From NCBI RefSeq assembly GCF_009296185.1, contig NZ_WBJR01000002.1, positions 248,001 through 312,000 on the forward strand: 64,000 nucleotides of DNA. The letters run 5' to 3'. Numbering within the stretch: the first letter of the stretch is position 1; each line of letters opens with the position of its first letter. The position numbers and the translations under genes are program-made. The notes under the pieces were generated by a model. That model searched no databases. It had not been told where the DNA came from and saw only the letters and a program-made list of their open reading frames with translations. This stretch comes from Hydrogenovibrio sp. JE_KL2. Its GTDB lineage: Bacteria > Pseudomonadota > Gammaproteobacteria > Thiomicrospirales > Thiomicrospiraceae. Positions 1-64,000 of this stretch are shown here, piece by piece.

Positions 1-310
1 AGGGATCGGTGCCATCCTCAAACAACACATAAACATAAGAGTCACCGAAAAACGAATAGCCACGAACCGCTTTGGTTTTGGGAACGGACATCATCAGCTT
101 GGAAATCGGATAGGTGACCTGATCTTCCACCACCTGCGGCGTTTGCCCCGCATAAGGTGTTTTGACGATGACTTGTACATCTGACAAATCAGGAATCGCA
201 TCCAGCGGTGTTTTTTGAAATGCCACCCAGCCGGTGATGGCGACTGCGACACTCAACAACAGGATCAGCACCCGATTTTGAATCGAGTAGGCAATTATTT
301 TATTAATCAT
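1..310 (-). CDS. cusA: CusA/CzcA-type heavy-metal RND efflux pump, N-terminal fragment
   Basis: Inner-membrane proton-driven RND pump that exports metal ions through a CusCBA-type tripartite complex. Only the first 103 residues are in the window; the gene continues past base 1. Visible are the N-terminal membrane helix (about residues 12-30) and the typical porter-domain opening [20 protein letters not shown] followed by a VEDQVTYPI segment, both hallmarks of the heavy-metal RND subfamily. It starts at ATG 310, only 12 bp after the stop of the adaptor gene, so it is the last visible member of a minus-strand operon. Copper or silver is the likely substrate because of the partner proteins, but CzcA-type specificity (Co/Zn/Cd) cannot be excluded from this fragment. 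Confidence 0.9.
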
Positions 311-322
311 AACCCCTCCCGA

Positions 323-1639
323 TTAATGTTGATGGTCAGTGTGTGCCGATTTCTCGGACGCACTGCTGGTCGACATCAATTTTCTGAGGTTGCTTTGAAT
401 CTGGCTTTCGGAATCCAACAGGAACTGACCTGAAACCACAATACGGTCGCCTTCATCCAATCCGGAGTAGATTTCGACAATACCTTGCGTTTCCATCCCC
501 GTGACGACTTTCACCACTTGGAATTCGCCGTTATCCAGCGCTTTCACCACGCGTTTTTCATGACCATCGTCAATCACAGCACTCAACGGAATCGCCAAGG
601 TATTACGTTTCGGTCCACCGTAAATCGCCACATTGACGAACATATTCGGCTTAAGTGCCAAGTCCTTGTTTTCCACAGGAAGACGGACTTTCAAGGCTTG
701 CGAAGCTACATCCGTCACCGGGTAGATATAATCAATCACACTTTCCCATTTTCGGCTCGGGTAAGCGTCGGTCGAAATATCCGCCGTCAGCCCATCTTTA
801 ATCCAACTTTGTTGTAGTGGCATAACTTCGGCTTCCACCCAAACACTCGACAAGTCCGCGACACTCATCAACTCGGTTTGCGGTTGTACATACATGCCGT
901 CCTGCACAATAAGGCTTGAGACCACGCCATCCTGCGGCGCATAAATCGGTACCTGATTGATGGTTTTTCCGGTTTTTTCGATTTGTCGGATGACGGAATT
1001 ATCCAACCCTAAGAGCGATAAACGAATTTCAGCGGACTGCACCAACGAGTCAGCGGATCGTCCAATACGTTTACGATTCTGCACCGCCAGCAGCAAATCC
1101 TGCTCGGCAGAGACGATTTCCGGTGAATAGATGCGGTAAAGCAACTGACCTTTCTTGATGCTTTCGCCATTGCTTCGTACCGCCAAGTCGCTAATCCAAC
1201 CTGATGCTCTTGGGTGAATATGCACCGCTTTGCTTTCATCCGCCACGACTTTCCCGAATGTCGGAATATATTTCCAAAGCGTGGTTTTCTGCACTTTGGT
1301 GGTTCGGATGGCGAACCCTTGCTTGGTACCGGAAGCACCACCTTGCCCAACAGAAATCTTGGGCGTTTCTTCAGAGGCCTTGAAGGCTTGTTTCACCAAT
1401 GTCATGCCACAAATAGGGCAAGTACCAGGATGGTCACGCACAATCTGCGGATGCATCGGGCAAACATATTTATAAAGAATCTTGTCATCGCCTTTACTTG
1501 GCGATAGCGTCATGAGTTTTTTGCCATCGGCAGTAGCATCCGCTGACTTAGAAACCGCTGTATCAGCTAGGGCCAATGCCGGTACACCGCTCATTACCGC
1601 GGCAATCATGCCGGAAAGAAATTGTCTACGAGTTTTCAT
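323..1639 (-). CDS. cusB: CusB-type periplasmic adaptor of a metal RND pump with N-terminal heavy-metal-binding domain
   Basis: Membrane-fusion (HlyD/CusB) subunit linking the RND pump to an outer-membrane channel. The start is placed at 1639: an AGGTGG ribosome site lies just upstream and the protein then begins with a twin-arginine-like signal (TRRQFLSG, residues 3-10) ending near ALALA. Residues 56-83 form a small metal-binding domain with C60-P-M-H63 and C74-P-I-C77-G-M. The barrel-sandwich and beta-barrel parts follow, and the C-terminus is His-rich (HTDHQH), 438 aa in all. A Tat-like signal on an RND adaptor is unusual, since most use Sec. It sits between a His/Met-rich small protein and cusA, which supports copper/silver efflux. 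Confidence 0.88.
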
Positions 1640-1741
1640 AGAATCCACCTTTTTTCGAGACAGCATCCCGAAAATTAAAATTGATTGAACACACGCACAG
1701 TGAACAGCCATTCAGCGTTCAACAGGCGCAAGGAAGCACAA

Positions 1742-2173
1742 TCAGGTAGATTTTGGAGGGCGGATAGTTTTGCTGGTAGGCGCAACCGGTAGGGTGGTTT
1801 GCAAGGTGAAAACCGGCATCTCAGATGGCACGGCAAAATGGAATTCCTGCATGACTAAATCAGCGACAGGATAGATAACATGACAGGTATCCATATCGTA
1901 GTCACAAGGGCCATGACAATAAGGACAATAGTGCGCATAAGACATTTTCGGCATATCCTGCTGCTGCAAGGAGGTCATGTGCATATGATGGCAAGGCATC
2001 GTCATATCGCCCATCACCATGCCTTGGTGATGCATACCATGTTGCATTGAAGACATTGAAGCTTGAGCACTCTGACCGCTTTCAGGCAAAGGGATAGCCG
2101 CCGCCCAATGAGAATACAAGGCGGAGAACAGCACCATATAGGCCATGAAATAATGTCTAAGTCGCTTTTTCAT
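1742..2173 (-). CDS. His/Met/Cys-rich putative periplasmic metal-binding protein
   Basis: No family recognised with confidence. 143 aa with a basic N-terminus and one hydrophobic segment ending near WAAA, which looks like a Sec signal peptide. The mature part carries a dense His/Met cluster (HGMHHQGMVMGDM, then CHHMHM) and a four-Cys patch with HYCPYCHGPCDYD. Such clusters bind Cu(I)/Ag(I) or related soft metals. It is the first gene of the minus-strand cusBA operon, about 100 bp ahead of cusB, so a metallochaperone or metal buffer for the pump is a reasonable inference. A DUF2946-type assignment is possible but was not demonstrated. Confidence 0.6.
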   Translation of the reverse strand: MKKRLRHYFMAYMVLFSALYSHWAAAIPLPESGQSAQASMSSMQHGMHHQGMVMGDMTMPCHHMHMTSLQQQDMPKMSYAHYCPYCHGPCDYDMDTCHVIYPVADLVMQEFHFAVPSEMPVFTLQTTLPVAPTSKTIRPPKST

Positions 2174-2249
2174 AGGCTCGATTTTAAGAGAACGCTTATA
2201 TTTTGCAATTAAAAATAAACCACTAACCCATTGAATTTTTTAATAACAA

Positions 2250-2264
2250 AAATGATTCTCATTT
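2250..2264. promoter_or_regulatory. Fur-like palindrome between divergent metal genes
   Basis: AAATGATTCTCATTT is a perfect 6-3-6 palindrome and resembles the core of Fur/Zur-type operators (AATGATTCTCATT). It lies in the 116-155 bp gap between the divergent cus operon and the metal permease, where one site could control both directions. The binding protein is an inference. Confidence 0.5.
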
Positions 2265-2328
2265 GTTGTTTTGATTTTAGAAGCGTAAAATGCAACCTAA
2301 TTTCTTAACTCGTTCTTACAGGTGCTTC

Positions 2329-3501
2329 ATGTTGATTTCTTTCTGGCAAAATCTTTGGCAAACGCTTTCCATTGCTGCACCTTGGCTGATTTTCGGTTTA
2401 TTCATTGCGGGCATCATCAAAGCAAAAGTGTCGAACAAATGGGTGGCAAAACACTTGTCCGGCGAAGGGGCAACCCCTGTCATCAAAGGCGCCTTGATTG
2501 GTGCGCCTTTGCCATTATGTTCTTGTTCGGTTATTCCGGTCGCTACCCAATTACACCGTTCGGGAGCCTCCAAAGGTGCGACTGCCGCCTTTCTGGTCTC
2601 TACGCCAGAAACAGGCGTGGATTCCATCTCTTTAAGTTATGCCTTACTTGGCCCCTTTATGGCGGTGGTCAGACCTGTTTCCGCCATAGTTTCTGCCATC
2701 ATTACGGGGCTGAGCATCGGCTGGTTCGCCAAGCGCGATGCCGATACCCAAAGCACTGGAACGGATACGCAAGCGTCTCAGCCAACTAAAGCAGGTTGTT
2801 GTTCACATAAAGCACCTGAAGCACACAAACCTGCATCAAACACCACGGCAAGCTGTTGCTCAAGTAGCACCAAGGAAACGGACAAAAAAGAAACCCCTTG
2901 CTGCTCGCAAGAACAGGAAACCAGCAGTTGTTGTGGTACGTCAAAACCTGACGATTCGACGAAAATGACGGTTTTGCAAGGGGTACATTACGCCTTTACC
3001 CAAATGCTGGACGACATGAAGAAATGGCTGTTGATCGGTCTGGTTTTGTCTGCCTTGGTAATGACTTTTATTCCCAATGACTTCTTATTGCGGTACCAAA
3101 ACACTTGGTGGATTTATCCACTGGTGTTCGTTGCCAGTTTCCCGGTGTATATCTGTGCTTCGGCGTCAACGCCGGTGGCAGCGGGCTTAATGTTGGCTGG
3201 ATTATCCCCGGGCGCAGCATTGATTTTCATGTTGGCAGGCCCCTCCACCAATATCGCGACCTTAGGCATCCTAAAGCAAGAATTGGGTAGCCAAGCCATG
3301 AAACTTTACGTGGCGACGCTTGCCGTCAGCAGTATTGCACTGGGTGTTATTGTGGATTGGATTGCGCGCGACTGGCATTTGGATTTCCATCAACAACTGA
3401 TGCACAGCCATGAATTTCTGCCAGGTTGGGTCGGTGCGATCAGTGTGGTGATTTTGTTCGCCTTTGGGGTTCAATCAATCCGTAACAAAATCCTACGCTA
3501 A
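2329..3501 (+). CDS. SO_0444-type Cu/Zn efflux permease (DUF318/ArsP_1 family) with Cys-pair loop
   Basis: Polytopic inner-membrane permease of the DUF318 family. The internal ATG at 2329 (390 aa) is preferred to 2290: an AGGTG sits just before it and the protein then begins MLISFWQNLWQTL, typical of the family. Residues 60-70 carry the conserved PLPLCSCSVIP membrane motif, with Cys 64 and 66 plausible in metal or arsenical handling. Between the two membrane halves is a hydrophilic loop with four Cys-Cys pairs (157-158, 176-177, 191-192, 201-202) and nearby His, a likely metal-binding region. The stop overlaps the next start by one base (TAATG), implying translational coupling. The substrate is probably Cu or Zn; organoarsenicals are an alternative. 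Confidence 0.8.
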   Translation: MLISFWQNLWQTLSIAAPWLIFGLFIAGIIKAKVSNKWVAKHLSGEGATPVIKGALIGAPLPLCSCSVIPVATQLHRSGASKGATAAFLVSTPETGVDSISLSYALLGPFMAVVRPVSAIVSAIITGLSIGWFAKRDADTQSTGTDTQASQPTKAGCCSHKAPEAHKPASNTTASCCSSSTKETDKKETPCCSQEQETSSCCGTSKPDDSTKMTVLQGVHYAFTQMLDDMKKWLLIGLVLSALVMTFIPNDFLLRYQNTWWIYPLVFVASFPVYICASASTPVAAGLMLAGLSPGAALIFMLAGPSTNIATLGILKQELGSQAMKLYVATLAVSSIALGVIVDWIARDWHLDFHQQLMHSHEFLPGWVGAISVVILFAFGVQSIRNKILR

Positions 3502-4253
3502 TGCCTGAACTCTCGCTGGAGTTGCTCTCCTTTTTATTCGCTATCGCTTTACTGGCAGGGATGATCGATACCCTAGCCGGCGGCGGTGGCTTGCTGACCC
3601 TGCCTGCACTAATTGTCAGCGGCTTACCGCCATTGGCCGCGCTTGCCACCAACAAACTCCAAGCCTCAATGGGAACCGCCACCGCAACTTATATGATGCT
3701 CAAGCACAAACGCGTGGCATGGCAACAAATAAAACCTTTGATGCTGGCGGCTTTTATCGGTTCTGTCATCGGCACCCTCATCATCCAATTTCTCGATACA
3801 CAATTCCTGTCTTGGTTGATCCCGGTGGTGCTGTTTGTCATCGCCATGTACTTTGTGTTCGCCAAGACGCCACATGAGCCGGACAGACCGCATAAAGTCA
3901 CTGACAACACCTACCGACGATTCGTACTCCCGGTGATTGGCGCTTATGACGGTATGTTCGGCCCAGGCACCGGATCTTTCTTCGGTTTGGCAGGCGTGTC
4001 TTTAAAAGGGCAAGGGTTACTTGAGGCAACCGCCACCGCAAAAACGCTGAATTTCGCCACCAATATCGCTTCATTGATCGTGTTTATCTTTGCCGGACAT
4101 ATCGCGTGGCTACTGGGTGCGGTGATGATGTTGGGACAGGTTATCGGCGCATGGCTGGGCTCGCATTTTCTGTTTCGCGTCAATCCTACCCACTTGCGTT
4201 ATCTGGTGGCGTTGATGTGTTTGGCAATGTTGGCGAAATATCTACTGCAGTAA
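3501..4253 (+). CDS. TauE/SafE (YfcA-like) membrane permease
   Basis: Putative inner-membrane exporter of the TauE/SafE family, whose members move sulfite, sulfoacetate or related organic anions. 250 aa, strongly hydrophobic, with the two internal repeats usual for the family: the first holds MIDTLAGGGGLLTLPAL and TNKLQA, the second AYDGMFGPGTGSFF and KTLNFATN. The start codon overlaps the stop of the preceding metal permease by one base, so the two are probably made together. The specific substrate is unknown. Pairing with a metal permease is unusual and may mean that it serves metal or thiol homeostasis rather than sulfonate use. Confidence 0.8.
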   Translation: MPELSLELLSFLFAIALLAGMIDTLAGGGGLLTLPALIVSGLPPLAALATNKLQASMGTATATYMMLKHKRVAWQQIKPLMLAAFIGSVIGTLIIQFLDTQFLSWLIPVVLFVIAMYFVFAKTPHEPDRPHKVTDNTYRRFVLPVIGAYDGMFGPGTGSFFGLAGVSLKGQGLLEATATAKTLNFATNIASLIVFIFAGHIAWLLGAVMMLGQVIGAWLGSHFLFRVNPTHLRYLVALMCLAMLAKYLLQ

Positions 4254-4278
4254 TTGACGACAATATTCGACTTTCACC

Positions 4279-4297
4279 CCCCAACCTGGCAGATTTT
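4279..4297 (+). repeat. Dispersed 19-bp motif, copy 1
   Basis: Exact CCCCAACCTGGCAGATTTT, 25 bp after the stop of the TauE/SafE gene and upstream of the porin control region. One of ten intergenic copies, all on the + strand. Confidence 0.9.
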
Positions 4298-4328
4298 CAT
4301 CAAATTGCCAACCCACACTTCAGTCAAC

Positions 4329-4339
4329 TTTGTTTACAA
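4329..4339 (+). promoter_or_regulatory. Candidate activator-binding site upstream of porin
   Basis: TTTGTTTACAA, identical to boxes upstream of the ABC operon and of cynS. It lies about 118 bp before the -24 element, in the usual range for enhancer-type activators. In this copy TGT-N12-ACA spacing can also be read. Confidence 0.5.
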
Positions 4340-4456
4340 ATACAAACAAATTGTTAACAAAACACAACATCTAACCACTTGATTTAGCTTAATTTTTAAG
4401 GTTTTTTATTGCCGTTATAAAGCTAGTTTATTGATTCTATTCAGGTTTCCTAATAT

Positions 4457-4472
4457 TGGCGCGACGAATGCG
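4457..4472 (+). promoter_or_regulatory. Sigma-54 (-24/-12) promoter of the porin gene
   Basis: TGGCGC-GACGA-ATGCG places GG and GC with the 10-bp gap needed by sigma-54. The start codon lies about 30 bp downstream, leaving room for a short leader with AGGAG. The third base pair of the -24 element is less typical (TGGCGC rather than TGGCAC). Confidence 0.6.
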
Positions 4473-4502
4473 AAAAGAAAAGTCGCAACATAGGAGACAG
4501 TT

Positions 4503-5744
4503 ATGAACAAACACACTTTAGTCAAACACATTCACGCCATCCTGACGGGCTCGGCTGTGGGGTTAGCAACTTTTGGCGCGCAAACCGCCATGGCCGACGA
4601 ATTTACCGATGCACTAACTGGCGGGAAAGCAAACGTAGACATCCGTCTGCGTTATGAAGGCGTCAACCAAAAAGGGAAAGACGATGCTTCCGCCTTTACC
4701 GAAAGAACCCGTGTCGGTTATCAAACCGGCGATTTTAAAGGGTTCACCGGTTTCGTAGAAATGTCTGGAACAGAAGCCATTGGTAACCGAAAAGATTATT
4801 ACGTTGGCGCAGGCCCAGGGGCTGGCGGTGATTCGACTAAAGCGGTTGTTCTAGACCCAACCATTACCGTTCTTAACCAAGCATGGATAGCCTATAAGAT
4901 CGGTAGCACTTCTATCAAGGCCGGTAAGCAACGCATCATTTTTGATACGCGCTTCTTAGGAAATGTCGGCTGGCGTCAAACCGAGCAGGTTTACACAGGG
5001 GTGACGTTAAAAACCGCCATCATTCCAAAAACGATGCTGGACTATGCCTACATCACCGACACGCGTAACCCTATCGGAGTTGACCGCATCATGAAAACTC
5101 ATGCATTGCAGGCGGTTTACAGCGGGATTCCTTTCGGCAAACTGACGGCTTACGCTTACTTGATCGACTACGATCTGGACACTTTGGGCGCTGCGGAAAA
5201 AGACAGCCAAACCACCGGTATTCGATTCGCCGGGAAAACCGGTATCGGCTCAGACATGAAGGCGATTTACCACGCCGAGTACGCAACACAGGGCAAATAT
5301 GCCGACAGCAAAAACATCGGTGGCGACTATATCCGAGCTGAATTAGGACTAGGCTACAAAACGGGTTCTATCGTACTGGGTCAGGAAAAGCTGGGCGGAA
5401 ACGGCACGCATGCCTTCCAAACACCTTTAGGAACGGTACATTTATATAACGGTTGGGCGGATATGTTTATCGGGCCTGCTGGCGGTACCCCTGCTAACGG
5501 TTTGGTAGACACTTACCTTAACCTTTCCGGTAAAGCTCTGGGCATGAAACTTGCGGCGATTTATCACGATTTCAAAGCGGATAAAGGCGGCTCTAAGTAC
5601 GGTACGGAATACGATCTATTGGCGGCTAAAAAATTCGGCAAGGTCTATACCGCGGGCGTTAAATACGCTTCTTTCAGCGCAGATAATTCATCCACTTACA
5701 AAAACACCAACAAACTTTGGGTTTGGGGTGAAATCAAGTTTTAA
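4503..5744 (+). CDS. Outer-membrane porin-like beta-barrel protein (OprD/alginate-export-like)
   Basis: Probable substrate-specific outer-membrane channel. 413 aa: a signal peptide ends near AQTAMA (about residue 31), followed by alternating amphipathic strands such as ANVDIRLRYEGVNQ and AGVKYASFSADN, and the last residue is Phe, as in outer-membrane barrels. The segment WIAYKIGSTSIKAGKQRI is typical of porins that resemble OprD or the alginate-export family. It has its own sigma-54 promoter and an activator box shared with the downstream ABC importer, so it probably lets that importer's substrate into the periplasm. It is followed by a strong terminator, so it is transcribed separately. The exact family is uncertain. 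Confidence 0.72.
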   Translation: MNKHTLVKHIHAILTGSAVGLATFGAQTAMADEFTDALTGGKANVDIRLRYEGVNQKGKDDASAFTERTRVGYQTGDFKGFTGFVEMSGTEAIGNRKDYYVGAGPGAGGDSTKAVVLDPTITVLNQAWIAYKIGSTSIKAGKQRIIFDTRFLGNVGWRQTEQVYTGVTLKTAIIPKTMLDYAYITDTRNPIGVDRIMKTHALQAVYSGIPFGKLTAYAYLIDYDLDTLGAAEKDSQTTGIRFAGKTGIGSDMKAIYHAEYATQGKYADSKNIGGDYIRAELGLGYKTGSIVLGQEKLGGNGTHAFQTPLGTVHLYNGWADMFIGPAGGTPANGLVDTYLNLSGKALGMKLAAIYHDFKADKGGSKYGTEYDLLAAKKFGKVYTAGVKYASFSADNSSTYKNTNKLWVWGEIKF

Positions 5745-5769
5745 CAGTTAACCATACCAATGAAGTCTT

Positions 5770-5794
5770 GCCCGCTTAATGCGGGCTTTTTTTT
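5770..5794 (+). terminator. Rho-independent terminator after porin
   Basis: GCCCGC-TTAAT-GCGGGC hairpin followed by eight T residues, 25 bp after the porin stop. Confidence 0.9.
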
Positions 5795-5916
5795 GCCTCA
5801 ATCAAAAACAGGCAAAAAGCAGGTGCCACCGCTGATTAATAAGACAAACAAAACCGCTTTTGGCGAAATTCGCCAGTCTGCACCAAAACCTTACAATTAC
5901 TAACAAATTGTGCAAC

Positions 5917-5927
5917 TTTGTTTACAA
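5917..5927 (+). promoter_or_regulatory. Candidate activator-binding site upstream of ABC operon
   Basis: TTTGTTTACAA, preceded by AAC exactly as at the porin copy. It lies about 74 bp before the -24 element. Nearby TGT-N12-ACA arrangements (for example near 5932) add possible half-sites. Confidence 0.5.
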
Positions 5928-6000
5928 AAACTGTCTACAGAATGTAACAAAAAACGATAAATTTCACTTATGTCTTTGATTTAAAAGAACAAATAATAGC

Positions 6001-6016
6001 TGGCATCTCCTAAGCT
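6001..6016 (+). promoter_or_regulatory. Sigma-54 promoter of the ABC importer operon
   Basis: TGGCAT-CTCCT-AAGCT has the invariant GG and GC at the correct spacing, with start ATG about 43 bp downstream. It is the only recognisable promoter in the 264-bp gap after the porin terminator. Confidence 0.65.
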
Positions 6017-6058
6017 AAATAGATATTAAATAAAATTCATTTATGGAACACATTAAAT

Positions 6059-6850
6059 ATGACGACACATTCTTCAAGCGTTTGGATAGCAGAACTATCC
6101 CACAGTTACAAAAAGCAAGCTCCTCAGGTTTTGACCAATATCAACCTGAGTATTCCTAAAGGTCAGCTAACTGCGATGATCGGTCGAAGCGGTTGCGGTA
6201 AGTCTACTTTGCTGCAAATGATTGCCGGCCTACTGTTGCCATCGGACGGTGCGGTTCGCATCGGTGGTAAGACCGTGGTTAAACCCAGTGCGAAATGGAA
6301 CATGATGTTTCAAAAACCTTCGCTTTATCCCTGGATGAGCGTTCGTGAAAACGCAGCGTTAGGATTGGTTTTCGCTGGCACTTACAAACAAAAACAAGAT
6401 CGAGTAGATGAGTTGTTGGACATGGTCGGTTTGTCTGAGCACAAAGACAAGAACGTACAACAGCTTTCCGGTGGTCAACAACAACGTGTTGCCCTCGCTC
6501 GCTCTTTGGCGACAGAGCCGGAAATCCTGCTGTTGGACGAACCATTTTCGGCATTGGACGCTTTTACCCGTACCGCCCTACAAACCGAAGTAGCACAAAT
6601 TTGTCATGAGCAAGGCATCACAATGATTATGGTTACCCATGATATTGAGGAAGCCATCGCCATGGCCGACAAAGTTGTCATCATGAGTCATAACCCAGGG
6701 GAAATCGTCGGAGATCTGGATGTTCCCCTTACTTATCCGAGAGACCGCAGCGCAGCGGATTTTATTGAGTTGAAAGAAACCCTATTCAACCAATTCGAGC
6801 AAATCGACTTAGCCAAACAAAAAGAAATGGCTGAAGTCGCAAATCAATAA
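6059..6850 (+). CDS. ABC importer ATP-binding protein, SsuB/TauB/NrtD family
   Basis: Cytoplasmic ATPase driving a nitrate/sulfonate/taurine-type importer. 263 aa with Walker A GRSGCGKSTLL (about residues 41-51), a Q-loop near MMFQKPSLYPW, the signature LSGGQQQRVALARSLA, Walker B ILLLDEPFSALD and the switch His in MVTHDIEEA. It is the first gene of a three-gene operon with its binding protein and permease. The order (ATPase, binding protein, permease) differs from the common binding protein-first arrangement. An upstream ATG at 6043 is out of frame, so 6059 is kept, though its ribosome-binding site is weak. Cyanate is a tempting substrate because cynS is in the same regulon, but the sequence alone does not show this. 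Confidence 0.85.
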   Translation: MTTHSSSVWIAELSHSYKKQAPQVLTNINLSIPKGQLTAMIGRSGCGKSTLLQMIAGLLLPSDGAVRIGGKTVVKPSAKWNMMFQKPSLYPWMSVRENAALGLVFAGTYKQKQDRVDELLDMVGLSEHKDKNVQQLSGGQQQRVALARSLATEPEILLLDEPFSALDAFTRTALQTEVAQICHEQGITMIMVTHDIEEAIAMADKVVIMSHNPGEIVGDLDVPLTYPRDRSAADFIELKETLFNQFEQIDLAKQKEMAEVANQ

Positions 6851-6870
6851 TTTATTAAGGAGTATTCCCC

Positions 6871-8121
6871 ATGTGTCATTTATGTGAATGGAACGATAAA
6901 GACTCGAATGATTATGTATTCAACCCGGTAAAAGGCCGTCGTGAGTTCATTTTGGACTCTATGGCTGCAGCCGGGGGATTGGCCGCTGCGATGTCTTTGC
7001 CAAACACGGCATTTGCTAATATGGAAATGCCGGAAGACGAAGTAGTCCGTATCGGTTATATCCCGATTACTGACGCCAGTGCACTTTTGGTTGCACACGC
7101 AATGGGCTTTTTCGAAGACGAAGGTCTGAAAGTCGCTAAACCAACTTTGATTCGCGGCTGGTCGCCATTGATTGAAGGGTTTGCTGCCAAGAAATTCAAC
7201 TTGGTTCATTTCCTGAAGCCGATTCCAATTTGGATGCGCTACAACAACAACTTCCCGGTAAAAATCACCGGTTGGGCGCACACCAACGGTTCCGGTGTTG
7301 TGGTCGGTAAACATACCGGCATCGAAGACTTCAAAGGCTTGGCAGGCAAGCAAGTGGCAGTGCCTTACTGGTACTCCATGCACAATATCGTGCTACAGAT
7401 GGCATTGAAAAATGCCGGACTAGAGCCTGTTATTCAAGATCAGACGGATAAGTTGAAACCAAATCAAGTTAACTTACAAATCATGCCGCCACCAGATATG
7501 CCGACCGCTTTGGCTGCAAGAAAAATCGACGCCTATATCGTGGCAGAACCTTTCAATGCTGCCGGTGAAATGTTGGCTGGCGCAAAAATGATTCGCTTTA
7601 CCGGCGACATCTGGGAAAACCATCCTTGTTGTGTTGTTTGTATGCACGAAGAACATACAGAAAAGAAAAAAGAATGGTCACAGAAAGTCATGAATGCCGT
7701 CGTCAGAGGCGCGATGTACGCTCAGGAAAACAAAGAAGAAGTCGCCAAAATGCTCTCACGTGAAGGTAAACGTTACTTGCCGATGAAAGCAAACGTGGTA
7801 TTGAAAGCAATGACTGACTACTCAACAACAGAGTATGCGCATCCAGATGCCATTCACCATCCAGACTGGAAGGTTGGTCGCATTGACTTCAACCCATGGC
7901 CATATCCTTCTGCAACCGAGTTCATTGTGGATCACTTGAAAACAACTTTGGTTGCCGGAGACACCACTTTCCTGCAAAAGCTGGATAGTAAATTTGTAGC
8001 GAAAGACTTGGTGAACTACGAATATGTGAAAAATGCAATGGATAAATTCGATGCTTGGGATAAAGTCGAAGGCGTTAACCCAGCTCATCCAACAACACGT
8101 GAAGAGGTATTTAAACTGTGA
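6871..8121 (+). CDS. Tat-exported NrtA/CmpA-like ABC substrate-binding protein
   Basis: Periplasmic receptor for the importer. 416 aa. Unusually, the N-terminus starts with a Cys pair (MCHLCEWN) and about 20 polar residues before a twin-arginine signal (GRREFILDSM, Arg 23-24), with likely cleavage after AFA near residue 49. The mature protein follows the NrtA/SsuA fold: RIGYIPITDASALLVAHAMG, an FVxFKG-like middle and AARKIDAYIVAEPFNAAG. A second Cys motif (HPCCVVC) lies near residue 250. Family ligands include nitrate, cyanate, bicarbonate, aliphatic sulfonates and pyrimidine precursors. Tat export plus Cys motifs might mean a bound cofactor or metal. Its last four bases overlap the permease start. 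Confidence 0.82.
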   Translation: MCHLCEWNDKDSNDYVFNPVKGRREFILDSMAAAGGLAAAMSLPNTAFANMEMPEDEVVRIGYIPITDASALLVAHAMGFFEDEGLKVAKPTLIRGWSPLIEGFAAKKFNLVHFLKPIPIWMRYNNNFPVKITGWAHTNGSGVVVGKHTGIEDFKGLAGKQVAVPYWYSMHNIVLQMALKNAGLEPVIQDQTDKLKPNQVNLQIMPPPDMPTALAARKIDAYIVAEPFNAAGEMLAGAKMIRFTGDIWENHPCCVVCMHEEHTEKKKEWSQKVMNAVVRGAMYAQENKEEVAKMLSREGKRYLPMKANVVLKAMTDYSTTEYAHPDAIHHPDWKVGRIDFNPWPYPSATEFIVDHLKTTLVAGDTTFLQKLDSKFVAKDLVNYEYVKNAMDKFDAWDKVEGVNPAHPTTREEVFKL

Positions 8122-8954
8122 GTGAAACAACTACAACACCAATGATGGTTTCAGTAGTCAATAAAGCCACGTCGGCTTTCCGGCAGCTACCTGTTTGGGT
8201 GCAGAATGTCAGTTTTTCGACCTTCGGTATGGCGATACTACTGTTGTTATGGTGGCTTGGGGGCATCTGGATCGCCTCCAATCCTGATACGGAATCTTTT
8301 GCCAGTTTTGCACCTGCGCCAGCATTCGAAGCACTTTACGAGCTGGTGGCAAGTGGTGAGATCTGGCAGACCATCTGGTCAAGTTTGTATCGTATCCTTG
8401 TCGGCTTATTCTGGGCGATTATCCTCGGTGTGCCGGTCGGTATTATCATTGGCTATTTCTCTACCATTAGACAAATCGCCAACATGCCATTCCAGCTATT
8501 GCGAATGATCAGTCCATTGGCTTGGATGCCAATCGCAGTATTGGTCTATGCAACTTGGGACAACGCGATCGTCTTCCTAATCACCATCGCTGCGGTGTGG
8601 CCGATTGTTTTCGGTACGGCGCATGGGGTGCAACGTATTGATCCGCTTTGGTTCAAGGTCGCAAAAAACCTTGGCGCAGACGGTTATCAAATGTTGATGC
8701 GCGTCATTATGCCAGCGATTGCTCAAGACGTTTTCGCCGGTATTCGATTAGCAGTAGGGGTTGCCTGGGTTGTATTGGTGCCTGCCGAGTACCTTGGGGT
8801 CACCAGCGGGCTGGGCTATGCCATCAACGATGCGCGTGATACACTTGATTACGCCAAGCTAGCCGCTGTCGTTGTAGTCATCGGTATCATCGGATACATG
8901 CTAGACAGCATCGCGGCAAGGCTCATCAAACTCTACAGCTGGCGCATGGAATAA
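8118..8954 (+). CDS. ABC importer permease, SsuC/TauC/NrtB family
   Basis: Inner-membrane channel of the importer, 278 aa with about six membrane helices. The conserved cytoplasmic coupling loop appears as VAKNLGADGYQMLMRVIMPA, the family's variant of the EAA motif. The start is GTG at 8118, overlapping the binding-protein stop in GTGA, which implies translational coupling. A long N-terminal cytoplasmic lead (about 30 residues) precedes the first helix. It completes a one-permease, one-ATPase, one-receptor importer, presumably functioning as a homodimer. Confidence 0.85.
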   Translation: MSETTTTPMMVSVVNKATSAFRQLPVWVQNVSFSTFGMAILLLLWWLGGIWIASNPDTESFASFAPAPAFEALYELVASGEIWQTIWSSLYRILVGLFWAIILGVPVGIIIGYFSTIRQIANMPFQLLRMISPLAWMPIAVLVYATWDNAIVFLITIAAVWPIVFGTAHGVQRIDPLWFKVAKNLGADGYQMLMRVIMPAIAQDVFAGIRLAVGVAWVVLVPAEYLGVTSGLGYAINDARDTLDYAKLAAVVVVIGIIGYMLDSIAARLIKLYSWRME

Positions 8955-9030
8955 TCATTTGGCAACGTTAGCCAAAACCATAAACTCAACACAACCGGTT
9001 CAATCCAACAGGTTTGCGGCGATATGTCGC

Positions 9031-9059
9031 AACGCCTTGAGGCTTGAGCCTTTTGCGTT
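9031..9059. terminator. Possible shared hairpin between ABC operon and rof-like gene
   Basis: AACGC near 9031 can pair with GCGTT near 9055, enclosing an inner GGCT/AGCC stem. T-rich sequence follows on the + strand. It lies between convergent genes; a second small hairpin (TTGCG/CGCAA) sits just before it. Strength uncertain. Confidence 0.35.
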
Positions 9060-9262
9060 TATACGACTGTGATGTCTGTCACGTCATCCAAACAAATCTC
9101 ATCGCCGGATTCGGTGATGACAAACTCTTTGCCCTCGCGCGTCCGAAGATCCTTCAGATGCCCGACAAAGTCAGGTTTGTTTGCATGAAATGACAGTTTG
9201 ACCTGCTGATGTTTCATGATGGCGATTTCAAATTGATCGTACAAATGACATGAAATGGACAT
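9059..9262 (-). CDS. Rof-like small protein (Rho-binding antiterminator family)
   Basis: Predicted 67-aa protein starting at MSISCHLYDQFEIAIMKH (ATG 9262). The pattern resembles Escherichia coli Rof/YaeO: an ISCxxYDxxE start, a central VKLSF strand, a DLRTREGKEF segment and a C-terminal LDDVTDI strand. Rof binds Rho and reduces termination. A longer minus ORF exists upstream (to 9343), but its extra residues are Cys-rich and not family-like. The gene lies between the ABC operon (convergent) and the sigma-54 activator (divergent, 46 bp away). Whether it acts on this regulon or is just a neighbour is not known. Confidence 0.65.
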   Translation of the reverse strand: MSISCHLYDQFEIAIMKHQQVKLSFHANKPDFVGHLKDLRTREGKEFVITESGDEICLDDVTDITVV

Positions 9263-9308
9263 AGCGGAAGCCCCTATAAAAGCAACAATACCAAACGAAA
9301 GAAAGCCT

Positions 9309-11006
9309 ATGACGACACAATTACAAGAATTCGATATAGCCAACGACTCCGAGTTTGTCGTTATTCAAGAAGCGGCTCAACAGATTGAGCACGCCAATGA
9401 TCCCGATTTCGCAATATACAATATTTTGAGTATTTGTTCGCGTTTAATGGGGCTTAACCGCGGGCGTGTTTTCTTGCAAGACCCGGAATCCGAAACCCTT
9501 TATGCCGCTTACGGTTACGGCCTGACACAAGAAGAAATTGAGCGCAGTCGCTTTGGGGCGAAAGAAGGGATTACCGGGAAAGTCATGCACCTAGGGCGCG
9601 CAGTGGTCGTACCCGACATTGACGAAGAAACCGACTATCTCTTCCGTACCGTTGACCGTGAAACCCTCCCTCAAGAGTCGGTCTCCTTCCTGGCGGTACC
9701 GATTATCCGTAAAAACACACGCATTGGCGTATTGGCGTTTAACCGTCTGAAAAACCGTAAACGCTCGTTTGACCGTGACTTGAGCTTCTTGAAAATTCTT
9801 TCTCTATTCATCGGCGAGATTCTAGCGGTGCATCAAATGCTGGAGCGCCAAACCCTCATTCTCAAACAAGAAAACGAACAGCTACGAAGCGTTGCCCTGG
9901 GGCAAGGTAGCCAATACGGTATTATCGGCGAAAGCCCATTATTGCTTCAGGCGTTGGATAAAGCCTCACGTGCTGCCAACACGCCGGTAACCGTCATGTT
10001 AAAAGGCGAATCTGGAACGGGGAAAGAGAAATTCTCCCGTATGATTCACCGTGCCAGCAACCGCAAAGACAATCCATTTATCGCCATCAACTGTGCCGCC
10101 ATTCCAACTGAGCTACTGGAAGCTGAATTGTTCGGTTATGAAAAAGGCAGTTTCACGGGCGCGACCCAGCAGAAAAAAGGGAAGTTTGAGTTGGCTAATC
10201 ACGGCACACTTTTCCTCGATGAAATCGGGGATTTGGACTTCGCCTTGCAAGCCAAGTTGTTGCGGGTACTCGAAGATAAAGCGGTCACTCGCATTGGGGG
10301 CACACAAGACATCCCAATAGACGTTCGCGTGATCGTTGCATCGCACAAGGACCTCTATAAGTCGGTCAACGAAGGTTCGTTCCGTCTTGATTTGTTCTAT
10401 CGATTCAACGTCTTCCCAATCGAACTGCCGGCACTACGCGATCGTCATGGTGATATCCGCACGTTGATCAGACATTTCTTGAACCAAACAAACCAAGACT
10501 ATCTGACCAATGCGATTCTGGAGCCGGAAGCCATCACCTTCCTGGAAACCTACTCTTGGCCAGGAAATATTCGTCAGCTTGAAAACGTCATCAAACGTAG
10601 TGTTTTGCTGGCTGAAGACGATAAATTCGTCACCCTGGGGCTGGTGCAAAAAATCATTCACGAAGAGAGCGCGATTACACACAATACCTCGCTGTCATCA
10701 CCAGCGCTAGTGGCAGAGACCGCAGTTAACGCAGCACCTCAAAATATTACCTCCAACTGGGAAGCGCCTGCCAGAAACGGAACCAACGGTGGGTTTAGCA
10801 CCTATCCTAGTGATGACGAGCGTATGGAAAACTGGCAGGGCAATGATGGTAAACGCGCTTACTGGAAGGTTTCGGATGATGAAAAGGAAAACCTGATGAT
10901 GGCGTTGAAGCAAGCACGTGGCAACAAAACCCGCGCCGCAATGCTACTGAATATGACTCCGAGACAGTTCAGCTACCGCATGAGTAAGCTCGGTATTGAT
11001 ATGTAA
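9309..11006 (+). CDS. Sigma-54-dependent activator with GAF, AAA+ and Fis-type HTH domains
   Basis: Enhancer-binding transcription activator, likely the regulator of the surrounding island. The start is at MTTQLQEF (565 aa). Domains in order: N-terminal GAF sensor (about 20-190), AAA+ ATPase with Walker A GESGTGKEKF near residue 234, sigma-54 contact loop GSFTGA near 280 (GAFTGA with A to S), Walker B TLFLDEIGDL near 300, then a linker and a C-terminal Fis-like helix-turn-helix (GNKTRAAMLLNMTPRQFSYR). The architecture is that of NifA/VnfA-type activators, which sense a signal through GAF without a kinase partner. The -24/-12 promoters and repeated TTTGTTTACAA boxes nearby fit this role. The ligand is unknown. 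Confidence 0.88.
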   Translation: MTTQLQEFDIANDSEFVVIQEAAQQIEHANDPDFAIYNILSICSRLMGLNRGRVFLQDPESETLYAAYGYGLTQEEIERSRFGAKEGITGKVMHLGRAVVVPDIDEETDYLFRTVDRETLPQESVSFLAVPIIRKNTRIGVLAFNRLKNRKRSFDRDLSFLKILSLFIGEILAVHQMLERQTLILKQENEQLRSVALGQGSQYGIIGESPLLLQALDKASRAANTPVTVMLKGESGTGKEKFSRMIHRASNRKDNPFIAINCAAIPTELLEAELFGYEKGSFTGATQQKKGKFELANHGTLFLDEIGDLDFALQAKLLRVLEDKAVTRIGGTQDIPIDVRVIVASHKDLYKSVNEGSFRLDLFYRFNVFPIELPALRDRHGDIRTLIRHFLNQTNQDYLTNAILEPEAITFLETYSWPGNIRQLENVIKRSVLLAEDDKFVTLGLVQKIIHEESAITHNTSLSSPALVAETAVNAAPQNITSNWEAPARNGTNGGFSTYPSDDERMENWQGNDGKRAYWKVSDDEKENLMMALKQARGNKTRAAMLLNMTPRQFSYRMSKLGIDM

Positions 11007-11042
11007 ACGCCTTCTTTTTTAGGTTTCATCAACAAAAAAAAC

Positions 11043-11072
11043 AAAAAAAGAGAGCATTTAGCTCTCTTTTTT
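11043..11072. terminator. Bidirectional Rho-independent terminator
   Basis: GAGAGC-ATTTA-GCTCTC hairpin flanked by an A-run on the left and six T on the right, so it can stop transcripts from both the activator gene and the convergent rubredoxin-reductase operon. Confidence 0.88.
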
Positions 11073-11098
11073 CTTTTGGGGCAATGTGGGCAATGCTG

Positions 11099-12466
11099 TT
11101 AAGCACTCAGGGCTTTATACAGTTTCGCTGCCTGATTCACCTTATCTCCCGATAACGCAAACCCTTTCACTTGCTCTTCTACCAGATAACTGACTTCTGA
11201 ACTGCTCTCGTCATTGGACACAATAGACCAGTCGCCATGTGCATCCTTCTTAAGTGGCGGACAGGTAATAATAGAAAGAGATGGGGTTTTGGTTTTCACC
11301 AATGGCGGCATCACCTTAAACTCTGCCGAGGCATCACCCGCAATATGCTTGGCAATGGTTTCCGCTTCACGACGAATCGGCTCCAAGAACGCCTGTAGCT
11401 CTCCGTCGATTTCGATACAGTCACCAATTGCATAGATGTCTGCATCCGAGGTTTGCAGCTGATGGTTCACCAAGATTCCACGTGAAACATCCAACTTGGC
11501 TTTCTTCGCCAAATCGACGTTCGGCTTCAGACCAATTGCCGCCACCAACAAGTCAGTGGTTAATTGAGAGCCGTCATCCAAACTCAAGCGGTAACCGTCG
11601 TCTTGATGATCAATCGCTTCTAATTGGGCTTCGTACAAAATCTCGATTTGATTATTTTCCAGCGCCGCCGCCAATTTATGAGACAGTTGCGATGGCAACA
11701 GGTTTCTCATTAGAGTATCGCCTCTCACCAACAGCGTCACTTGGTAGTTTTGGCTAATCAAATCTTCCGCCATTTCCACCGCGATCAATCCGCCGCCCAA
11801 CAAGGAGATGTGCTTTTTACCTTCAATTGCACCACGGAAACGCTTATAGGCCGCCAGGTCATTAATGGTCATTACATCTGAGACAGCATCACCAGACAGC
11901 ATCGGCTTAATGGCACTGGCACCCGTTGCCAGAATCAACTTACTATAGTTGATGCTACCGCTTGTCGTCATCAGGCGTTTACGATCGGTGTTGATGCTCA
12001 TCACTTTTGCCCGTGTTTTGATACCAATACCGAGTTCAAGCGCTTTTTCTTCTGCGGCAAACTCAATCAAATCCTGTGCGTCTCGACCTTGAGACATCGC
12101 CATGGAAATCGCAGGTTTTGGATACACGGCACCGTCACACCCGGTAACGATGCTGACATCTGCATCCGGCAAATGCTGTTTGATTTGCTCGGCAACATTC
12201 CACCCGGCATAACCCGCACCGATAATGACAATGCTTTCTTTTCCACCCACTTTGGATTTCGGTTTAACGACATCCGACTTAGGCCTTGGTGCATCGCTCA
12301 TCAACACAAAGTCTGATTTAGACACCAAACAAAGTGGGCAATACCAATCATCTGGGATGTCTTCAAAACGCGTGCCGGGAGCCAATCCGCTATCTGGATC
12401 GCCTTCGGCTTCGTCATATATCAAACCGCAGGTTTTACAAAGATATTTACGAAATGGCTCGGACAT
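11099..12466 (-). CDS. Rubredoxin-FAD-dependent reductase fusion
   Basis: Electron-transfer flavoprotein with a built-in rubredoxin. 455 aa. Residues 1-55 form a rubredoxin with both metal knuckles, C10-K-T-C13-G and C43-P-L-C46. Residues 78-440 form a pyridine-nucleotide disulfide-type reductase: the FAD site [12 protein letters not shown] (about 81-92), an NAD(P) site with [13 protein letters not shown] near 215, and the C-terminal FAD motif ADIYAIGDC. In the family such enzymes take electrons from NAD(P)H and pass them to a rubredoxin-fed oxygenase, oxygen or nitric oxide. It is the last gene of a minus-strand trio with an acyl-CoA-dehydrogenase-like flavoprotein and an OsmC-like protein, and is their likely electron supplier. 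The partner is inferred. Confidence 0.85.
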
Positions 12467-12500
12467 GATATTTCTCCTTTTACCGAATACTTAACTTCGT

Positions 12501-13586
12501 TTACGCTTCCAAGCGCGCAATCTCTTTGCGCAAGTGCTTGATAGAAGGGGTAACGATAATGACAAAATAAGCTTCTCTCTGCTTACGCTGAGCCGGCGCA
12601 TCGACAATATAGCCTTTAGCACCACAGTGTTGCATCACCGCATCTGCACTGCGCTTACAGAACTCTGCACCCAAAAGGCGTGCTTCCAATACTTGTTTCA
12701 TGTAATCCACACCCGGCGTGAAAGGCTCTTCCGCCAGTGCTTGAATCAGCTCGATTGCTTCTTCTAATTCTTCTTCCAATTCATCTGGGCGGTCATCCAG
12801 GTATTCGTTGATTTCATGCAAGGTCATATCCGCTTTACGCATTTCATCAATAGAACCTTGAATCACACCCACCGCCATACCGGTTTGTAGCAAGATGAAT
12901 CCGGCTTTGATTTTTTCCAAATAAGGTTTGATTGGGTCAGCCAATAGATATTTTTTCGGTAGGAATGCGTTGTCGAACAGCAAAGAATAGGTTCCTGAAC
13001 CTTCCATACCCGCGAACTCAACCATTTGTTTCATGGTCAAACCATCCAAGTCACATGGAATCAATGCCATGACATCCTTGGTGTTCCCTTCCGAATCATG
13101 CACATGGAAGATAGAACCGAAATAATGCTTGTCGCTTTTCTCCAATAGGTTAGATACCCACGGCAAAGTACCGTTGATGATGTAACCGTCTTCCACTTCT
13201 TCCGCAGACAGTTTTAGCTCTTCAATACCCGCAAAATACTTCATCGGGTTTGACAAGGCTGTCGCACCGAAACAATCACCATCGACCATCTTTGGCAGAA
13301 TCTCTTGTTTCAGCCAGTCATTTTCAGAGTTTTCGATATACCAGGTACAGACATCCTGCGCCCACATCATGAAACCGGTTGTCATACACTCGCGTGAAAC
13401 GGTCGCCATATCTTGAATAGAGCCGAACACATCGACCGTACCGTTGTTTTGTGACGCAATATGATGTCTGAACGCACCTGCTTTACCAAGCTTCTCCAAG
13501 ACTTCGGTTGTATAAAGACCATGGTCAATTTCAATAACCTTAGGCTTTAAAACATCTTTAACAATTTGTTGAATCATCTTATTCAC
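12501..13586 (-). CDS. Acyl-CoA-dehydrogenase-like flavoprotein
   Basis: 361-aa member of the acyl-CoA dehydrogenase fold, whose relatives include true dehydrogenases and flavin monooxygenases such as DszC, SfnB/SfnC and nitroalkane oxidase. Recognisable are the helical N-domain, the middle-domain start DCFGATALSNP and strand GYIINGTLPWVSN, and the C-terminal helical domain with MQHCGAKGYI. An acidic helix DRPDELEEELEEAIEL is unusual. No CoA-pathway gene is nearby; its neighbours are a rubredoxin reductase, an OsmC-like protein and cyanase. This context makes an FMN/FAD-dependent oxidation of a small nitrogen or sulfur compound more plausible than fatty-acid oxidation, but that is inference. 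Confidence 0.75.
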   Translation of the reverse strand: MNKMIQQIVKDVLKPKVIEIDHGLYTTEVLEKLGKAGAFRHHIASQNNGTVDVFGSIQDMATVSRECMTTGFMMWAQDVCTWYIENSENDWLKQEILPKMVDGDCFGATALSNPMKYFAGIEELKLSAEEVEDGYIINGTLPWVSNLLEKSDKHYFGSIFHVHDSEGNTKDVMALIPCDLDGLTMKQMVEFAGMEGSGTYSLLFDNAFLPKKYLLADPIKPYLEKIKAGFILLQTGMAVGVIQGSIDEMRKADMTLHEINEYLDDRPDELEEELEEAIELIQALAEEPFTPGVDYMKQVLEARLLGAEFCKRSADAVMQHCGAKGYIVDAPAQRKQREAYFVIIVTPSIKHLRKEIARLEA

Positions 13587-13625
13587 CTCAAATCCCGGCT
13601 CGGCAATGCCGAACCGGTTTTGCCA

Positions 13626-14162
13626 TTACTTCACCAAAGTTGGCGTTACTGGAACCTTATTCATATAAGTATTCGCAACTGGCGACCATCTGGTTGCGTG
13701 CTGAACCAAATCTTCTAGCTCTTTTTCCGAACAGTCGGCTTCAATATCAAAGAATGCGCGCACTTCACGAACACCCAATAATTTATCTGGATCTACGTCA
13801 CCCGTACCCCATACCGCGGTGATATTGATGTCACCTTCCAATGAAATTTCCAATTTAGTCAGGTTGATGCCACGAGCCGTCGCATTTGCCTGAACACCAA
13901 CTGACAAACATGAACCCAAAGATAGCAACGCCATTTCAGATGGGTTTGGTGCAGTATCTTCACCCAACAATCCAGGTGGCTCATCCACGACAATCGCAGG
14001 AAGATCACGGATATAGTTCAAGTTTTTAAACTGACCTTCTAAAACCGTTTTAGATTTAAGGGTCTTGATTGTGTCCGGTGCAGCTTTTCCTTGATCACCC
14101 AATTGCTTCAAACCGTCGTTATCAATCGGTCTTAAACAAGATGGAATATATACTTCAGCCAT
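13626..14162 (-). CDS. OsmC-like protein lacking the second conserved Cys
   Basis: 178-aa OsmC/Ohr-superfamily protein. The hallmark segment appears as GEDTAPNPSEMALLSLGSCL, with Cys 85 in the helix where OsmC peroxidases keep their first Cys. The usual partner Cys before a PV motif is replaced by Ser 160 (TRWSPVANT). A thiol peroxidase using the normal Cys pair is therefore unlikely; a hydrolase or binding role is possible. The N-terminus holds an extra Cys (PSCLRP). It is first in the minus-strand trio, 40 bp before the flavoprotein gene and divergent from cynS across a 374-bp regulatory gap. Confidence 0.78.
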   Translation of the reverse strand: MAEVYIPSCLRPIDNDGLKQLGDQGKAAPDTIKTLKSKTVLEGQFKNLNYIRDLPAIVVDEPPGLLGEDTAPNPSEMALLSLGSCLSVGVQANATARGINLTKLEISLEGDINITAVWGTGDVDPDKLLGVREVRAFFDIEADCSEKELEDLVQHATRWSPVANTYMNKVPVTPTLVK

Positions 14163-14241
14163 TTTTATCTCCTAAACAATGGTTAATTTGAATTTGGTTA
14201 AGTTTTCTCTTTCGTGTTTTGTTAAAACTCATCCTCCTTAT

Positions 14242-14257
14242 AACCATGTTTGTGCCA
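14242..14257 (-). promoter_or_regulatory. Imperfect sigma-54-like promoter of the OsmC trio
   Basis: On the minus strand TGGCAC-AAACA-TGGTT has a perfect -24 block, but the -12 GC is GT. It lies 80 bp before the OsmC start. It may be weak, activator-dependent, or a chance match. Confidence 0.35.
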
Positions 14258-14359
14258 GACAAAATTTGTTGTTTTATTTCAATGACATAAGCTATCTTCC
14301 TGATAATTCTCTCTATATTTTTCTTACAATTTCTTACAATTCACTTCAAATGTCTTACA

Positions 14360-14370
14360 TTTGTTTACAA
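14360..14370 (+). promoter_or_regulatory. Candidate activator-binding site between OsmC trio and cynS
   Basis: TTTGTTTACAA, the third identical copy, about 105 bp before the cynS -24 element and about 100 bp from the divergent promoter. Repeated CTTACA sequences sit to its left (14320-14356). One bound activator could serve both directions. Confidence 0.5.
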
Positions 14371-14474
14371 TCTTCTACAAAGCCGTATAAAAACCACCCA
14401 AAATCTCCCTACCTAATTCAACAATTATTATTTTTTGTTAATAAAATCAAACTGTTAAAAAATATAATCCATTT

Positions 14475-14490
14475 TGGTATAGCGGTTGCT
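14475..14490 (+). promoter_or_regulatory. Sigma-54 promoter of cynS
   Basis: TGGTAT-AGCGG-TTGCT keeps GG, GC and the TTGCT -12 block at the right spacing, about 47 bp before the cynS ATG. It is the best sigma-54 match in the window. Confidence 0.7.
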
Positions 14491-14536
14491 CTTTTGATAG
14501 TTGCAAGATTTGCAATAACGAAAAGGAAATCTATCT

Positions 14537-14977
14537 ATGGACAAAATTACAATGACGGAAGCCATCATTTTGGCTAAAAGTGAATTAGGCGTAAGCTGGG
14601 GACAAATCGCTGAAGCAGCGGGATTGAGCGAAGTATTTACCACTTCGGCTTGTTTGGGAATGAACAGTTTGAAACCTGAGCCAGCCGAAAAAATCGGTGC
14701 ATTTCTAAAACTGCCTAAAGAAGTTGTTGGTGCATTACAGGCGTTTCCGCACAAAAGTTGGGAAAAAGCGGTGCCAACCGATCCATTGATTTATCGTCTA
14801 TATGAAATCGTTGGTGTCTATGGCCCGACAATGAAAGAATTGATTCACGAAAAATTTGGTGACGGCATCATGAGTGCGATTGATTTCTCAATGCACATCG
14901 ACAAAGAAGAAAACCCTGCGGGTGACCGTGTGGTCGTCACAATGAACGGTAAGTTCCTACCTTATAAGTCTTGGTAA
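14537..14977 (+). CDS. cynS: Cyanate hydratase (cyanase)
   Basis: Catalyses bicarbonate-dependent breakdown of cyanate to CO2 and ammonia. 146 aa, close to the 156-aa E. coli enzyme. The N-terminal half is the helical DNA-binding-like domain. The catalytic residues of the family are present: Arg 87 and Glu 90 in YRLYEIVGVYG and Ser 113 in DGIMSAIDF. The C-terminus FLPYKSW matches the family ending. It has its own sigma-54 promoter and terminator, so it is a single-gene unit under the control region shared with the OsmC trio. In an autotroph it could supply both ammonium and CO2. Usual neighbours cynT and CynR are absent. Confidence 0.95.
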   Translation: MDKITMTEAIILAKSELGVSWGQIAEAAGLSEVFTTSACLGMNSLKPEPAEKIGAFLKLPKEVVGALQAFPHKSWEKAVPTDPLIYRLYEIVGVYGPTMKELIHEKFGDGIMSAIDFSMHIDKEENPAGDRVVVTMNGKFLPYKSW

Positions 14978-15010
14978 GACTCTAAACTACTAGTTGTCAT
15001 AAGCTCCTCA

Positions 15011-15032
15011 CCCCGCTTTCGCGGGGTTTTTT
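15011..15032 (+). terminator. Rho-independent terminator after cynS
   Basis: CCCCGC-TTTC-GCGGGG hairpin followed by six T, 33 bp after the cynS stop. It can also act on the convergent rlmD operon, though the A-run on that side is poor. Confidence 0.9.
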
Positions 15033-15069
15033 ATTTCTGAAGAAAGCAACTCGCGCACTCATTCAAGCA

Positions 15070-16302
15070 TTACAGCTTGAACACGCCCGGTGATTTTTTC
15101 TTCGCCGTTTTTTTCGCTTTCGCCAACTGCACCATGACTTCTGCGTGGGAGGTGTGTGGGAACATATCCATAAACCCGGCTTTACGAAGTTGATAGCCTT
15201 GTTTTTCCAATAGCTGCACATCTCGAATCAGTGTCGAAGCATTACAAGAAACATAAACGATAATTTGTGCATTGAGTTTGCCCATTTGCTGACAAATCGA
15301 CATCGCGCCTTGACGGCCGGGATCAAGCAATACACGGTCATACTTTTGATTGTGGAACCAATGAAAATCTTTAGCTGACTCGAACAAATCGGCTTTGTAG
15401 AAAGTCGCTTGCGACAAGCCATTTTTTTCAGCATTCTTTTGTGCAAAATCTACCAGGTTGGGGTCGCCTTCCACACCGATGACTTTGGATACTTTTTGTG
15501 CCATCGGCAACGTAAAGTTGCCCACACCGCAGAACAAATCCAATACGGCATTGCTTGCTTCCAACTCGAGCCAATCCATTGCCTGTGCCACCATCTTCTG
15601 GTTGATTTCGGCATTAACCTGAATAAAGCCATCTTTTGGAAAATCGAACACCAACTCGTTCAATGCATAGTGCGCTTGCGTGATGGTTTCGTCATCCGAC
15701 CAAATCATTTGTGGTGGCTCGCCGGGCAAGACAGATTCCACCAAGGTGACTTCTTTCAGTGCGCGGCTGGCGAGCGGTAAACATTGCTCACGTTTCACGT
15801 GTAACGCTTGGTTCATTTCCGTAGTGAGCAGCGGGCAGGATTCAATATCCACCATCTCACTGGAGGCTTTGGCACGGAAGCCGAATTTGGCAATTTTATC
15901 GGCTTTGTGTTTGCCGTAAACAAAGCGCGCACGACGGCGATAGGCTTTGTCTTCTCCCACCAAAGGCGCGACGATTTTGCATTTTTTGGCGTCCACCGCT
16001 TTGGTGAGTGCGGTCAGAAAATGCTTGGCTTTCCATTCACGTTGCGCAGCAATATCCGCATGCTGTAACTGACAACCACCACACTCGCCATAGACCGAAC
16101 AAAAAGGGTCAATGCGATGTTCGGACGGAGACAATACTTCTACCAACACCGCTTCATCGTAGGTCTTTTGTGACTGGGTGATTCTCGCGGTTACTCTATC
16201 GCCGGGAATCGCCCCCTCGATAAAAACGGTTTTGCCATCTACACGACCGATACCGCGTCCATCATGAGACAAATCAACAATAGCAATAGACTTTTTATTC
16301 AT
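15070..16302 (-). CDS. rlmD: 23S rRNA (uracil-1939-C5)-methyltransferase
   Basis: S-adenosylmethionine-dependent methyltransferase of the RlmD/TrmA family, modifying U1939 of 23S rRNA. 410 aa. The N-terminal TRAM domain (about 1-60) is followed by the iron-sulfur cluster cysteines in FCSVYGECGGCQLQH. The Rossmann SAM site reads VLDLFCGVGNFTLPMA, and the catalytic Cys lies in YVSCNASTLIRD. Residues 280-286 (DPNLVDF) are encoded by an exact copy of the dispersed 19-bp motif. It is last in an operon with a stomatin-like gene and nfeD (6-bp and 8-bp gaps). Confidence 0.93.
   Translation of the reverse strand: MNKKSIAIVDLSHDGRGIGRVDGKTVFIEGAIPGDRVTARITQSQKTYDEAVLVEVLSPSEHRIDPFCSVYGECGGCQLQHADIAAQREWKAKHFLTALTKAVDAKKCKIVAPLVGEDKAYRRRARFVYGKHKADKIAKFGFRAKASSEMVDIESCPLLTTEMNQALHVKREQCLPLASRALKEVTLVESVLPGEPPQMIWSDDETITQAHYALNELVFDFPKDGFIQVNAEINQKMVAQAMDWLELEASNAVLDLFCGVGNFTLPMAQKVSKVIGVEGDPNLVDFAQKNAEKNGLSQATFYKADLFESAKDFHWFHNQKYDRVLLDPGRQGAMSICQQMGKLNAQIIVYVSCNASTLIRDVQLLEKQGYQLRKAGFMDMFPHTSHAEVMVQLAKAKKTAKKKSPGVFKL
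15445..15463 (-). repeat. Dispersed 19-bp motif inside rlmD
   Basis: Minus strand reads CCCCAACCTGGTAGATTTT, an exact match to the T-variant seen at 19185 and 27721. It encodes the end of D280 through F286, frame GAC-CCC-AAC-CTG-GTA-GAT-TTT. Confidence 0.8.
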
Positions 16303-16308
16303 ATCAAA

Positions 16309-16770
16309 TCAATCGTTTTGCGGTGGCGTTAACACCACCTTGGTTCCTTCAACACCATAAACCTGAATGGCATCACCGCTTTGCTTTTGTTCAGGATCAA
16401 AACCTGACGCCACCAACCAATAGGTGCCTTTGTAAAACACTGACCAACTGCCATCTTTATTTTGATGAAGCCTGCCCATTTCTGCCGCCTGACTGGGTGA
16501 AAACGCACTTTCCTCTTGGGTATGGCGACGTTTTTTGAGATAGGGATTGAGTAACCAGGTGAATAAACTGCCCAATACGGTTATCCATACCAACTGCCAT
16601 TGCCAGGTGATTGTCAAAACAAAGCTCAAGGCGCCAATCAGGATGGCTGCGAGCGCGAGCCAGAAGAGCACAAAAGTGCCAACTATCGTCACTTCTCCCA
16701 CCATCAACACCAAGCCGATAATAATCAGTAGCGAAGGATTCAATGATTGCCCGATCAGAAGTTCTAACAT
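16309..16770 (-). CDS. NfeD-family membrane protein
   Basis: 153-aa NfeD-like protein: two or three N-terminal hydrophobic helices (residues 1-75) followed by a small OB-fold-like soluble domain ending in VYGVEGTKVVLTPPQ. ATG 16770 is chosen over the upstream GTG because AGGAG lies 5 bp before it. NfeD proteins work with SPFH/stomatin partners, and here the stomatin-like gene lies 8 bp upstream, the standard pairing. The role in membrane quality control is inferred from the family. Confidence 0.88.
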   Translation of the reverse strand: MLELLIGQSLNPSLLIIIGLVLMVGEVTIVGTFVLFWLALAAILIGALSFVLTITWQWQLVWITVLGSLFTWLLNPYLKKRRHTQEESAFSPSQAAEMGRLHQNKDGSWSVFYKGTYWLVASGFDPEQKQSGDAIQVYGVEGTKVVLTPPQND

Positions 16771-16778
16771 GACCACTC

Positions 16779-17693
16779 CTAAGATTTCTTAAGCAGTTCG
16801 GTTAACAAGGTCATGGAGCCTAGTAACTCGGAAGTTTCAACCGGCACGACGATTTTGTTTTGCGAATCAGAAGCCGCCAAACCACTAAAGGCTTTGACTC
16901 TTTCTTTTGCCAATAGGTATTCTGCCGCTTGCGGGTTGGATTGCATGGCTTCTTCCACCGCTTGAATCGCCAGCTTCTGTCCTATCCCTTGTTGTTCTTG
17001 TTGATAACGCTCGGCATCCGCCGTTCTTTCTAGTGCTTCGGCTTCAAGGAAAGCCTTTTGTTTTTGCGCTTCAGCTTCGGCAATAACGGCGTTTTTCTGC
17101 GCCTGTGCTTTGGTTTCAATGGCGCGTCTTTCTCGCGTGGCTTGCAGTTGCAACTCCATTGCCTTTTGCACCTCTTCCGGCACGGAAATATCACTGACTT
17201 CAACACGCGTGACTTTAACGCCCCATTCGCCTGAGGCATTGTTAAGTGCCTGCATCAAAGAAGCGTTCAATTCATCACGGGAACTCAAGGTCTCGTCCAA
17301 TTCAATAGAACCGATTTCGGAGCGCAAAGTGGTTTGACATAGCTGACTAATCATGGACTTTACATCCAGCGCAGCGTAGGTGGCATTGCGGGCATCGACA
17401 ATCCTTAAGAAAACCAGACCATCAATGTTAATCGATACGTTATCTTTGGTGATCACACGCTGAGACGGAATATCAATGGTTTGTTCTTGCATGTTGTATC
17501 GAATGCGAACGGTATCAACAAAAGGAATAATGGCATTCAACCCACCCTCTAAAGTGGTGTTGTATTTCCCTAATCGCTCAATCACCCAGTTTTCAGCCTG
17601 GGGAACAACCTTGACGCCTTGCATCAAAATATAAAATACGACAACCAGCCCAACAATAATCGCCAGATTACCGGTAATATCCACACCACTCAT
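16779..17693 (-). CDS. SPFH/stomatin-like membrane protein (QmcA type)
   Basis: 304 aa from ATG 17693 (AGGAG upstream). One N-terminal membrane helix (about 7-28) is followed by the SPFH domain (VVPQAENWVIERLGKYNTTL onward), then a long Glu/Ala/Gln-rich coiled coil (about 185-250) with LQATRERRAIETKAQAQKNA. Family members form large ring oligomers at the inner membrane and often associate with NfeD. It is the first gene of the stomatin-nfeD-rlmD operon. A MITE-like element sits immediately upstream, between it and the divergent PaiB-like gene. Confidence 0.9.
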   Translation of the reverse strand: MSGVDITGNLAIIVGLVVVFYILMQGVKVVPQAENWVIERLGKYNTTLEGGLNAIIPFVDTVRIRYNMQEQTIDIPSQRVITKDNVSINIDGLVFLRIVDARNATYAALDVKSMISQLCQTTLRSEIGSIELDETLSSRDELNASLMQALNNASGEWGVKVTRVEVSDISVPEEVQKAMELQLQATRERRAIETKAQAQKNAVIAEAEAQKQKAFLEAEALERTADAERYQQEQQGIGQKLAIQAVEEAMQSNPQAAEYLLAKERVKAFSGLAASDSQNKIVVPVETSELLGSMTLLTELLKKS

Positions 17694-17721
17694 ATCAAAT
17701 CTCCTCTGACTTTTTAATTCT

Positions 17722-17881
17722 AGAGTGCTTTGCACGGGTGGGACGCTTAAGAAAAATGAAGAAAAATTTGTCTGCTTGAGGCGGAAAGCGCGGCTAATAG
17801 CTAGCTATTAGCTAGTTTTTCAACGAAAATCAGACGGATTTTAAACATTTTTATACGTGTCCCACTCCTGCAAAGCTCTCT
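17722..17881. mobile_element. MITE-like element, copy A (160 bp)
   Basis: No coding capacity. The ends are imperfect inverted repeats (left AGAGTGCTTTGCACGGGTGG; the right end, reverse-complemented, begins AGAGAGCTTTGCAGGAGTGG). The middle is a perfect 20-bp palindrome GCTAATAGCTAGCTATTAGC at 17793-17812, and flanking segments (AATTTGTCTG versus CAGACGGATT) also pair, so the whole unit can fold into one long hairpin. A relative with the same ends and centre lies at 48246-48478. No transposase is visible, so it is probably a non-autonomous element. Target-site duplication was not resolved. Confidence 0.72.
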
Positions 17882-17964
17882 TTTTGTATTGAGTGAAAAA
17901 CCAGACAAAGTATACCCTATCTTCTAGAATAACAGTGATGCTATCCACCCCACTGGAGAATGAA

Positions 17965-18588
17965 ATGTATCGACCAGAAGCCTTTTCTGAAAACAATTTA
18001 CAGGCCATCTATCAGCTGATACAAGACAACCCTTTCGCAATGATCGTAACAACCGATCAAGGGCAACCCTTTGTGTCTCATTTGCCATTAATGTTTGAAC
18101 CTGACGATAACGGAAAAGGGAAAATTATCGGTCACATGGCGCGTGCTAACCCTCAATGGCAACATTTAGCAGAAGGGCAACAGGCATTGGTGGTTTTTCA
18201 GGGACCGCATGCCTATGTGTCGCCCTCGTGGTATGAAGTGCCAGATGAAGCCGTAGGACCAACTTGGAACTATGCGGTCGTTCACATTAGCGGCAAAACG
18301 AAATTAATTGAAGACCAAGATGCCTTGCGCGACAGGTTGCAACAGCTCACACAAACCCATGAAGCAGCTTTCGCGAAACCTTGGCAACTAAATTTGGATG
18401 ATAGAAAGCGTCGAAACCTGTTAAAAATGATTGTCGGGTTCGAAATGAACATTGAAGACATCAATGCAAAATTCAAACTCAGTCAAAACCGCTCACAGAC
18501 TGATCGGAAGAATGTCATCAACCAACTAAGTCAGTCAACCAACAGCTTAGACATTGCGGTTGCTGAGCTTATGAAATCAAACGATTAG
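17965..18588 (+). CDS. PaiB-like FMN-binding protein
   Basis: 207 aa, starting at MYRPEAFSENNL (ATG 17965, GGAG 7 bp upstream), the standard start of the PaiB/FMN-binding negative regulator family. It has the split-barrel flavin fold features: TTDQGQPFVSHLPLMFE near residues 30-46, GHMARANPQW, and PSWYEVPDEAVGPTWNYAVVH near 95-115. In Bacillus PaiB is linked to protease and sporulation control, but most proteobacterial members have no known role; a haem- or flavin-related function is possible. It is followed 8 bp later by a transglutaminase-like gene, probably co-transcribed. Confidence 0.8.
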   Translation: MYRPEAFSENNLQAIYQLIQDNPFAMIVTTDQGQPFVSHLPLMFEPDDNGKGKIIGHMARANPQWQHLAEGQQALVVFQGPHAYVSPSWYEVPDEAVGPTWNYAVVHISGKTKLIEDQDALRDRLQQLTQTHEAAFAKPWQLNLDDRKRRNLLKMIVGFEMNIEDINAKFKLSQNRSQTDRKNVINQLSQSTNSLDIAVAELMKSND

Positions 18589-18596
18589 GAAAAACT

Positions 18597-19181
18597 ATGA
18601 AAGCCTATTTACTCTCTACCGACATGATTGATTGGGAACACCCGGATGTTTTGGCGAAAGCGAAACAACTGGCAAGCCATCTGAAAGAAGATACCGCCGT
18701 TGCCAAAGCTTGTTTTGAATTCGTACGCGATGACATTGCGCACAGTATGGATTTCAAACGCAATCCGGTCACCTGTAAGGCTTCGGATGTCTTGAAATAC
18801 GGCACAGGCTATTGCTATGCCAAAAGTCATTTATTGGCGGCGCTGCTTAGAGCCAATGGTATTCCGGCGGAACTTTGCTATCAAAGGCTGACAATCAAAG
18901 ATGAAACGCCACCTTTTTGCCTGCATGGCTTGAATGCGGTTTTTCTGGAAGATTTCGGTTGGTATCGTATCGATCCGCGGGGCAATAAACCGGGGGTCAA
19001 TGCACAGTTTTGTCCACCAAATGAACAACTGGCATTTCCGATACAGGTAGCAGGTGAAATGGATTTACCGGAAATCTATGCCGACCCGCTACCTCAAGTG
19101 GTTAAAGCCCTGACAACCTACCAAACCTATTTGGAAGTCGCGGCACATTTACCGGATATAGACCCGGAAAAACTGGACTAA
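18597..19181 (+). CDS. Transglutaminase-like superfamily protein
   Basis: 194-aa cytosolic protein (no signal peptide) with the Cys-His-Asp triad pattern: GTGYCYAKSHLLAALLRANG (catalytic Cys near residue 70), a His in CLHGLNAVFL, and Asp in WYRIDPRGNK. This superfamily includes proteases, amidases and cross-linkers; bacterial stand-alone versions are mostly uncharacterised. It follows a PaiB-like gene by 8 bp and is followed after 3 bp by a copy of the 19-bp motif. Confidence 0.82.
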   Translation: MKAYLLSTDMIDWEHPDVLAKAKQLASHLKEDTAVAKACFEFVRDDIAHSMDFKRNPVTCKASDVLKYGTGYCYAKSHLLAALLRANGIPAELCYQRLTIKDETPPFCLHGLNAVFLEDFGWYRIDPRGNKPGVNAQFCPPNEQLAFPIQVAGEMDLPEIYADPLPQVVKALTTYQTYLEVAAHLPDIDPEKLD

Positions 19182-19184
19182 CAC

Positions 19185-19203
19185 CCCCAACCTGGTAGAT
19201 TTT
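19185..19203 (+). repeat. Dispersed 19-bp motif, copy 2
   Basis: CCCCAACCTGGTAGATTTT (T-variant), starting 4 bp after the transglutaminase-like stop, before the convergent HxlR gene. Confidence 0.9.
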
Positions 19204-19211
19204 CGTTGGTT

Positions 19212-19586
19212 TCAGGCGGTTTGCGCTTTGTCTTCTGCTTGCCTTTCGACAATATAGTCTTCACCCCATTGGTAAAGTGATTTCAGGATTGGAATCAGTT
19301 TTTCGCCTTGCTCGGTGAGACTGTATTCCACCTTGGGCGGCACAACAGGATAGACGGTTCGATATACAATGCCTTCATCCTCCAACTCGCGGAGTTTTTG
19401 CGTCAACATTTTCTGGGTAATACTCGGAATCAACCGGCGCAACTCACTATTGCGCTTGGTGCCAAACTGCAAATACCACAAAATCAACCCTTTCCATTTA
19501 CCGTCCAACACATCTATCGCCACTTGGAAGGCGCAGTTATAAACCTGATTGTTTACGCGAATACCGCAAGATTCACATACCGACAT
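19212..19586 (-). CDS. HxlR-family transcriptional regulator
   Basis: 124-aa winged-helix regulator. It has the family signature: an N-terminal Cys pair (VCESCGI), then AIDVLDGKWKGLILWYLQFG, a recognition region LRRLIPSITQKMLTQKLRELE and the wing RTVYPVVPPKVEYSLTEQG. HxlR-type regulators sense electrophiles or redox changes, often through N-terminal cysteines, and control adjacent oxidoreductases. It is divergent from a nitroreductase gene across 143 bp, the usual arrangement, so that gene is the likely target. Confidence 0.9.
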   Translation of the reverse strand: MSVCESCGIRVNNQVYNCAFQVAIDVLDGKWKGLILWYLQFGTKRNSELRRLIPSITQKMLTQKLRELEDEGIVYRTVYPVVPPKVEYSLTEQGEKLIPILKSLYQWGEDYIVERQAEDKAQTA

Positions 19587-19729
19587 AATGACTATCCTGT
19601 TTTAGAATTTATTTTATAGTTACTTTTTGGTAAGTATAGTACAAAAAAGTGCATTCTTATTCTTTTGTTCCATTGATGTTAGTATGACACCACTTTTTCG
19701 ATTTTCAACAAAATATAAGGGATACAACT

Positions 19730-20362
19730 ATGTCAATGACACCAGAACAAATGGCGTTCATGCAAGCCATCCATGAGCGTTATGCAGTGAAATCTTTTGA
19801 CCCGACTCAAAAGATTGATGATGACACGCTGAGTAAAATTCTTGAAGCCGGACAATACTCTCCGACCTCTTTCGGCCTTGAGTTTACCCGTTTTATCGTC
19901 GTTCGCGACCAAGCCTTAAAAGAAGCCCTTAAACCGGCTTGTGGCGACCAAGCGCAAATAGACAGTTGCAGTGATTTGGTGATTTTCATCAGCCGAAATG
20001 ACATGCTGCCGGATTCGGAATATGTGTTGAATCAGTTCAAACGCTGGGGCTTACCGGACGAAAACTTTGCAGGACTGATGCAATTCTACAGCTATTACCT
20101 TGAACGCCTCAATGAACAAACCATGCCTTTCTGGGCGGGGAAACAAGCGTATATCGCATTGGGTAACATGATGACTGCGGCACAGATGTTTGGCATCGGT
20201 TCTTGCCCGATTGAGGGGTTCGACATTGGTAGTGTGATGAACATACTTGGGCTGGATGCAGAAAAAGAAACGCTTCACGTCATCATGGCGCTGGGCGCAC
20301 CAAATGATGTCAAACGTCCAAAATATCGTTTACCACTCAGCGAGTTGGTGACTTACCGCTAA
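19730..20362 (+). CDS. NfsB-like NAD(P)H nitroreductase family protein
   Basis: 210-aa FMN-dependent oxidoreductase. Family features are the N-terminal RYAVKSFDPTQKI (FMN phosphate contact), EAGQYSPTSFGLEFTRFIVV and the C-terminal IGSCPIEGFDIGSVMNILG with VIMALGAP. Such enzymes reduce nitro compounds, quinones or flavins using NAD(P)H. It is divergent from an HxlR regulator, which probably represses it until an electrophile is sensed. Two adjacent ATGs (19730, 19736) are possible; the first is used. Confidence 0.88.
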   Translation: MSMTPEQMAFMQAIHERYAVKSFDPTQKIDDDTLSKILEAGQYSPTSFGLEFTRFIVVRDQALKEALKPACGDQAQIDSCSDLVIFISRNDMLPDSEYVLNQFKRWGLPDENFAGLMQFYSYYLERLNEQTMPFWAGKQAYIALGNMMTAAQMFGIGSCPIEGFDIGSVMNILGLDAEKETLHVIMALGAPNDVKRPKYRLPLSELVTYR

Positions 20363-20393
20363 CCTGCTTCTCTGCCGGGTGGGCTTGGTTTAA

Positions 20394-20412
20394 CCCCAAC
20401 CTGGCAGATTTT
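20394..20412 (+). repeat. Dispersed 19-bp motif, copy 3
   Basis: Exact CCCCAACCTGGCAGATTTT, 32 bp after the nitroreductase stop and 3 bp before the stop of the convergent GGDEF gene. Confidence 0.9.
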
Positions 20413-20414
20413 TG

Positions 20415-21818
20415 CTAGCCATCCAAAACATCCGTGTTTTTACTTTCACGTTTGATTTTGTACATTTGTTGGTCTGCCAAATCGATGAGTTCTTCTATAT
20501 TGGAGGCATCATCATCAAAAATTGCACGCCCGATACTGGCAGAAATCTGATGCTCAACCCCATCAATCATTACTGGCTCAGCCAGCTTTTGCTGAATATG
20601 GTGAATGATACTGTCCAACACGGCACCATGCGAAATGTCGTTCAAGGCAATCAAAAATTCATCGCCACCAAAGCGTGCAACGATATCGGATTCTCTACGT
20701 CCAGCCAGCAGGCGCTTACCAACTTCTTTCAAAAGTTCATCACCCACATGATGTCCGTATTGGTCATTGACCGGCTTAAAATTGTTAAGGTCAATAAACA
20801 AAACCGCCAGTTTGAAATGTCCGCGTTCGGCTAACAACAAACTCTGCTTTAGTCGGAAAATGAACTGGGTACGGTTGGGCAGCCCCGTCAAGGGATCGTT
20901 GTGCGCCAACTCCTGCAAAATAAGATTTCTTCTGTAAGATTGGTTGTGAAAGAAAATCAGCCCGGCAAACAAGACAAGTCCTATCAATAGATTTTGTACG
21001 ATGTCTCTTTCCAGTTGCATCAATAAAAACTGATGCTCTTTTAGAAGCGTTTGTTGATCGGTATAGCTGACCAATATCCATTTTGAGTGCTGAAGAGGGT
21101 ATTGAAAGCGATTAGGTAAAGCATCAAATTCTTTTTGCGTTAACGCCCATGATCTGCTGAATGAATGGCGCGCACCCATGTCGGTAAAATCAATCTTTAA
21201 GGGGTCGTGTTTTTGCACCAGCATTAAGTGAACATCATTTTCGCGATAAGTATTCAAAATACGTGTCACAAACGTGGCTGGGTAATTGACGAAAAACACG
21301 CCATTTTGCATTTTGCCGTTCACTTTATATTGCCAGGGAACCATCACATCAATGTGATAAAACAGGGGATTCGCGTGCAAACGCATAATATCGCCATGAG
21401 GGTTTTGACTAAAAGTCTTAATGTCTTTTAGACAAACCTGATTCACCATCCCATCTATATTTTCATAAATTGGCGTACCGTCGGATGTTGCTAACGTGAA
21501 TGAACGTACCTGAGGGAAAAATTCTTTGATTGAAGCCAAAAGATGATGATAGCGGTCTTCGTCCTCTGCATGCTGGCTGAAATCATTTAACTGTTGCTGG
21601 TGAGTTTTGGCAAAGATTTGTAGCGATTTTTTGAGGTTCGCAAAATAATAATCCAAGGCTTTCGCTGCCATATCGGCATTGACCTGGTTCTTTTGCTGAT
21701 ACTTTTGTTGCAAGAAAGAATACGAATGATTCCAACTGGTCTTGATATATAAAAAAGAGATCAAGAGGTAGACTAGAAATAAAAAAACTATCGTCGGGCT
21801 AATATAAGCACGTATCAA
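20415..21818 (-). CDS. Membrane-bound diguanylate cyclase
   Basis: Makes cyclic di-GMP from GTP. 467 aa: a membrane helix at about residues 8-27, a periplasmic sensor of about 240 residues (Cache-like, with FTLATSDGTPIYENIDG), a second helix near 280-298 (LLIGLVLFAGLIFF) and a GGDEF domain (DPLTGLPNRTQF, LFIDLNNFKPVNDQYGH, RFGGDEF). The active-site GGDEF is intact, and an RESD motif sits five residues before it, matching the inhibitory RxxD I-site, so product feedback is expected. The sensed ligand is unknown. Confidence 0.9.
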   Translation of the reverse strand: MIRAYISPTIVFLFLVYLLISFLYIKTSWNHSYSFLQQKYQQKNQVNADMAAKALDYYFANLKKSLQIFAKTHQQQLNDFSQHAEDEDRYHHLLASIKEFFPQVRSFTLATSDGTPIYENIDGMVNQVCLKDIKTFSQNPHGDIMRLHANPLFYHIDVMVPWQYKVNGKMQNGVFFVNYPATFVTRILNTYRENDVHLMLVQKHDPLKIDFTDMGARHSFSRSWALTQKEFDALPNRFQYPLQHSKWILVSYTDQQTLLKEHQFLLMQLERDIVQNLLIGLVLFAGLIFFHNQSYRRNLILQELAHNDPLTGLPNRTQFIFRLKQSLLLAERGHFKLAVLFIDLNNFKPVNDQYGHHVGDELLKEVGKRLLAGRRESDIVARFGGDEFLIALNDISHGAVLDSIIHHIQQKLAEPVMIDGVEHQISASIGRAIFDDDASNIEELIDLADQQMYKIKRESKNTDVLDG

Positions 21819-21995
21819 ACGTTTATCCTTTAAGTAAAAATAAGTAATGCTTCTTATTTTATAACAAAACCCCTTTTAGCTAAACATAAGTAAATTATTC
21901 AGCCAACCATGGCTCATTCTCTAGACAAACTCTTGGTGACAAGGTATTTTGTAAATACTTTTATAGACTTTGAACACCTGTCAGCCGGAGCAACT

Positions 21996-23336
21996 ATGGA
22001 CGCCATCAATCACCTGTTATCCACACTAAGCAGCTGGGTATGGGGACCCGTCATGCTAGTCTTATTGCTAGGAACAGGGATTTACCTCACCATTCGTTTG
22101 AAATTCTTACCGATGCGCAATCTGTTCTACGCCTTCAAACTGGTATGGAAAGGCCGAAAATCCACTGAAGATGGCGATGTTCCACCTTCAAGCGCATTGA
22201 TGATGGCATTGTCTTCCACCGTAGGGACAGGGAATATCGCAGGGGTTGCTGCCGCACTGTTCATCGGCGGACCAGGTGCCATTTTCTGGATGTGGATGAC
22301 GGCGTTGGTTGGGATGGCAACCAAATACAGTGAAGCCGTACTGGCGGTGAATTACCGAGAAATAGACGAAGAGGGTCGCCATGTCGGTGGGCCGATGTAC
22401 TACATCAAAAATGGCATGGGCGAAAAATGGAAACCCTTGGCGTTTGCTTTCGCCACTTTCGGCACCATCGCTGCTTTCGGTATTGGCAATATGGTACAAG
22501 CCAATGCCGTTGCGGGAGCAATGGAAAGCGCCTTCAACCTCAACAACCAAATCACTGGCTTGATTTTGATGGGCTTGGTGTCCTTAGTACTGTTTGGCGG
22601 CATTCAACGCATTGCCCATACGGCAACCGCATTGGTGCCATTGATGGCGGTGCTCTATATCGGATTTGCATTGTTTATTTTGTTTGTTCATGCAGATCAG
22701 TTGCCTAGTGCCTTCTCAACGATCGTCAGCAATGCCTTTAGCGGCAGCGCAGCAGCTGGCGGTTTTGCCGGGGCAAGTATTATCCTTGCGATTCAGTTTG
22801 GCGTGGCTCGTGGGGTTTTCTCCAACGAAGCAGGATTAGGTACTGCCCCTATCGCCCACGCGGCATCACAAACCAAAAGTCCGGTACGCCAAGGACACAT
22901 TGCCATGCTCGGCACCTTTATCGACACCATTGTGATCTGTACCATGACCGCATTGGTGATTATGGTGACGCATACTTGGCAGAGCGGCGAAACCGGCTCT
23001 GCATTGACCTCTCTTGCCTTCACCAAAGGATTGGGCTCGGATTTTGGCGCAGTCATTGTCGCTGTCAGTTTGGCGCTGTTCGCTTTCACCACATTGATTG
23101 GCTGGAGTTATTATGGCGAACGTTGTGTGGAATATATCGTCGGCGTGAAATTACTCAAACCTTACCGCGTACTTTGGGTATTGGCGGCGTTCGCCGGCGC
23201 CGCCTTGTCGGATTACTTCAATACAGTCTTAATTTTGGCGGATGTGTTAAATGCTTTAATGGCGGTTCCGAATCTGATCGCGCTCTTGGTGTTGTCACCA
23301 ATCATCGTACAACTGACGCGCGCCTATCAGAAGTAA
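21996..23336 (+). CDS. Sodium:alanine symporter (AGCS family)
   Basis: Inner-membrane Na+-coupled amino-acid carrier, 446 aa with about ten helices. ATG 21996 is preferred because CGGAG lies just upstream and the protein then starts MDAINHLLSTLSSWVWGP, like AgcS proteins. Signature segments are SSTVGTGNIAGVAAALFIGG, GPMYYIKNGMG and ARGVFSNEAGLGTAPIAHAA. The usual substrates are alanine or glycine. It is followed 30 bp later by an isochorismatase-like gene. Confidence 0.9.
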   Translation: MDAINHLLSTLSSWVWGPVMLVLLLGTGIYLTIRLKFLPMRNLFYAFKLVWKGRKSTEDGDVPPSSALMMALSSTVGTGNIAGVAAALFIGGPGAIFWMWMTALVGMATKYSEAVLAVNYREIDEEGRHVGGPMYYIKNGMGEKWKPLAFAFATFGTIAAFGIGNMVQANAVAGAMESAFNLNNQITGLILMGLVSLVLFGGIQRIAHTATALVPLMAVLYIGFALFILFVHADQLPSAFSTIVSNAFSGSAAAGGFAGASIILAIQFGVARGVFSNEAGLGTAPIAHAASQTKSPVRQGHIAMLGTFIDTIVICTMTALVIMVTHTWQSGETGSALTSLAFTKGLGSDFGAVIVAVSLALFAFTTLIGWSYYGERCVEYIVGVKLLKPYRVLWVLAAFAGAALSDYFNTVLILADVLNALMAVPNLIALLVLSPIIVQLTRAYQK

Positions 23337-23366
23337 CTTCACCACCATCATTCAAGGGAGCTGACC

Positions 23367-23957
23367 ATGATTACGGCACTTGATAAACACACCGCTTTGG
23401 TACTGATCGATTTACAACAGGGCATCTTACAAACGGCGTCCAAGACACCCCTCCAACCGGGCATGAGCAGTGTCGCCGAGGCGCTGGAAAATACCAGTGC
23501 ATTGATTAACGCTTTTCGCAAAAACGAACTGCCGATCATCATTGTCAACGTCAACAGCTATGGACAACCCTGGACCAAAACCCGTAAAGACCATGCGATC
23601 AGCAGTACTCAACCGCCAAGCGAAGACTACCTAAAAATCGTCGATGAAATCGAAACTTCGGAAAACGATATTTTCATCACCAAGCATTCCTGGAGTGCGT
23701 TTTTCAACACTGGATTACATGAAGTGTTGCAACAACGGAAAGTGACCAATATTGTCCTTGGCGGCGTTGCCACCAGCATTGGCGTGGAAGGCACTGCACG
23801 TGATGCCAACGTACTTGGTTACAACCTGAGTTTTGCGATAGATGCCATGTCTGACTTCACACAGGAAGCGCATCAACATACGGTAACGCGCATCTTTCCC
23901 CGCATCGGAGAAGTCGGTACAACTCAAGAGATAATCGATAAACTCCCCACGCTATAA
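23367..23957 (+). CDS. Isochorismatase-like hydrolase without the catalytic Cys
   Basis: 196 aa, cysteine-hydrolase (isochorismatase-like) fold. The Asp of ALVLIDLQQGIL and the Lys of FITKHSWSAF are present, but the nucleophile position in GGVATSIGVEGTARDA holds Gly instead of Cys. Subgroups with Gly here (EntB-like and several uncharacterised proteins) do not use the covalent nicotinamidase mechanism. The reaction is unknown. It lies between an AGCS symporter and an MFS gene with short gaps (30 and 14 bp), so the three may form an operon. Confidence 0.85.
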   Translation: MITALDKHTALVLIDLQQGILQTASKTPLQPGMSSVAEALENTSALINAFRKNELPIIIVNVNSYGQPWTKTRKDHAISSTQPPSEDYLKIVDEIETSENDIFITKHSWSAFFNTGLHEVLQQRKVTNIVLGGVATSIGVEGTARDANVLGYNLSFAIDAMSDFTQEAHQHTVTRIFPRIGEVGTTQEIIDKLPTL

Positions 23958-23971
23958 CTGAGATTTACCAC

Positions 23972-25189
23972 ATGGAAATCGCCACTTTTCGTGCTTTCAA
24001 AAGTCGAAACTATCGCTTGTTTTTTGGTGGACAATCCATCTCTTTGATGGGAACCTGGATTCAACGAACGGCGGTTTATTGGCTGGTTTACATCGAAACG
24101 CACTCTGCATTCATGGTGGGTTTTGCCGTTTTCGTCACGCAGTTTCCATCCTTTTTATTTGGGTTGTTTGGCGGTGCTGTCGCTGATAAATACAATCGGT
24201 ACCAGGTCTTGCTCGTCACCCAAATTGCTTCCATGCTACAAGCATCCGCAATGACTTTTGTTGTACTTTTCACAAACTACACCATCACCGAGATTTTACT
24301 ATTGGGCTTTGTGCTAGGCGTCATCAATGCCTTTGATGTTCCCGCTCGCCAGTCTCTTGTACAGTTTATGGTAGACAACCCTGATGATTTGGGGAATGCG
24401 ATTGCGCTGAACTCTTCAATGGTCAACTTGGCGCGGCTCGCTGGTCCGGCAATCGCAGGTATTTTGTTGGACAGCCTTGGTGCAGGCATCTGTTTTTTAA
24501 TTAATGCCTTAAGCTTCGTTGCCGTCTTGGGTTCATTGATGTTAATGAAATTACCGCCTTCCATTCCTCAATTAAAAACACAAAAAATGCTGAAGAGTCT
24601 TGGTGAGGGGTTTAACTATGTTCGCGCAAACCCTTTGCTCGCCAACTTGATTCTGTTACTCGCCTTAATGAGTTTTTTTGTGCTTCCCGCTCTGTCACTC
24701 CTACCTGTCATTGCAAAAGAAACCTTTGAGGGTACAGCAGAAACTTTCGGTTATTTATTGAGTTTTGTCGGTGTGGGATCGTTAATTGGTACACTATTTT
24801 TGGCTTCGCTAAACACGGCATCCAATCGCCAAACCATTTTGATATTGGGCATGGCAGTGATTAGTTTCGGGCTGATTGCCTTTTCTTTAACGTCTAACCT
24901 GATGGTTGCCTTTGTGTTCGCCACAATAAGCGGTTTTGGCATTATGATTTTAACGACTCTAACCAACACACTATTACAAACGACTTCCTCCATCGAAATG
25001 CGTGGGCGGGTGATCAGCTATTTCGCCATGGCATTTTTTGGGATGCAGCCCATAGGCGCTCTTTTGGCCGGAGCGGTTTCGCACGGTATCGGCGCACAAC
25101 ATACCATTATGATTGAGGGCATTATCGCTGCTTTACTCATGCTGATATTCGCTCCTAGACTCAAAAAACGTCCCGTCGCTGCTACCTGA
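23972..25189 (+). CDS. MFS transporter, EntS-like
   Basis: 405-aa major-facilitator protein with about twelve helices. It begins FRAFKSRNYRLFFGGQSISL, characteristic of the EntS/DHA3 exporter group, with the loop motif GGAVADKYNRYQVLL after helix 2 and VLGVINAFDVPARQSLVQFM. Members export enterobactin or drugs. It is third in a probable unit with the symporter and isochorismatase-like genes. Siderophore synthesis genes are absent, so the substrate remains open. Confidence 0.82.
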   Translation: MEIATFRAFKSRNYRLFFGGQSISLMGTWIQRTAVYWLVYIETHSAFMVGFAVFVTQFPSFLFGLFGGAVADKYNRYQVLLVTQIASMLQASAMTFVVLFTNYTITEILLLGFVLGVINAFDVPARQSLVQFMVDNPDDLGNAIALNSSMVNLARLAGPAIAGILLDSLGAGICFLINALSFVAVLGSLMLMKLPPSIPQLKTQKMLKSLGEGFNYVRANPLLANLILLLALMSFFVLPALSLLPVIAKETFEGTAETFGYLLSFVGVGSLIGTLFLASLNTASNRQTILILGMAVISFGLIAFSLTSNLMVAFVFATISGFGIMILTTLTNTLLQTTSSIEMRGRVISYFAMAFFGMQPIGALLAGAVSHGIGAQHTIMIEGIIAALLMLIFAPRLKKRPVAAT

Positions 25190-25293
25190 AACAGGTCATG
25201 CGAAGGGGTTATAATAACCATAACAAACCCTTATCCAACTGATTTCCAGTCGACGATATAATGTTCTCATCTTACATTTTCGGGGTGATCGCC

Positions 25294-26166
25294 ATGAGCC
25301 AATATAACGCTTACATTTTTGAAGTATCGGAAAACAACTTCGACCAACTGGTTTTAGAGAATTCGCACAAACTACCGGTTTTCGTCGAGTTCATGGACCC
25401 AAGTATCGGTACTTGTATCACGATGGAGCGTGTACTCGCTTCATTGGCAAAGACCTATAGCGGACAATTCATTTTCGCCACACTGGATGTCAGCATGTAT
25501 CCAGATATATCGGAACGTTTTGATGTGAACAATGTGCCATCACTATTGATCTTCAATGGCGGCCTGCTCTCGCGAACAGAAGTAGGGTTGATGGAAGAAG
25601 CCGAACTGGTGGCATTGTTGCGAGAATCTGGCGTCTACAAAGAATCGGACGATATGCGTGCCCAAGCACGTGAAAAGCACCTCGCCGGCGACACGACTGC
25701 CGCGATTCAACTGTTGACTGAAGCGATTCAGAAAGACCCGGGCAATACGCTGGTAGCAATGGATATGATTCAAGTCATGCTGGACATCGACTTTTTGGAT
25801 CAAGCTGTTGCGCTGTTCAATAAACTACCGAATGCCGATAAGGAATCCGATACCGGTCGCAGCCTGATCGGGCAAATCACCTTCAAACAGCTGGCAGCAA
25901 AGACGGAAGGCAAAACCGCTTTACTGGAGCGTTTATCACACAATTTACATGACCACGACGCGCGTTTTGACTTGGCGCTTTGTTTGGTGGCGGAACACAA
26001 TTATCCCCAGGCCATGGAAAATCTCTTTGAGGTTTTGGTGGAAGAACCTGACTATAAACAGGGAGCGGCACAGGAAATGATTATCAGCCTAATCAATATG
26101 CTGGAGTCGAATGAGCCGGAAATGGCACAGGCATTTCGCCGCCGATTGGGATCGATGTTGAGTTAA
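25294..26166 (+). CDS. Thioredoxin-fold/TPR protein, YbbN (CnoX)-like
   Basis: 290 aa from ATG 25294. Residues 1-110 form a thioredoxin-like domain (HKLPVFVEFMDPSIGTCITM, NVPSLLIFNGG with the cis-Pro), followed by TPR-like helices. The usual WCxxC is replaced by a sequence with one Cys (SIGTC), so it cannot catalyse normal disulfide exchange. In E. coli, YbbN/CnoX is a chaperone partner of DnaK/GroEL that protects proteins under oxidative chlorine stress. The single Cys could form mixed disulfides with clients; that is inference. Confidence 0.82.
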   Translation: MSQYNAYIFEVSENNFDQLVLENSHKLPVFVEFMDPSIGTCITMERVLASLAKTYSGQFIFATLDVSMYPDISERFDVNNVPSLLIFNGGLLSRTEVGLMEEAELVALLRESGVYKESDDMRAQAREKHLAGDTTAAIQLLTEAIQKDPGNTLVAMDMIQVMLDIDFLDQAVALFNKLPNADKESDTGRSLIGQITFKQLAAKTEGKTALLERLSHNLHDHDARFDLALCLVAEHNYPQAMENLFEVLVEEPDYKQGAAQEMIISLINMLESNEPEMAQAFRRRLGSMLS

Positions 26167-26191
26167 ACCTATCCGCCAGGAAAGAAACCAA

Positions 26192-26278
26192 GTGGCAAAT
26201 TATAAACTGGTCGGTAACTATCGCATTCCTTTCTATGCTGGCGCTGGTTCGGAGTTACCCGACCAACTGTATTCCTAG
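26192..26278 (+). pseudogene. Possible short ORF or gene remnant
   Basis: Starts at GTG 26192 after a GGAAAG and encodes 28 residues including LVGNYRIPFYAGAGSELPD, which reads like the end of a barrel or secreted protein rather than random sequence. No family was recognised. It occupies the 255-bp gap between the thioredoxin-TPR and dioxygenase-like genes and may be debris. Confidence 0.25.
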
Positions 26279-26421
26279 TTTAAAGCCGATATCCAATCAA
26301 GTTAGAATAACCTCATCTTTTCACGCTTTAGTCACCCTTAAACAAGTACAAAGCATTGTGATCTTCAGGACAATTTATTTAAGATAGATGTCTCTATCAT
26401 TCCCTAAATAAGGAGGGCACG

Positions 26422-27207
26422 ATGAATGCATCTACCAAAGCCCCCGTAATGTTTGTCAGCCACGGCGCGCCAACCTACGCACTTCACCCGGGGCAAGCCG
26501 GCGCAACACTGAAAACGGCCTTGCCGGATTTCACCTCAGTGAAAGGCATTATCCTACTGTCTGCGCATTGGATTTCCCGTGGGCAAGAAGTCATGGCTGC
26601 CGCACACCCTGACACCCTCTACGATTTCGGCGGGTTTCCCGACGAACTCTATCAGATCGAATACCCGGCTCCGGGTGACCCCAACCTGGCAGAAAAAGTT
26701 GCCCACTTGATGAATGATGCCGGGCTGAACGCACACTTAAATCCGGCCAGAGGATTCGATCACGGCGCATGGGTACCGATGATGCATCTTTTCCCAAATG
26801 CCGATATGCCTATCGTGCAAGTCTCCATCAACTACAACCTTTCGCACCCTGAATTATTTCAAGTCGGTAAAGCACTTGCACCCTTGCGTGAAGAAGGCTA
26901 TGCCATCATCGGCTCCGGCAGCCTGACGCATAATCTGCGCGATGTGCGCTGGGATGAAACCGATCCCTTACCTTATGTGCTACGCTTTCAGCAAGACATT
27001 AAACACCGTTTGCAAAATCGGGATTTCGACACCTTGGTGAACCATGCGGAACGCATTGGCGACTTTACGAAAGCCCACCCGACAGACGATCACTATTTGC
27101 CTTTGGTGATTGCATTAGGGGCGGTTGAAGAAACCGATCACTTTCGTGTTTTAGAAGGGGGCATTGAATTTGGCGCCTTGTCCATGGACTCTTATTTGTG
27201 GCATTAA
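26422..27207 (+). CDS. 4,5-DOPA-extradiol-dioxygenase-like protein (YgiD family)
   Basis: 261-aa LigB-fold protein. Metal-ligand candidates are His in VMFVSHGAPTYAL, LLSAHW, and GFDHGAWVPMMHLFP, plus the conserved GSGSLTHNLRD. Plant and bacterial relatives cleave DOPA-like catechols; E. coli YgiD is a Zn-dependent member. It is preceded by AGGAGG 4 bp upstream. Residues D86-E91 are encoded by a 15-bp partial match to the dispersed motif, in the same frame as the other coding copies. Confidence 0.85.
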   Translation: MNASTKAPVMFVSHGAPTYALHPGQAGATLKTALPDFTSVKGIILLSAHWISRGQEVMAAAHPDTLYDFGGFPDELYQIEYPAPGDPNLAEKVAHLMNDAGLNAHLNPARGFDHGAWVPMMHLFPNADMPIVQVSINYNLSHPELFQVGKALAPLREEGYAIIGSGSLTHNLRDVRWDETDPLPYVLRFQQDIKHRLQNRDFDTLVNHAERIGDFTKAHPTDDHYLPLVIALGAVEETDHFRVLEGGIEFGALSMDSYLWH

Positions 27208-27217
27208 CCTGCGGACG

Positions 27218-27646
27218 TTAACTGAGTAACTTTCTCAAATTCGCCATGGAATAAATTTGCCCGGCACCGCCCCAATTACCTTCCTCGACTTCATGAATCA
27301 TCACCCAGACCCGGGCGGCATTGAGCATGTTCTTGTCTGAACCTTCCAAATCGAGCACGGCATCAGTGAGTTGACGCGTCAACATCTCTTTCTTTTCCGC
27401 GGTGAGTGTGTTGGCAAAAACGGTGACATCAAACCGGTAATGAGGGTGTGATTGATGACCTTCTCCGCCAATAAAAAAAGCGTTTTGGGGATGTGTCTGC
27501 AAATATGTCCAAGTCAAACGGCGGGCTTTAGGGTTCGCCGCCATCCCCTCCAAACTGAGCAGAATATCGGTCGTCTGCTGTGCAAGCTGCGCCTGTTGTG
27601 CGTCAGCTAAAGCATTTTCAGGTAAGGTAATTTGGATTAAAGGCAT
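27218..27646 (-). CDS. Tautomerase-superfamily protein
   Basis: 142 aa starting MPLIQITLPENAL, with Pro directly after Met as the likely catalytic amino-terminal proline of 4-oxalocrotonate-tautomerase-like enzymes. It is about twice the length of single-domain 4-OT (62 aa), so it is probably a fused two-unit form: a second unit begins near FDVTVFANTLTAEKKEM. The substrate is unknown. It is convergent with the dioxygenase-like gene (10-bp gap), so not in its operon. Confidence 0.78.
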   Translation of the reverse strand: MPLIQITLPENALADAQQAQLAQQTTDILLSLEGMAANPKARRLTWTYLQTHPQNAFFIGGEGHQSHPHYRFDVTVFANTLTAEKKEMLTRQLTDAVLDLEGSDKNMLNAARVWVMIHEVEEGNWGGAGQIYSMANLRKLLS

Positions 27647-27720
27647 GACTGACTCCCACTAACTGTTTTGAATAGCTTACACCAAACAGATGACGAAAAG
27701 GTGACTGAGGAAAGACGCTC

Positions 27721-27739
27721 CCCCAACCTGGTAGATTTT
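27721..27739 (+). repeat. Dispersed 19-bp motif, copy 4
   Basis: CCCCAACCTGGTAGATTTT (T-variant), 3 bp beyond the mnmE stop but on the strand opposite to mnmE, between two minus-strand genes. It therefore argues against a simple 3'-UTR function. Confidence 0.9.
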
Positions 27740-27742
27740 TAG

Positions 27743-29131
27743 CTATTTTCCGATGCAGAAAGACGTAAAGATTCTGCCTAGCAAATCATCAGAGGTGAAT
27801 TGCCCGGTGATTTCTGACAAGGCGTTTTGCGCTTGGCGCAGGTCTTCCGCTAGCAATTCGCCGGCAGCGAAACTCTGCAACTGTTGCTGACCGGTTTCGA
27901 CAAACTGTAATGCCGTCTGCAAAGCTTCCAAATGACGTTTACGCGCCATAAAAACGCCTTCTTCCGTTTGGGCAAAGCCCATCACCGTTTTCAGGTGTTG
28001 TTTGAGCAAATCAATGCCGAGTTTTTGCTTGGCGGACAACCAAACAACGGTTTCTTCATGCCCCATCAGGCGCATGGCATCGCCTTGTTCATCGGTGGAT
28101 TGCAATTTAGGTTCCAAGCCAATCAAATCAATCTTATTACGGATAAGGGTCAAAGGAATACGCTTAGGCAGTTTATCGAGAATCGCCTGATCTTCAGGGT
28201 CAATCTCTTCTCCAGCTTGAACCACCACCAAAATACGGTCAGCTTCTTCTATCGCCGCCCAAGCGCGTTGGATGCCGATTTGCTCCACCTGATCGGTCGC
28301 TTCACGCAATCCTGCGGTATCCAGCACGTGTAAAGGCATGCCGTCAATTTGGATTTCTTCACGCACAATGTCGCGCGTTGTACCAGCAATATCGGTGACA
28401 ATCGCAGACTCTTTGCCCGACAAGGCATTCAATAAACTCGATTTTCCAGCATTCGGGCGCCCGAGAATCACCACAGACATCCCTTCGCGTAGCAATACAC
28501 CTTGTTGTGCAGAATGGAAAACACGGTGTAATTGATCGAGGATGTGTTGCAGTTGACCGGCGACTTTTCCATCGGATAAAAAGTCGATTTCCTCTTCGGG
28601 AAAATCAATCGCCGCCTCGACATAAATACGCAACTGAATAAGCTGTTCCACCAAGTCGGTAACTTGTGCTGAAAACTCACCTTGCAACGAACGCAATGCC
28701 GATTTGGCGGCTTGTTGGGAAGACGCGTCAATCAAATCGGCAATGGCTTCGGCCTGTGCCAGATCAAGCTTGTCGTTCAAAAATGCCTGTTTTGAAAACT
28801 CGCCCGGCTCTGCCAAACGCGCACCCAAGGCAACCACACGTTCCAATAACCATTGCAACACCACCGGGCCGCCATGACCTTGGAGTTCCAGCACATCTTC
28901 GCCGGTAAAGGAGTGAGGGTTCGGAAAAAACAAGGCAATACCCTGATCCAAAGCTTTACCGTTTTCATCCAAAAAGTCGCCGTAATGCGCATAACGCGGT
29001 TTGGGCGTTTTGCCCAACATGGCTTCGGCAATGGACAAGGCTTTTGAACCAGACACGCGCACAATCCCCACCCCTCCACGACCGGGTGCGGTAGCAATCG
29101 CTGCAATGGTGTCTTGATTGGATAGATGCAT
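27743..29131 (-). CDS. mnmE: tRNA modification GTPase MnmE
   Basis: With MnmG it makes 5-carboxymethylaminomethyluridine at the tRNA wobble position. 462 aa: an N-terminal tetrahydrofolate-binding domain ([20 protein letters not shown]), a helical domain, an inserted G domain with G1 [12 protein letters not shown] (about 222-233), G2 AGTTRD, G3 DTAG and G4 NKID, then the C-terminal FCIGK with the catalytic Cys. All key elements are present. Normally mnmE follows yidC closely; here a small unknown gene and a terminator come between. Confidence 0.97.
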
Positions 29132-29177
29132 ATTGAGTTCGGTTAAGAGAATGGGTTAATTATATTTCACTCAAACA

Positions 29178-29203
29178 AAAATCGCCCGAATTCGGGCGAT
29201 TTT
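29178..29203. terminator. Rho-independent terminator between mnmE and the yidC operon
   Basis: ATCGCCCGAATTCGGGCGAT is a perfect palindrome with A and T runs on either side, so it can stop minus-strand transcription from the 114-aa gene before mnmE. Confidence 0.88.
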
Positions 29204-29223
29204 AATTTGGCAAACCATCAGCA

Positions 29224-29568
29224 TTAAGCGACGATTTGATATTCCGTGGTTTCAAAATCGGACATGAATGACTTCTCTTTGTACAAAGCCAAAGTCTTTT
29301 CTAACTTTTTCTTTGACTTGAAAGTCATTTCTTCTGCTTCGCCGTTTGCCTTGAAGCTCAATACATAAAGTGTTTGGGCTTCCGGCTTACCTGCCGGTTT
29401 AGCAGACTCCGTTTTTTCAACATTCGCAGCCGCCTGACCAGCAGTCACAATCGGCAAATAACCCTCTGCCGTTTTGTAACATACAGGTTGCATGCCATCC
29501 ATTACCTTGTATTCGGCTTTGCCGTACATTGGATCGTCTAATCCCAATCTTTCATAAGATAATTGCAT
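29224..29568 (-). CDS. Hypothetical 114-aa protein downstream of yidC
   Basis: Not recognised. Soluble, no signal peptide. It has an N-terminal part with GKAEYKVMDGMQPVCYKTAEGYLPIV, an Ala/Lys/Glu-rich linker (about residues 48-65), and a C-terminal strand-rich part with YVLSFKANGEAEEMTFKSKK ending in TTEYQIVA. The start has AGGAA 6 bp upstream. It lies 12 bp after yidC and before a terminator, so it is expressed with the rpmH-rnpA-yidC operon. The place is where mnmE would usually follow, which may suggest a role linked to membrane insertion, but there is no direct evidence. Confidence 0.7.
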   Translation of the reverse strand: MQLSYERLGLDDPMYGKAEYKVMDGMQPVCYKTAEGYLPIVTAGQAAANVEKTESAKPAGKPEAQTLYVLSFKANGEAEEMTFKSKKKLEKTLALYKEKSFMSDFETTEYQIVA

Positions 29569-29580
29569 TTTGTATTCCTT

Positions 29581-31239
29581 TTACTTCTCTTCGCCTGCCG
29601 CAATCTTCTTGGTGATATACCACTGTTGGGCAACCGATAATACGTTGTTGACTACCCAGTACAGAACCAAACCGGCCGGGAAGAACATGAAGAAGACGGT
29701 AAAGATAAACGGTAGCAGTTTCATTACTTTTTGCTGCATTTCGTCCATCATCGCCGATGGGTTCAATCTCTGTTGCACCCACATGGAAATACCCATCAAT
29801 ACCGGAAGGATGTAATACGGATCTTTTGCTGACAAGTCTTGAATCCATAGCATCCATGGCGCCTGACGCATTTCCGCCGAGTAAAGCAATACCCAGTAAA
29901 GCGCGATGAACACTGGCATCTGTACCAAAATCGGCAAACACCCCCCCAGAGGGTTGATCTTCTCTTCTTTGTACAAAGCCATCAATTTTTGCTGGAAGAT
30001 AACCTTGTCATCACCATAGTTTTCTTTCAGTTGTTGCATTTTAGGCTGGAACTTCTTCAAACGCGCCATAGAGCGGTAAGAGGTTTCCGATAGCTTATAG
30101 AAAAGCGCTTTAATCAAAATCGTCAAGAAGATAATCGACCAACCCCAGTTGCCAACTACGCTGTGGATTTTCTCCAATAACCAGAAAATAGGCTTAGCGA
30201 TAATGGTCAACACGCCATAATCAACCGTCAGCTCCAATCCCGGTGCAATATTTTTCAATTTATCTTGGATAATCGGACCAACATAAAGCTGTGTGCTCAA
30301 GTCAGCAGACTGTCCCGGCTTGATTTGCACCATCGGCTCAACAACACCCACTGAGTAATCATCATGCCCTAGAGACTTCGCATAAAAGCTGTTTTGCGCT
30401 TTTTGATTTGGAATCACTGCTGAAATGAAATAATGCTGAATCATTGCACCCCAACCGCCAGTTGCAGTCTGACCATTCACTGGTTGCGTTTTCAAATCTT
30501 CAAACTTGTGTTTGTTGTATTTGTTTTCTGCATTACCGTCATACAAAACCGGTCCCGTATAGGTATACATCATACGGTTATGGTATGGGTCATTTGAGCT
30601 GCGCTTGATTTGTGAATACAGGCTTCCAGACCAAGGTTCACCTGATAGGTTCTCGACTTTATAGTCGACTTTAATCAAGTAGCTACCTTTTTCGAAAGTA
30701 TAGGTCTTGGTGACTTTAATACCGTCTTTTTCCCATACCATCGGCACAGTAAGCGTTTTGCCAGTCATCTCGTAATCTGTTTTCGCAACCTGATAAACCG
30801 ACTTATGGTTCGGAGCAGGTAGTTTGGCATTCGCTTGCGTAGCAATACCGTTTTGCGCGATATAGAACAGATTACCCTTGTCACTCATTAATTTGAATGG
30901 CTTGCTGTGATCGTCCTGTGCGGCATATTTCAATAAATAAACGTCACGGATGTCACCGCCGTCAGTATCCAACGTTATGTTATAAACGTCTGTTTTGACC
31001 TTAACGCGTTGACCGGTAGGCAAAGCCATTTTAGTCGCTGGCACTTCACCACCTTTGGTAGCAGGCACTTCGTTTGGCGCGGCGATTTGATTTGCGGTTG
31101 GCACACCGTTATCGGATGCTTGTTGAGTTTGCTGTATCGCAGCTGGCTGTGATTTTGCGTGTTGGAATTGCGTCCATTGCAACCAGATCCACAAAAGGGT
31201 GAAGGCTAAGGCTAACCACCAAAAAGATCGCATGTTCAT
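29581..31239 (-). CDS. yidC: Membrane protein insertase YidC
   Basis: Inserts and folds inner-membrane proteins, alone or with SecYEG. 552 aa: N-terminal helix (residues 4-18), a large periplasmic beta-sandwich domain (about 60-340), and the conserved C-terminal insertase helices with KPIFWLLEKIHSVVGNWGWS, NPLGGCLPILVQMPVFIALY and LPFIFTVFFMFFPAGLVLYW. Length and layout match gammaproteobacterial YidC. The small yidD gene usually found between rnpA and yidC is not present in the 69-bp gap. Confidence 0.97.
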   Translation of the reverse strand: MNMRSFWWLALAFTLLWIWLQWTQFQHAKSQPAAIQQTQQASDNGVPTANQIAAPNEVPATKGGEVPATKMALPTGQRVKVKTDVYNITLDTDGGDIRDVYLLKYAAQDDHSKPFKLMSDKGNLFYIAQNGIATQANAKLPAPNHKSVYQVAKTDYEMTGKTLTVPMVWEKDGIKVTKTYTFEKGSYLIKVDYKVENLSGEPWSGSLYSQIKRSSNDPYHNRMMYTYTGPVLYDGNAENKYNKHKFEDLKTQPVNGQTATGGWGAMIQHYFISAVIPNQKAQNSFYAKSLGHDDYSVGVVEPMVQIKPGQSADLSTQLYVGPIIQDKLKNIAPGLELTVDYGVLTIIAKPIFWLLEKIHSVVGNWGWSIIFLTILIKALFYKLSETSYRSMARLKKFQPKMQQLKENYGDDKVIFQQKLMALYKEEKINPLGGCLPILVQMPVFIALYWVLLYSAEMRQAPWMLWIQDLSAKDPYYILPVLMGISMWVQQRLNPSAMMDEMQQKVMKLLPFIFTVFFMFFPAGLVLYWVVNNVLSVAQQWYITKKIAAGEEK

Positions 31240-31308
31240 TTTAGTTTTTTCCTGTTTGTCTTGCGTCTATGACTTATTAAATTTTAGTATTAGGTATTCT
31301 GTGCAGCA

Positions 31309-31890
31309 CTAACCTTTCGGTTCATGTTTCTTCCTACTGTCGTTCGCAGGAGGTCGGCGTTTTGGAGCCGGACGAATTACGCCATCTTTTAGTCCGCTGC
31401 TGCTGATTTTGCGGATTAAATGCATAAAACTTTTGTTCAAGGTCACGTTATCAATTTCTTGCATGCCGCGACGACTCAAAACCACAATATCATACCCGCT
31501 TAATGCCTGTTTATGTTGACGAAATAGCTCTCTTGCCAATCTTTTTATTCGATTTCGCCAAACCGCTCTATTCAGTTGCTTTTTGGCAATTGCCAAACCC
31601 ATACGGGGATAAGGTTTCTGATTAGGGCGAACGATAAGTGTCCAATGACGATTGGCAAACTTTTCTGCATCGGCAAAGACATGTTGAAAGTCTTTTGGCG
31701 TCAACAAACGAAATGCTTTGGGAAAAGTATTTAACGAGAGGTCAAACAGGGCTGGGTTATTTAGGTTTTGCAGATCTTGTTCGGAAAGGGTTTCCGAATC
31801 CTCTGGAGGGGGGAAATTTTGATGAGTTAAACCTTGTGGTTCGTCCGAATCAGTATTTAACTCATCAGAATTATGTCGCTTTTCAATCAT
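31309..31890 (-). CDS. rnpA: Ribonuclease P protein component with long N-terminal extension
   Basis: Protein subunit of RNase P, which trims tRNA 5' ends. 193 aa, against about 120 for typical RnpA. The conserved part begins near residue 57 (PKAFRLLTPKDFQHVF) and contains the RNA-binding stretch WRNRIKRLARELFRQH. Residues 1-56 are an acidic, Asp/Glu/Pro-rich extension (for example SDEPQGLTHQNFPPPEDSE), and the C-terminus has a basic tail. No ATG lies between 31890 and the conserved domain, and rpmH ends only 10 bp upstream. A downstream TTG start is possible, which would remove the extension. Confidence 0.9.
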   Translation of the reverse strand: MIEKRHNSDELNTDSDEPQGLTHQNFPPPEDSETLSEQDLQNLNNPALFDLSLNTFPKAFRLLTPKDFQHVFADAEKFANRHWTLIVRPNQKPYPRMGLAIAKKQLNRAVWRNRIKRLARELFRQHKQALSGYDIVVLSRRGMQEIDNVTLNKSFMHLIRKISSSGLKDGVIRPAPKRRPPANDSRKKHEPKG

Positions 31891-31900
31891 TCAAAAATGA

Positions 31901-32035
31901 TTACACAGTCAAACGCTTACGTCCTTTTGCACGACGAGCCGCCAAAACTTTACGGCCGTTCTTAGTCGCCATGCGAGCACGGAAACCATGAGTACGAGCG
32001 CGTTTGATAACACTTGGTTGGAATGTACGTTTCAT
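31901..32035 (-). CDS. rpmH: 50S ribosomal protein L34
   Basis: 44-aa, highly basic ribosomal protein. The read-out begins [20 protein letters not shown] and ends KGRKRLTV, matching L34 over its whole length. The stop is TAA at 31901-31903. It heads the minus-strand rpmH-rnpA-yidC operon beside the replication origin, as in most bacteria, although an alkyltransferase gene and a TauE/SafE gene separate it from oriC. Confidence 0.97.
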
Positions 32036-32230
32036 GATTCAAAAATCCTATCAATTAATTCTTTCGAAAAGAATCGCGCATTATAGTGGAAACAAATTCA
32101 AAACACAATAGTCGATTGTGTCATCTTTACGGTTTATTTGCCTTTTTGACTGAAAAATAGAAGTTACCAATGGAATCAAAAGGTTATTTCCTTTCCAGTT
32201 GCGCTTTATCCTAGCTTTTCCCGGACAAAT

Positions 32231-32536
32231 TCATTGGAAGGCATCATATAAACGATCTTTGAATGCCTTGATTTTGCCTTGCTCTACTTCAATCCCTTCG
32301 GCTTTCAATCGGGCGACCTTTTCGGCTTGACCAAATGCAAACCCTCCCAATGAGCCATCAACATTCACAACACGGTGGCATGGCACCTTCGGTGCATAAG
32401 GGTTTCGGTTCATTGCCCCACCGACAGCCCGATAAGCTTTGGTTCCAAGGGCTTCGGCAATGGCCTTATAAGTAGTGACCTTTCCTTTAGGGACTTGCTT
32501 GAGCAGTTCATAGCAGCGTTCATCAAATGATTTCAT
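32231..32536 (-). CDS. MGMT-family DNA alkyltransferase, single domain
   Basis: 101 aa, just the C-terminal catalytic domain of O6-alkylguanine-DNA alkyltransferases. It keeps the active-site Cys in VPCHRVV and the helix-turn-helix with TYKAIAEALGTKAYRAVGGA including the Arg finger. Alkyltransferase-like (ATL) proteins have Trp in place of this Cys, so this one may truly accept alkyl groups, yet it has no N-terminal Ogt/Ada domain. It lies between rpmH and a TauE/SafE gene. True enzyme or damage-recognition protein is undecided. Confidence 0.85.
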   Translation of the reverse strand: MKSFDERCYELLKQVPKGKVTTYKAIAEALGTKAYRAVGGAMNRNPYAPKVPCHRVVNVDGSLGGFAFGQAEKVARLKAEGIEVEQGKIKAFKDRLYDAFQ

Positions 32537-32658
32537 TTTTTGACTCCCTATATATATAAGTCATGATGACATTTTACGCTTTCGGACATGAGTTAGTAAC
32601 TCAAACCTTTATCGATACTTTAAAATAGTGACATCAAATTTGACCGGAACGCGAGTAT

Positions 32659-33441
32659 ATGGAATTTCTAATTTATATTGTAACGGGAGCCTTTGTCGGT
32701 TTTTTTGCTGGGCTATTGGGGATCGGCGGTGGGCTGATTCTGGTACCGGTGCTGACCACCGTGTTTGCCGCCTACATGCAAAGTGACCACTTGGTTCATA
32801 TCGCAATAGGAACGTCCCTGGCAACCATTCTTGTCACTTCCATTGCTTCTGTGATGGCACATCATAAACATGATGCGGTACGTTGGGACTTGTTTAAAAC
32901 CTTGGCACCTGGCATTTTCATCGGCGGCCTGCTTGGCGGCTGGATATCGCAGTTCATGGACGCTTCGGTGTTGTCAAAAGTCTTTGCAGTTCTCGCGACC
33001 CTCATTGCATTGAAGATGCTGCTGGACATCCAACCTAGCCCTCATAGAGAAATGCCGGGCACGGTTGGTAGAAGCATTGCGGGCGCATTGATTGGCGGTT
33101 TTTCAACACTGGTGGGGATTGGCGGCGGTGCACTCAATACACCTTATATGTCTTGGCACAATGTTCCTATCAAACAGGCTATTGCCACTTCTTCAGCCTG
33201 TAGTCTTCCCGTTGCCGTTTCCGGAACCATTGGATTCATGATTGCAGGATGGGGTGCGTCCAATTTACCGGCATATTCAACTGGTTTTGTTTATTGGCCT
33301 GCATTTTTAGGCATCGTGATCGCCAGTTTTTTCACTGCTCCCTTAGGCGCCCGTATGACCCATAAATTACCGGTCAAACGACTGAAAAAAATCTTCGGAT
33401 TACTTTTAATTATCTTAGCCATAAAAATGTTTTGGCATTAA
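32659..33441 (+). CDS. TauE/SafE-family permease (second copy)
   Basis: 260 aa, polytopic. It has the two family repeats: FFAGLLGIGGGLILVPVLT near the N-terminus and STLVGIGGGALNTPYMSWHN in the second half. This group probably exports sulfite or organosulfonates; in a sulfur oxidiser sulfite export would be useful. It differs clearly from the 3501 copy and is not a recent duplicate. It sits directly left of oriC, with its stop at the edge of the AT-rich zone. Confidence 0.82.
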   Translation: MEFLIYIVTGAFVGFFAGLLGIGGGLILVPVLTTVFAAYMQSDHLVHIAIGTSLATILVTSIASVMAHHKHDAVRWDLFKTLAPGIFIGGLLGGWISQFMDASVLSKVFAVLATLIALKMLLDIQPSPHREMPGTVGRSIAGALIGGFSTLVGIGGGALNTPYMSWHNVPIKQAIATSSACSLPVAVSGTIGFMIAGWGASNLPAYSTGFVYWPAFLGIVIASFFTAPLGARMTHKLPVKRLKKIFGLLLIILAIKMFWH

Positions 33442-33600
33442 ATTTTAATTTAATTTCAAATTTAACAAAAAACTATTTATTTTCAATAAGTTAAGCAGTC
33501 AATTTTTAGGGTTATCCACAAGCTTTTTCCACAAGTTATCCACAGGCAGGGACTGTTTTTTAAAGTTATACACAGCTATAATGATTTCCGTGTTCAAAAC
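33440..33600. other. Probable chromosomal replication origin (oriC)
   Basis: An AT-rich stretch (33440-33500, the likely unwinding zone) is followed by a cluster of DnaA-box sequences, all between the rpmH side and dnaA. Position, composition and boxes fit a gammaproteobacterial origin. The remaining gap to dnaA (33600-33999) contains no convincing gene. Confidence 0.75.
33512..33574 (+). promoter_or_regulatory. DnaA-box cluster
   Basis: Four boxes: TTATCCACA at 33512, TTTTCCACA at 33525, TTATCCACA at 33536 and TTATACACA at 33566. Two are perfect consensus, and all point the same way with 13, 11 and 30 bp between starts. Confidence 0.85.
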
Positions 33601-33602
33601 AC

Positions 33603-33676
33603 GCTGGTTTCAAACGCTGTTTAAGCGATTTTTTTATCCCTGTTTAACAGGTGATTGCCTAAAAATTGAAACCAGC
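33603..33676. repeat. Inverted repeat in the oriC-dnaA gap
   Basis: GCTGGTTTCAA at 33603-33613 and TTGAAACCAGC at 33666-33676 are perfect complements. Smaller symmetric pieces (CGCTGTTTAAGCG, CTGTTTAACAG) lie between, giving a multi-branched foldback. It may belong to the origin or to the dnaA leader. Confidence 0.6.
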
Positions 33677-33999
33677 AAAATAAGAAGAAACAAAATAAAA
33701 CAGAGAGCTCCTGACAGGCTCCTTTTTGAATTAACGAAGACCCTTGCTTGTATGCCGCTGCGCATCGCCCAATATCAGGTTTGCTGTTGATTCATAGATT
33801 GCACAAACGTTTGATGCAATCCATTTTCGTCACTTCGCAGTTTCAGAAGTGCGCTCAATACCACTTAACACAGACTAACCCATGCACAGAGACGCTTGCC
33901 ACTTAAGTGTGGTCGGGTTTTCTATGCGCTAATAGATACAAAAAATACGTTAGAAATGCTTTTTCGCCTTTCTACAAAGTATTGAAAAGGTAGGATATT

Positions 34000-35373
34000 T
34001 TGACAACACCTCTCTGGCCGCAAGTGCTTAAGCAATTGCAAAACGTTTTAACGGACCAACAGCTTTACACTTGGATCAATCCGTTACAAGCCGTTGAAGA
34101 TCGAGAAGTATTACGCTTGATTGCGCCCTCTGGATTTATTCTGGATTGGGTCAACAAACATCTTCTATCTCAAATCGAACATGCCATTTCGCTGGTATCG
34201 CCGGTCAACACGCCACGTGTTGCACTAGAGGCAGGTGAATACGCCATTGAAAGCCTGAACGTGGCTGAAGACACTTCCGTTCCGCAACCCTTAAGAGCAC
34301 CGTCAAAGCCTAAATCTGATACCCAATCAGATGATACAACTACCAAAACCATCCAGCACAACTTAAACCCTCATTTCACTTTTGACTCATTTGTCCAAGG
34401 TAAAGCCAACCAACTGGCCGCGGCCGCAGCGCGACAAGTAGCTGAAAATCCAGGCGGAAGTTACAATCCGTTCTTTATCTATGGTGGTGTAGGTCTGGGT
34501 AAAACGCATTTGATGCACTCCATCGGCAATGAACTGATTCGCAAAAACCCGAAAGCGCGTGTCGTCTATCTGCATTCCGAGCGTTTTGTTGCCGATATGG
34601 TCAATGCCCTTAGACATAACAAAATAGACGACTTCAAACGTTTTTACCGTTCATTGGACGCGCTACTAATTGATGATATTCAATTCTTTGCCAACAAAGA
34701 ACAGTCTCAAGAAGAATTTTTCCACACCTTCAATACTCTACTAGAAGGCAACAAACAGGTTATCCTAACCAGTGACCGTTTTCCGAAGGAAGTAGACGGG
34801 TTGGAAGACCGCTTGAAATCACGATTCGGCTGGGGTTTAACCATCGCGGTAGAACCACCGGAGTTTGAAATGCGCGTTGCTATCCTGATGAAAAAGGCAT
34901 CTGAATTTGGCTTTATCCTACCGGACGAAGTCGCCTTCTTTATCGCCAAACGCCTTAGAGGCAATGTCCGTGATTTGGAAGGTGCATTGAAGCGTGTAGG
35001 GGCTTTCGCTCAATTTACTCAACAAATGATCAGCGTCGAAATCGCTAAAGAAGCTTTGAAGGACTTGCTGGCGCTACAGCAAAAAATGGTGACGCTACCT
35101 AACATCCAAAAGACGGTTGCAGATTTCTACAAAGTACGTGTCGCGGATCTTTTATCCAAAAAACGTTCACGCAATATTGCTCGCCCTCGCCAAATGGCAA
35201 TGGCGATTTCAAAAGAGCTGACAACGCATAGCTTACCGGAAATTGGCGATGCTTTTGGTGGGCGCGATCACACCACTGTATTGCATGCCGTACGTAAGAT
35301 GAAAGAGCTGAGAGAATTGGATCATCGTATGGATGAAGATTTCAGTTCTTTGGTAAGAATCATCACGAATTAA
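34000..35373 (+). CDS. dnaA: Chromosomal replication initiator DnaA
   Basis: Binds DnaA boxes at oriC and opens the duplex. 457 aa: helicase-loading domain I ([13 protein letters not shown]), a variable linker (about 85-125), AAA+ domain with Walker [17 protein letters not shown] (about 162-177) and Walker [10 protein letters not shown], then the DNA-binding domain IV with [15 protein letters not shown]. The start codon is TTG at 34000, with AGGTAGGA upstream; the rare start may limit synthesis. It is followed not by dnaN directly but by a 268-bp inverted-repeat element. Confidence 0.98.
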
Positions 35374-35457
35374 CAAGACTTAAATAAAACTGTGAATTTG
35401 TGATGAATTCTTTGCAAGAAAGCATAGGAATTCAAAAATATTTTGGCATAATAATGA

Positions 35458-35725
35458 AAAGTCGATACTGGATAATTTATTTTGGTTCTGGCAACGTAAA
35501 ATTTGTTTTCAGCGAGGCGGAATTTTGAAGTGATATTGAAATATCACAAAAAACTCTAACGAAGCTGAAAGAAATTTTACGCCGCTCCTCCGGATGTGCC
35601 GCTAAGCCAGCATCTTCGGTGTTGTGGATTTTGGCAAAGATATTTCTTTACCTGCAATCCACGCCTAGAACCTGCCAGCTTAGCGAGCTCACAGAATCTA
35701 AAATAAATTATCCAGTATCGACTTT
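35458..35725. mobile_element. 268-bp element with perfect 26-bp inverted ends between dnaA and dnaN
   Basis: The first 26 bases (35458-35483, beginning AAAGTCGATACTGG) are the exact reverse complement of the last 26 (35700-35725). Inside are further paired segments: 35495-35513 with 35564-35582, a GTGATATT-GA-AATATCAC hairpin at 35530-35547, and CGCTAAG with CTTAGCG (about 35602 and 35680). No ORF of note. It looks like a MITE-type insertion or a highly folded RNA/DNA structure. Placed in the dnaA-dnaN gap, it could affect co-transcription. Confidence 0.72.
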
Positions 35726-35751
35726 GTTGAGGAACCTAAATAGGAAACAGG

Positions 35752-36858
35752 ATGAAAATCAGTCTATCGCGAGAAAACCTTTTAAAAGTCCTTCAAACGG
35801 TAGGAGGGGTTGTTGAAAAACGCCAGACCATGCCGATCTTGGGAAATATCTTATTCCAAATCAACCAAAACACCCTTACTGTTACCGCATCCGATTTAGA
35901 AATCGAAACGCGAGCGTCTACAGAACTGGAAACCAGTGATGGCGATTTCGACGTCACTCTACCTGCCATCAAACTCATCAGCATTGTTCGCTCTTTACCA
36001 GACGGCTTGACTGTCGTGCTGGAATTTGAAGATATGCGCTGCAAACTTTCTGCTGGACGCTCAAACTTCAAACTGTCGACGCTGCCTGCTGACGACTTCC
36101 CAACCATTGATTTAACGCAAGCAGAACTGTCTTTCTCTATGCAGCAACATCAGTTGAAGCAATTGATTCACAACACTGCATTTGCAATGGCGAGCCAAGA
36201 TGTCCGCTTCTACCTGAATGGTATGCTATTTGACATCAGCCACCAGACTTTACGGGTAGTGGCAACTGACGGTCACCGTTTGTCGACTTGTTCAACCCTA
36301 TTGGAAACAGAAGGTTTGACAGCGACTCAAGCAATTTTGCCGCGTAAAGGGGTTTTGGAACTGCAAAAACTGATCGGTGATGACGACAGCTTGATTTCTT
36401 TCTCTTTGGCGAAAAACTATTTGACGGTTCAGTTCGAAGAAACCGTATTCACCTGTAAGCTAGTCGATGGTCGATTCCCGGATTTCAAACGTGTTATTCC
36501 ACAACATAATGACCAATTGGTACAAACCGACCGTGAAGTGCTTCGTAGTATCCTTCAGCGTTCGGCGATTTTGTCGAATGATAAATTCAAAGGCATTCGT
36601 TTGTCTCTGGCACCAAACCTATTGGCGGTTCATGCACAGAACTCCGATCAAGACGAATCACACGAAGATATGGCTATTGATTACCAAGGCACACAAATGG
36701 AAATCGGGTTTAACGTGAACTACCTGATTGATGTTCTCAACTCAATGCACGAACAAACCGTTACGTTATACTTGAAAGATGCCAATAGCAGCTGCATGGT
36801 CGAAACACAAAACGAAGCTTGTCATTGTCAGCATGTCATCATGCCAATGCGCCTGTAG
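35752..36858 (+). CDS. dnaN: DNA polymerase III beta subunit (sliding clamp)
   Basis: Ring-shaped dimer that holds DNA polymerase III on DNA. 368 aa, matching the usual 366. It begins MKISLSRENLLKVLQTVGGV, contains YLNGMLFDI and the ATDGHRLSTC region in domain 2, and ends with HVIMPMRL, the canonical clamp C-terminus. The ATG at 35752 is 26 bp after the inverted-repeat element, so the element probably contributes to or separates its promoter. Confidence 0.98.
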   Translation: MKISLSRENLLKVLQTVGGVVEKRQTMPILGNILFQINQNTLTVTASDLEIETRASTELETSDGDFDVTLPAIKLISIVRSLPDGLTVVLEFEDMRCKLSAGRSNFKLSTLPADDFPTIDLTQAELSFSMQQHQLKQLIHNTAFAMASQDVRFYLNGMLFDISHQTLRVVATDGHRLSTCSTLLETEGLTATQAILPRKGVLELQKLIGDDDSLISFSLAKNYLTVQFEETVFTCKLVDGRFPDFKRVIPQHNDQLVQTDREVLRSILQRSAILSNDKFKGIRLSLAPNLLAVHAQNSDQDESHEDMAIDYQGTQMEIGFNVNYLIDVLNSMHEQTVTLYLKDANSSCMVETQNEACHCQHVIMPMRL

Positions 36859-36872
36859 TCCTTTTGAAGCAA

Positions 36873-36901
36873 ACGAGCGGGTTCTCTCAATGCCCGCTCG
36901 T
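36873..36901. other. Hairpin between dnaN and recF
   Basis: ACGAGCGGG at 36873-36881 pairs with CCCGCTCGT at 36893-36901 around an 11-nt loop. There is no T-run, so it is more likely a processing or attenuation structure than a terminator. Confidence 0.6.
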
Positions 36902-36972
36902 CATGTCCACTATCTCAACATTTCTAAGCCTTCGGATACGACCGATTTTCCAAGCATTTAAGTGAGCATCAC

Positions 36973-38067
36973 TTGGCTAAACTACTTGAATTACAGCTAC
37001 AGCATTTCAGAAACCTGAAATCTTACAAACTGACATTCGGCCCTCGCCTGAATTTAATCGTGGGGGATAATGCTGCGGGAAAAACGTCTTTGATCGAAGC
37101 GGTTTGGGCGCTATCATCAGGCCGCTCTTTTCGTACCGCCAAGCCACAGCAACTGATTCAGCATGACACCTCTGAATTGACGTTATTTGCCAAGGTCGAG
37201 CAACAACAACAAGTTCATGCCATCGGGTTATCCCGTTCTGAAGAAAAAGTGTTTATTAAAGTAGACGGCGAGGCGATACAAACCCAAGCCGAGCTTGCCA
37301 GTAAGTTGCCGGTACAACTCTTAACCCCGGAAAGCCATCGACTGTTGGAAGAAGGGCCAAAGGCTCGACGACAATACTTAGACTGGGGCTGCTTCCATCA
37401 ATCACAACCTTTCATCAATGCTTGGCGACACTATCAAAGAGCACTCAAACAACGTAATCATGGCCTAAAATCACGTTTGCCCAAAGAACAGATTGAGCTT
37501 TGGAATGCACAGTTGATTGAAACCGCTCATGACATTGATCAAATTCGAGAGAAATATATTGAGGACCTGTCTCCTTATCTCACCGAGTTTTGTCAGGCAC
37601 TGATGCCGGAGCTGACCGTTTTGCCCGAGTGCCACTTTCGTACTGGTTGGCCGAAATCAGCAGGCACCTTTGCACAAGCCTTGGCATCGAACTTCGCTAA
37701 GGACTTGCAACAAGGTCATACCCAATACGGCTGCCATCGTGCGGATATTAAGTTCCGTTTTAATGGGCAAGATGCGTTGATGAAACTGTCTCGAGGCCAA
37801 CAAAAACTGTTCGTTTGTGCACTGTTACTGGCTCAAGCGAGCCTTTACGAAAAAACCGCAAACGAAGCCGTCATCATGCTGATTGACGACTTGCCGGCTG
37901 AGTTGGATGCTCACCATCGCGAGACACTACTCAAATTGCTACAGGCATTGGATATCCAACACCTTCTTACCAGCACAGATAAGGCTTTGATTCCACTACT
38001 AGATGCTGACAATGCCAAAGTTTGGCAGCTTGAAAATGGACAATTCTCAGAACTGCTTCAAGACTAA
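36973..38067 (+). CDS. recF: DNA repair and recombination protein RecF
   Basis: SMC-like ATPase that helps load RecA at gaps. 364 aa: N-terminal LQLQHFRNLKSYKL, Walker A IVGDNAAGKTSLIEAV (about 30-45), the signature MKLSRGQQKLFVCALLLAQA and Walker B VIMLIDDLPAELD. Start codon TTG at 36973; no nearby ATG fits the family start. The 114-bp gap from dnaN holds a hairpin. It is usually followed by gyrB; here two secreted-protein genes and a minus-strand sulfurtransferase intervene. Confidence 0.95.
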   Translation: MAKLLELQLQHFRNLKSYKLTFGPRLNLIVGDNAAGKTSLIEAVWALSSGRSFRTAKPQQLIQHDTSELTLFAKVEQQQQVHAIGLSRSEEKVFIKVDGEAIQTQAELASKLPVQLLTPESHRLLEEGPKARRQYLDWGCFHQSQPFINAWRHYQRALKQRNHGLKSRLPKEQIELWNAQLIETAHDIDQIREKYIEDLSPYLTEFCQALMPELTVLPECHFRTGWPKSAGTFAQALASNFAKDLQQGHTQYGCHRADIKFRFNGQDALMKLSRGQQKLFVCALLLAQASLYEKTANEAVIMLIDDLPAELDAHHRETLLKLLQALDIQHLLTSTDKALIPLLDADNAKVWQLENGQFSELLQD

Positions 38068-38159
38068 TGTCAGGGATTGTCTTTGCTATTTAGGCGGTTT
38101 TCATGAATAATTTGCTATATCAAAAGATAAACCACAAAGCGAACAACAGAGAGCACGCT

Positions 38160-38735
38160 ATGTCTTTACGCAACATCTTAACCATTTCTTTATTTTCACT
38201 ACTGACGTCATTAAGTGTCGGCAAAGCCTATGCCGATGACAGCTACACCGAAGCGTTAAAATCCTTTAGAGCAGTTGATGCCACCGCACCCTTCTTCAAA
38301 AATGCTTATGGCTATGCGGTATTTCCTACTGTCGGAAAGGCCGGGTTCATCGTCGGTGGCGCCTATGGCAAAGGTCGCGTTTATAAGTACGGCAACTGGG
38401 TGGGTAACAGCACCCTGGTTCAAGGCACTGTCGGCTTCCAATTAGGCGGTCAGGTCTTCAGTGAAATCATCTTCTTTAAAAACAAAGATGCTTATGACGA
38501 TTTCACCAGAGACGGCTTTGAATTCGGTGGAGAGGCCTCGGTCGTTGCCATCACAGCCGGCGCTTCTGCTTCTGCCGGAACCACTGGAACGACCGCAGGT
38601 GCGAGCGGCGGTAGTAACAACGCTACCGGAAATGCTGACTACTATCGTGGTATGGCAACCTTCACCATCGCCAAGGGTGGTTTGATGTATCAAGCAACGC
38701 TTGGCGGACAGAAGTTTAGCTTCGAGCCAAAATAA
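38160..38735 (+). CDS. Secreted SYLF/YSC84-domain protein
   Basis: 191 aa from ATG 38160. A signal peptide runs to about residue 24 (SVGKAYA). The mature part has the SYLF/YSC84 lipid-binding pattern: FFKNAYGYAVFPTVGKAGFI, GKGRVYKYGNWVGNSTLVQG and EIIFFKNKDAYDDF. A Ala/Gly/Thr-rich low-complexity stretch (about 135-160) interrupts the domain before YRGMATFTIAKGGLMYQ. Bacterial members are periplasmic and may bind phosphoinositide-like lipids. It lies between recF and the ChaN-like gene (4-bp gap). Confidence 0.8.
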   Translation: MSLRNILTISLFSLLTSLSVGKAYADDSYTEALKSFRAVDATAPFFKNAYGYAVFPTVGKAGFIVGGAYGKGRVYKYGNWVGNSTLVQGTVGFQLGGQVFSEIIFFKNKDAYDDFTRDGFEFGGEASVVAITAGASASAGTTGTTAGASGGSNNATGNADYYRGMATFTIAKGGLMYQATLGGQKFSFEPK

Positions 38736-38739
38736 CCTT

Positions 38740-39741
38740 ATGCATAACGTTATGCCAAGTCGTTTTTCGGTTGGTGTTTTGCTGGCACTGTTTCTAAACC
38801 TCAACCCTGCCTATGCAAACAACGATGCGACTTCTCAAACTTATCCCAAGCTAAAAACCCTGTACAGTTTTGATTTGGTTGACAGTCAAACCGGCGCGTT
38901 GATTTCCGTTAACCAACTGGCTCAGAAAATCCAACATACCGATGTGGTTTTCATTGGCGAATTTCACGGCAACCAAGCTTCCCATCTTTTGGAGTCAGAG
39001 CTTCAGTCCGCACTTTATGATTTACGTCCGAATCAAGTGCTGTCAATGGAACAGTTCAATCGAGACCATCAGCAAGCCATTGATCGATACCTTGATGGCG
39101 AAATCGGCGAAAAAACCTTCATCAACCAAAGTGACGCCTGGTCGAACTACAGCGGCAGTTATCGCCCGCTAATCGAATTCGCAAAACAACACTTCCTGCC
39201 TGTGATTGCTGCCAATGCGCCTTTCCAAGCCGTACGCTGTGTCGGCAGACAAGGCAAGCCCTACTTGAAAAAACTCACTGCAGAAGAGAAAGAACAGATC
39301 GCCAGCCAGCCATTTATGAGCAATGCCGCCTACCAAAAGAAATTCGCCCAATTTCAATCCATGGCAAAACCCCATACACAAAATCAAAAGGCTTACGAAG
39401 CGCAATTGCTACGTGACAACACCATGGCGGAGTCGATTCTCCAAGCACTAAAGGCAAATCCCGGTGCTCAGGTCATTCATACCAATGGTACCTTTCATAG
39501 TGAATCTCACTTAGGCACCGCGGCACTATTGCAACAACGAAACCCAAAACTGAAAGTGGTTGTTATCAGTCCGATCACCGCCACCAACCCTGACAAGCCA
39601 CAGATACAGCCCGCCGACTTGAAAAAGGGCGATTATGTATACCTGATTCAACCATTGCCAGTTGATTATGTACAGGCGAAAAATCGCCAAGCCGCATTTG
39701 CCAAAATGTTCAAGGATGCCCAGGCTAAACCTTGTCGCTAG
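38740..39741 (+). CDS. ChaN-like haem-binding/iron-regulated protein
   Basis: 333 aa with an N-terminal signal peptide (to about PAYA). The ChaN (cofactor-haem-binding) domain is marked by DVVFIGEFHGNQASHLL, LSMEQFNRDHQQAIDRYL and the C-terminal VIHTNGTFHSESHLGTAALL. In Campylobacter ChaN is an outer-membrane haem-binding lipoprotein. No clear lipobox Cys is seen here, so it may be soluble periplasmic. It is co-transcribed with the SYLF protein. ATG 38740 is used; 38752 is an alternative. Confidence 0.8.
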   Translation: MHNVMPSRFSVGVLLALFLNLNPAYANNDATSQTYPKLKTLYSFDLVDSQTGALISVNQLAQKIQHTDVVFIGEFHGNQASHLLESELQSALYDLRPNQVLSMEQFNRDHQQAIDRYLDGEIGEKTFINQSDAWSNYSGSYRPLIEFAKQHFLPVIAANAPFQAVRCVGRQGKPYLKKLTAEEKEQIASQPFMSNAAYQKKFAQFQSMAKPHTQNQKAYEAQLLRDNTMAESILQALKANPGAQVIHTNGTFHSESHLGTAALLQQRNPKLKVVVISPITATNPDKPQIQPADLKKGDYVYLIQPLPVDYVQAKNRQAAFAKMFKDAQAKPCR

Positions 39742-39755
39742 CATTTCTTTGCTGA

Positions 39756-39774
39756 CCCCAACCTGGCAGATTTT
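39756..39774 (+). repeat. Dispersed 19-bp motif, copy 5
   Basis: Exact CCCCAACCTGGCAGATTTT, 15 bp after the ChaN-like stop and just ahead of the terminator hairpin. Confidence 0.9.
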
Positions 39775-39787
39775 AAGCGACATAAAA

Positions 39788-39810
39788 AAAGCGGCTAATG
39801 CCGCTTTCTT
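39788..39810. terminator. Bidirectional Rho-independent terminator
   Basis: AAAGCGGC-TAAT-GCCGCTTT hairpin with A-run on the left and T-rich right side, between the convergent ChaN-like and sulfurtransferase genes. Confidence 0.85.
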
Positions 39811-39815
39811 TCAAG

Positions 39816-40667
39816 TTAAAAAGGTTTTCCTTCCTCTATGGGTAATTCTGGAATCCTTGACCATTCATTCCAAGAACCGAAATAAAGTTTTACGTTTTCA
39901 ATGCCCGCAGACTTTAAAGCCACTAAGGTATTTGATGCACGGGCACCTTTGAAACAATAAACATACACTGGCGTGTCCTTTGTAATGCCCACGGTTTTAC
40001 ACTCTGCCAAAATCTCATCTGGCGTTTTGAATAGAGGAACGGTTCCAGGTTTCATCATACGATACCATTCAATCCAAACCGCGCCTGGCAATCGTCCCTT
40101 CCTTGGACAAAAATCCTTACCGTATGGCGAGGAGCTGTCGGCAATCCACTCATCCACATCACGGACATCCAGCATGACGGTTTCGCTTCCCAGCGCATTA
40201 AGTACGTCTTCCTTGCTGACCATTAAGCTATTGCCCGTTTCCTTAACAGGAAAAACGGTACTTTGTGGCGCTGGGATCTCTGTGCTCACAGCATATCCTT
40301 CAGCCAACCATGATTGATAACCGCCGTGAAGAATTGCGACCTTTTCATAGCCCAAATAACTTAGCAGAAAATAACCACGGCATGACTGTCCAAAACCCGT
40401 TGCCATAGAATCTTCATAAAAGACCGCGGTTTCTTCTCCTGAAAGTCCGGCCTCGCCAAACGCTGAGGCAAAATTCTCTTTTAACTCCTGCAAACCTTCT
40501 GGCGTTGAGGTCGCTAAAAAAGTAAAAATAGAGTGAATATTTACGGCACCTGGAATATGCCCTTGCTCATAGGCTTCCGCGGATCTAGTATCAATAATGA
40601 CCGTAGGTGCTTCTGCTGTCAGCATTTCGTTGAGTTTGGACGCGTTGATGAGTACTTTGTCCGGCAT
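39816..40667 (-). CDS. Tandem-rhodanese sulfurtransferase
   Basis: 283 aa from ATG 40667 (AGGAG upstream). Two rhodanese domains: the first (about 1-125) has TVIIDTRSAEAYEQGHIPGA; the second (about 150-275) has VMLDVRDVDEWI, GRLPGAVWIEW and the active-site loop YCFKGARASN with the persulfide Cys. Transfers sulfane sulfur from thiosulfate or mercaptopyruvate to thiophiles such as cyanide. There is no signal peptide, so it is cytoplasmic. It fits a sulfur-oxidising lifestyle. It also makes thiocyanate chemistry possible in the cell, which is relevant to the cyanase island but not genetically linked to it. Confidence 0.9.
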   Translation of the reverse strand: MPDKVLINASKLNEMLTAEAPTVIIDTRSAEAYEQGHIPGAVNIHSIFTFLATSTPEGLQELKENFASAFGEAGLSGEETAVFYEDSMATGFGQSCRGYFLLSYLGYEKVAILHGGYQSWLAEGYAVSTEIPAPQSTVFPVKETGNSLMVSKEDVLNALGSETVMLDVRDVDEWIADSSSPYGKDFCPRKGRLPGAVWIEWYRMMKPGTVPLFKTPDEILAECKTVGITKDTPVYVYCFKGARASNTLVALKSAGIENVKLYFGSWNEWSRIPELPIEEGKPF

Positions 40668-43595
<2,928 letters not shown>

Positions 43596-43718
43596 TTAAA
43601 AACCCACTGTGGGTCGCTTCGGCATTGCTGGGCGGTGCTCTGAATCCTCATGTACCTTGGTACATCACGGATCACGCGCTCCGTCTGCCTCGCTGAAATG
43701 ACACTAGTTGGTTTTAAG
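43596..43718. repeat. Long imperfect hairpin element after gyrB
   Basis: A 123-bp GC-rich stretch that can fold on itself. The core TGTACC-TT-GGTACA (43651-43664) is extended by GAATCCTCA/CACGGATC, an outer GTCGCTTCGGC/AGCGAGGCAGAC region, and terminal TTAAAAACCCAC/GTTGGTTTTAAG. Composition differs from the AT-rich flanks. It may act as a terminator for gyrB (no U-run), or be a REP- or MITE-type repeat. No second copy was found in the window. Confidence 0.55.
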
Positions 43719-43720
43719 AG

Positions 43721-43735
43721 ATTTGACAGTCAAAT
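43721..43735. promoter_or_regulatory. Palindrome upstream of prk
   Basis: ATTTGAC-A-GTCAAAT, perfect 7-1-7 symmetry, 35 bp before the putative -35 box. It is a candidate operator for a prk regulator; the protein is unknown. A second TTTGAC lies at 43768. Confidence 0.4.
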
Positions 43736-43769
43736 GAGAGAATTTCAAACACTTATAAAAAAGTGTCAT

Positions 43770-43799
43770 TTGACAAAAAAACGATAAATCGGATTAAAT
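43770..43799 (+). promoter_or_regulatory. Sigma-70-like promoter of prk
   Basis: TTGACA at 43770 with ATTAAA/TTAAAT 17-18 bp later. Start predicted near 43806, giving a leader of about 135 nt that includes a 19-bp motif copy and ends with AAGGAG before the prk ATG. Confidence 0.55.
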
Positions 43800-43825
43800 A
43801 CGCAAATTATTTTTTAAACTTTAAA

Positions 43826-43844
43826 CCCCAACCTGGCAGATTTT
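43826..43844 (+). repeat. Dispersed 19-bp motif, copy 7
   Basis: Exact CCCCAACCTGGCAGATTTT, in the predicted 5' leader of prk, 97 bp before its ATG. Confidence 0.9.
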
Positions 43845-43941
43845 TAGAGTTTATTTTGAAAATAAAACTTTTAAAATTCAAGGGCTTGGATATGCTTGAC
43901 TTGCAAAGAAGCAAGAAGAGCATTTAGTTAAGGAGACTGAA

Positions 43942-44883
43942 ATGTCAGTAGAACATCCAATTGTAACGGTTACTGGTTCTTCCGGTGCAGGGACATCTTT
44001 CGTAAAACGCGCTGTAGAAAAAATCTTCGCACGCGAAAACTTGAACGTTGCTATCGTTGAAGGCGACAGCTACCACAAGTACAGCCGTGTTGAAATGAGA
44101 GAAAAAGTTGCTGAATCAAAAGCGAACGGCGGTCCGGTTCTGACACACTTTTCTGAAAAAGCGAACCTGTTCAATGAATTGGAAGCTCTATTTAAAGAAT
44201 ACAAAGAAAACGGTACTGGTAAACGTCGTTACTACATCCACAGCGATGAAGAAGCCGTTGAGCACAATGGCCGTCTAGGAACTGATTTGGCACCAGGTGA
44301 ATTTACACCTTGGGAACCTATTCCTGAAGGAACAGATATCCTGTTCTATGAAGGTCTTCACGGTATGGTTAAGCGTATGGATCACGGTCCAGAAGAAGGC
44401 ATGCATAACGTTGCTCAATACGTTGACTTGGGTATCGGTGTTGCACCATCTATCAACATCGAATGGATGCAAAAAATCTACCGCGATACATCTGAGCGTC
44501 CTTATTCAGTACAACAAGTTCGCGACGTGATTCTTGAGCGTATGCCTGACTACATCGAGACCATCGTTCCTCAATTCCACCGTACACACATCAACTTCCA
44601 CCGTGTACCGTTGATTGATACGTCTGACCCATTCTCAACGATGTCTGAAGATGCGCCTATGGGGCCAGCTCCAGAAGATTCATTGATTATCTGTCATGTA
44701 CGTCACCAAGACATCAACCTAGAACAAGTCAAAGACAAAATTCCAGGTGCATTCTTGCAAACTCCTGAGACTTTGGTATGTAACGGTTCACACATGGTTA
44801 CAGCGATGGATTTAATGATGTCTCCAATCATCCACAACTTGATTGAGAAAAAACGCGCTGCTATGGCGAAACTAAACGGTTAA
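43942..44883 (+). CDS. prk: Phosphoribulokinase (Calvin cycle)
   Basis: Phosphorylates ribulose 5-phosphate to the RuBisCO substrate. 313 aa, the size of the bacterial class I enzyme. It begins HPIVTVTGSSGAGTSFVKRA with the P-loop (about residues 11-18), then IVEGDSYHKYSR with the catalytic Asp, and the conserved ILFYEGLHGMV and TIVPQFHRTHINFHRVP. A strong AAGGAG precedes the start and a clean terminator follows, so it is a single-gene transcript, unlinked here to other cbb genes. Codon use looks highly biased (many GAA, AAA and CGT codons), suggesting high expression. It is the strongest marker of autotrophy in the window. Confidence 0.96.
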   Translation: MSVEHPIVTVTGSSGAGTSFVKRAVEKIFARENLNVAIVEGDSYHKYSRVEMREKVAESKANGGPVLTHFSEKANLFNELEALFKEYKENGTGKRRYYIHSDEEAVEHNGRLGTDLAPGEFTPWEPIPEGTDILFYEGLHGMVKRMDHGPEEGMHNVAQYVDLGIGVAPSINIEWMQKIYRDTSERPYSVQQVRDVILERMPDYIETIVPQFHRTHINFHRVPLIDTSDPFSTMSEDAPMGPAPEDSLIICHVRHQDINLEQVKDKIPGAFLQTPETLVCNGSHMVTAMDLMMSPIIHNLIEKKRAAMAKLNG

Positions 44884-44900
44884 TCAACTTCCGTTCGATA

Positions 44901-44926
44901 AAAAACCCGCTTTCGCGGGTTTTTTT
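44901..44926 (+). terminator. Rho-independent terminator after prk
   Basis: AACCCGC-TTTC-GCGGGTT hairpin with A-run before and seven T after. It can also serve the convergent DUF389 gene. Confidence 0.9.
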
Positions 44927-44949
44927 ATGTCTCAAAATTTTCAAATAGC

Positions 44950-46860
44950 CTAACGCTGTACCGCTAAGGTCGCCTCCAACAAAATAGGATGGTCAATCTT
45001 CTGTTCAATGCGCTGCTTGATATGGTCAATATCCTTATTGCCTAAGCTCTTTTGCGACACCAACGTTGCAACAACAAAGTCCGGTTTGCCTTGCTTGCCG
45101 GTGCTGACTTTGACATCCCGGATCTCCACGCCATCGACTTCCCAGCCTTCCAATGCATACACCATGCTCTGCTCGGTGACCATTTGATGAAATGAGATGA
45201 CCAACGGAATACTAATTAAAATCACAAACGCCAAACTCCATGCCATGCCTTTTTTCGCCAAATGGAATGGGCTGTATCCCATCAGCAAGAAGGTCACTGC
45301 CGCCGCAAGGACAATACCAATTAAGTTAGTCACAAACAATAACGACGCGCCATAAAACACATCAAAATCATGCCAACCGATACCAACACCCGATACCGCT
45401 AAAGGAGGTACCAATGCCACCGCAATCGCCACACCTGCCATACTTTTGGCGACTTCCGAACGGGCATTGGCATAAGCACCTGCCACCCCGGAGATAATCG
45501 CTACCCCTAAATCCAGAATGGTCGGACTTAACCGTGCACTGATTTCATGGTTCATCACATGCAAAGGCAATAAAAAGGTCAGGATGGTTCCACAGCTGAG
45601 TGCCAACAAAATACCTGCAGCAAGCGTTTTGGCAGAGTGGATCATCATGTCGGTTTCTTGGCGTAGCACCCCCATCGACAGAGAAATAATCGGCGACATC
45701 AGCGGGGCGAGAATCATTGCACCGATAATCACTGGCGCGGAATTGGCAAACAGACCCAACGTTGCCAACAGGGTCGACAACACCATCAGCACCACATAGG
45801 ACTCTGAAAGTTTGGCATTTTCTTTCAGCGTGACAAAGGTCTCTTTGACTTCTTCGGGGTCGGCATGGTGAATCCACGGCAAGGGATAAGCGACCAATTC
45901 TTCCACCCCTTGCCCGACCGGTAGGCCAGATACGCGAAGCGATTCTTTCAAATCGGTTTGTCCTGACTTTTCAGGCAGTAACTGCGTCAATATTCTTAAG
46001 GCATCCACCTGAACTTCGACTTCCACCTTTTCCGCATTATGCTCTTCGCCATTCAGGTAGTAATCGACTGTTTTGTTCGATGTCGAAATGGTCAGTTTTT
46101 CCGTCTTGACCATGCCCAGGTAGTTTCTGAGACGATTGTTTTGTCCTTTTCGCGGAAAGACCCGGCTAATCAGAAACCTGACTACCTCGGAAATACTCCT
46201 CGGAGCCAATACAATCGCATTCAAGCTGGATTCATCTTGCGGTATTTCGCCAACGATCGACTTGGTGAAATCACTGTCTGCCGGGCGATAAACGACGGCA
46301 ATTCCCAATGCTGCGGTATTGATAACCGTTTGCTTGGCGGTTTCCAAGCGAAAAGGGTTCAATCGCGTTTGGCTGAGGCTGAAAGTCAGTTTCAACAAAT
46401 TCTTTATCTTACTGAAAAAGCCCAAATCCACTTGCGAAGCCGGTGCCATGGTTTCACGTTTACCCAACATCACCGAACCGAAAACCAGCTCACCGTTACA
46501 GGTCATTAAATCTGCCAGGTTGGGGGTCTCGGTGCTTTGGATATCTGCCAGCGCATCCGGGAGTTTGGTTTTGATGGGAAAGCTGCGATAGAACCGGATG
46601 GCTTCAGGGTGCGGCAACACACCGACCTGCCAACCACCCTTGGAGGCAGCAGCGAGAAACTGACTCAGCTGCACATCACTTAGCCATACCAGTAGTCTGC
46701 TGTCTTCATCAAATGATGGAGAAGACTCTTCGGTGAACAAGCTCTGAAAAGACTGCGGCTCAACATCCCAATCGGCAAGTGACGGTAAGACGGTCTCTTC
46801 AAATTCCGTTTGCTTGTCAGCATCAAAGACCAGTGTATATTTAAACGCTGATTCTGCCAC
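44950..46860 (-). CDS. DUF389 (TIGR00341-type) membrane protein
   Basis: 636 aa. The N-terminal about 330 residues are soluble, with little similarity I can name. A DUF389 membrane region follows (about 350-560): SYVVLMVLSTLLATLGLFAN, APVIIGAMILAPLMSPIISL and ANARSEVAKSMAGVAIAVAL. A short C-terminal soluble domain ends the protein. The biochemical role of the family is unknown. It is last in an operon with hemF and hslR. Residues 112-118 (TPNLADL) are encoded by an 18/19 match to the dispersed motif. Confidence 0.8.
   Translation of the reverse strand: MAESAFKYTLVFDADKQTEFEETVLPSLADWDVEPQSFQSLFTEESSPSFDEDSRLLVWLSDVQLSQFLAAASKGGWQVGVLPHPEAIRFYRSFPIKTKLPDALADIQSTETPNLADLMTCNGELVFGSVMLGKRETMAPASQVDLGFFSKIKNLLKLTFSLSQTRLNPFRLETAKQTVINTAALGIAVVYRPADSDFTKSIVGEIPQDESSLNAIVLAPRSISEVVRFLISRVFPRKGQNNRLRNYLGMVKTEKLTISTSNKTVDYYLNGEEHNAEKVEVEVQVDALRILTQLLPEKSGQTDLKESLRVSGLPVGQGVEELVAYPLPWIHHADPEEVKETFVTLKENAKLSESYVVLMVLSTLLATLGLFANSAPVIIGAMILAPLMSPIISLSMGVLRQETDMMIHSAKTLAAGILLALSCGTILTFLLPLHVMNHEISARLSPTILDLGVAIISGVAGAYANARSEVAKSMAGVAIAVALVPPLAVSGVGIGWHDFDVFYGASLLFVTNLIGIVLAAAVTFLLMGYSPFHLAKKGMAWSLAFVILISIPLVISFHQMVTEQSMVYALEGWEVDGVEIRDVKVSTGKQGKPDFVVATLVSQKSLGNKDIDHIKQRIEQKIDHPILLEATLAVQR
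46508..46525 (-). repeat. Dispersed 19-bp motif inside the DUF389 gene
   Basis: Minus strand CCCCAACCTGGCAGATTT followed by A instead of T: 18 of 19 matching. It encodes the end of T112 through L118, in the same reading frame as the copy in rlmD. Confidence 0.75.
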
Positions 46861-46892
46861 TTTATCTCCTTGGTTCAGATGAACGTCATCCG

Positions 46893-47279
46893 TTAAAACC
46901 CTTTACTGAAATCTTCAATCTTACGACGATCCCGTTTGGTTGGTCGTCCTGCGCCTTTCTCACGGAAACCGACCAATGCCATGTCCGGCGTCGGCTTGCG
47001 TTGATTGAGTATTTCCTTGTCTAAGCGATACAGCTTTTCAGCAGCTTCGGCATTGCCACGTTTGTCGGATAATGCCAATACCGTGATGTCAACTTGGCGG
47101 TGGGCTTGCGTCACACTCAAACGGTCATCGACCGCTAATGTCTTACTCGGCTTGGGTTTCTGGCCGTTCAGCTCAACTTTTCCACCTTTGATGGCGTCCA
47201 ACGCCAAGCCGCGCGTCTTAAAGAATCGCGCGGCCCATAGCCATTTATCAACTCTCAGTTTATCTAAGGCTTCAGACAC
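46893..47279 (-). CDS. hslR: Hsp15-like S4-domain RNA-binding protein
   Basis: 128 aa. N-terminal S4 domain (RVDKWLWAARFFKTRGLALD to about residue 65) followed by a basic C-terminal tail (GRPTKRDRRKIEDFSKGF). In E. coli Hsp15 binds stalled 50S subunits carrying nascent chains and helps recycle them. Length and motif match. It lies 3 bp after hemF and 32 bp before the DUF389 gene in one minus-strand operon. Confidence 0.9.
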   Translation of the reverse strand: MSEALDKLRVDKWLWAARFFKTRGLALDAIKGGKVELNGQKPKPSKTLAVDDRLSVTQAHRQVDITVLALSDKRGNAEAAEKLYRLDKEILNQRKPTPDMALVGFREKGAGRPTKRDRRKIEDFSKGF

Positions 47280-47282
47280 GAC

Positions 47283-48478
<1,196 letters not shown>

Positions 48479-48554
48479 CATGGCCTCTATTTTATAGAAA
48501 AGCCTTTGATTGTTTTTTAAAATATCCTGTCAACAGCTTTACGATTGGTTAACC

Positions 48555-49385
48555 ATGGACTCATTTACGATTCTTCACCACTACAAACCTATCATTCTGA
48601 TAACGGTTTTCACCCTACTGGCAAGTTGCACCAGCAATGTCACCAAGCAGGGCACCGTCGGCGTACAACGTAGCCAAATGATGCTGGTGTCGGAATCCGA
48701 AATGCAGCAGGGCGCCAATCAAGCCTATGCTCAGATTCTTGCAAAAGCCAAGAAAGAACATAAACTCAATAATAACTCGGCAGAATTGAAACGCTTGCGC
48801 GCTATTGCCGACCGCCTGATTCCGCAAACCAAAATTTTTCGCGATGACGCCCCCAAGTGGAACTGGCAGGTTAACCTGATTCAATCCGATGAGCTGAACG
48901 CCTGGTGTATGCCGGGAGGAAAGATTGCTTTCTACAGCGCCATCATCGACAAACTGCATTTAACCGATGATGAAATCGCTGCCATTATGGGGCACGAAAT
49001 CTCGCATGCCCTGCGGGAACATGGTCGCGAACGCGCATCAGAAGCCATGGTAGGCCAGGCTGGACTGACCGCCCTGAGTTTGATTACCGGCATGCAAGGT
49101 CCGGCACTGGATGCCAGCAATATGGTGATGCAAGCCACCTTTATTCTGCCCAATAGCCGAACCCATGAACAGGAAGCAGATAGAATGGGCGTTGAACTCG
49201 CTGCCAGAGCCGGTTATGACCCCTATGCCGCGGTAAGAGTCTGGGAAAAAATGAGCAAGATTTCAAAAGATACGCCACTGGAAATTCTTAGCACTCACCC
49301 ATCCAACGCTTCGCGGATAGAAGATCTAAAACACTACGCCAAACTCGTCAAGCCGCTTTATCTTAAAGCAAAGCAATCCCGTTAA
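48555..49385 (+). CDS. M48-family zinc metalloprotease lipoprotein
   Basis: 276 aa from ATG 48555. The N-terminal helix ends in the lipobox LLASC, so Cys is the likely lipidated first residue. The protease motif is MGHEISHALREHGRE (HExxH) with a downstream Glu in HEQEADRMGVELAARAG as third zinc ligand. It resembles the LoiP/YcaL group of periplasmic, outer-membrane-linked quality-control proteases. No TPR domain, so it is not BepA. Its stop overlaps the convergent tsaC stop in TTAA. The start has no strong ribosome site. Confidence 0.87.
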   Translation: MDSFTILHHYKPIILITVFTLLASCTSNVTKQGTVGVQRSQMMLVSESEMQQGANQAYAQILAKAKKEHKLNNNSAELKRLRAIADRLIPQTKIFRDDAPKWNWQVNLIQSDELNAWCMPGGKIAFYSAIIDKLHLTDDEIAAIMGHEISHALREHGRERASEAMVGQAGLTALSLITGMQGPALDASNMVMQATFILPNSRTHEQEADRMGVELAARAGYDPYAAVRVWEKMSKISKDTPLEILSTHPSNASRIEDLKHYAKLVKPLYLKAKQSR

Positions 49386-49936
49386 CGAATTCTGACCATC
49401 GTTTGTGCATCCCAGATTTGGGATGGCTCGGAAAGACCGCTTAAACTGCCTTCAAGAACCGGAATACCAAGAAAGGTTTCATGGCACACTTCACGACTCT
49501 TGATTGGAGGTTGGCCGCTTAAATTCGCACTGGTCGACACCAAAGGCATCTCCAACGCGTCGCACAGTGCTTTGACTTGCGGGTGATGGGTCACCCGAAT
49601 CGCCACGGTATCACGCCCGCCAGTAATCCAATCTGGTACAACATTCGAAGCAGGCAAAATCCAAGTCGTAGGGCGTAAAGGGGATTCCCAGCTGTTTAAA
49701 ACTTGTTGTGTCCAAGGTTGATAGAAAATATCGGCCAAGTCTTTGACTTGCTGCACCGTTGATGCGATGAGTATGACGCCTTTTTCAACAGGTCTTTGTT
49801 TTGCATCCAGCAACTTTTCAAACGCTTGCTGATTGAAAGGGTCGCAACCCAGCCCATAAACGCCTTCTGTCGGATACGCCAGAATCTCTCCAGCCTGTAT
49901 AAGCGTCATCGCTTGTGTGATGTTGATATCTTTCAA
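49382..49936 (-). CDS. tsaC: Threonylcarbamoyl-AMP synthase (TsaC/YrdC type)
   Basis: Makes L-threonylcarbamoyl-AMP for the t6A modification of ANN-decoding tRNAs. 184 aa, single-domain TsaC (not Sua5, which has an extra domain). It contains LAYPTEGVYGLGCDPFNQ near residue 20, KRPVEKG-type RPVEKGVILIA, and the VSTSANLSGQPP motif near 140. The start is TTG 49936 with AGAGG 7 bp upstream; no ATG matches the family start. It is convergent with the M48 gene. Confidence 0.93.
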   Translation of the reverse strand: MKDINITQAMTLIQAGEILAYPTEGVYGLGCDPFNQQAFEKLLDAKQRPVEKGVILIASTVQQVKDLADIFYQPWTQQVLNSWESPLRPTTWILPASNVVPDWITGGRDTVAIRVTHHPQVKALCDALEMPLVSTSANLSGQPPIKSREVCHETFLGIPVLEGSLSGLSEPSQIWDAQTMVRIR

Positions 49937-50118
49937 TGAACTGACCTCTAATTTCCGGCATCTATTTTAGCCAAAAACTTGTGGAAAATCCCTCCATGCA
50001 CATTAATATGCCAAATATGACGTCATAAACAGAAGTAAGTAGCAATTCGTACTATGCTTGCCTTATGCAAAAAGTTCTTTTAATATTAACGGTTTAAACG
50101 AATAACGAACACACGTTA

Positions 50119-51432
50119 ATGACGACGAAACCCATCAAACAACGCGATGAAAACCGCCTCTCATGGTTAGCTCGCAACCTATATAATCAGTGGTTGATAT
50201 TAGCGGCCTTTCTGTTTTCCGTCACCTTAGTCATTATCATGGCCGTTTCTGCGCAACGTTTGGCCGAGCGCACCATCGACAACGCCGCTAAAATGGTCAG
50301 CCTTCAGTATGAAAAACTCCATAACCTATTAAATCTTCACCTGTCAGGGCAAAATCGTACCGTCAACCTTGGCTTGGTATTGATGCTTCAGGACGCCTTC
50401 GAACAAGATCAAGCCATGAATGCGTTTTATCAAAGCGGACGCAACTATACGGTTCACCGCGATAAATTGACCGAGTTGATTCAGGGCGACCCTAACGAAG
50501 TGAAGTGGATGGATCAAATCAATGCAATGGCAAAAGTCACCGGACCCTTGCAAAACCGCATTGCAAACATGGCATTAAACGAGCAACGTGCTCAGGGTAT
50601 CGAACTCTTAACACATCAAGTAGTTCCGCAACTCAATGTGTTTAGTGAGAAGGTTAACGACTTTTCCCGTGACCAAGCAAAAGACACCAAGCAGTTGATT
50701 ACCGAAGCCAAACATCAAGTCGACGATATGGTGCATGTCATTATTCTTTTCACCTTGCTGATTATCGTCACGAGCGTCGTACTGGCCTTCATCATCGGGC
50801 GTAAATTCTTGCGAATGAACCAGCGACTGAAACAGGCAAACGAAACTCTAGAAAAAGAAGTCGAAGCCCGTACTCGCAAGCTTTATGAAACCAAAGAGGC
50901 TTTGCTGCAAAAAAATCGTATTCTCGAAGAACTGTCGATTACCGACCCTTTGACCCAATTGTATAACCGCTTAAAAATGGAAAGCTTGCTGGAGACTTTT
51001 CAACAAGAGTTTGAACAAAACAACACGCCTTTCAGCCTGTTGCTGATTGATTTGGATTTCTTCAAATCCATCAACGATTCTTTCGGTCACAACCAAGGTG
51101 ATCAGGTGCTGATTGAGTTATCGGTTTGCTTGAAACTGTTTTTCAACGAGAACGCCCACTTGGGACGCTGGGGGGGTGAGGAGTTTATCGTGGTGATGGA
51201 AAACAGCGACTTGACCATCGCTGAACAAACGGCAGACGCCTTCCGCAAGCTGGTGGAAGATCATGAATTCTCTATCGCCAAACCTTTGACTGTCAGTATC
51301 GGTATTGCCTCCATCAAACCAAACGAACCGATTGCGGAGTTCATCCATCGTGCGGATATAGCACTTTACAGCGCCAAGCACAATGGACGAAACCAAGTTC
51401 GTACCGAAAGCTCAGCCGAACAAAAAGACTGA
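50119..51432 (+). CDS. Membrane-bound diguanylate cyclase without I-site
   Basis: 437 aa: membrane helix at about 25-47, a helical periplasmic region (about 48-205) in the style of nitrate/nitrite or chemoreceptor four-helix sensors, a second helix near 207-230, a coiled coil (NETLEKEVEARTRKLYETKE) and a GGDEF domain (TDPLTQLYNRLKM, LLIDLDFFKSINDSFGHNQG, RWGGEEF). The active site GGEEF is functional in type. The residues before it (NAHLG) lack an RxxD I-site, unlike the other cyclase in this window, so product inhibition is not expected. Confidence 0.9.
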   Translation: MTTKPIKQRDENRLSWLARNLYNQWLILAAFLFSVTLVIIMAVSAQRLAERTIDNAAKMVSLQYEKLHNLLNLHLSGQNRTVNLGLVLMLQDAFEQDQAMNAFYQSGRNYTVHRDKLTELIQGDPNEVKWMDQINAMAKVTGPLQNRIANMALNEQRAQGIELLTHQVVPQLNVFSEKVNDFSRDQAKDTKQLITEAKHQVDDMVHVIILFTLLIIVTSVVLAFIIGRKFLRMNQRLKQANETLEKEVEARTRKLYETKEALLQKNRILEELSITDPLTQLYNRLKMESLLETFQQEFEQNNTPFSLLLIDLDFFKSINDSFGHNQGDQVLIELSVCLKLFFNENAHLGRWGGEEFIVVMENSDLTIAEQTADAFRKLVEDHEFSIAKPLTVSIGIASIKPNEPIAEFIHRADIALYSAKHNGRNQVRTESSAEQKD

Positions 51433-51465
51433 TTGGCAAGCCAATACTTTCCGAAATGCTGCAGA

Positions 51466-51792
51466 TTACTTGAAGTACTTATCCAGCTCTTCGTAAACCA
51501 AATCGATATACATCAATTTCGGTCCGCCACCCATCACAACCGCCATCATTGCGGCTTCCAGCATTTCTTCTTTGGTCGCTTTCGCATCAACGCAACCTTT
51601 AGCATGAACAGCAATACACCAACTACATTGAAATGCCACCGCCAGAGACAATAACATCAAATGTTTGGTTTTCTCTTCCAGCGCACCTGGTTGTTCGGCG
51701 GCTTCGATAAACGCCATGAAATTGCCGACCGCTTGCGGCATATCTTTAGATAGACGCTTAATCGTCGCACCTGCTTCCTGTAACTTCTCCAT
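51466..51792 (-). CDS. AhpD-like carboxymuconolactone-decarboxylase-family protein
   Basis: 108 aa, start ATG 51792 with GGAGG 6 bp upstream. It has the redox motif C-S-W-C-I-A-V-H (Cys-x-x-Cys plus His), typical of AhpD-like alkylhydroperoxidases, followed by KGCVDAKATKEEMLEAAMM. Such small all-helical proteins reduce peroxiredoxin or act as disulfide reductases. No peroxiredoxin gene is adjacent, so its partner is unknown. A lone gene. Confidence 0.88.
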   Translation of the reverse strand: MEKLQEAGATIKRLSKDMPQAVGNFMAFIEAAEQPGALEEKTKHLMLLSLAVAFQCSWCIAVHAKGCVDAKATKEEMLEAAMMAVVMGGGPKLMYIDLVYEELDKYFK

Positions 51793-51950
51793 TTTTTATC
51801 CTCCGATGATAATGCCCAAGAAAAAAGCTCTTGAATCTTCATCATACGCTTGGCTAAAAAGAAAATAAATCATTGTTCTTTAAATAAAAATGAACCTTGC
51901 GTTAAATCAATTCTAGATTTCAATTCGCTGCTCAAATGATGATAGTCAGA

Positions 51951-51969
51951 CCCCAACCTGGCAGATTTT
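51951..51969 (+). repeat. Dispersed 19-bp motif, copy 8
   Basis: Exact CCCCAACCTGGCAGATTTT, in a 517-bp gap, 158 bp upstream of the AhpD-like gene's start codon on the opposite strand. No + gene ends just before it. Confidence 0.9.
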
Positions 51970-52126
51970 CATTCTCCATTTTGTGCTTGATTAAAAACTA
52001 TCGACAGGAGCTGCACGGTGTCTTGATCACCGTTTTGCCTTTGGTGTCGATTTGGCAATGTTCTGGCCGCACCATGACACGCAGGACATACAAAAGATTT
52101 CCGAGTAGTTCTACCAGATCGTTTAA

Positions 52127-52282
52127 CTGGTAATTCCTTCCTTTATCTTTTTCATCGCTTTGCCGGTTTTATTAAAAAATGGCTTACATTTCTATTTGAG
52201 TGCGCTAATATCAATGCTAATGACCCCTGGCGGTTATTTCTTAATGCTGATTGCCTTGAAAGCCTTTGGAATCAAGGTATAA
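52127..52282 (+). pseudogene. Remnant of a small membrane-protein gene
   Basis: After an in-frame stop at 52124 an open frame reads 51 residues to TAA 52280 without an ATG at a suitable place. It includes FIFFIALPVLLKNGLHFYL and ISMLMTPGGYFLMLIALKAF, two clear membrane-helix-like stretches, and ends FGIKV. A further short open frame to its left (about 51990-52107) reads DHRFAFGVDLAMFWPHHD in the next frame. The pattern suggests decayed coding sequence in this 517-bp gap. Confidence 0.35.
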
Positions 52283-52310
52283 CTTGGAGGTAGAAAGGAT
52301 TCTTCCACTT

Positions 52311-53405
52311 ATGACATCTCATAAATTCATCCAAACATTTTTTTCCATCGCTTGCGTCAGCCTGCTATTTGCCGGCCTATCTCACACCGCTTGGGCAGAA
52401 GATAAAGCGCCTGCCACATTGAATGCAAACCCGGAAGGCAGTGCCGTCATCTTGCTCTACCACCGCTTTGGCGAAGACAAGCTGCCCAGCACCAGCATTC
52501 GCCTTGAGCAATTCGACGCTCAACTTGACTATCTTGCCGACAACCATTTTCACGTCTGGTCACTGTCCAAACTGGTCGCCGCATTGAAAAACCACACCCC
52601 CATTCCTGAAAAAACCGTGGTGCTAACGGTGGATGATGCCTGGAAAAGCGTTTATACCGCAGCCTATCCACGCATGAAAGCCAGAGGCTGGCCAATGACG
52701 ATATTTGTCAATACCGGTCCGGTGGACAAGGGCTATAAATCCAATATGACTTGGGATCAAATGCGGGAAATGCAACAGCATGGCATGGAATTCGCCAATC
52801 ACACCAAAACCCATGATTTCCTAATCCAAACGGGGAATGAAGGTCTCACCGCATGGCATAAACGCGTGGAAGATGACATCAACGCCGCGCAAGCAAGATT
52901 GAAGGAAGAATTGGGCGCCAATACCAACGACATGAAACTCTTGTCCTATCCTTATGGCGAGTTTTCTGAAGGCTTGGCGCAACAGGTGAAACAAATGGGT
53001 TACATCGCCGTTGCACAGAACTCAGGAGCCGTCGGCTATGACTCCAACATGCTTGCGCTGATGCGTTTTCCGATGAGCGAAACCTATGGCGACATCAAGT
53101 CTTTCAAAGTCAAAGTAAACTCTCAAGTGTTGCCGGTAAAACATTACGAACCTTTCGACCCTGAGGTCAAACAAAACCCGCCAAGGCTCACTTTGCACTT
53201 CGCGACGCCGCAAAAAGGCATACAATGTTTTAATCATAAAGGCGAACCTTTACAGCTCCGCTGGGAAACCCCTTTGACGCTAATCGTGCAAGATAAGGAA
53301 AAACTGTCACCACCGCGTGATCGCTATGCTTGCACCCAGCCAACGGCGGATGGCAAATGGCGCTGGTTCAGCCATTCATGGATTATTCAGGAAAAACGCG
53401 ACTAA
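52311..53405 (+). CDS. Exported polysaccharide deacetylase (NodB-like)
   Basis: 364 aa from ATG 52311, with a signal peptide to about HTAWA (residue 29). The NodB domain shows VILLYHRFGEDKLPST (motif near residue 45), TVVLTVDDAWKSVYT (the catalytic Asp pair), MEFANHTKTHDFL with the His ligands, and LSYPYGEFSEGLAQQ. The C-terminal about 100 residues form an extra beta-rich domain of unknown function. Likely deacetylates cell-wall or exopolysaccharide N-acetyl groups. An alternative start TTG at 52266 would add a non-signal lead and is disfavoured. Confidence 0.87.
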   Translation: MTSHKFIQTFFSIACVSLLFAGLSHTAWAEDKAPATLNANPEGSAVILLYHRFGEDKLPSTSIRLEQFDAQLDYLADNHFHVWSLSKLVAALKNHTPIPEKTVVLTVDDAWKSVYTAAYPRMKARGWPMTIFVNTGPVDKGYKSNMTWDQMREMQQHGMEFANHTKTHDFLIQTGNEGLTAWHKRVEDDINAAQARLKEELGANTNDMKLLSYPYGEFSEGLAQQVKQMGYIAVAQNSGAVGYDSNMLALMRFPMSETYGDIKSFKVKVNSQVLPVKHYEPFDPEVKQNPPRLTLHFATPQKGIQCFNHKGEPLQLRWETPLTLIVQDKEKLSPPRDRYACTQPTADGKWRWFSHSWIIQEKRD

Positions 53406-53457
53406 TGGTCTGATAGCGAACGGATAATCCGCATCAAGAATAAAGGAACGGACAACG

Positions 53458-54078
53458 ATGGAAGTTGGTGTTTTTATTTCTTTTATCGGCATCACGGTAC
53501 TGATTGCACTATCACCCGGGCCGGATAATCTGTATGTGTTGATGCAATCCGTTCTGCATGGGCACACCGCCGGCATTTGGGTAACACTGGGGTTATGCAC
53601 GGGTTTGATTGTGCATACCACTGCCGTTTCACTCGGGCTGGCAGCGTTATTGATGAGTTCCGTCACCGCATTCACCCTGTTAAAAATCTTGGGCGCGCTG
53701 TATTTGCTGTATCTGGGATGGCAGGCATTCAAGGCCGGGCAACTTCAACTCACCGCCGCGAAAACACCCATGTTATCCCCTTGGAAACTCTACCGACGCG
53801 GCGTGTTGATGAACCTTTCCAACCCAAAAGTCTCACTTTTCTTTCTGGCGTTTTTACCCCAGTTTGTTGCTGTCGAACACGGTAACATCTCTCAACAAAT
53901 CTGGTTGATGGGGCTCACGACCATTGTGGTGACCTTTCTGGTTTTTAGCTCTATTGCGTTTTTATCCGGGCGATTGAAACAACTCAACGCCTCTCCAAAA
54001 ACACAACGATTTTTACACCGTATCACCGCATTTATTTTTGTCGGTTTGGCTGCGAAGCTACTTTCCAGCCAGCCCTAA
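53458..54078 (+). CDS. LysE-family amino-acid exporter
   Basis: 206 aa, five or six membrane helices. Typical RhtB/LysE start: FISFIGITVLIALSPGPDNLYVLMQS, then LLKILGALYLLYLGWQAFKAG and RRGVLMNLSNPKVSLFFLAFLPQFV. Exports amino acids such as homoserine, threonine or lysine. It is the first of six closely spaced genes (22-bp gaps to the MBL gene and beyond), though their functions do not form an obvious pathway. Confidence 0.9.
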   Translation: MEVGVFISFIGITVLIALSPGPDNLYVLMQSVLHGHTAGIWVTLGLCTGLIVHTTAVSLGLAALLMSSVTAFTLLKILGALYLLYLGWQAFKAGQLQLTAAKTPMLSPWKLYRRGVLMNLSNPKVSLFFLAFLPQFVAVEHGNISQQIWLMGLTTIVVTFLVFSSIAFLSGRLKQLNASPKTQRFLHRITAFIFVGLAAKLLSSQP

Positions 54079-54100
54079 ACTCATAAAACAAGGAGGCATT

Positions 54101-55498
54101 ATGATACCGATTCAATCTTTTGGCGCCGCTGAAACCGTTACCGGATCCTGCCACTTAATACGCTTCAAATCGGGTCCGGTCGTGTTAATCGACTGCGGCA
54201 TGTTCCAAGGCCACACCAGCCATGAAAATAGCGATGACTTCGGATTCGATCCTCGTGAGTTGGATATCCTGCTCGTCACCCATGCCCATCTAGACCATGT
54301 GGGTCGCATCCCCAAATTGGTGAAGGAAGGGTTTGACGGCCGTATTATCAGCTTGCGCGCCACATTGGAGCTGGCGGAAGTCATTATGCTCGACAGCGCG
54401 AAAATCATGCAGGAAGACTACAAAACCGCTTTGAAAAAAGCGCAACGCCGCGGCGACGAAGACAAGGTCACGCCTCCTTTGTACGACATGGACGATGTGG
54501 GCGATGTCTTCAATCTGGCGATTCAATATGCCGACTACAACAAACCCATTACCCTTTCAAAAGGCATCAAGGCAACCTTCCATAATGCCGGTCATATTTT
54601 GGGTTCGGCAAGTATTCAAATTGACTACGAGGAAGATTCTGCGACCAAAACCATCGTTTTCTCCGGTGATTTGGGGAATAAGAAGGATTTGATTCTGCCG
54701 CCACCGGAAAGCGTCCGTAACGGCGATGCGCTTTATATCGAATCCACCTATGGAGATCGCAACCATCGCTCCTTGACCGACAGTATCGAAGAGTTCAAGG
54801 CCGCCATCAAAGACACTTTGATTAACCAAGGGAATGTCCTGATTCCGTCTTTTGCGATTGAGCGTACCCAAGAAATACTGCTGTTGCTCAAACAAATGTA
54901 CTACGACAAATCCTTGCCGCAATGCCAAATCTTTGTTGACTCGCCGATGGCGATTCGTGCCACACGCATCTATAGCCAATATGTTCAGGAACTGAATGAA
55001 GACGCACAGGCCTTTTTGGAGCAGGATGGTTCGGTGTTCGACTTCCCTTATCTGCACTACACCTTGAAAGGGGAAGAGTCCATGGCAATCAATGACATTG
55101 AAAGCGGCTGTATCATCATCGCCGGTAGTGGTATGTGTACCGGGGGGCGGATTTTACATCACTTCAAACATCGCCTTTGGAATGCGCGAAACAGTGTTAT
55201 TTTCGTTGGCTATCAAGCCGTGGGAACCTTAGGACGCCTGATGGTGGACGGTGCGGAAACCATTCGCATCTACCGTGAGGAAATCAAAGTGCGCGCCAAA
55301 ACTTACATGATCAACGGGTTTTCAGCACATGCCGACCAAAAAGAACTGCTGGAGTGGATTGGGCAATTCCAACATTTGGAAAAAGTCTTCCTGATTCATG
55401 GTGAAAGAGACAAGCAGGAAATTTTCAAAACCGCCATTCAAGACCGCTTCAACAAAACCGTGCATATTGTGGAGCATGGCGAAGAAGTCTGGGTTTAA
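54101..55498 (+). CDS. Metallo-beta-lactamase-fold, beta-CASP RNA-processing-like protein
   Basis: 465 aa from ATG 54101 (AGGAGG 6 bp upstream). N-terminal MBL domain with FGAAETVTGSCHLI and the zinc motif THAHLDHVGRIP, a beta-CASP domain (IFVDSPMAIRATRIYSQYV), and C-terminal motif GFSAHADQKELLEWI followed by FLIHGERDKQEIF. This is the YsdC/CPSF-73-like architecture of predicted exonucleases or endoribonucleases. Bacterial members of this subgroup are mostly uncharacterised. Second gene of the compact run. Confidence 0.9.
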   Translation: MIPIQSFGAAETVTGSCHLIRFKSGPVVLIDCGMFQGHTSHENSDDFGFDPRELDILLVTHAHLDHVGRIPKLVKEGFDGRIISLRATLELAEVIMLDSAKIMQEDYKTALKKAQRRGDEDKVTPPLYDMDDVGDVFNLAIQYADYNKPITLSKGIKATFHNAGHILGSASIQIDYEEDSATKTIVFSGDLGNKKDLILPPPESVRNGDALYIESTYGDRNHRSLTDSIEEFKAAIKDTLINQGNVLIPSFAIERTQEILLLLKQMYYDKSLPQCQIFVDSPMAIRATRIYSQYVQELNEDAQAFLEQDGSVFDFPYLHYTLKGEESMAINDIESGCIIIAGSGMCTGGRILHHFKHRLWNARNSVIFVGYQAVGTLGRLMVDGAETIRIYREEIKVRAKTYMINGFSAHADQKELLEWIGQFQHLEKVFLIHGERDKQEIFKTAIQDRFNKTVHIVEHGEEVWV

Positions 55499-55520
55499 AG
55501 CACACGGAGAAGGAGAGGTG

Positions 55521-55745
55521 ATGAAAAAGCTACATTCCATCAGTTCCATTGTCGCCATCATACTGGTGACGATTTTTGCGCTGCAAAACACAGCAATTGT
55601 CGAAATTAAGCTCCTATTTTGGAGCTTTTCCGCGCAAATTGCGCTTTTGGTGGTGATTCTGATTGGCTTAGGTTTTATACTTGGCTTACTGTTTTCAAGC
55701 TTCTCAAAACACAAAGAAAAAGCCGAAGCCGACCAACCAGAATAA
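55521..55745 (+). CDS. LapA/DUF1049-family small membrane protein
   Basis: 74 aa, starting at ATG 55521 (GGAGAGG upstream). Two hydrophobic helices (about 6-22 and 39-60) joined by IVEIKLLFWSF, a pattern typical of LapA (lipopolysaccharide assembly protein A domain) proteins: ALQNTAIVEIKLLFW. In E. coli LapA works with LapB at the inner membrane to control LPS synthesis. No LapB is adjacent. The tail is polar and charged (KHKEKAEADQPE). Confidence 0.8.
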   Translation: MKKLHSISSIVAIILVTIFALQNTAIVEIKLLFWSFSAQIALLVVILIGLGFILGLLFSSFSKHKEKAEADQPE

Positions 55746-55767
55746 TTTTTAGTCAGGAGCAACAACC

Positions 55768-56487
55768 ATGTCTCATTTTACCGAAGAGATGCTGGATGAG
55801 CATTTAGCGGATAAACATTTCAGCCATCGCATGGGCTGGCTACGTGCCGCTGTGCTAGGTGCAAATGACGGCATCATCTCCGTAGTGAGTTTATTGGTGG
55901 GGGTCATCGCCGCCGGTTCAGATAAAGAGCATGTGCTCTTGGTTGCCGTCGCCGCGATGGTTGCTGGCGCACTTTCGATGGCTGCCGGCGAATATGTCTC
56001 CGTCAGCTCTCAATCGGATACGGAAAAAGCCGATTTGGAAATTGAACGCCAAGCATTGGAAGACGACTGGGAAACCGAGCATGCGGAACTGGCACTGATT
56101 TACCAGCAACGCGGTGTCAGTGAAGCGACTGCCAACCAAGTTGCCACCGAGTTGATGGAACACGATGCACTGGATGCCCATGCCCGCGATGAACTCGGGC
56201 TGTCTGAAATTCATACTGCCCGTCCGCTACAAGCCGCTTTTGCCTCGGCCGCCTCTTTCATTTCCGGTGCAGGGATTCCTGTTATTCTGGTGGCGATTTT
56301 GCCGATGCAAAATCTGGGTTATGTCGTTGCCTTCAGTTCTTTGGCACTGCTTGCCATCTTAGGCGCCATTGCCGCAAAAACCGGCGGTGCCAATATGATT
56401 AAAGGCGGCGTCCGTATGCTGATATGGGGTGCCATTGCAATGGGAATCACCACCTATGTGGGGTTGATGTTCGGCGCTTCGGCATAG
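55768..56487 (+). CDS. VIT1/CCC1-family membrane transporter
   Basis: 239 aa. It begins DEHLADKHFSHRMGWLRAAV, the membrane-proximal start of VIT1/CCC1 iron/manganese transporters, followed by GANDGIISVVSLLVGVIAAG and MAAGEYVSVSSQSDTEKADL, then a hydrophilic metal-binding helix region (about 85-150, many Glu/His) and three more helices. Plant and yeast relatives move Fe2+/Mn2+ into vacuoles; bacterial ones export or store them. Substrate unproven. Confidence 0.87.
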   Translation: MSHFTEEMLDEHLADKHFSHRMGWLRAAVLGANDGIISVVSLLVGVIAAGSDKEHVLLVAVAAMVAGALSMAAGEYVSVSSQSDTEKADLEIERQALEDDWETEHAELALIYQQRGVSEATANQVATELMEHDALDAHARDELGLSEIHTARPLQAAFASAASFISGAGIPVILVAILPMQNLGYVVAFSSLALLAILGAIAAKTGGANMIKGGVRMLIWGAIAMGITTYVGLMFGASA

Positions 56488-56517
56488 TAACTCAACGCTT
56501 TCAACTTGGAGAAAGCC

Positions 56518-57126
56518 ATGTCACATCAGGTTAAAGTATGGGATATCGTCGTTAGGAGCTTCCATTGGTCGCTCGTTCTGACATTTTTCCTCGCTTACCT
56601 AACCGGTGACGACAGCATTCTCCATGCTTACACCGGCTATGTCGTCTTAACGCTGGTAATCATCCGCATCATTTGGGGCATAATCGGCACACGTTATGCA
56701 AGATTCACCAACTTCGTTTACAGTCGAGAAACGGTGAAAACCTACATTGGCTCCATCCTGCAATTTCGTCCGATTCATTACATCGGTCACAACCCGCTGG
56801 GCGGTTGGATGATTGTCCTGCTTTTATCGTTTTTGTTGCTCACCACCTGGACAGGTCTAGAAGCCTATGCCGCGGAAGGTAAAGGACCTCTAGCAGGGTT
56901 GTCACTCGATTTAAGTCCTATCGGCACCGCCTTTGCGGATGGCGGCAAAAGCCACTCTATTTGGAAAGGCATCCATGAATTTCTTGCCAACACCACTTTG
57001 TTCCTTGTCATTATCCACATCCTCGGTGTACTATTTTCCAGTGTGGTACATAATGAAAACCTGATTCGATCCATGATTACCGGTGAAAAAACCGTCTCCG
57101 ACGAGGACGACCATGAACGAAAATAA
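56518..57126 (+). CDS. Cytochrome b561-type membrane protein
   Basis: 202 aa from ATG 56518 (GGAGA upstream). Four membrane helices with candidate haem ligands: His in RSFHWSLV, ILHAYTGYVV, and two in the C-terminal half (IHEFLANT, VIIHILGVLF). It belongs to the prokaryotic b561/Ni-Fe hydrogenase cytochrome b family, accepting electrons from a periplasmic partner. No cytochrome c gene is adjacent. The GNAT gene overlaps its 3' end by 14 bp. Confidence 0.85.
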   Translation: MSHQVKVWDIVVRSFHWSLVLTFFLAYLTGDDSILHAYTGYVVLTLVIIRIIWGIIGTRYARFTNFVYSRETVKTYIGSILQFRPIHYIGHNPLGGWMIVLLLSFLLLTTWTGLEAYAAEGKGPLAGLSLDLSPIGTAFADGGKSHSIWKGIHEFLANTTLFLVIIHILGVLFSSVVHNENLIRSMITGEKTVSDEDDHERK

Positions 57127-57592
57127 CGCCCCTGAATACACCAGCCGCCTAGCGACTTTGGCAGACATGGATGCGCTCAACGACTTGTTGTGTGCATTAT
57201 TTCAACAGGAGGACGAATTCGTGCCGGATATCGCCGCGCAAACACGAGGCTTGACCGACATTTTGCAAAACCCGGCAATGGGTTGCATTCTGGTTTCATG
57301 TGAAACAACCGCGCCGGAAAACGTGAATGGCATGGTGAATTTGCTGTTCACCATCTCCACTGCGCTTGGCGGCAAAGTCGCCTTATTGGAAGACATGGTG
57401 GTTTCTCAGAAGGCGCGCCATCAAGGCATCGGATCACTTCTGATTCAAGCCGCGATTGCCGAAGCCAAGCGCCAAGACTGCCTTCGCATCACCCTACTGA
57501 CCGATCACCACAATACTGCAGCACAAGCCTTCTATGAAAAGCACGGTTTTCAAGCATCGCCTATGCGGCCTTACCGCCTAATGCTTGAGTGA
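57113..57592 (+). CDS. GNAT-family N-acetyltransferase
   Basis: 159 aa. Start ATG 57113 lies inside the end of the cytochrome b gene (14-bp overlap), with GAGGAC upstream. Acetyl-CoA fold: LEDMVVSQKARHQGIGSLLI carries the Q/RxxGxG pantetheine-binding loop, then DHHNTAAQAFYEKHGF. The substrate is unknown. Last of the compact six-gene run; its stop is followed by a 19-bp motif copy after 1 bp. Confidence 0.88.
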   Translation: MNENNAPEYTSRLATLADMDALNDLLCALFQQEDEFVPDIAAQTRGLTDILQNPAMGCILVSCETTAPENVNGMVNLLFTISTALGGKVALLEDMVVSQKARHQGIGSLLIQAAIAEAKRQDCLRITLLTDHHNTAAQAFYEKHGFQASPMRPYRLMLE

Positions 57593-57593
57593 C

Positions 57594-57612
57594 CCCCAAC
57601 CTGGCAGATTTT
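57594..57612 (+). repeat. Dispersed 19-bp motif, copy 9
   Basis: Exact CCCCAACCTGGCAGATTTT, 2 bp after the acetyltransferase stop and 67 bp before the phospholipase A start. Confidence 0.9.
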
Positions 57613-57678
57613 CATACTTTATTGCGTTATCACGCCGTTCAATTTATGCTGTTATCGGACTTCCTCTAGAGAACAGAA

Positions 57679-58671
57679 ATGTTTAAAACCGCTTGGTTCA
57701 CCGCCATATTGTCCACTGTTATCAGCTTGAATGTTTTGGCAGACACCGCTGCGCCGAAATATGATGCTGCTTGTGTACAAAATGCACTTGAAACTCAGTC
57801 GCCTGACACTAGCCTACAGCAGCTGCGGGATCAGTGTACGCTTGATCAAGCGGCATTGAATCAGGGAAAGACTGCGCTTGATGCTCGATTGTTATCGGAG
57901 CAAAAGACAAAATACGACCCTTTCTCCCTACAACCCTATCGACCCAATTACTTGATTATCGGTTCCTACAACTTCGCCGGCACTAATGAACGCCCTTTTC
58001 AACAGGCGACTTTACCCCAGGCAACGCACTTTGAGCCTTATGAAGTGAAGTTTCAAATCAGCCTGAAAATTCCCATTGCAGACAATTTGTTTGGATTGGG
58101 CGATCACTGGTATGTCGCTTATACCAACCGATCCTTTTGGCAGGCCTATAGCCACAATATTTCCTCCCCCTTTCGTGAAACCAATCACGAGCCAGAGGCA
58201 TGGATAAGCTTCGACAATAAAATGGAGATTTTTGGCTGGCGCAATCGTTTGATAGATGTTGGTATCAGCCATCAATCAAACGGACGATCTGATCCCTTAT
58301 CTCGCTCCTGGAATCGCATCTATACGCGCCTGATTTTTGCCAAAGGCAGTTCTGTTTTTGCCATTAAGCCCTGGATTCGTATACCGGAATCGGCTTCAAG
58401 CGACGATAACCCGCATATCTCGCATTACATGGGTAATGTCGAATTTACCTTCGCCAGTAAAATCGAAAAGCATCATTTTAAAATCATGGTAAGGAACAAC
58501 TTCAGCGAGACCGACAATAAGGGGGCGATGGAACTGGGTTACAGTTATCCGGTACACCGAAATATGAAAGCCTACATCCAGTGGTTCTACGGTTATGGGG
58601 AAAGTCTGATTGATTACAACTACCGCAACAACAGTGTCGGCATTGGGGTGCAATTCACTAGCTGGCTCTAG
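57679..58671 (+). CDS. pldA: Outer-membrane phospholipase A
   Basis: Calcium-dependent outer-membrane phospholipase that removes misplaced phospholipids from the outer leaflet. 330 aa with a signal peptide to about VLA (residue 20). The barrel contains the catalytic region GISHQSNGRSDPLSRSWNRI, with the His, Ser and Asn of OMPLA. Strands alternate in the usual way, and the last strand ends NNSVGIGVQFTSWL. Single gene; the 19-bp motif flanks it on both sides (57594 and 58726). Confidence 0.93.
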   Translation: MFKTAWFTAILSTVISLNVLADTAAPKYDAACVQNALETQSPDTSLQQLRDQCTLDQAALNQGKTALDARLLSEQKTKYDPFSLQPYRPNYLIIGSYNFAGTNERPFQQATLPQATHFEPYEVKFQISLKIPIADNLFGLGDHWYVAYTNRSFWQAYSHNISSPFRETNHEPEAWISFDNKMEIFGWRNRLIDVGISHQSNGRSDPLSRSWNRIYTRLIFAKGSSVFAIKPWIRIPESASSDDNPHISHYMGNVEFTFASKIEKHHFKIMVRNNFSETDNKGAMELGYSYPVHRNMKAYIQWFYGYGESLIDYNYRNNSVGIGVQFTSWL

Positions 58672-58725
58672 TTTTATTTCTCTCTGCCGCTTTCACTTTT
58701 GAGTTCAATCAAGCCCACCGCTGAC

Positions 58726-58744
58726 CCCCAACCTGGCAGATTTT
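58726..58744 (+). repeat. Dispersed 19-bp motif, copy 10
   Basis: Exact CCCCAACCTGGCAGATTTT, 55 bp after the phospholipase A stop and 123 bp before the FMN reductase coding frame. Confidence 0.9.
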
Positions 58745-58831
58745 TGCATTTAAACCCGACATTTGCATTGCCTGTCTTTCGGCGTACAATCATTGCTACC
58801 ATTCAAAAAGCAAACGCTTGAAGGAAGTTGT

Positions 58832-58899
58832 TATGGAAAACTTGAAGATACTGGGGCTTTGCGGCTATGGAAAACTTGAAGATACTGGGGCTTTGCGGC
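58832..58899 (+). repeat. Perfect 34-bp tandem duplication over a start codon
   Basis: Two identical 34-bp units (58832-58865 and 58866-58899), each beginning TATGGAAAACTTGAAGATAC and ending GGGCTTTGCGGC. Each contains the FMN reductase ATG. The ribosome site GAAGGAAG (about 58819) lies before the first unit only, and 34 is not a multiple of 3. Confidence 0.95.
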
Positions 58900-59424
58900 A
58901 GTCTTCGCAAAAAATCCACCAACATGGGCATGCTTCGCTATGCTCAAGCGCACGTGCCGGAAGGCATGACCATCGACATTGCCGACTTATCGCATATCCC
59001 TTTCTATAATGAGGACATCAAAGATAAACCCAACTCGGTGGCAACCCTCTTCCAACAAATGTCCGAAGCCGACGGCTTTTTATTCGCCTGCCCGGAATAC
59101 AATTACTCCATCGCACCGGCGTTGAAAAACGCACTGGACTGGGCATCCCGAGAGCCAAACAATCTCTTGCTCAACGATAAACCTGCCGCGATAATGGGCG
59201 CAGGCGGCGGCATGGGAACTTCTCGCGCGCAATACCATTTGCGCCAAGTCTGTGTGTTTTTGAACTTGCATCCACTGAATCGACCAGAGGTATTTTGTAA
59301 TGCTTTCGCCAATACTTTCAATGAGGAAAGCGAATTGACTGATCCACAAATTCAGCAGTTGATTGAACAACAGTTGATGGCACTGAAAGCCTTCTCGCAA
59401 AAATGGCAACCGCCCAAAAAATAA
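58867..59424 (+). CDS. NADPH-dependent FMN reductase-family protein, start region duplicated
   Basis: 185 aa, flavodoxin-like reductase that reduces FMN, quinones or azo dyes with NAD(P)H. The FMN-phosphate loop is LCGSLRKKSTN and the flavin-ring region FACPEYNYSIAPALKNALDW. The coding frame follows the second of two identical start codons. The first ATG (58833), which alone has a good Shine-Dalgarno sequence, enters another frame and stops at 59009. The gene is therefore probably translated poorly, or only after slippage or re-initiation. The original start was probably ATG 58833 before the duplication. Confidence 0.85.
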   Translation: MENLKILGLCGSLRKKSTNMGMLRYAQAHVPEGMTIDIADLSHIPFYNEDIKDKPNSVATLFQQMSEADGFLFACPEYNYSIAPALKNALDWASREPNNLLLNDKPAAIMGAGGGMGTSRAQYHLRQVCVFLNLHPLNRPEVFCNAFANTFNEESELTDPQIQQLIEQQLMALKAFSQKWQPPKK

Positions 59425-59460
59425 CCACCGAACATCCGAAAATTTAACCAAGGGCAACTC

Positions 59461-60795
59461 GTGAACACAGCGGATTCGCAACAACTTAACCGTCTTTATG
59501 ACTTAATACATGGCGACGAAGATGCCCGCGCATGCAAGGACATTCCCGAATCCGCCTGTCACGATCAACCTAGAAATTTTTTCGCCTACCTGACGGCCAA
59601 CAGTCTTAGCAAAATCGCCGATGAACTCGCCAGCGCCAAACTGATTTTGCCTTGGCTTCTCGGCATGCTCGGCGCGCCAGCGATTTTTGCAGGGTTTCTG
59701 GTGCCGATACGCGAGGCGGGCGTATTGTTGCCGCAACTCATGGTCGCCGCCTTGGTACGTAACCTCCCGGTAAGGAAAGGAGTGTGGCTTCTCGGCGCTG
59801 CCTTGTCGGCACTGGCTTTGTTCGGCATGGCAATCACCGCGTTTTATGCCAGTGGCGCAATGGCGGGTTGGGCAATTATCATTGCATTGATCGTCTTCAG
59901 TTTGGCAAGAGGGCTTTGCTCAGTTTCTGCCAAAGATGTCCTTGGCAAAACGGTTTCAAAAGGCAAACGTGGCGTGTTGATGGGCTATAGCGCCAGCTTT
60001 GCTGGGGTGATCACCTTGGGTATTGGTGCCCTTATCGAAATGCTTGGAGAAAATAAAGGGGATGATTCGCAGCTTTTATTAGCGAGTTTGTTAGCGGTGG
60101 GCGCAGTGCTTTGGATCATCGCTTATTTCAGCTTTAACCATATTATCGAGCAACCCGGTGCCACCGAAGGCGGCAAAAATGCCTTGGCCGCCGCGGTTGA
60201 AAGTTTCTCTTTACTGAAAACGGACGTGCCTTTTCGTCAATACGTCATCGCCCGCACACTGTTTCTGAGTACCGCTTTGGTTCCGCCATTTTATGTATTG
60301 GTTGCCCAATCTTACAGCACAGGCACGATAAGTGGTTTGGGAATGCTGATTATCGCCGGCGGCCTTGCCAGCAGTTTAAGTGCGCCTATTTGGGGAAAAA
60401 TGTCGGATAAATCCAGCCGTAAGGTCATGATCACTGCCGCCGCTTTGTCCGGTTTATTGGGCATTTTGCTGTTTGCGATGGTTGAAGAACAATCCTCCTG
60501 GCTAACCCACCCCATCACTCACGCGGCATTCTTTATGGCAATCACGCTGTTTCACAGCGGCATTCGCCTAGGGCGCAAAGTTTATCTGGTGGATTTATCA
60601 AACGGTGAAAACCGCGCCATGTATGTTGCGTTGAGCAATACGCTTATCGGTATTTTCATGTTACTGGCAGGTGGTATCGGCCTACTGGCGGATATTTGGT
60701 CGGTACAAAGCGTGATCCTGCTATTGAGCGTGATTGCCATCATCGGCGCACTCTGGACTTGGCGATTGCCTGAAGTCAGCCTGACAAAAAACTAA
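59461..60795 (+). CDS. MFS transporter with long cytoplasmic N-terminus
   Basis: 444 aa, GTG start at 59461. About 45 polar residues precede the first helix; then twelve helices including AGFLVPIREAGVLLPQLMVA and VLLGYSASFAGVITLGIGAL-type segments. The loop VRNLPVRKGVWLLG resembles the MFS motif between helices 2 and 3. The family subgroup was not recognised, and the substrate is unknown. A patatin gene follows 16 bp later, so the two are probably co-transcribed. Confidence 0.8.
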   Translation: MNTADSQQLNRLYDLIHGDEDARACKDIPESACHDQPRNFFAYLTANSLSKIADELASAKLILPWLLGMLGAPAIFAGFLVPIREAGVLLPQLMVAALVRNLPVRKGVWLLGAALSALALFGMAITAFYASGAMAGWAIIIALIVFSLARGLCSVSAKDVLGKTVSKGKRGVLMGYSASFAGVITLGIGALIEMLGENKGDDSQLLLASLLAVGAVLWIIAYFSFNHIIEQPGATEGGKNALAAAVESFSLLKTDVPFRQYVIARTLFLSTALVPPFYVLVAQSYSTGTISGLGMLIIAGGLASSLSAPIWGKMSDKSSRKVMITAAALSGLLGILLFAMVEEQSSWLTHPITHAAFFMAITLFHSGIRLGRKVYLVDLSNGENRAMYVALSNTLIGIFMLLAGGIGLLADIWSVQSVILLLSVIAIIGALWTWRLPEVSLTKN

Positions 60796-60811
60796 CGGTA
60801 ACGGACACACC

Positions 60812-61711
60812 ATGTCAAACAACGCTTCTAAAAAAACCATCTCTCTTGTCTTAGGCAGTGGCGGTGCCAGAGGACTCGCCCATATCGGTGTTATCCGCTG
60901 GTTAGAAGAGCATGACTTTGAAATTTCTTCTATTTCAGGCTGCTCCATGGGCGCGCTAGTCGGTGGCATTTATGCCATGGGTAAACTGGACGATTTCGAA
61001 GAATGGGCTTGTGCCATCCGTAAAATGGATATGGTTGCCCTACTGGATATTTCCTGGCAAAAAAACGGGCTGGTCAAAGGCGACAAAATCATCAATTCTT
61101 TGATTGACTTGGTCGGCGATCAACTGATTGAAGAGTTGCCCATCCAATTCACTGCGATTGCGACGGATATTCAAAACCAAAAGGAAATCTGGTTGCGTTC
61201 AGGGAAATTGTTTGATGCCATCCGTGCGTCCATCTCCCTGCCTTTGTTCTTTACGCCGGTGCGTCGCAATGGAATCGACCTGATTGATGGCGGCGTGTTG
61301 AACCCTGTTCCCATCGCGCCGACTTTTGGCGACGCCACCGATTTGACCATTGCCGTCAACCTGAATGGCGACCTACAAGCCCCCCAAACAAGCACAGAGG
61401 AAGACGCCTCTGAACCCAACCCATTCTATGAAAAAATTCAAAGTTTCATCCATCGATTCACCAATAACGAGGCGACAACTGAACGCTCGGATTGGAGTAT
61501 TTATGACATTGCCAACCAAGCGTTTGATGCCATGCAGACAACCATTTCTCGCCAGAAACTGGCCGCTTATCCGCCGGACTATGTGATCGAGATTGCCAGC
61601 AATGCCTGCGGCACGCTTGAGTTTGACCGGGCTAAAGAAATCATTAAATTGGGCTACCGCATCGCAGATCAACAATTAAGCGAACTGATTAACGACCACC
61701 AAAATAATTAG
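60812..61711 (+). CDS. Patatin-like phospholipase (RssA-like)
   Basis: 299 aa. The oxyanion motif GSGGARGLAHIGVI (residues about 14-27), nucleophile GCSMG (Ser in the GxSxG elbow near residue 46) and the catalytic Asp in LIDGGVLNP are all present. RssA-type bacterial patatins are cytoplasmic or membrane-associated acyl hydrolases. No signal peptide. It follows the MFS gene by 16 bp. Confidence 0.9.
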   Translation: MSNNASKKTISLVLGSGGARGLAHIGVIRWLEEHDFEISSISGCSMGALVGGIYAMGKLDDFEEWACAIRKMDMVALLDISWQKNGLVKGDKIINSLIDLVGDQLIEELPIQFTAIATDIQNQKEIWLRSGKLFDAIRASISLPLFFTPVRRNGIDLIDGGVLNPVPIAPTFGDATDLTIAVNLNGDLQAPQTSTEEDASEPNPFYEKIQSFIHRFTNNEATTERSDWSIYDIANQAFDAMQTTISRQKLAAYPPDYVIEIASNACGTLEFDRAKEIIKLGYRIADQQLSELINDHQNN

Positions 61712-62034
61712 ATTGGATTAGTTTTAATCAGGTAAATCCGCGTCTAACGGAACAGATAGGGGTTGTTTGTTGCCTACAAAACACTCAACACGGCAAAACG
61801 AACATCACAAACAAATGCAAGAGTACCGAAACAGAAGCTATGTCCTTACCAGAGGAACCTCCAGCCTCTCGTGGTTCGGGCAGTGATTCAAAGCGTTAAA
61901 CACATATCATTTCATTGACACTTTCTAGGCGGTTTCTCTCCGAAGCCGCCGAATCTTCCTGTTCAAAAAATCGTCATCTTTCATCCCTGCTGTTTTTGCA
62001 TATAATGAACTGACTGAAATTCAGGGGTTTCGCA
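61712..62034. other. 323-bp gap between patatin and marC genes
   Basis: No gene seen. A TATAAT at 62001 is a likely -10 for marC; no good -35 is visible. A GGCGG/CCGCC stem lies near 61929-61952. AT content is slightly raised. Confidence 0.45.
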
Positions 62035-62679
62035 GTGTTAGAATCTATCTCGTTACATTTATTCACCGTTTTTATGGGTTTCTTCGCCATCATGAACCCC
62101 ATTGCAAACACACCGATCTTTCTCAGCTTAACGTCTGAAGACAGTACCAAAACCACCAAGCGCATCGCCTTGCGTGCCTTGCTGCTAGCATTCGTGATTG
62201 TGGTGGCCTTTTCGGTGTTGGGCAAAATGATTTTCGATTTATTCGGCATTACCTTACCTGCCTTCCAAATCACCGGCGGTTTTATCGTGTTGTTGATTGG
62301 TTATCATATGCTACAAGGGAATTCTTCAAGCGTTCACCAACTGAATGAAAAAGACAACCAAGAGGCAATAGATGCCAAATTGAGCGTGGCGATTTCACCC
62401 CTTGCCATGCCATTGCTCGCGGGTCCGGGTACCATCGCGACCGCCATGAACTTTTCTGCTGGCGGCAGTATTTTTGAAATGGTGACCACCATTTTTGCAT
62501 TTGCCGTGCTGTGCGTGATTACCTATTTCATCTTCATTTTCGGCGAACGTTTCGTCACCTTTATCGGTGCGGGTGCTTTAGGCGTGATTACTCGTATGAT
62601 GGGACTGATTCTGGCGGTGATCGGCGTGCAAATGCTGATTGAAGGCATCCATGGCGCCTTTCCATTACACGGTAGCTAA
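62035..62679 (+). CDS. MarC-family inner-membrane protein
   Basis: 214 aa, GTG start 62035 with AGGGG about 7 bp upstream. Six hydrophobic helices with FFAIMNPIANTPIFLSLTS, the MarC signature, in helix 1-2 and SPLAMPLLAGPGTIATAM in helix 4. Despite the name, members are not proven multidrug transporters; some export amino acids. Convergent with the histidine kinase gene, 7-bp gap. Confidence 0.87.
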   Translation: MLESISLHLFTVFMGFFAIMNPIANTPIFLSLTSEDSTKTTKRIALRALLLAFVIVVAFSVLGKMIFDLFGITLPAFQITGGFIVLLIGYHMLQGNSSSVHQLNEKDNQEAIDAKLSVAISPLAMPLLAGPGTIATAMNFSAGGSIFEMVTTIFAFAVLCVITYFIFIFGERFVTFIGAGALGVITRMMGLILAVIGVQMLIEGIHGAFPLHGS

Positions 62680-62686
62680 TCAGCCA

Positions 62687-64000
62687 TTACGATGCGTTAC
62701 TGAGGCGGATTTCAAAACAGTTTTTGTTGCTTTCATACCCATAGGCTAGGGTGCCTTCATGCTTTTCCACAATAAAACGCACAATCGCTAACCCAAAACC
62801 CGTGTGATTCTGCGTAGAGCCGTTGGCAGCGTTTGCGACTGCCAGTTTACTCTCCAATAATCGATTCACTTGATGCAATTCGTCTCCGGCACTGCATACA
62901 CGGATGGTGATGTTGTCATCAAAACGATAAAGCGCAAAACTGACCCAACCCTCGCCATATTTCATGGCATTATCCAATAGGTTTCTGATAGCGCTTTCCA
63001 TTAACTCCCTGTCAAATGCCATTTCAATGCCTGCATGAATGTCGATCCACCAGTCAGCATTTGGAGACAATGCTTGATACTGCTCAAGTAACGTTTCGCA
63101 AAACTCACTGAGAGACTGATGCTGTGCATTTAGCTGAATTAAGTTTGAATCGAGCTTGGCGTACTCGAATAATCTATCCAGATAATTTTTCAACTTCAAA
63201 CCATTTTGGAAAGCCGTATCCAAATAGTCCATCGAATTATCGACTTTTGCCTGCTCCATATAGCCAAGCAAATTGGTTAAGGGGGTTCTTAAGTCGTGCG
63301 ATAAACTCGAAATCATAAACCGCCGTTGTTGATCAGACTGCTGGATATGCTCCAATTGATCGCGCAACTGCACCGACATATCAGCGGTGGCGAGTGCCAA
63401 CTCGTCGAGCTCATCCTTAAGGTGTAGCGGCGGAGGGATAACTTGTTGCGGTGCTTGCTCAAAGCGTTTTACCTTTTCCGACAATAAAGCAATACGACGA
63501 TTCAGGAAATAGAACAACGCGCTTCCGAGTCCCAGCCCCAACAGCAAACTGGTCAAGAAAGACCAACCACTGAGTTTAAGGAGGATACTCTCTTGCAAAC
63601 GTCTGTCGACCTCTTCGGCAATATGCGGCTGAATCACCACATAGAGATAGGCTTCGGGATGCTTATCGTTCGGCAAGTAGGCCACCGAGAAGGGGCTTTT
63701 GCCATCCAAAGTTCTCGGGTCATCGCCAAGAATCAGTCCTTGAGATGGATGATTCAAAAAACGTTGCAGAGGTTTGGTATCAATATGATTGCGTTTGATC
63801 CTATCGGCATTTGCCGAGTACTTAAGCAAGTTGCCGGATAAATCCACAAGATAAATCTCAAGATTCGGGTTCAACAGCATGTAACGATGAAAGGTATCTT
63901 CAATCGCCGGTTCGTTGAGCTTACCTTGCTTAACCAGCTCGTTATCTTGTATCAAGGTTTGGGCAACATCTGCGTTGATCTTGATTTGCACCTGCTTCAA
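62687..64000 (-). CDS. Membrane sensor histidine kinase, N-terminus beyond the window
   Basis: 437 aa visible; the frame stays open to base 64000, where it has only a TTG, so the true start is probably outside. Order: end of a periplasmic sensor (about 1-145), membrane helix LTSLLLGLGLGSALFYFL, a HAMP-like linker, HisKA with SSLSHDLRTPLTNLLGYM (phospho-accepting His), and HATPase with RNLLDNAMKYGEG (N box) and GFGLAIVRFIVEKHEG (G box). A response regulator is expected upstream, off the window. The signal is unknown. Confidence 0.88.
   Translation of the reverse strand: MKQVQIKINADVAQTLIQDNELVKQGKLNEPAIEDTFHRYMLLNPNLEIYLVDLSGNLLKYSANADRIKRNHIDTKPLQRFLNHPSQGLILGDDPRTLDGKSPFSVAYLPNDKHPEAYLYVVIQPHIAEEVDRRLQESILLKLSGWSFLTSLLLGLGLGSALFYFLNRRIALLSEKVKRFEQAPQQVIPPPLHLKDELDELALATADMSVQLRDQLEHIQQSDQQRRFMISSLSHDLRTPLTNLLGYMEQAKVDNSMDYLDTAFQNGLKLKNYLDRLFEYAKLDSNLIQLNAQHQSLSEFCETLLEQYQALSPNADWWIDIHAGIEMAFDRELMESAIRNLLDNAMKYGEGWVSFALYRFDDNITIRVCSAGDELHQVNRLLESKLAVANAANGSTQNHTGFGLAIVRFIVEKHEGTLAYGYESNKNCFEIRLSNAS

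Follow-up and report, generated by a model that had tools for sequence, protein, structure and literature searches.

The closest described counterparts of the repeat analysed here are the DNA-uptake words of Neisseriaceae (DUS) and Pasteurellaceae (USS), for both of which parts of the literature document dialects and terminators made of inverted pairs (sections of PMC3630211, PMC12616744 and PMC13020248). The DUS is read by the minor pilin ComP, and the present word resembles it in its hundreds of dispersed copies, genic as well as intergenic, in dialects that keep an inner core and in inverted pairs tied to terminators (sections of PMC3630211 and PMC12616744). The USS, whose predicted receptor is ComN/PpdA, is similar in combining a core with a downstream A/T-rich tract, here CCTGG...ATTTT, and in its use in terminators (sections of PMC12616744 and PMC13020248). 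Neither is related to the present word in sequence: the DUS is a different word, and the inner core of the USS is GCGG. In contrast to both, the commoner dialect in relatives is palindromic; in addition, the continuous footprint here, 18–19 bp, exceeds that of the DUS, and the T-tract, unlike that of the USS, lies only 3–4 bp from the core. From its sequence and distribution, we consider the 19-bp word to be probably one dialect of a DNA-uptake-sequence-like system in the family of Thiomicrorhabdus. Such a system would resemble DUS and USS in an unrelated family, and its copies would owe their uniformity to biased uptake.

The window, a stretch of 64,000 nt, contains 12 copies of the word with at most one mismatch, 10 on the plus and 2 on the minus strand (Table 1). 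Allowing up to three mismatches gave 13 matches versus 0.02 expected from shuffles. The ten copies listed in the earlier note are all present, nine exact and that at 40895 with one mismatch, and its view that they exceed chance holds. Its statement that the word always lies on the plus strand is refuted by the two minus copies it overlooked and by the genome scan, which found 366 copies with at most one mismatch, 189 plus and 177 minus (reversed-pattern control, 0); balanced orientation elsewhere was what the note itself had said would remove the bias. The resulting density is one copy per ~6.7 kb, which for an uptake sequence is low. In 464 kb, the core CCAACCTGG was observed 74 times versus 2.85 expected. 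Beyond the 19 bp, information content drops to near zero, so the copies have no common flanks, as had been claimed. At least seven stretches, with one match each, were matched by the word in a pattern scan of the genome contigs, and a search of a phage collection gave one weak match.

Table 1. Copies of the 19-bp word in the window, with their state in genome G010.
Feature	Position	Strand	Context	In G010
Degenerate copy with intact core CCCAACCTGGCAGA (3 mismatches)	3413..3431	-	within ORF 2290-3501	identical
Exact (C form)	4279..4297	+	25 bp 3' of stop of ORF 3501-4253(+)	absent in corresponding region; adjoins 10.3-kb segment without alignment to G010 sample
Exact (T form)	15445..15463	-	within ORF 15070-16302(-), RlmD-like	exact
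Exact (T form)	19185..19203	+	3 bp past stop of ORF 18597-19181(+), opposing ORF 19212-19586(-)	exact
Exact (C form)	20394..20412	+	flanked by convergent ORFs 19730-20362(+) / 20415-21818(-)	at edge of segment without alignment
Degenerate copy, CCCCAACCTGGCAGA then A for T	26679..26697	+	within ORF 26422-27207	identical
Exact (T form)	27721..27739	+	3 bp beyond stop of mnmE (27743-29131, -)	exact
Exact (C form)	39756..39774	+	flanked by convergent ORFs 38701-39741(+) / 39816-40754(-)	one copy in corresponding gap, opposite orientation
One mismatch	40895..40913	+	5' of gyrB (41145-43595)	
Exact (C form)	43826..43844	+	3' of gyrB	exact
One mismatch	46507..46525	-	within ORF 44950-46860(-)	one mismatch more
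Exact (C form)	51951..51969	+	intergenic	one mismatch, at first base
Exact (C form)	57594..57612	+	1 bp past stop of ORF 57083-57592; left member of direct pair	
Exact (C form)	58726..58744	+	right member of direct pair with 57594	

A strand bias does persist locally. On contig C2, the cumulative GC skew reaches its minimum at C2:336500 (window coordinate ~88.5 kb), outside the window and not at dnaA (34000), which makes doubtful the earlier placement of copies on both sides of oriC; on the arm to its left, which holds the window, the sites number 52 plus and 16 minus. A recombination-stimulating (Chi-like) or replication-oriented motif would fit the mild excess of sites on the C-rich strand (90 of 137, p 0.0003), but that excess comes from this one arm. 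On contig C1 the sites divide 26/35 by strand (p 0.31, not significant), and orientation thus does not follow replication direction on both arms. Chi, KOPS and matS are short, overrepresented, taxon-specific words; unlike these, the present word has no consistent replication orientation, is longer and sits at convergent gene ends, and its 19-bp length, intergenic enrichment and inverted pairs are all foreign to Chi. That Chi words differ between taxa is also documented (a section of PMC3630211). We regard a role of this kind as extremely improbable.

Gene context was determined in a sample of 790 kb with 137 sites, of which 135 were classified. Copies concentrate where genes converge (38 sites in 15.0 kb of convergent intergenic DNA, versus 46 in 90.2 kb of tandem and 9 in 30.2 kb of divergent), yet they also occur within genes. 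The earlier description of the copies as lying between genes therefore applies to many (93 of the 135) but not to 42 genic sites, nor to 15445 and 46507 in the window. Tandem intergenic sites run along the gene direction in 23 cases and against it in 23, and genic sites share the orientation of their gene in 26 cases and oppose it in 16, figures that disfavour the suggested target of a small RNA as well as any other function at the RNA level.

Neighbouring copies separated by at most 25 bp form 18 pairs, all on opposite strands, versus ~1.8 expected in three samples, of which those from G000 and G010 partly overlap. All three inverted pairs that were folded gave strong hairpins (z -5.5 to -8.2), and two folded single copies gave none of significance; the earlier finding of no hairpin is correct for these single copies but not for the three pairs, which lie elsewhere in the genome. 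Judged by their predicted folds, the inverted pairs are terminator-like hairpins that may end transcription. If the word were itself a transcription terminator or an RNA 3'-end element, both these hairpins and the concentration at convergent gene ends would be explained. Against this, most copies have no close partner, orientation ignores gene direction at tandem sites, and the genic copies occur on either strand. We consider such a primary function very unlikely, and termination looks like a secondary use.

In the relative G010, 62 of the 63 alignable sites on contig C2 are still recognisable at the same place. Intergenic copies of the motif are 97.3% identical, whereas the two adjoining 30-bp flanks reach 83.0% and 84.4% and aligned intergenic DNA as a whole 88.8%; genic copies are 97.1% identical versus 87.8% and 92.0%. 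Motif positions 1 and 12 are free to vary in this comparison. At 31–60 bp from the motif, identity is 0.897 and 0.937, above that of the near flanks, which we count against the uptake reading. Segments unaligned to the G010 sample hold 0.349 sites per kb, edge sites counted, versus 0.171 elsewhere. The word is therefore not scarce in recently acquired DNA, and this too counts against uptake, since foreign imports should be poor in the word. Scarcity in newly acquired DNA is a usual, not a defining, feature of uptake sequences. For imports from kin with the same dialect, no scarcity is expected.

These alignments also bear on whether the word is a recently spread small repeat, mobile or decaying (REP/MITE-like), a possibility raised by two observations. 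The direct pair 57594/58726 encloses a phospholipase A1-like gene that is missing from the corresponding place in G010, where a single copy joins the left flank of 57594 to the right flank of 58726 in a clean junction at the word; and in 9 of 13 segments unaligned to the G010 sample a copy lies no more than 60 bp from an edge, a count that is inflated by the tendency of alignments to end at conserved blocks. REP/MITE-type repeats have shared ends or flanks and shifting positions, whereas here the flanks are not common and nearly all alignable sites are in place in G010, with another spelling at the same places in G003. Because orthologous positions are kept and their sequence changes in concert, the spreading-repeat remnant offered in the earlier note is disfavoured; we judge the reading largely refuted and highly improbable. 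A cassette or attachment site, considered for the direct pair, was rejected because spacings of 700–1500 bp are near random (3 versus 6.2 expected on C1, 14 versus 9.4 on C2 and 11 versus 11.0 in the G010 sample) and because of the same tendency of alignment ends. No relative of the phospholipase-like protein was found in a search of the genome contigs.

The change in concert is clearest between G000 and G003, whose samples contain 74 and 0 copies of CCAACCTGG and 1 and 20 copies of CCAGCCTGG, respectively. At position 6, the A of G000 is G in G003 at 12 of 12 fully aligned sites (one genome pair, sites chosen by the G000 word), compared with a generic A-to-G change of 10% between the two genomes. 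A base switch made in concert at every fully aligned site follows naturally from biased uptake.

Across the family, the palindrome CCAGGCCTGG is present in more than 200 copies in 26 of 57 genomes and in at most 37 copies in the other 31; its maximum in 35 genomes of other families is 35 copies. Most other relatives in the genus carry CCAGGCCTGG. Other spellings occur in G003 and G010, with a candidate one in G029, and no enriched word was seen in the 40 kb sampled from each of G012, G018 and G042. Roughly half of the searched family genomes have a dialect, and related taxa share a common inner core (CCAACCTGG, CCAGCCTGG, CCAGGCCTGG). The T-tract is common to some species, not all, and several species set CCAGGCCTGG in AAAAT-nn-...-nn-ATTTT. 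In the CCAGGCCTGG dialect, 60 of 97 classified sites are genic. Tentatively, one lineage within the genus may have lost this symmetry and had its sites respelled where they stood, as CCCCAGCCTGG and as CCCCAACCTGG, an order of events that we infer.

A palindromic form is unlike DUS and USS. That the commoner dialect is palindromic counts against uptake and is suggestive of a dimeric DNA-binding protein, and a protein-binding site, another option of the earlier note, stays the main rival of the uptake reading. A dimeric chromosome-organising or nucleoid-associated protein would bind hundreds of sites, with CCAGGCCTGG, in some species together with A/T tails, as the full site and the asymmetric form of this genome derived from it. 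The two-fold symmetry, which in some species extends to the tails (36 of 118 sites), the conserved orthologous positions and the enrichment between genes are all consistent with this. However, the switch at every fully aligned site and the replacement of spellings would require very many separate selective fixations, many sites are genic, and no concentration of sites around the skew minimum was seen in 40-kb bins. On balance we find a protein of this kind unlikely to be the reader.

Turning to the machinery that uptake would need, models of competence proteins were compared with 11 genomes of the genus. The 'Competence' (ComEC) model matched in all 11 but does not discriminate, because it is near-universal (82 of 93 genomes). 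TIGR00426, which we take to be ComEA, matched in all 11 (10 over cut-off), as did dprA. A pilT_fam match over cut-off was present in nine; G001 and G009, with 673 and 677 copies of CCAGGCCTGG, had none, which we counted against the uptake reading. The PilQ model gave no match over cut-off in the 11 genomes; G000, G003, G010, G004 and G007 have weaker secretin matches only, and the presence of PilQ is doubtful. Matches to pilin-type N-methylation numbered two in G000 and G010, three in G003 and seven to eight in G008, G001 and G004. An MshE/T2SSF/secretin cluster is found in G000, and a pseudopilin cluster at G000:C8 yielded no receptor candidate. The ComP_DUS model PF16732 had no match in the 11 genomes and was silent in the controls too. 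We counted the low density, the lacking receptor match, the missing PilQ matches, the fewer pilin-type matches of G000, G003 and G010, the family genomes poor in CCAGGCCTGG and the small number of sites behind the position-6 switch against uptake.

Of the four options offered in the earlier note, a DNA-uptake-like signal is nevertheless the one favoured by the evidence. In the model we propose, a type IV pilus-like machine would carry a surface receptor that binds the word on free DNA, one strand would be imported via ComEA and ComEC, and DprA/RecA would recombine it into the chromosome. Fragments with the preferred word would be imported more often, and recombination would thereby spread and repair words arising by mutation. 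Uptake biased in this way could produce copies by the hundred in either orientation, chiefly where they do little harm, at gene ends and in intergenic DNA, and hold them more constant than their surroundings. Were the preference of the receptor to drift, all sites would drift together, giving species dialects, and inverted pairs could be co-opted as transcription terminators. We further suggest, tentatively, that DNA self-recognition may have evolved independently a third time here, outside Neisseriaceae and Pasteurellaceae, with a palindromic commoner word and presumably a dimeric or paired receptor other than a known ComP- or PpdA-like pilin. In the open-access literature we found competence described for none of these genera, a further point against uptake, no uptake sequence for Hydrogenovibrio, Thiomicrospira, Thiomicrorhabdus, Piscirickettsiaceae or Thiotrichales and, among the matches listed for CCAGGCCTGG, none that looks related; the sections of PMC1939737 that were searched mention neither Thiomicrospira nor CCAGGCCTGG, and the string 'palindrom' does not occur in PMC3868556.

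If the uptake reading is true, words for DNA self-recognition exist in another unrelated family, and kin recognition of this kind would have arisen repeatedly in bacteria. The position-6 switch allows a direct test of how a word is rewritten across a genome after a change of its reader, and the receptor could be sought by comparing sister genomes whose dialects differ or in which none was detected. Rewriting in place, if true, would be a record of how an uptake-based mating barrier changes.

We found 13 matches to CCCCAACCTGGYAGATTTT in the window at up to three mismatches, against 0.02 expected. Twelve copies have at most one mismatch; they comprise all ten listed in an earlier note and two on the minus strand (table), so that note's claim that every copy lies on the plus strand does not hold. 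Throughout the genome holding the window (G000; 2,438,885 bases in 15 contigs), the 366 copies at this threshold divide into 189 forward and 177 reverse, so the reported strand bias is only local; a reversed control pattern gave 0 copies. The core CCAACCTGG occurs 74 times in 464 kb, against 2.85 expected. Information content is near zero beyond the 19 bp and, in a 790-kb sample with 84 exact and 40 single-mismatch sites, the mismatch falls at position 1 in 25 of the 40; the constrained word is therefore CCCAACCTGG-Y-AGATTTT. On C2, the contig that includes the window, cumulative GC skew reaches its minimum at about 88.5 kb in window coordinates, past the window's end, with 52 plus and 16 minus sites to its left and 5 plus and 3 minus to its right; the sample of a second contig, C1, has 26 plus and 35 minus. 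With C1 taken as the positive-skew arm, the C-rich strand carries 90 of 137 sites, an effect due to one arm. The dnaA gene lies about 54 kb from the C2 minimum (near C2:336500), and perhaps does not mark the replication origin here.

Copies of the word and associated features (window coordinates unless C2 is given)
Feature	Position	Strand	Remark
Motif copy	15445	-	exact; absent from the earlier note
Motif copy	46507	-	at most one mismatch; absent from the earlier note
dnaA	34000		
Two direct copies and the DNA between them	57594-58744		
Phospholipase A1-like gene	57679-58671		between the two direct copies
Segment	4238-14537		unaligned to corresponding G010 region
Sigma-54 activator	9255-11006		within the preceding segment; NifA model match below cut-off
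Segment	16277-18594		unaligned to corresponding G010 region
Four copies about 1 kb apart (loci L102, L103)	C2:238990-242010	+	18-55 bp common around the word

The word is better conserved than the DNA beside it. In a sample of the congeneric genome G010, to which C2 aligns at a mean identity of 88%, 63 of the 76 C2 sites were alignable, the remaining 13 lying in unaligned DNA; the 61 C1 sites fall outside this comparison, as the G010 sample does not contain that region. At 56 of these 63 the G010 sequence matches the pattern with two mismatches or fewer; at six others the word survives but the aligned segment differs slightly in length, and the last site shows four mismatches. Intergenic motifs are 97.3% identical (830/853 positions), dropping to 84% only at positions 1 and 12 (the Y). 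In comparison, identity is 83.0% and 84.4% in the two adjacent 30-bp flanks, 89.7% and 93.7% at 31–60 bp, and 88.8% when all aligned intergenic DNA is taken together. Fully aligned intergenic sites are identical in 26 of 43 cases, compared with 25% of 19-mers drawn at random from aligned intergenic DNA, and genic motifs are 97.1% identical against 87.8% and 92.0% beside them.

A second relative, G003, has switched the word in place. The 464-kb G000 sample holds CCAGCCTGG once beside its 74 copies of CCAACCTGG, whereas 160 kb of G003 holds 20 of the former and none of the latter. Thirteen G000 sites aligned in the sampled overlap (77% overall identity), one of which was omitted from the position count because its aligned segment was one base short. 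At position 6, all 12 counted sites have A in G000, which largely follows from the pattern used to choose them, and G in G003; the generic A-to-G change between these genomes is 10%, and the other 18 positions differ in 17 of 216 cells. More broadly, with all dialects (species-specific spellings) counted, relatives have a dialect site at 13 of 32 gene ends that carry a site in G000 and at 30 of 315 that do not, although the p-value of 1.7e-5 is optimistic because seven genomes were pooled and share sites; no overlap was seen in G004 (0/6) or G006 (0/1). A concerted one-base change at fixed places is a prediction of biased uptake, and hardly of independent selection at each site.

Ten genus relatives were searched for the G000 word: G010 has 319 copies, G003 152 and the other eight none. 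In 40-kb samples from six of these eight, all six were enriched for the palindrome CCAGGCCTGG or words holding most of it. We counted this 10-mer across 93 relatives. Of the 57 genomes from the family, 26 have more than 200 copies: 7 of the 10 genus relatives and, in other genera of the family, nine g3 genomes, all nine of the g6 relatives and the only g4 genome. The remaining 31 reach no more than 37, and 35 genomes from other families no more than 35. The 10-mer is absent from G000 and G003 and occurs once in G010; the congener G007 has neither it nor any other known spelling. Thiomicrorhabdus cannonii (G029), placed by NCBI in Piscirickettsiaceae, Thiotrichales, Gammaproteobacteria, is enriched for ACAGGCCGGG, and the window's genus is another genus of its family; G015 and G022 are enriched for CAGGCCTGC as well. 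The palindrome CCAGGCCTGG is followed by a T-tract, spaced nearly as in G000, in G001, G006, G008, G009 and G013; the tract is weak in G004 and G005, and none was shown in G015, G022 and G036. Across ten genomes, 36 of 118 palindromes are flanked on the left by an A-tract and on the right by a T-tract (0 of 22 in G015, G022 and G036); with each side taken singly, tracts occur at 47% and 42% of sites, compared with 19% and 14% of control positions. In seven genomes, 60 of 97 classified palindromes lie inside genes. The g3 genomes G012, G018 and G042 have ComEC yet no enriched word in 40-kb samples; their signal may be lost or sparse.

Gene context was assigned with a simple purpose-made gene caller on 790 kb (C1 1-400000 plus the whole of C2), using sites with at most two mismatches; 135 of 137 were classified, two at contig starts being left out. 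There are 38 sites in the 15.0 kb of convergent gaps, 46 in the 90.2 kb of tandem gaps (23 along the gene direction, 23 opposed) and 9 in the 30.2 kb of divergent gaps; 42 lie inside genes, 26 on the same strand and 16 on the opposite one. Because sites are indifferent to gene direction, these data suggest that the word acts as DNA and that termination is a secondary use. Close neighbours (gap of at most 25 bp) number 5 in C1, 3 in C2 and 10 in the G010 sample, against 0.42, 0.66 and 0.75 under random placement; all are on opposite strands, and some are orthologous, as the C2 and G010 samples overlap. Three close pairs gave folding z-scores of -5.5, -8.2 and -7.4; neither of two single copies had an outstanding fold.

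Copies also border variable DNA. Where G000 has the phospholipase A1-like gene between two direct copies of the word, G010 carries just one, bordered by the outer flanks of the pair: a gene cleanly gained or lost between repeats. C2 has 13 segments of 500 bp or more that do not align to the G010 sample and that may exist elsewhere in G010; for nine of them a copy lies no more than 60 bp from an edge. With edge sites counted, unaligned segments are richer in sites, not poorer (0.349 versus 0.171 per kb). This is at odds with simple foreign import; it may stem from exchange with kin that use the same dialect, or from alignments stopping at conserved words. The four copies in loci L102 and L103, mostly in a segment unaligned to G010, are possibly an array of variable genes.

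All 11 genus genomes match models for ComEC (PF03772; near-universal, with matches in 82 of 93 genomes), dprA and TIGR00426, which we take to be ComEA and which is over its cut-off in 10; pilT_fam is over cut-off in nine, the exceptions being G001 and G009. The PilQ model reached its cut-off in 0 of the 11, with strong sub-threshold matches in G001, G002, G005, G006, G008 and G009 and weaker ones in G000, G003, G010, G004 and G007; three of these last five carry the changed dialect. Pilin-type N-methylation matches number 2 in G000, 2 in G010 and 3 in G003, against 7 in G008, 8 in G001 and 7 in G004. A MshE/T2SSF/secretin cluster lies on G000 contig C9. No receptor was found by the ComP_DUS model search, in which the controls were silent too.

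The word's properties are close in kind to those of the uptake sequences of Neisseriaceae (DUS) and Pasteurellaceae (USS), although its sequence differs. Dialects and terminator use are described for such uptake sequences in PMC3630211 and PMC13020248, and PMC12616744 gives DNA discrimination of this sort as known only in those two families. Our searches of open-access papers gave no report of an uptake sequence in this group. Of the options in the earlier note, we favour a DNA-uptake-like signal: judged by these shared properties, the word is a candidate that likely works like an uptake sequence.
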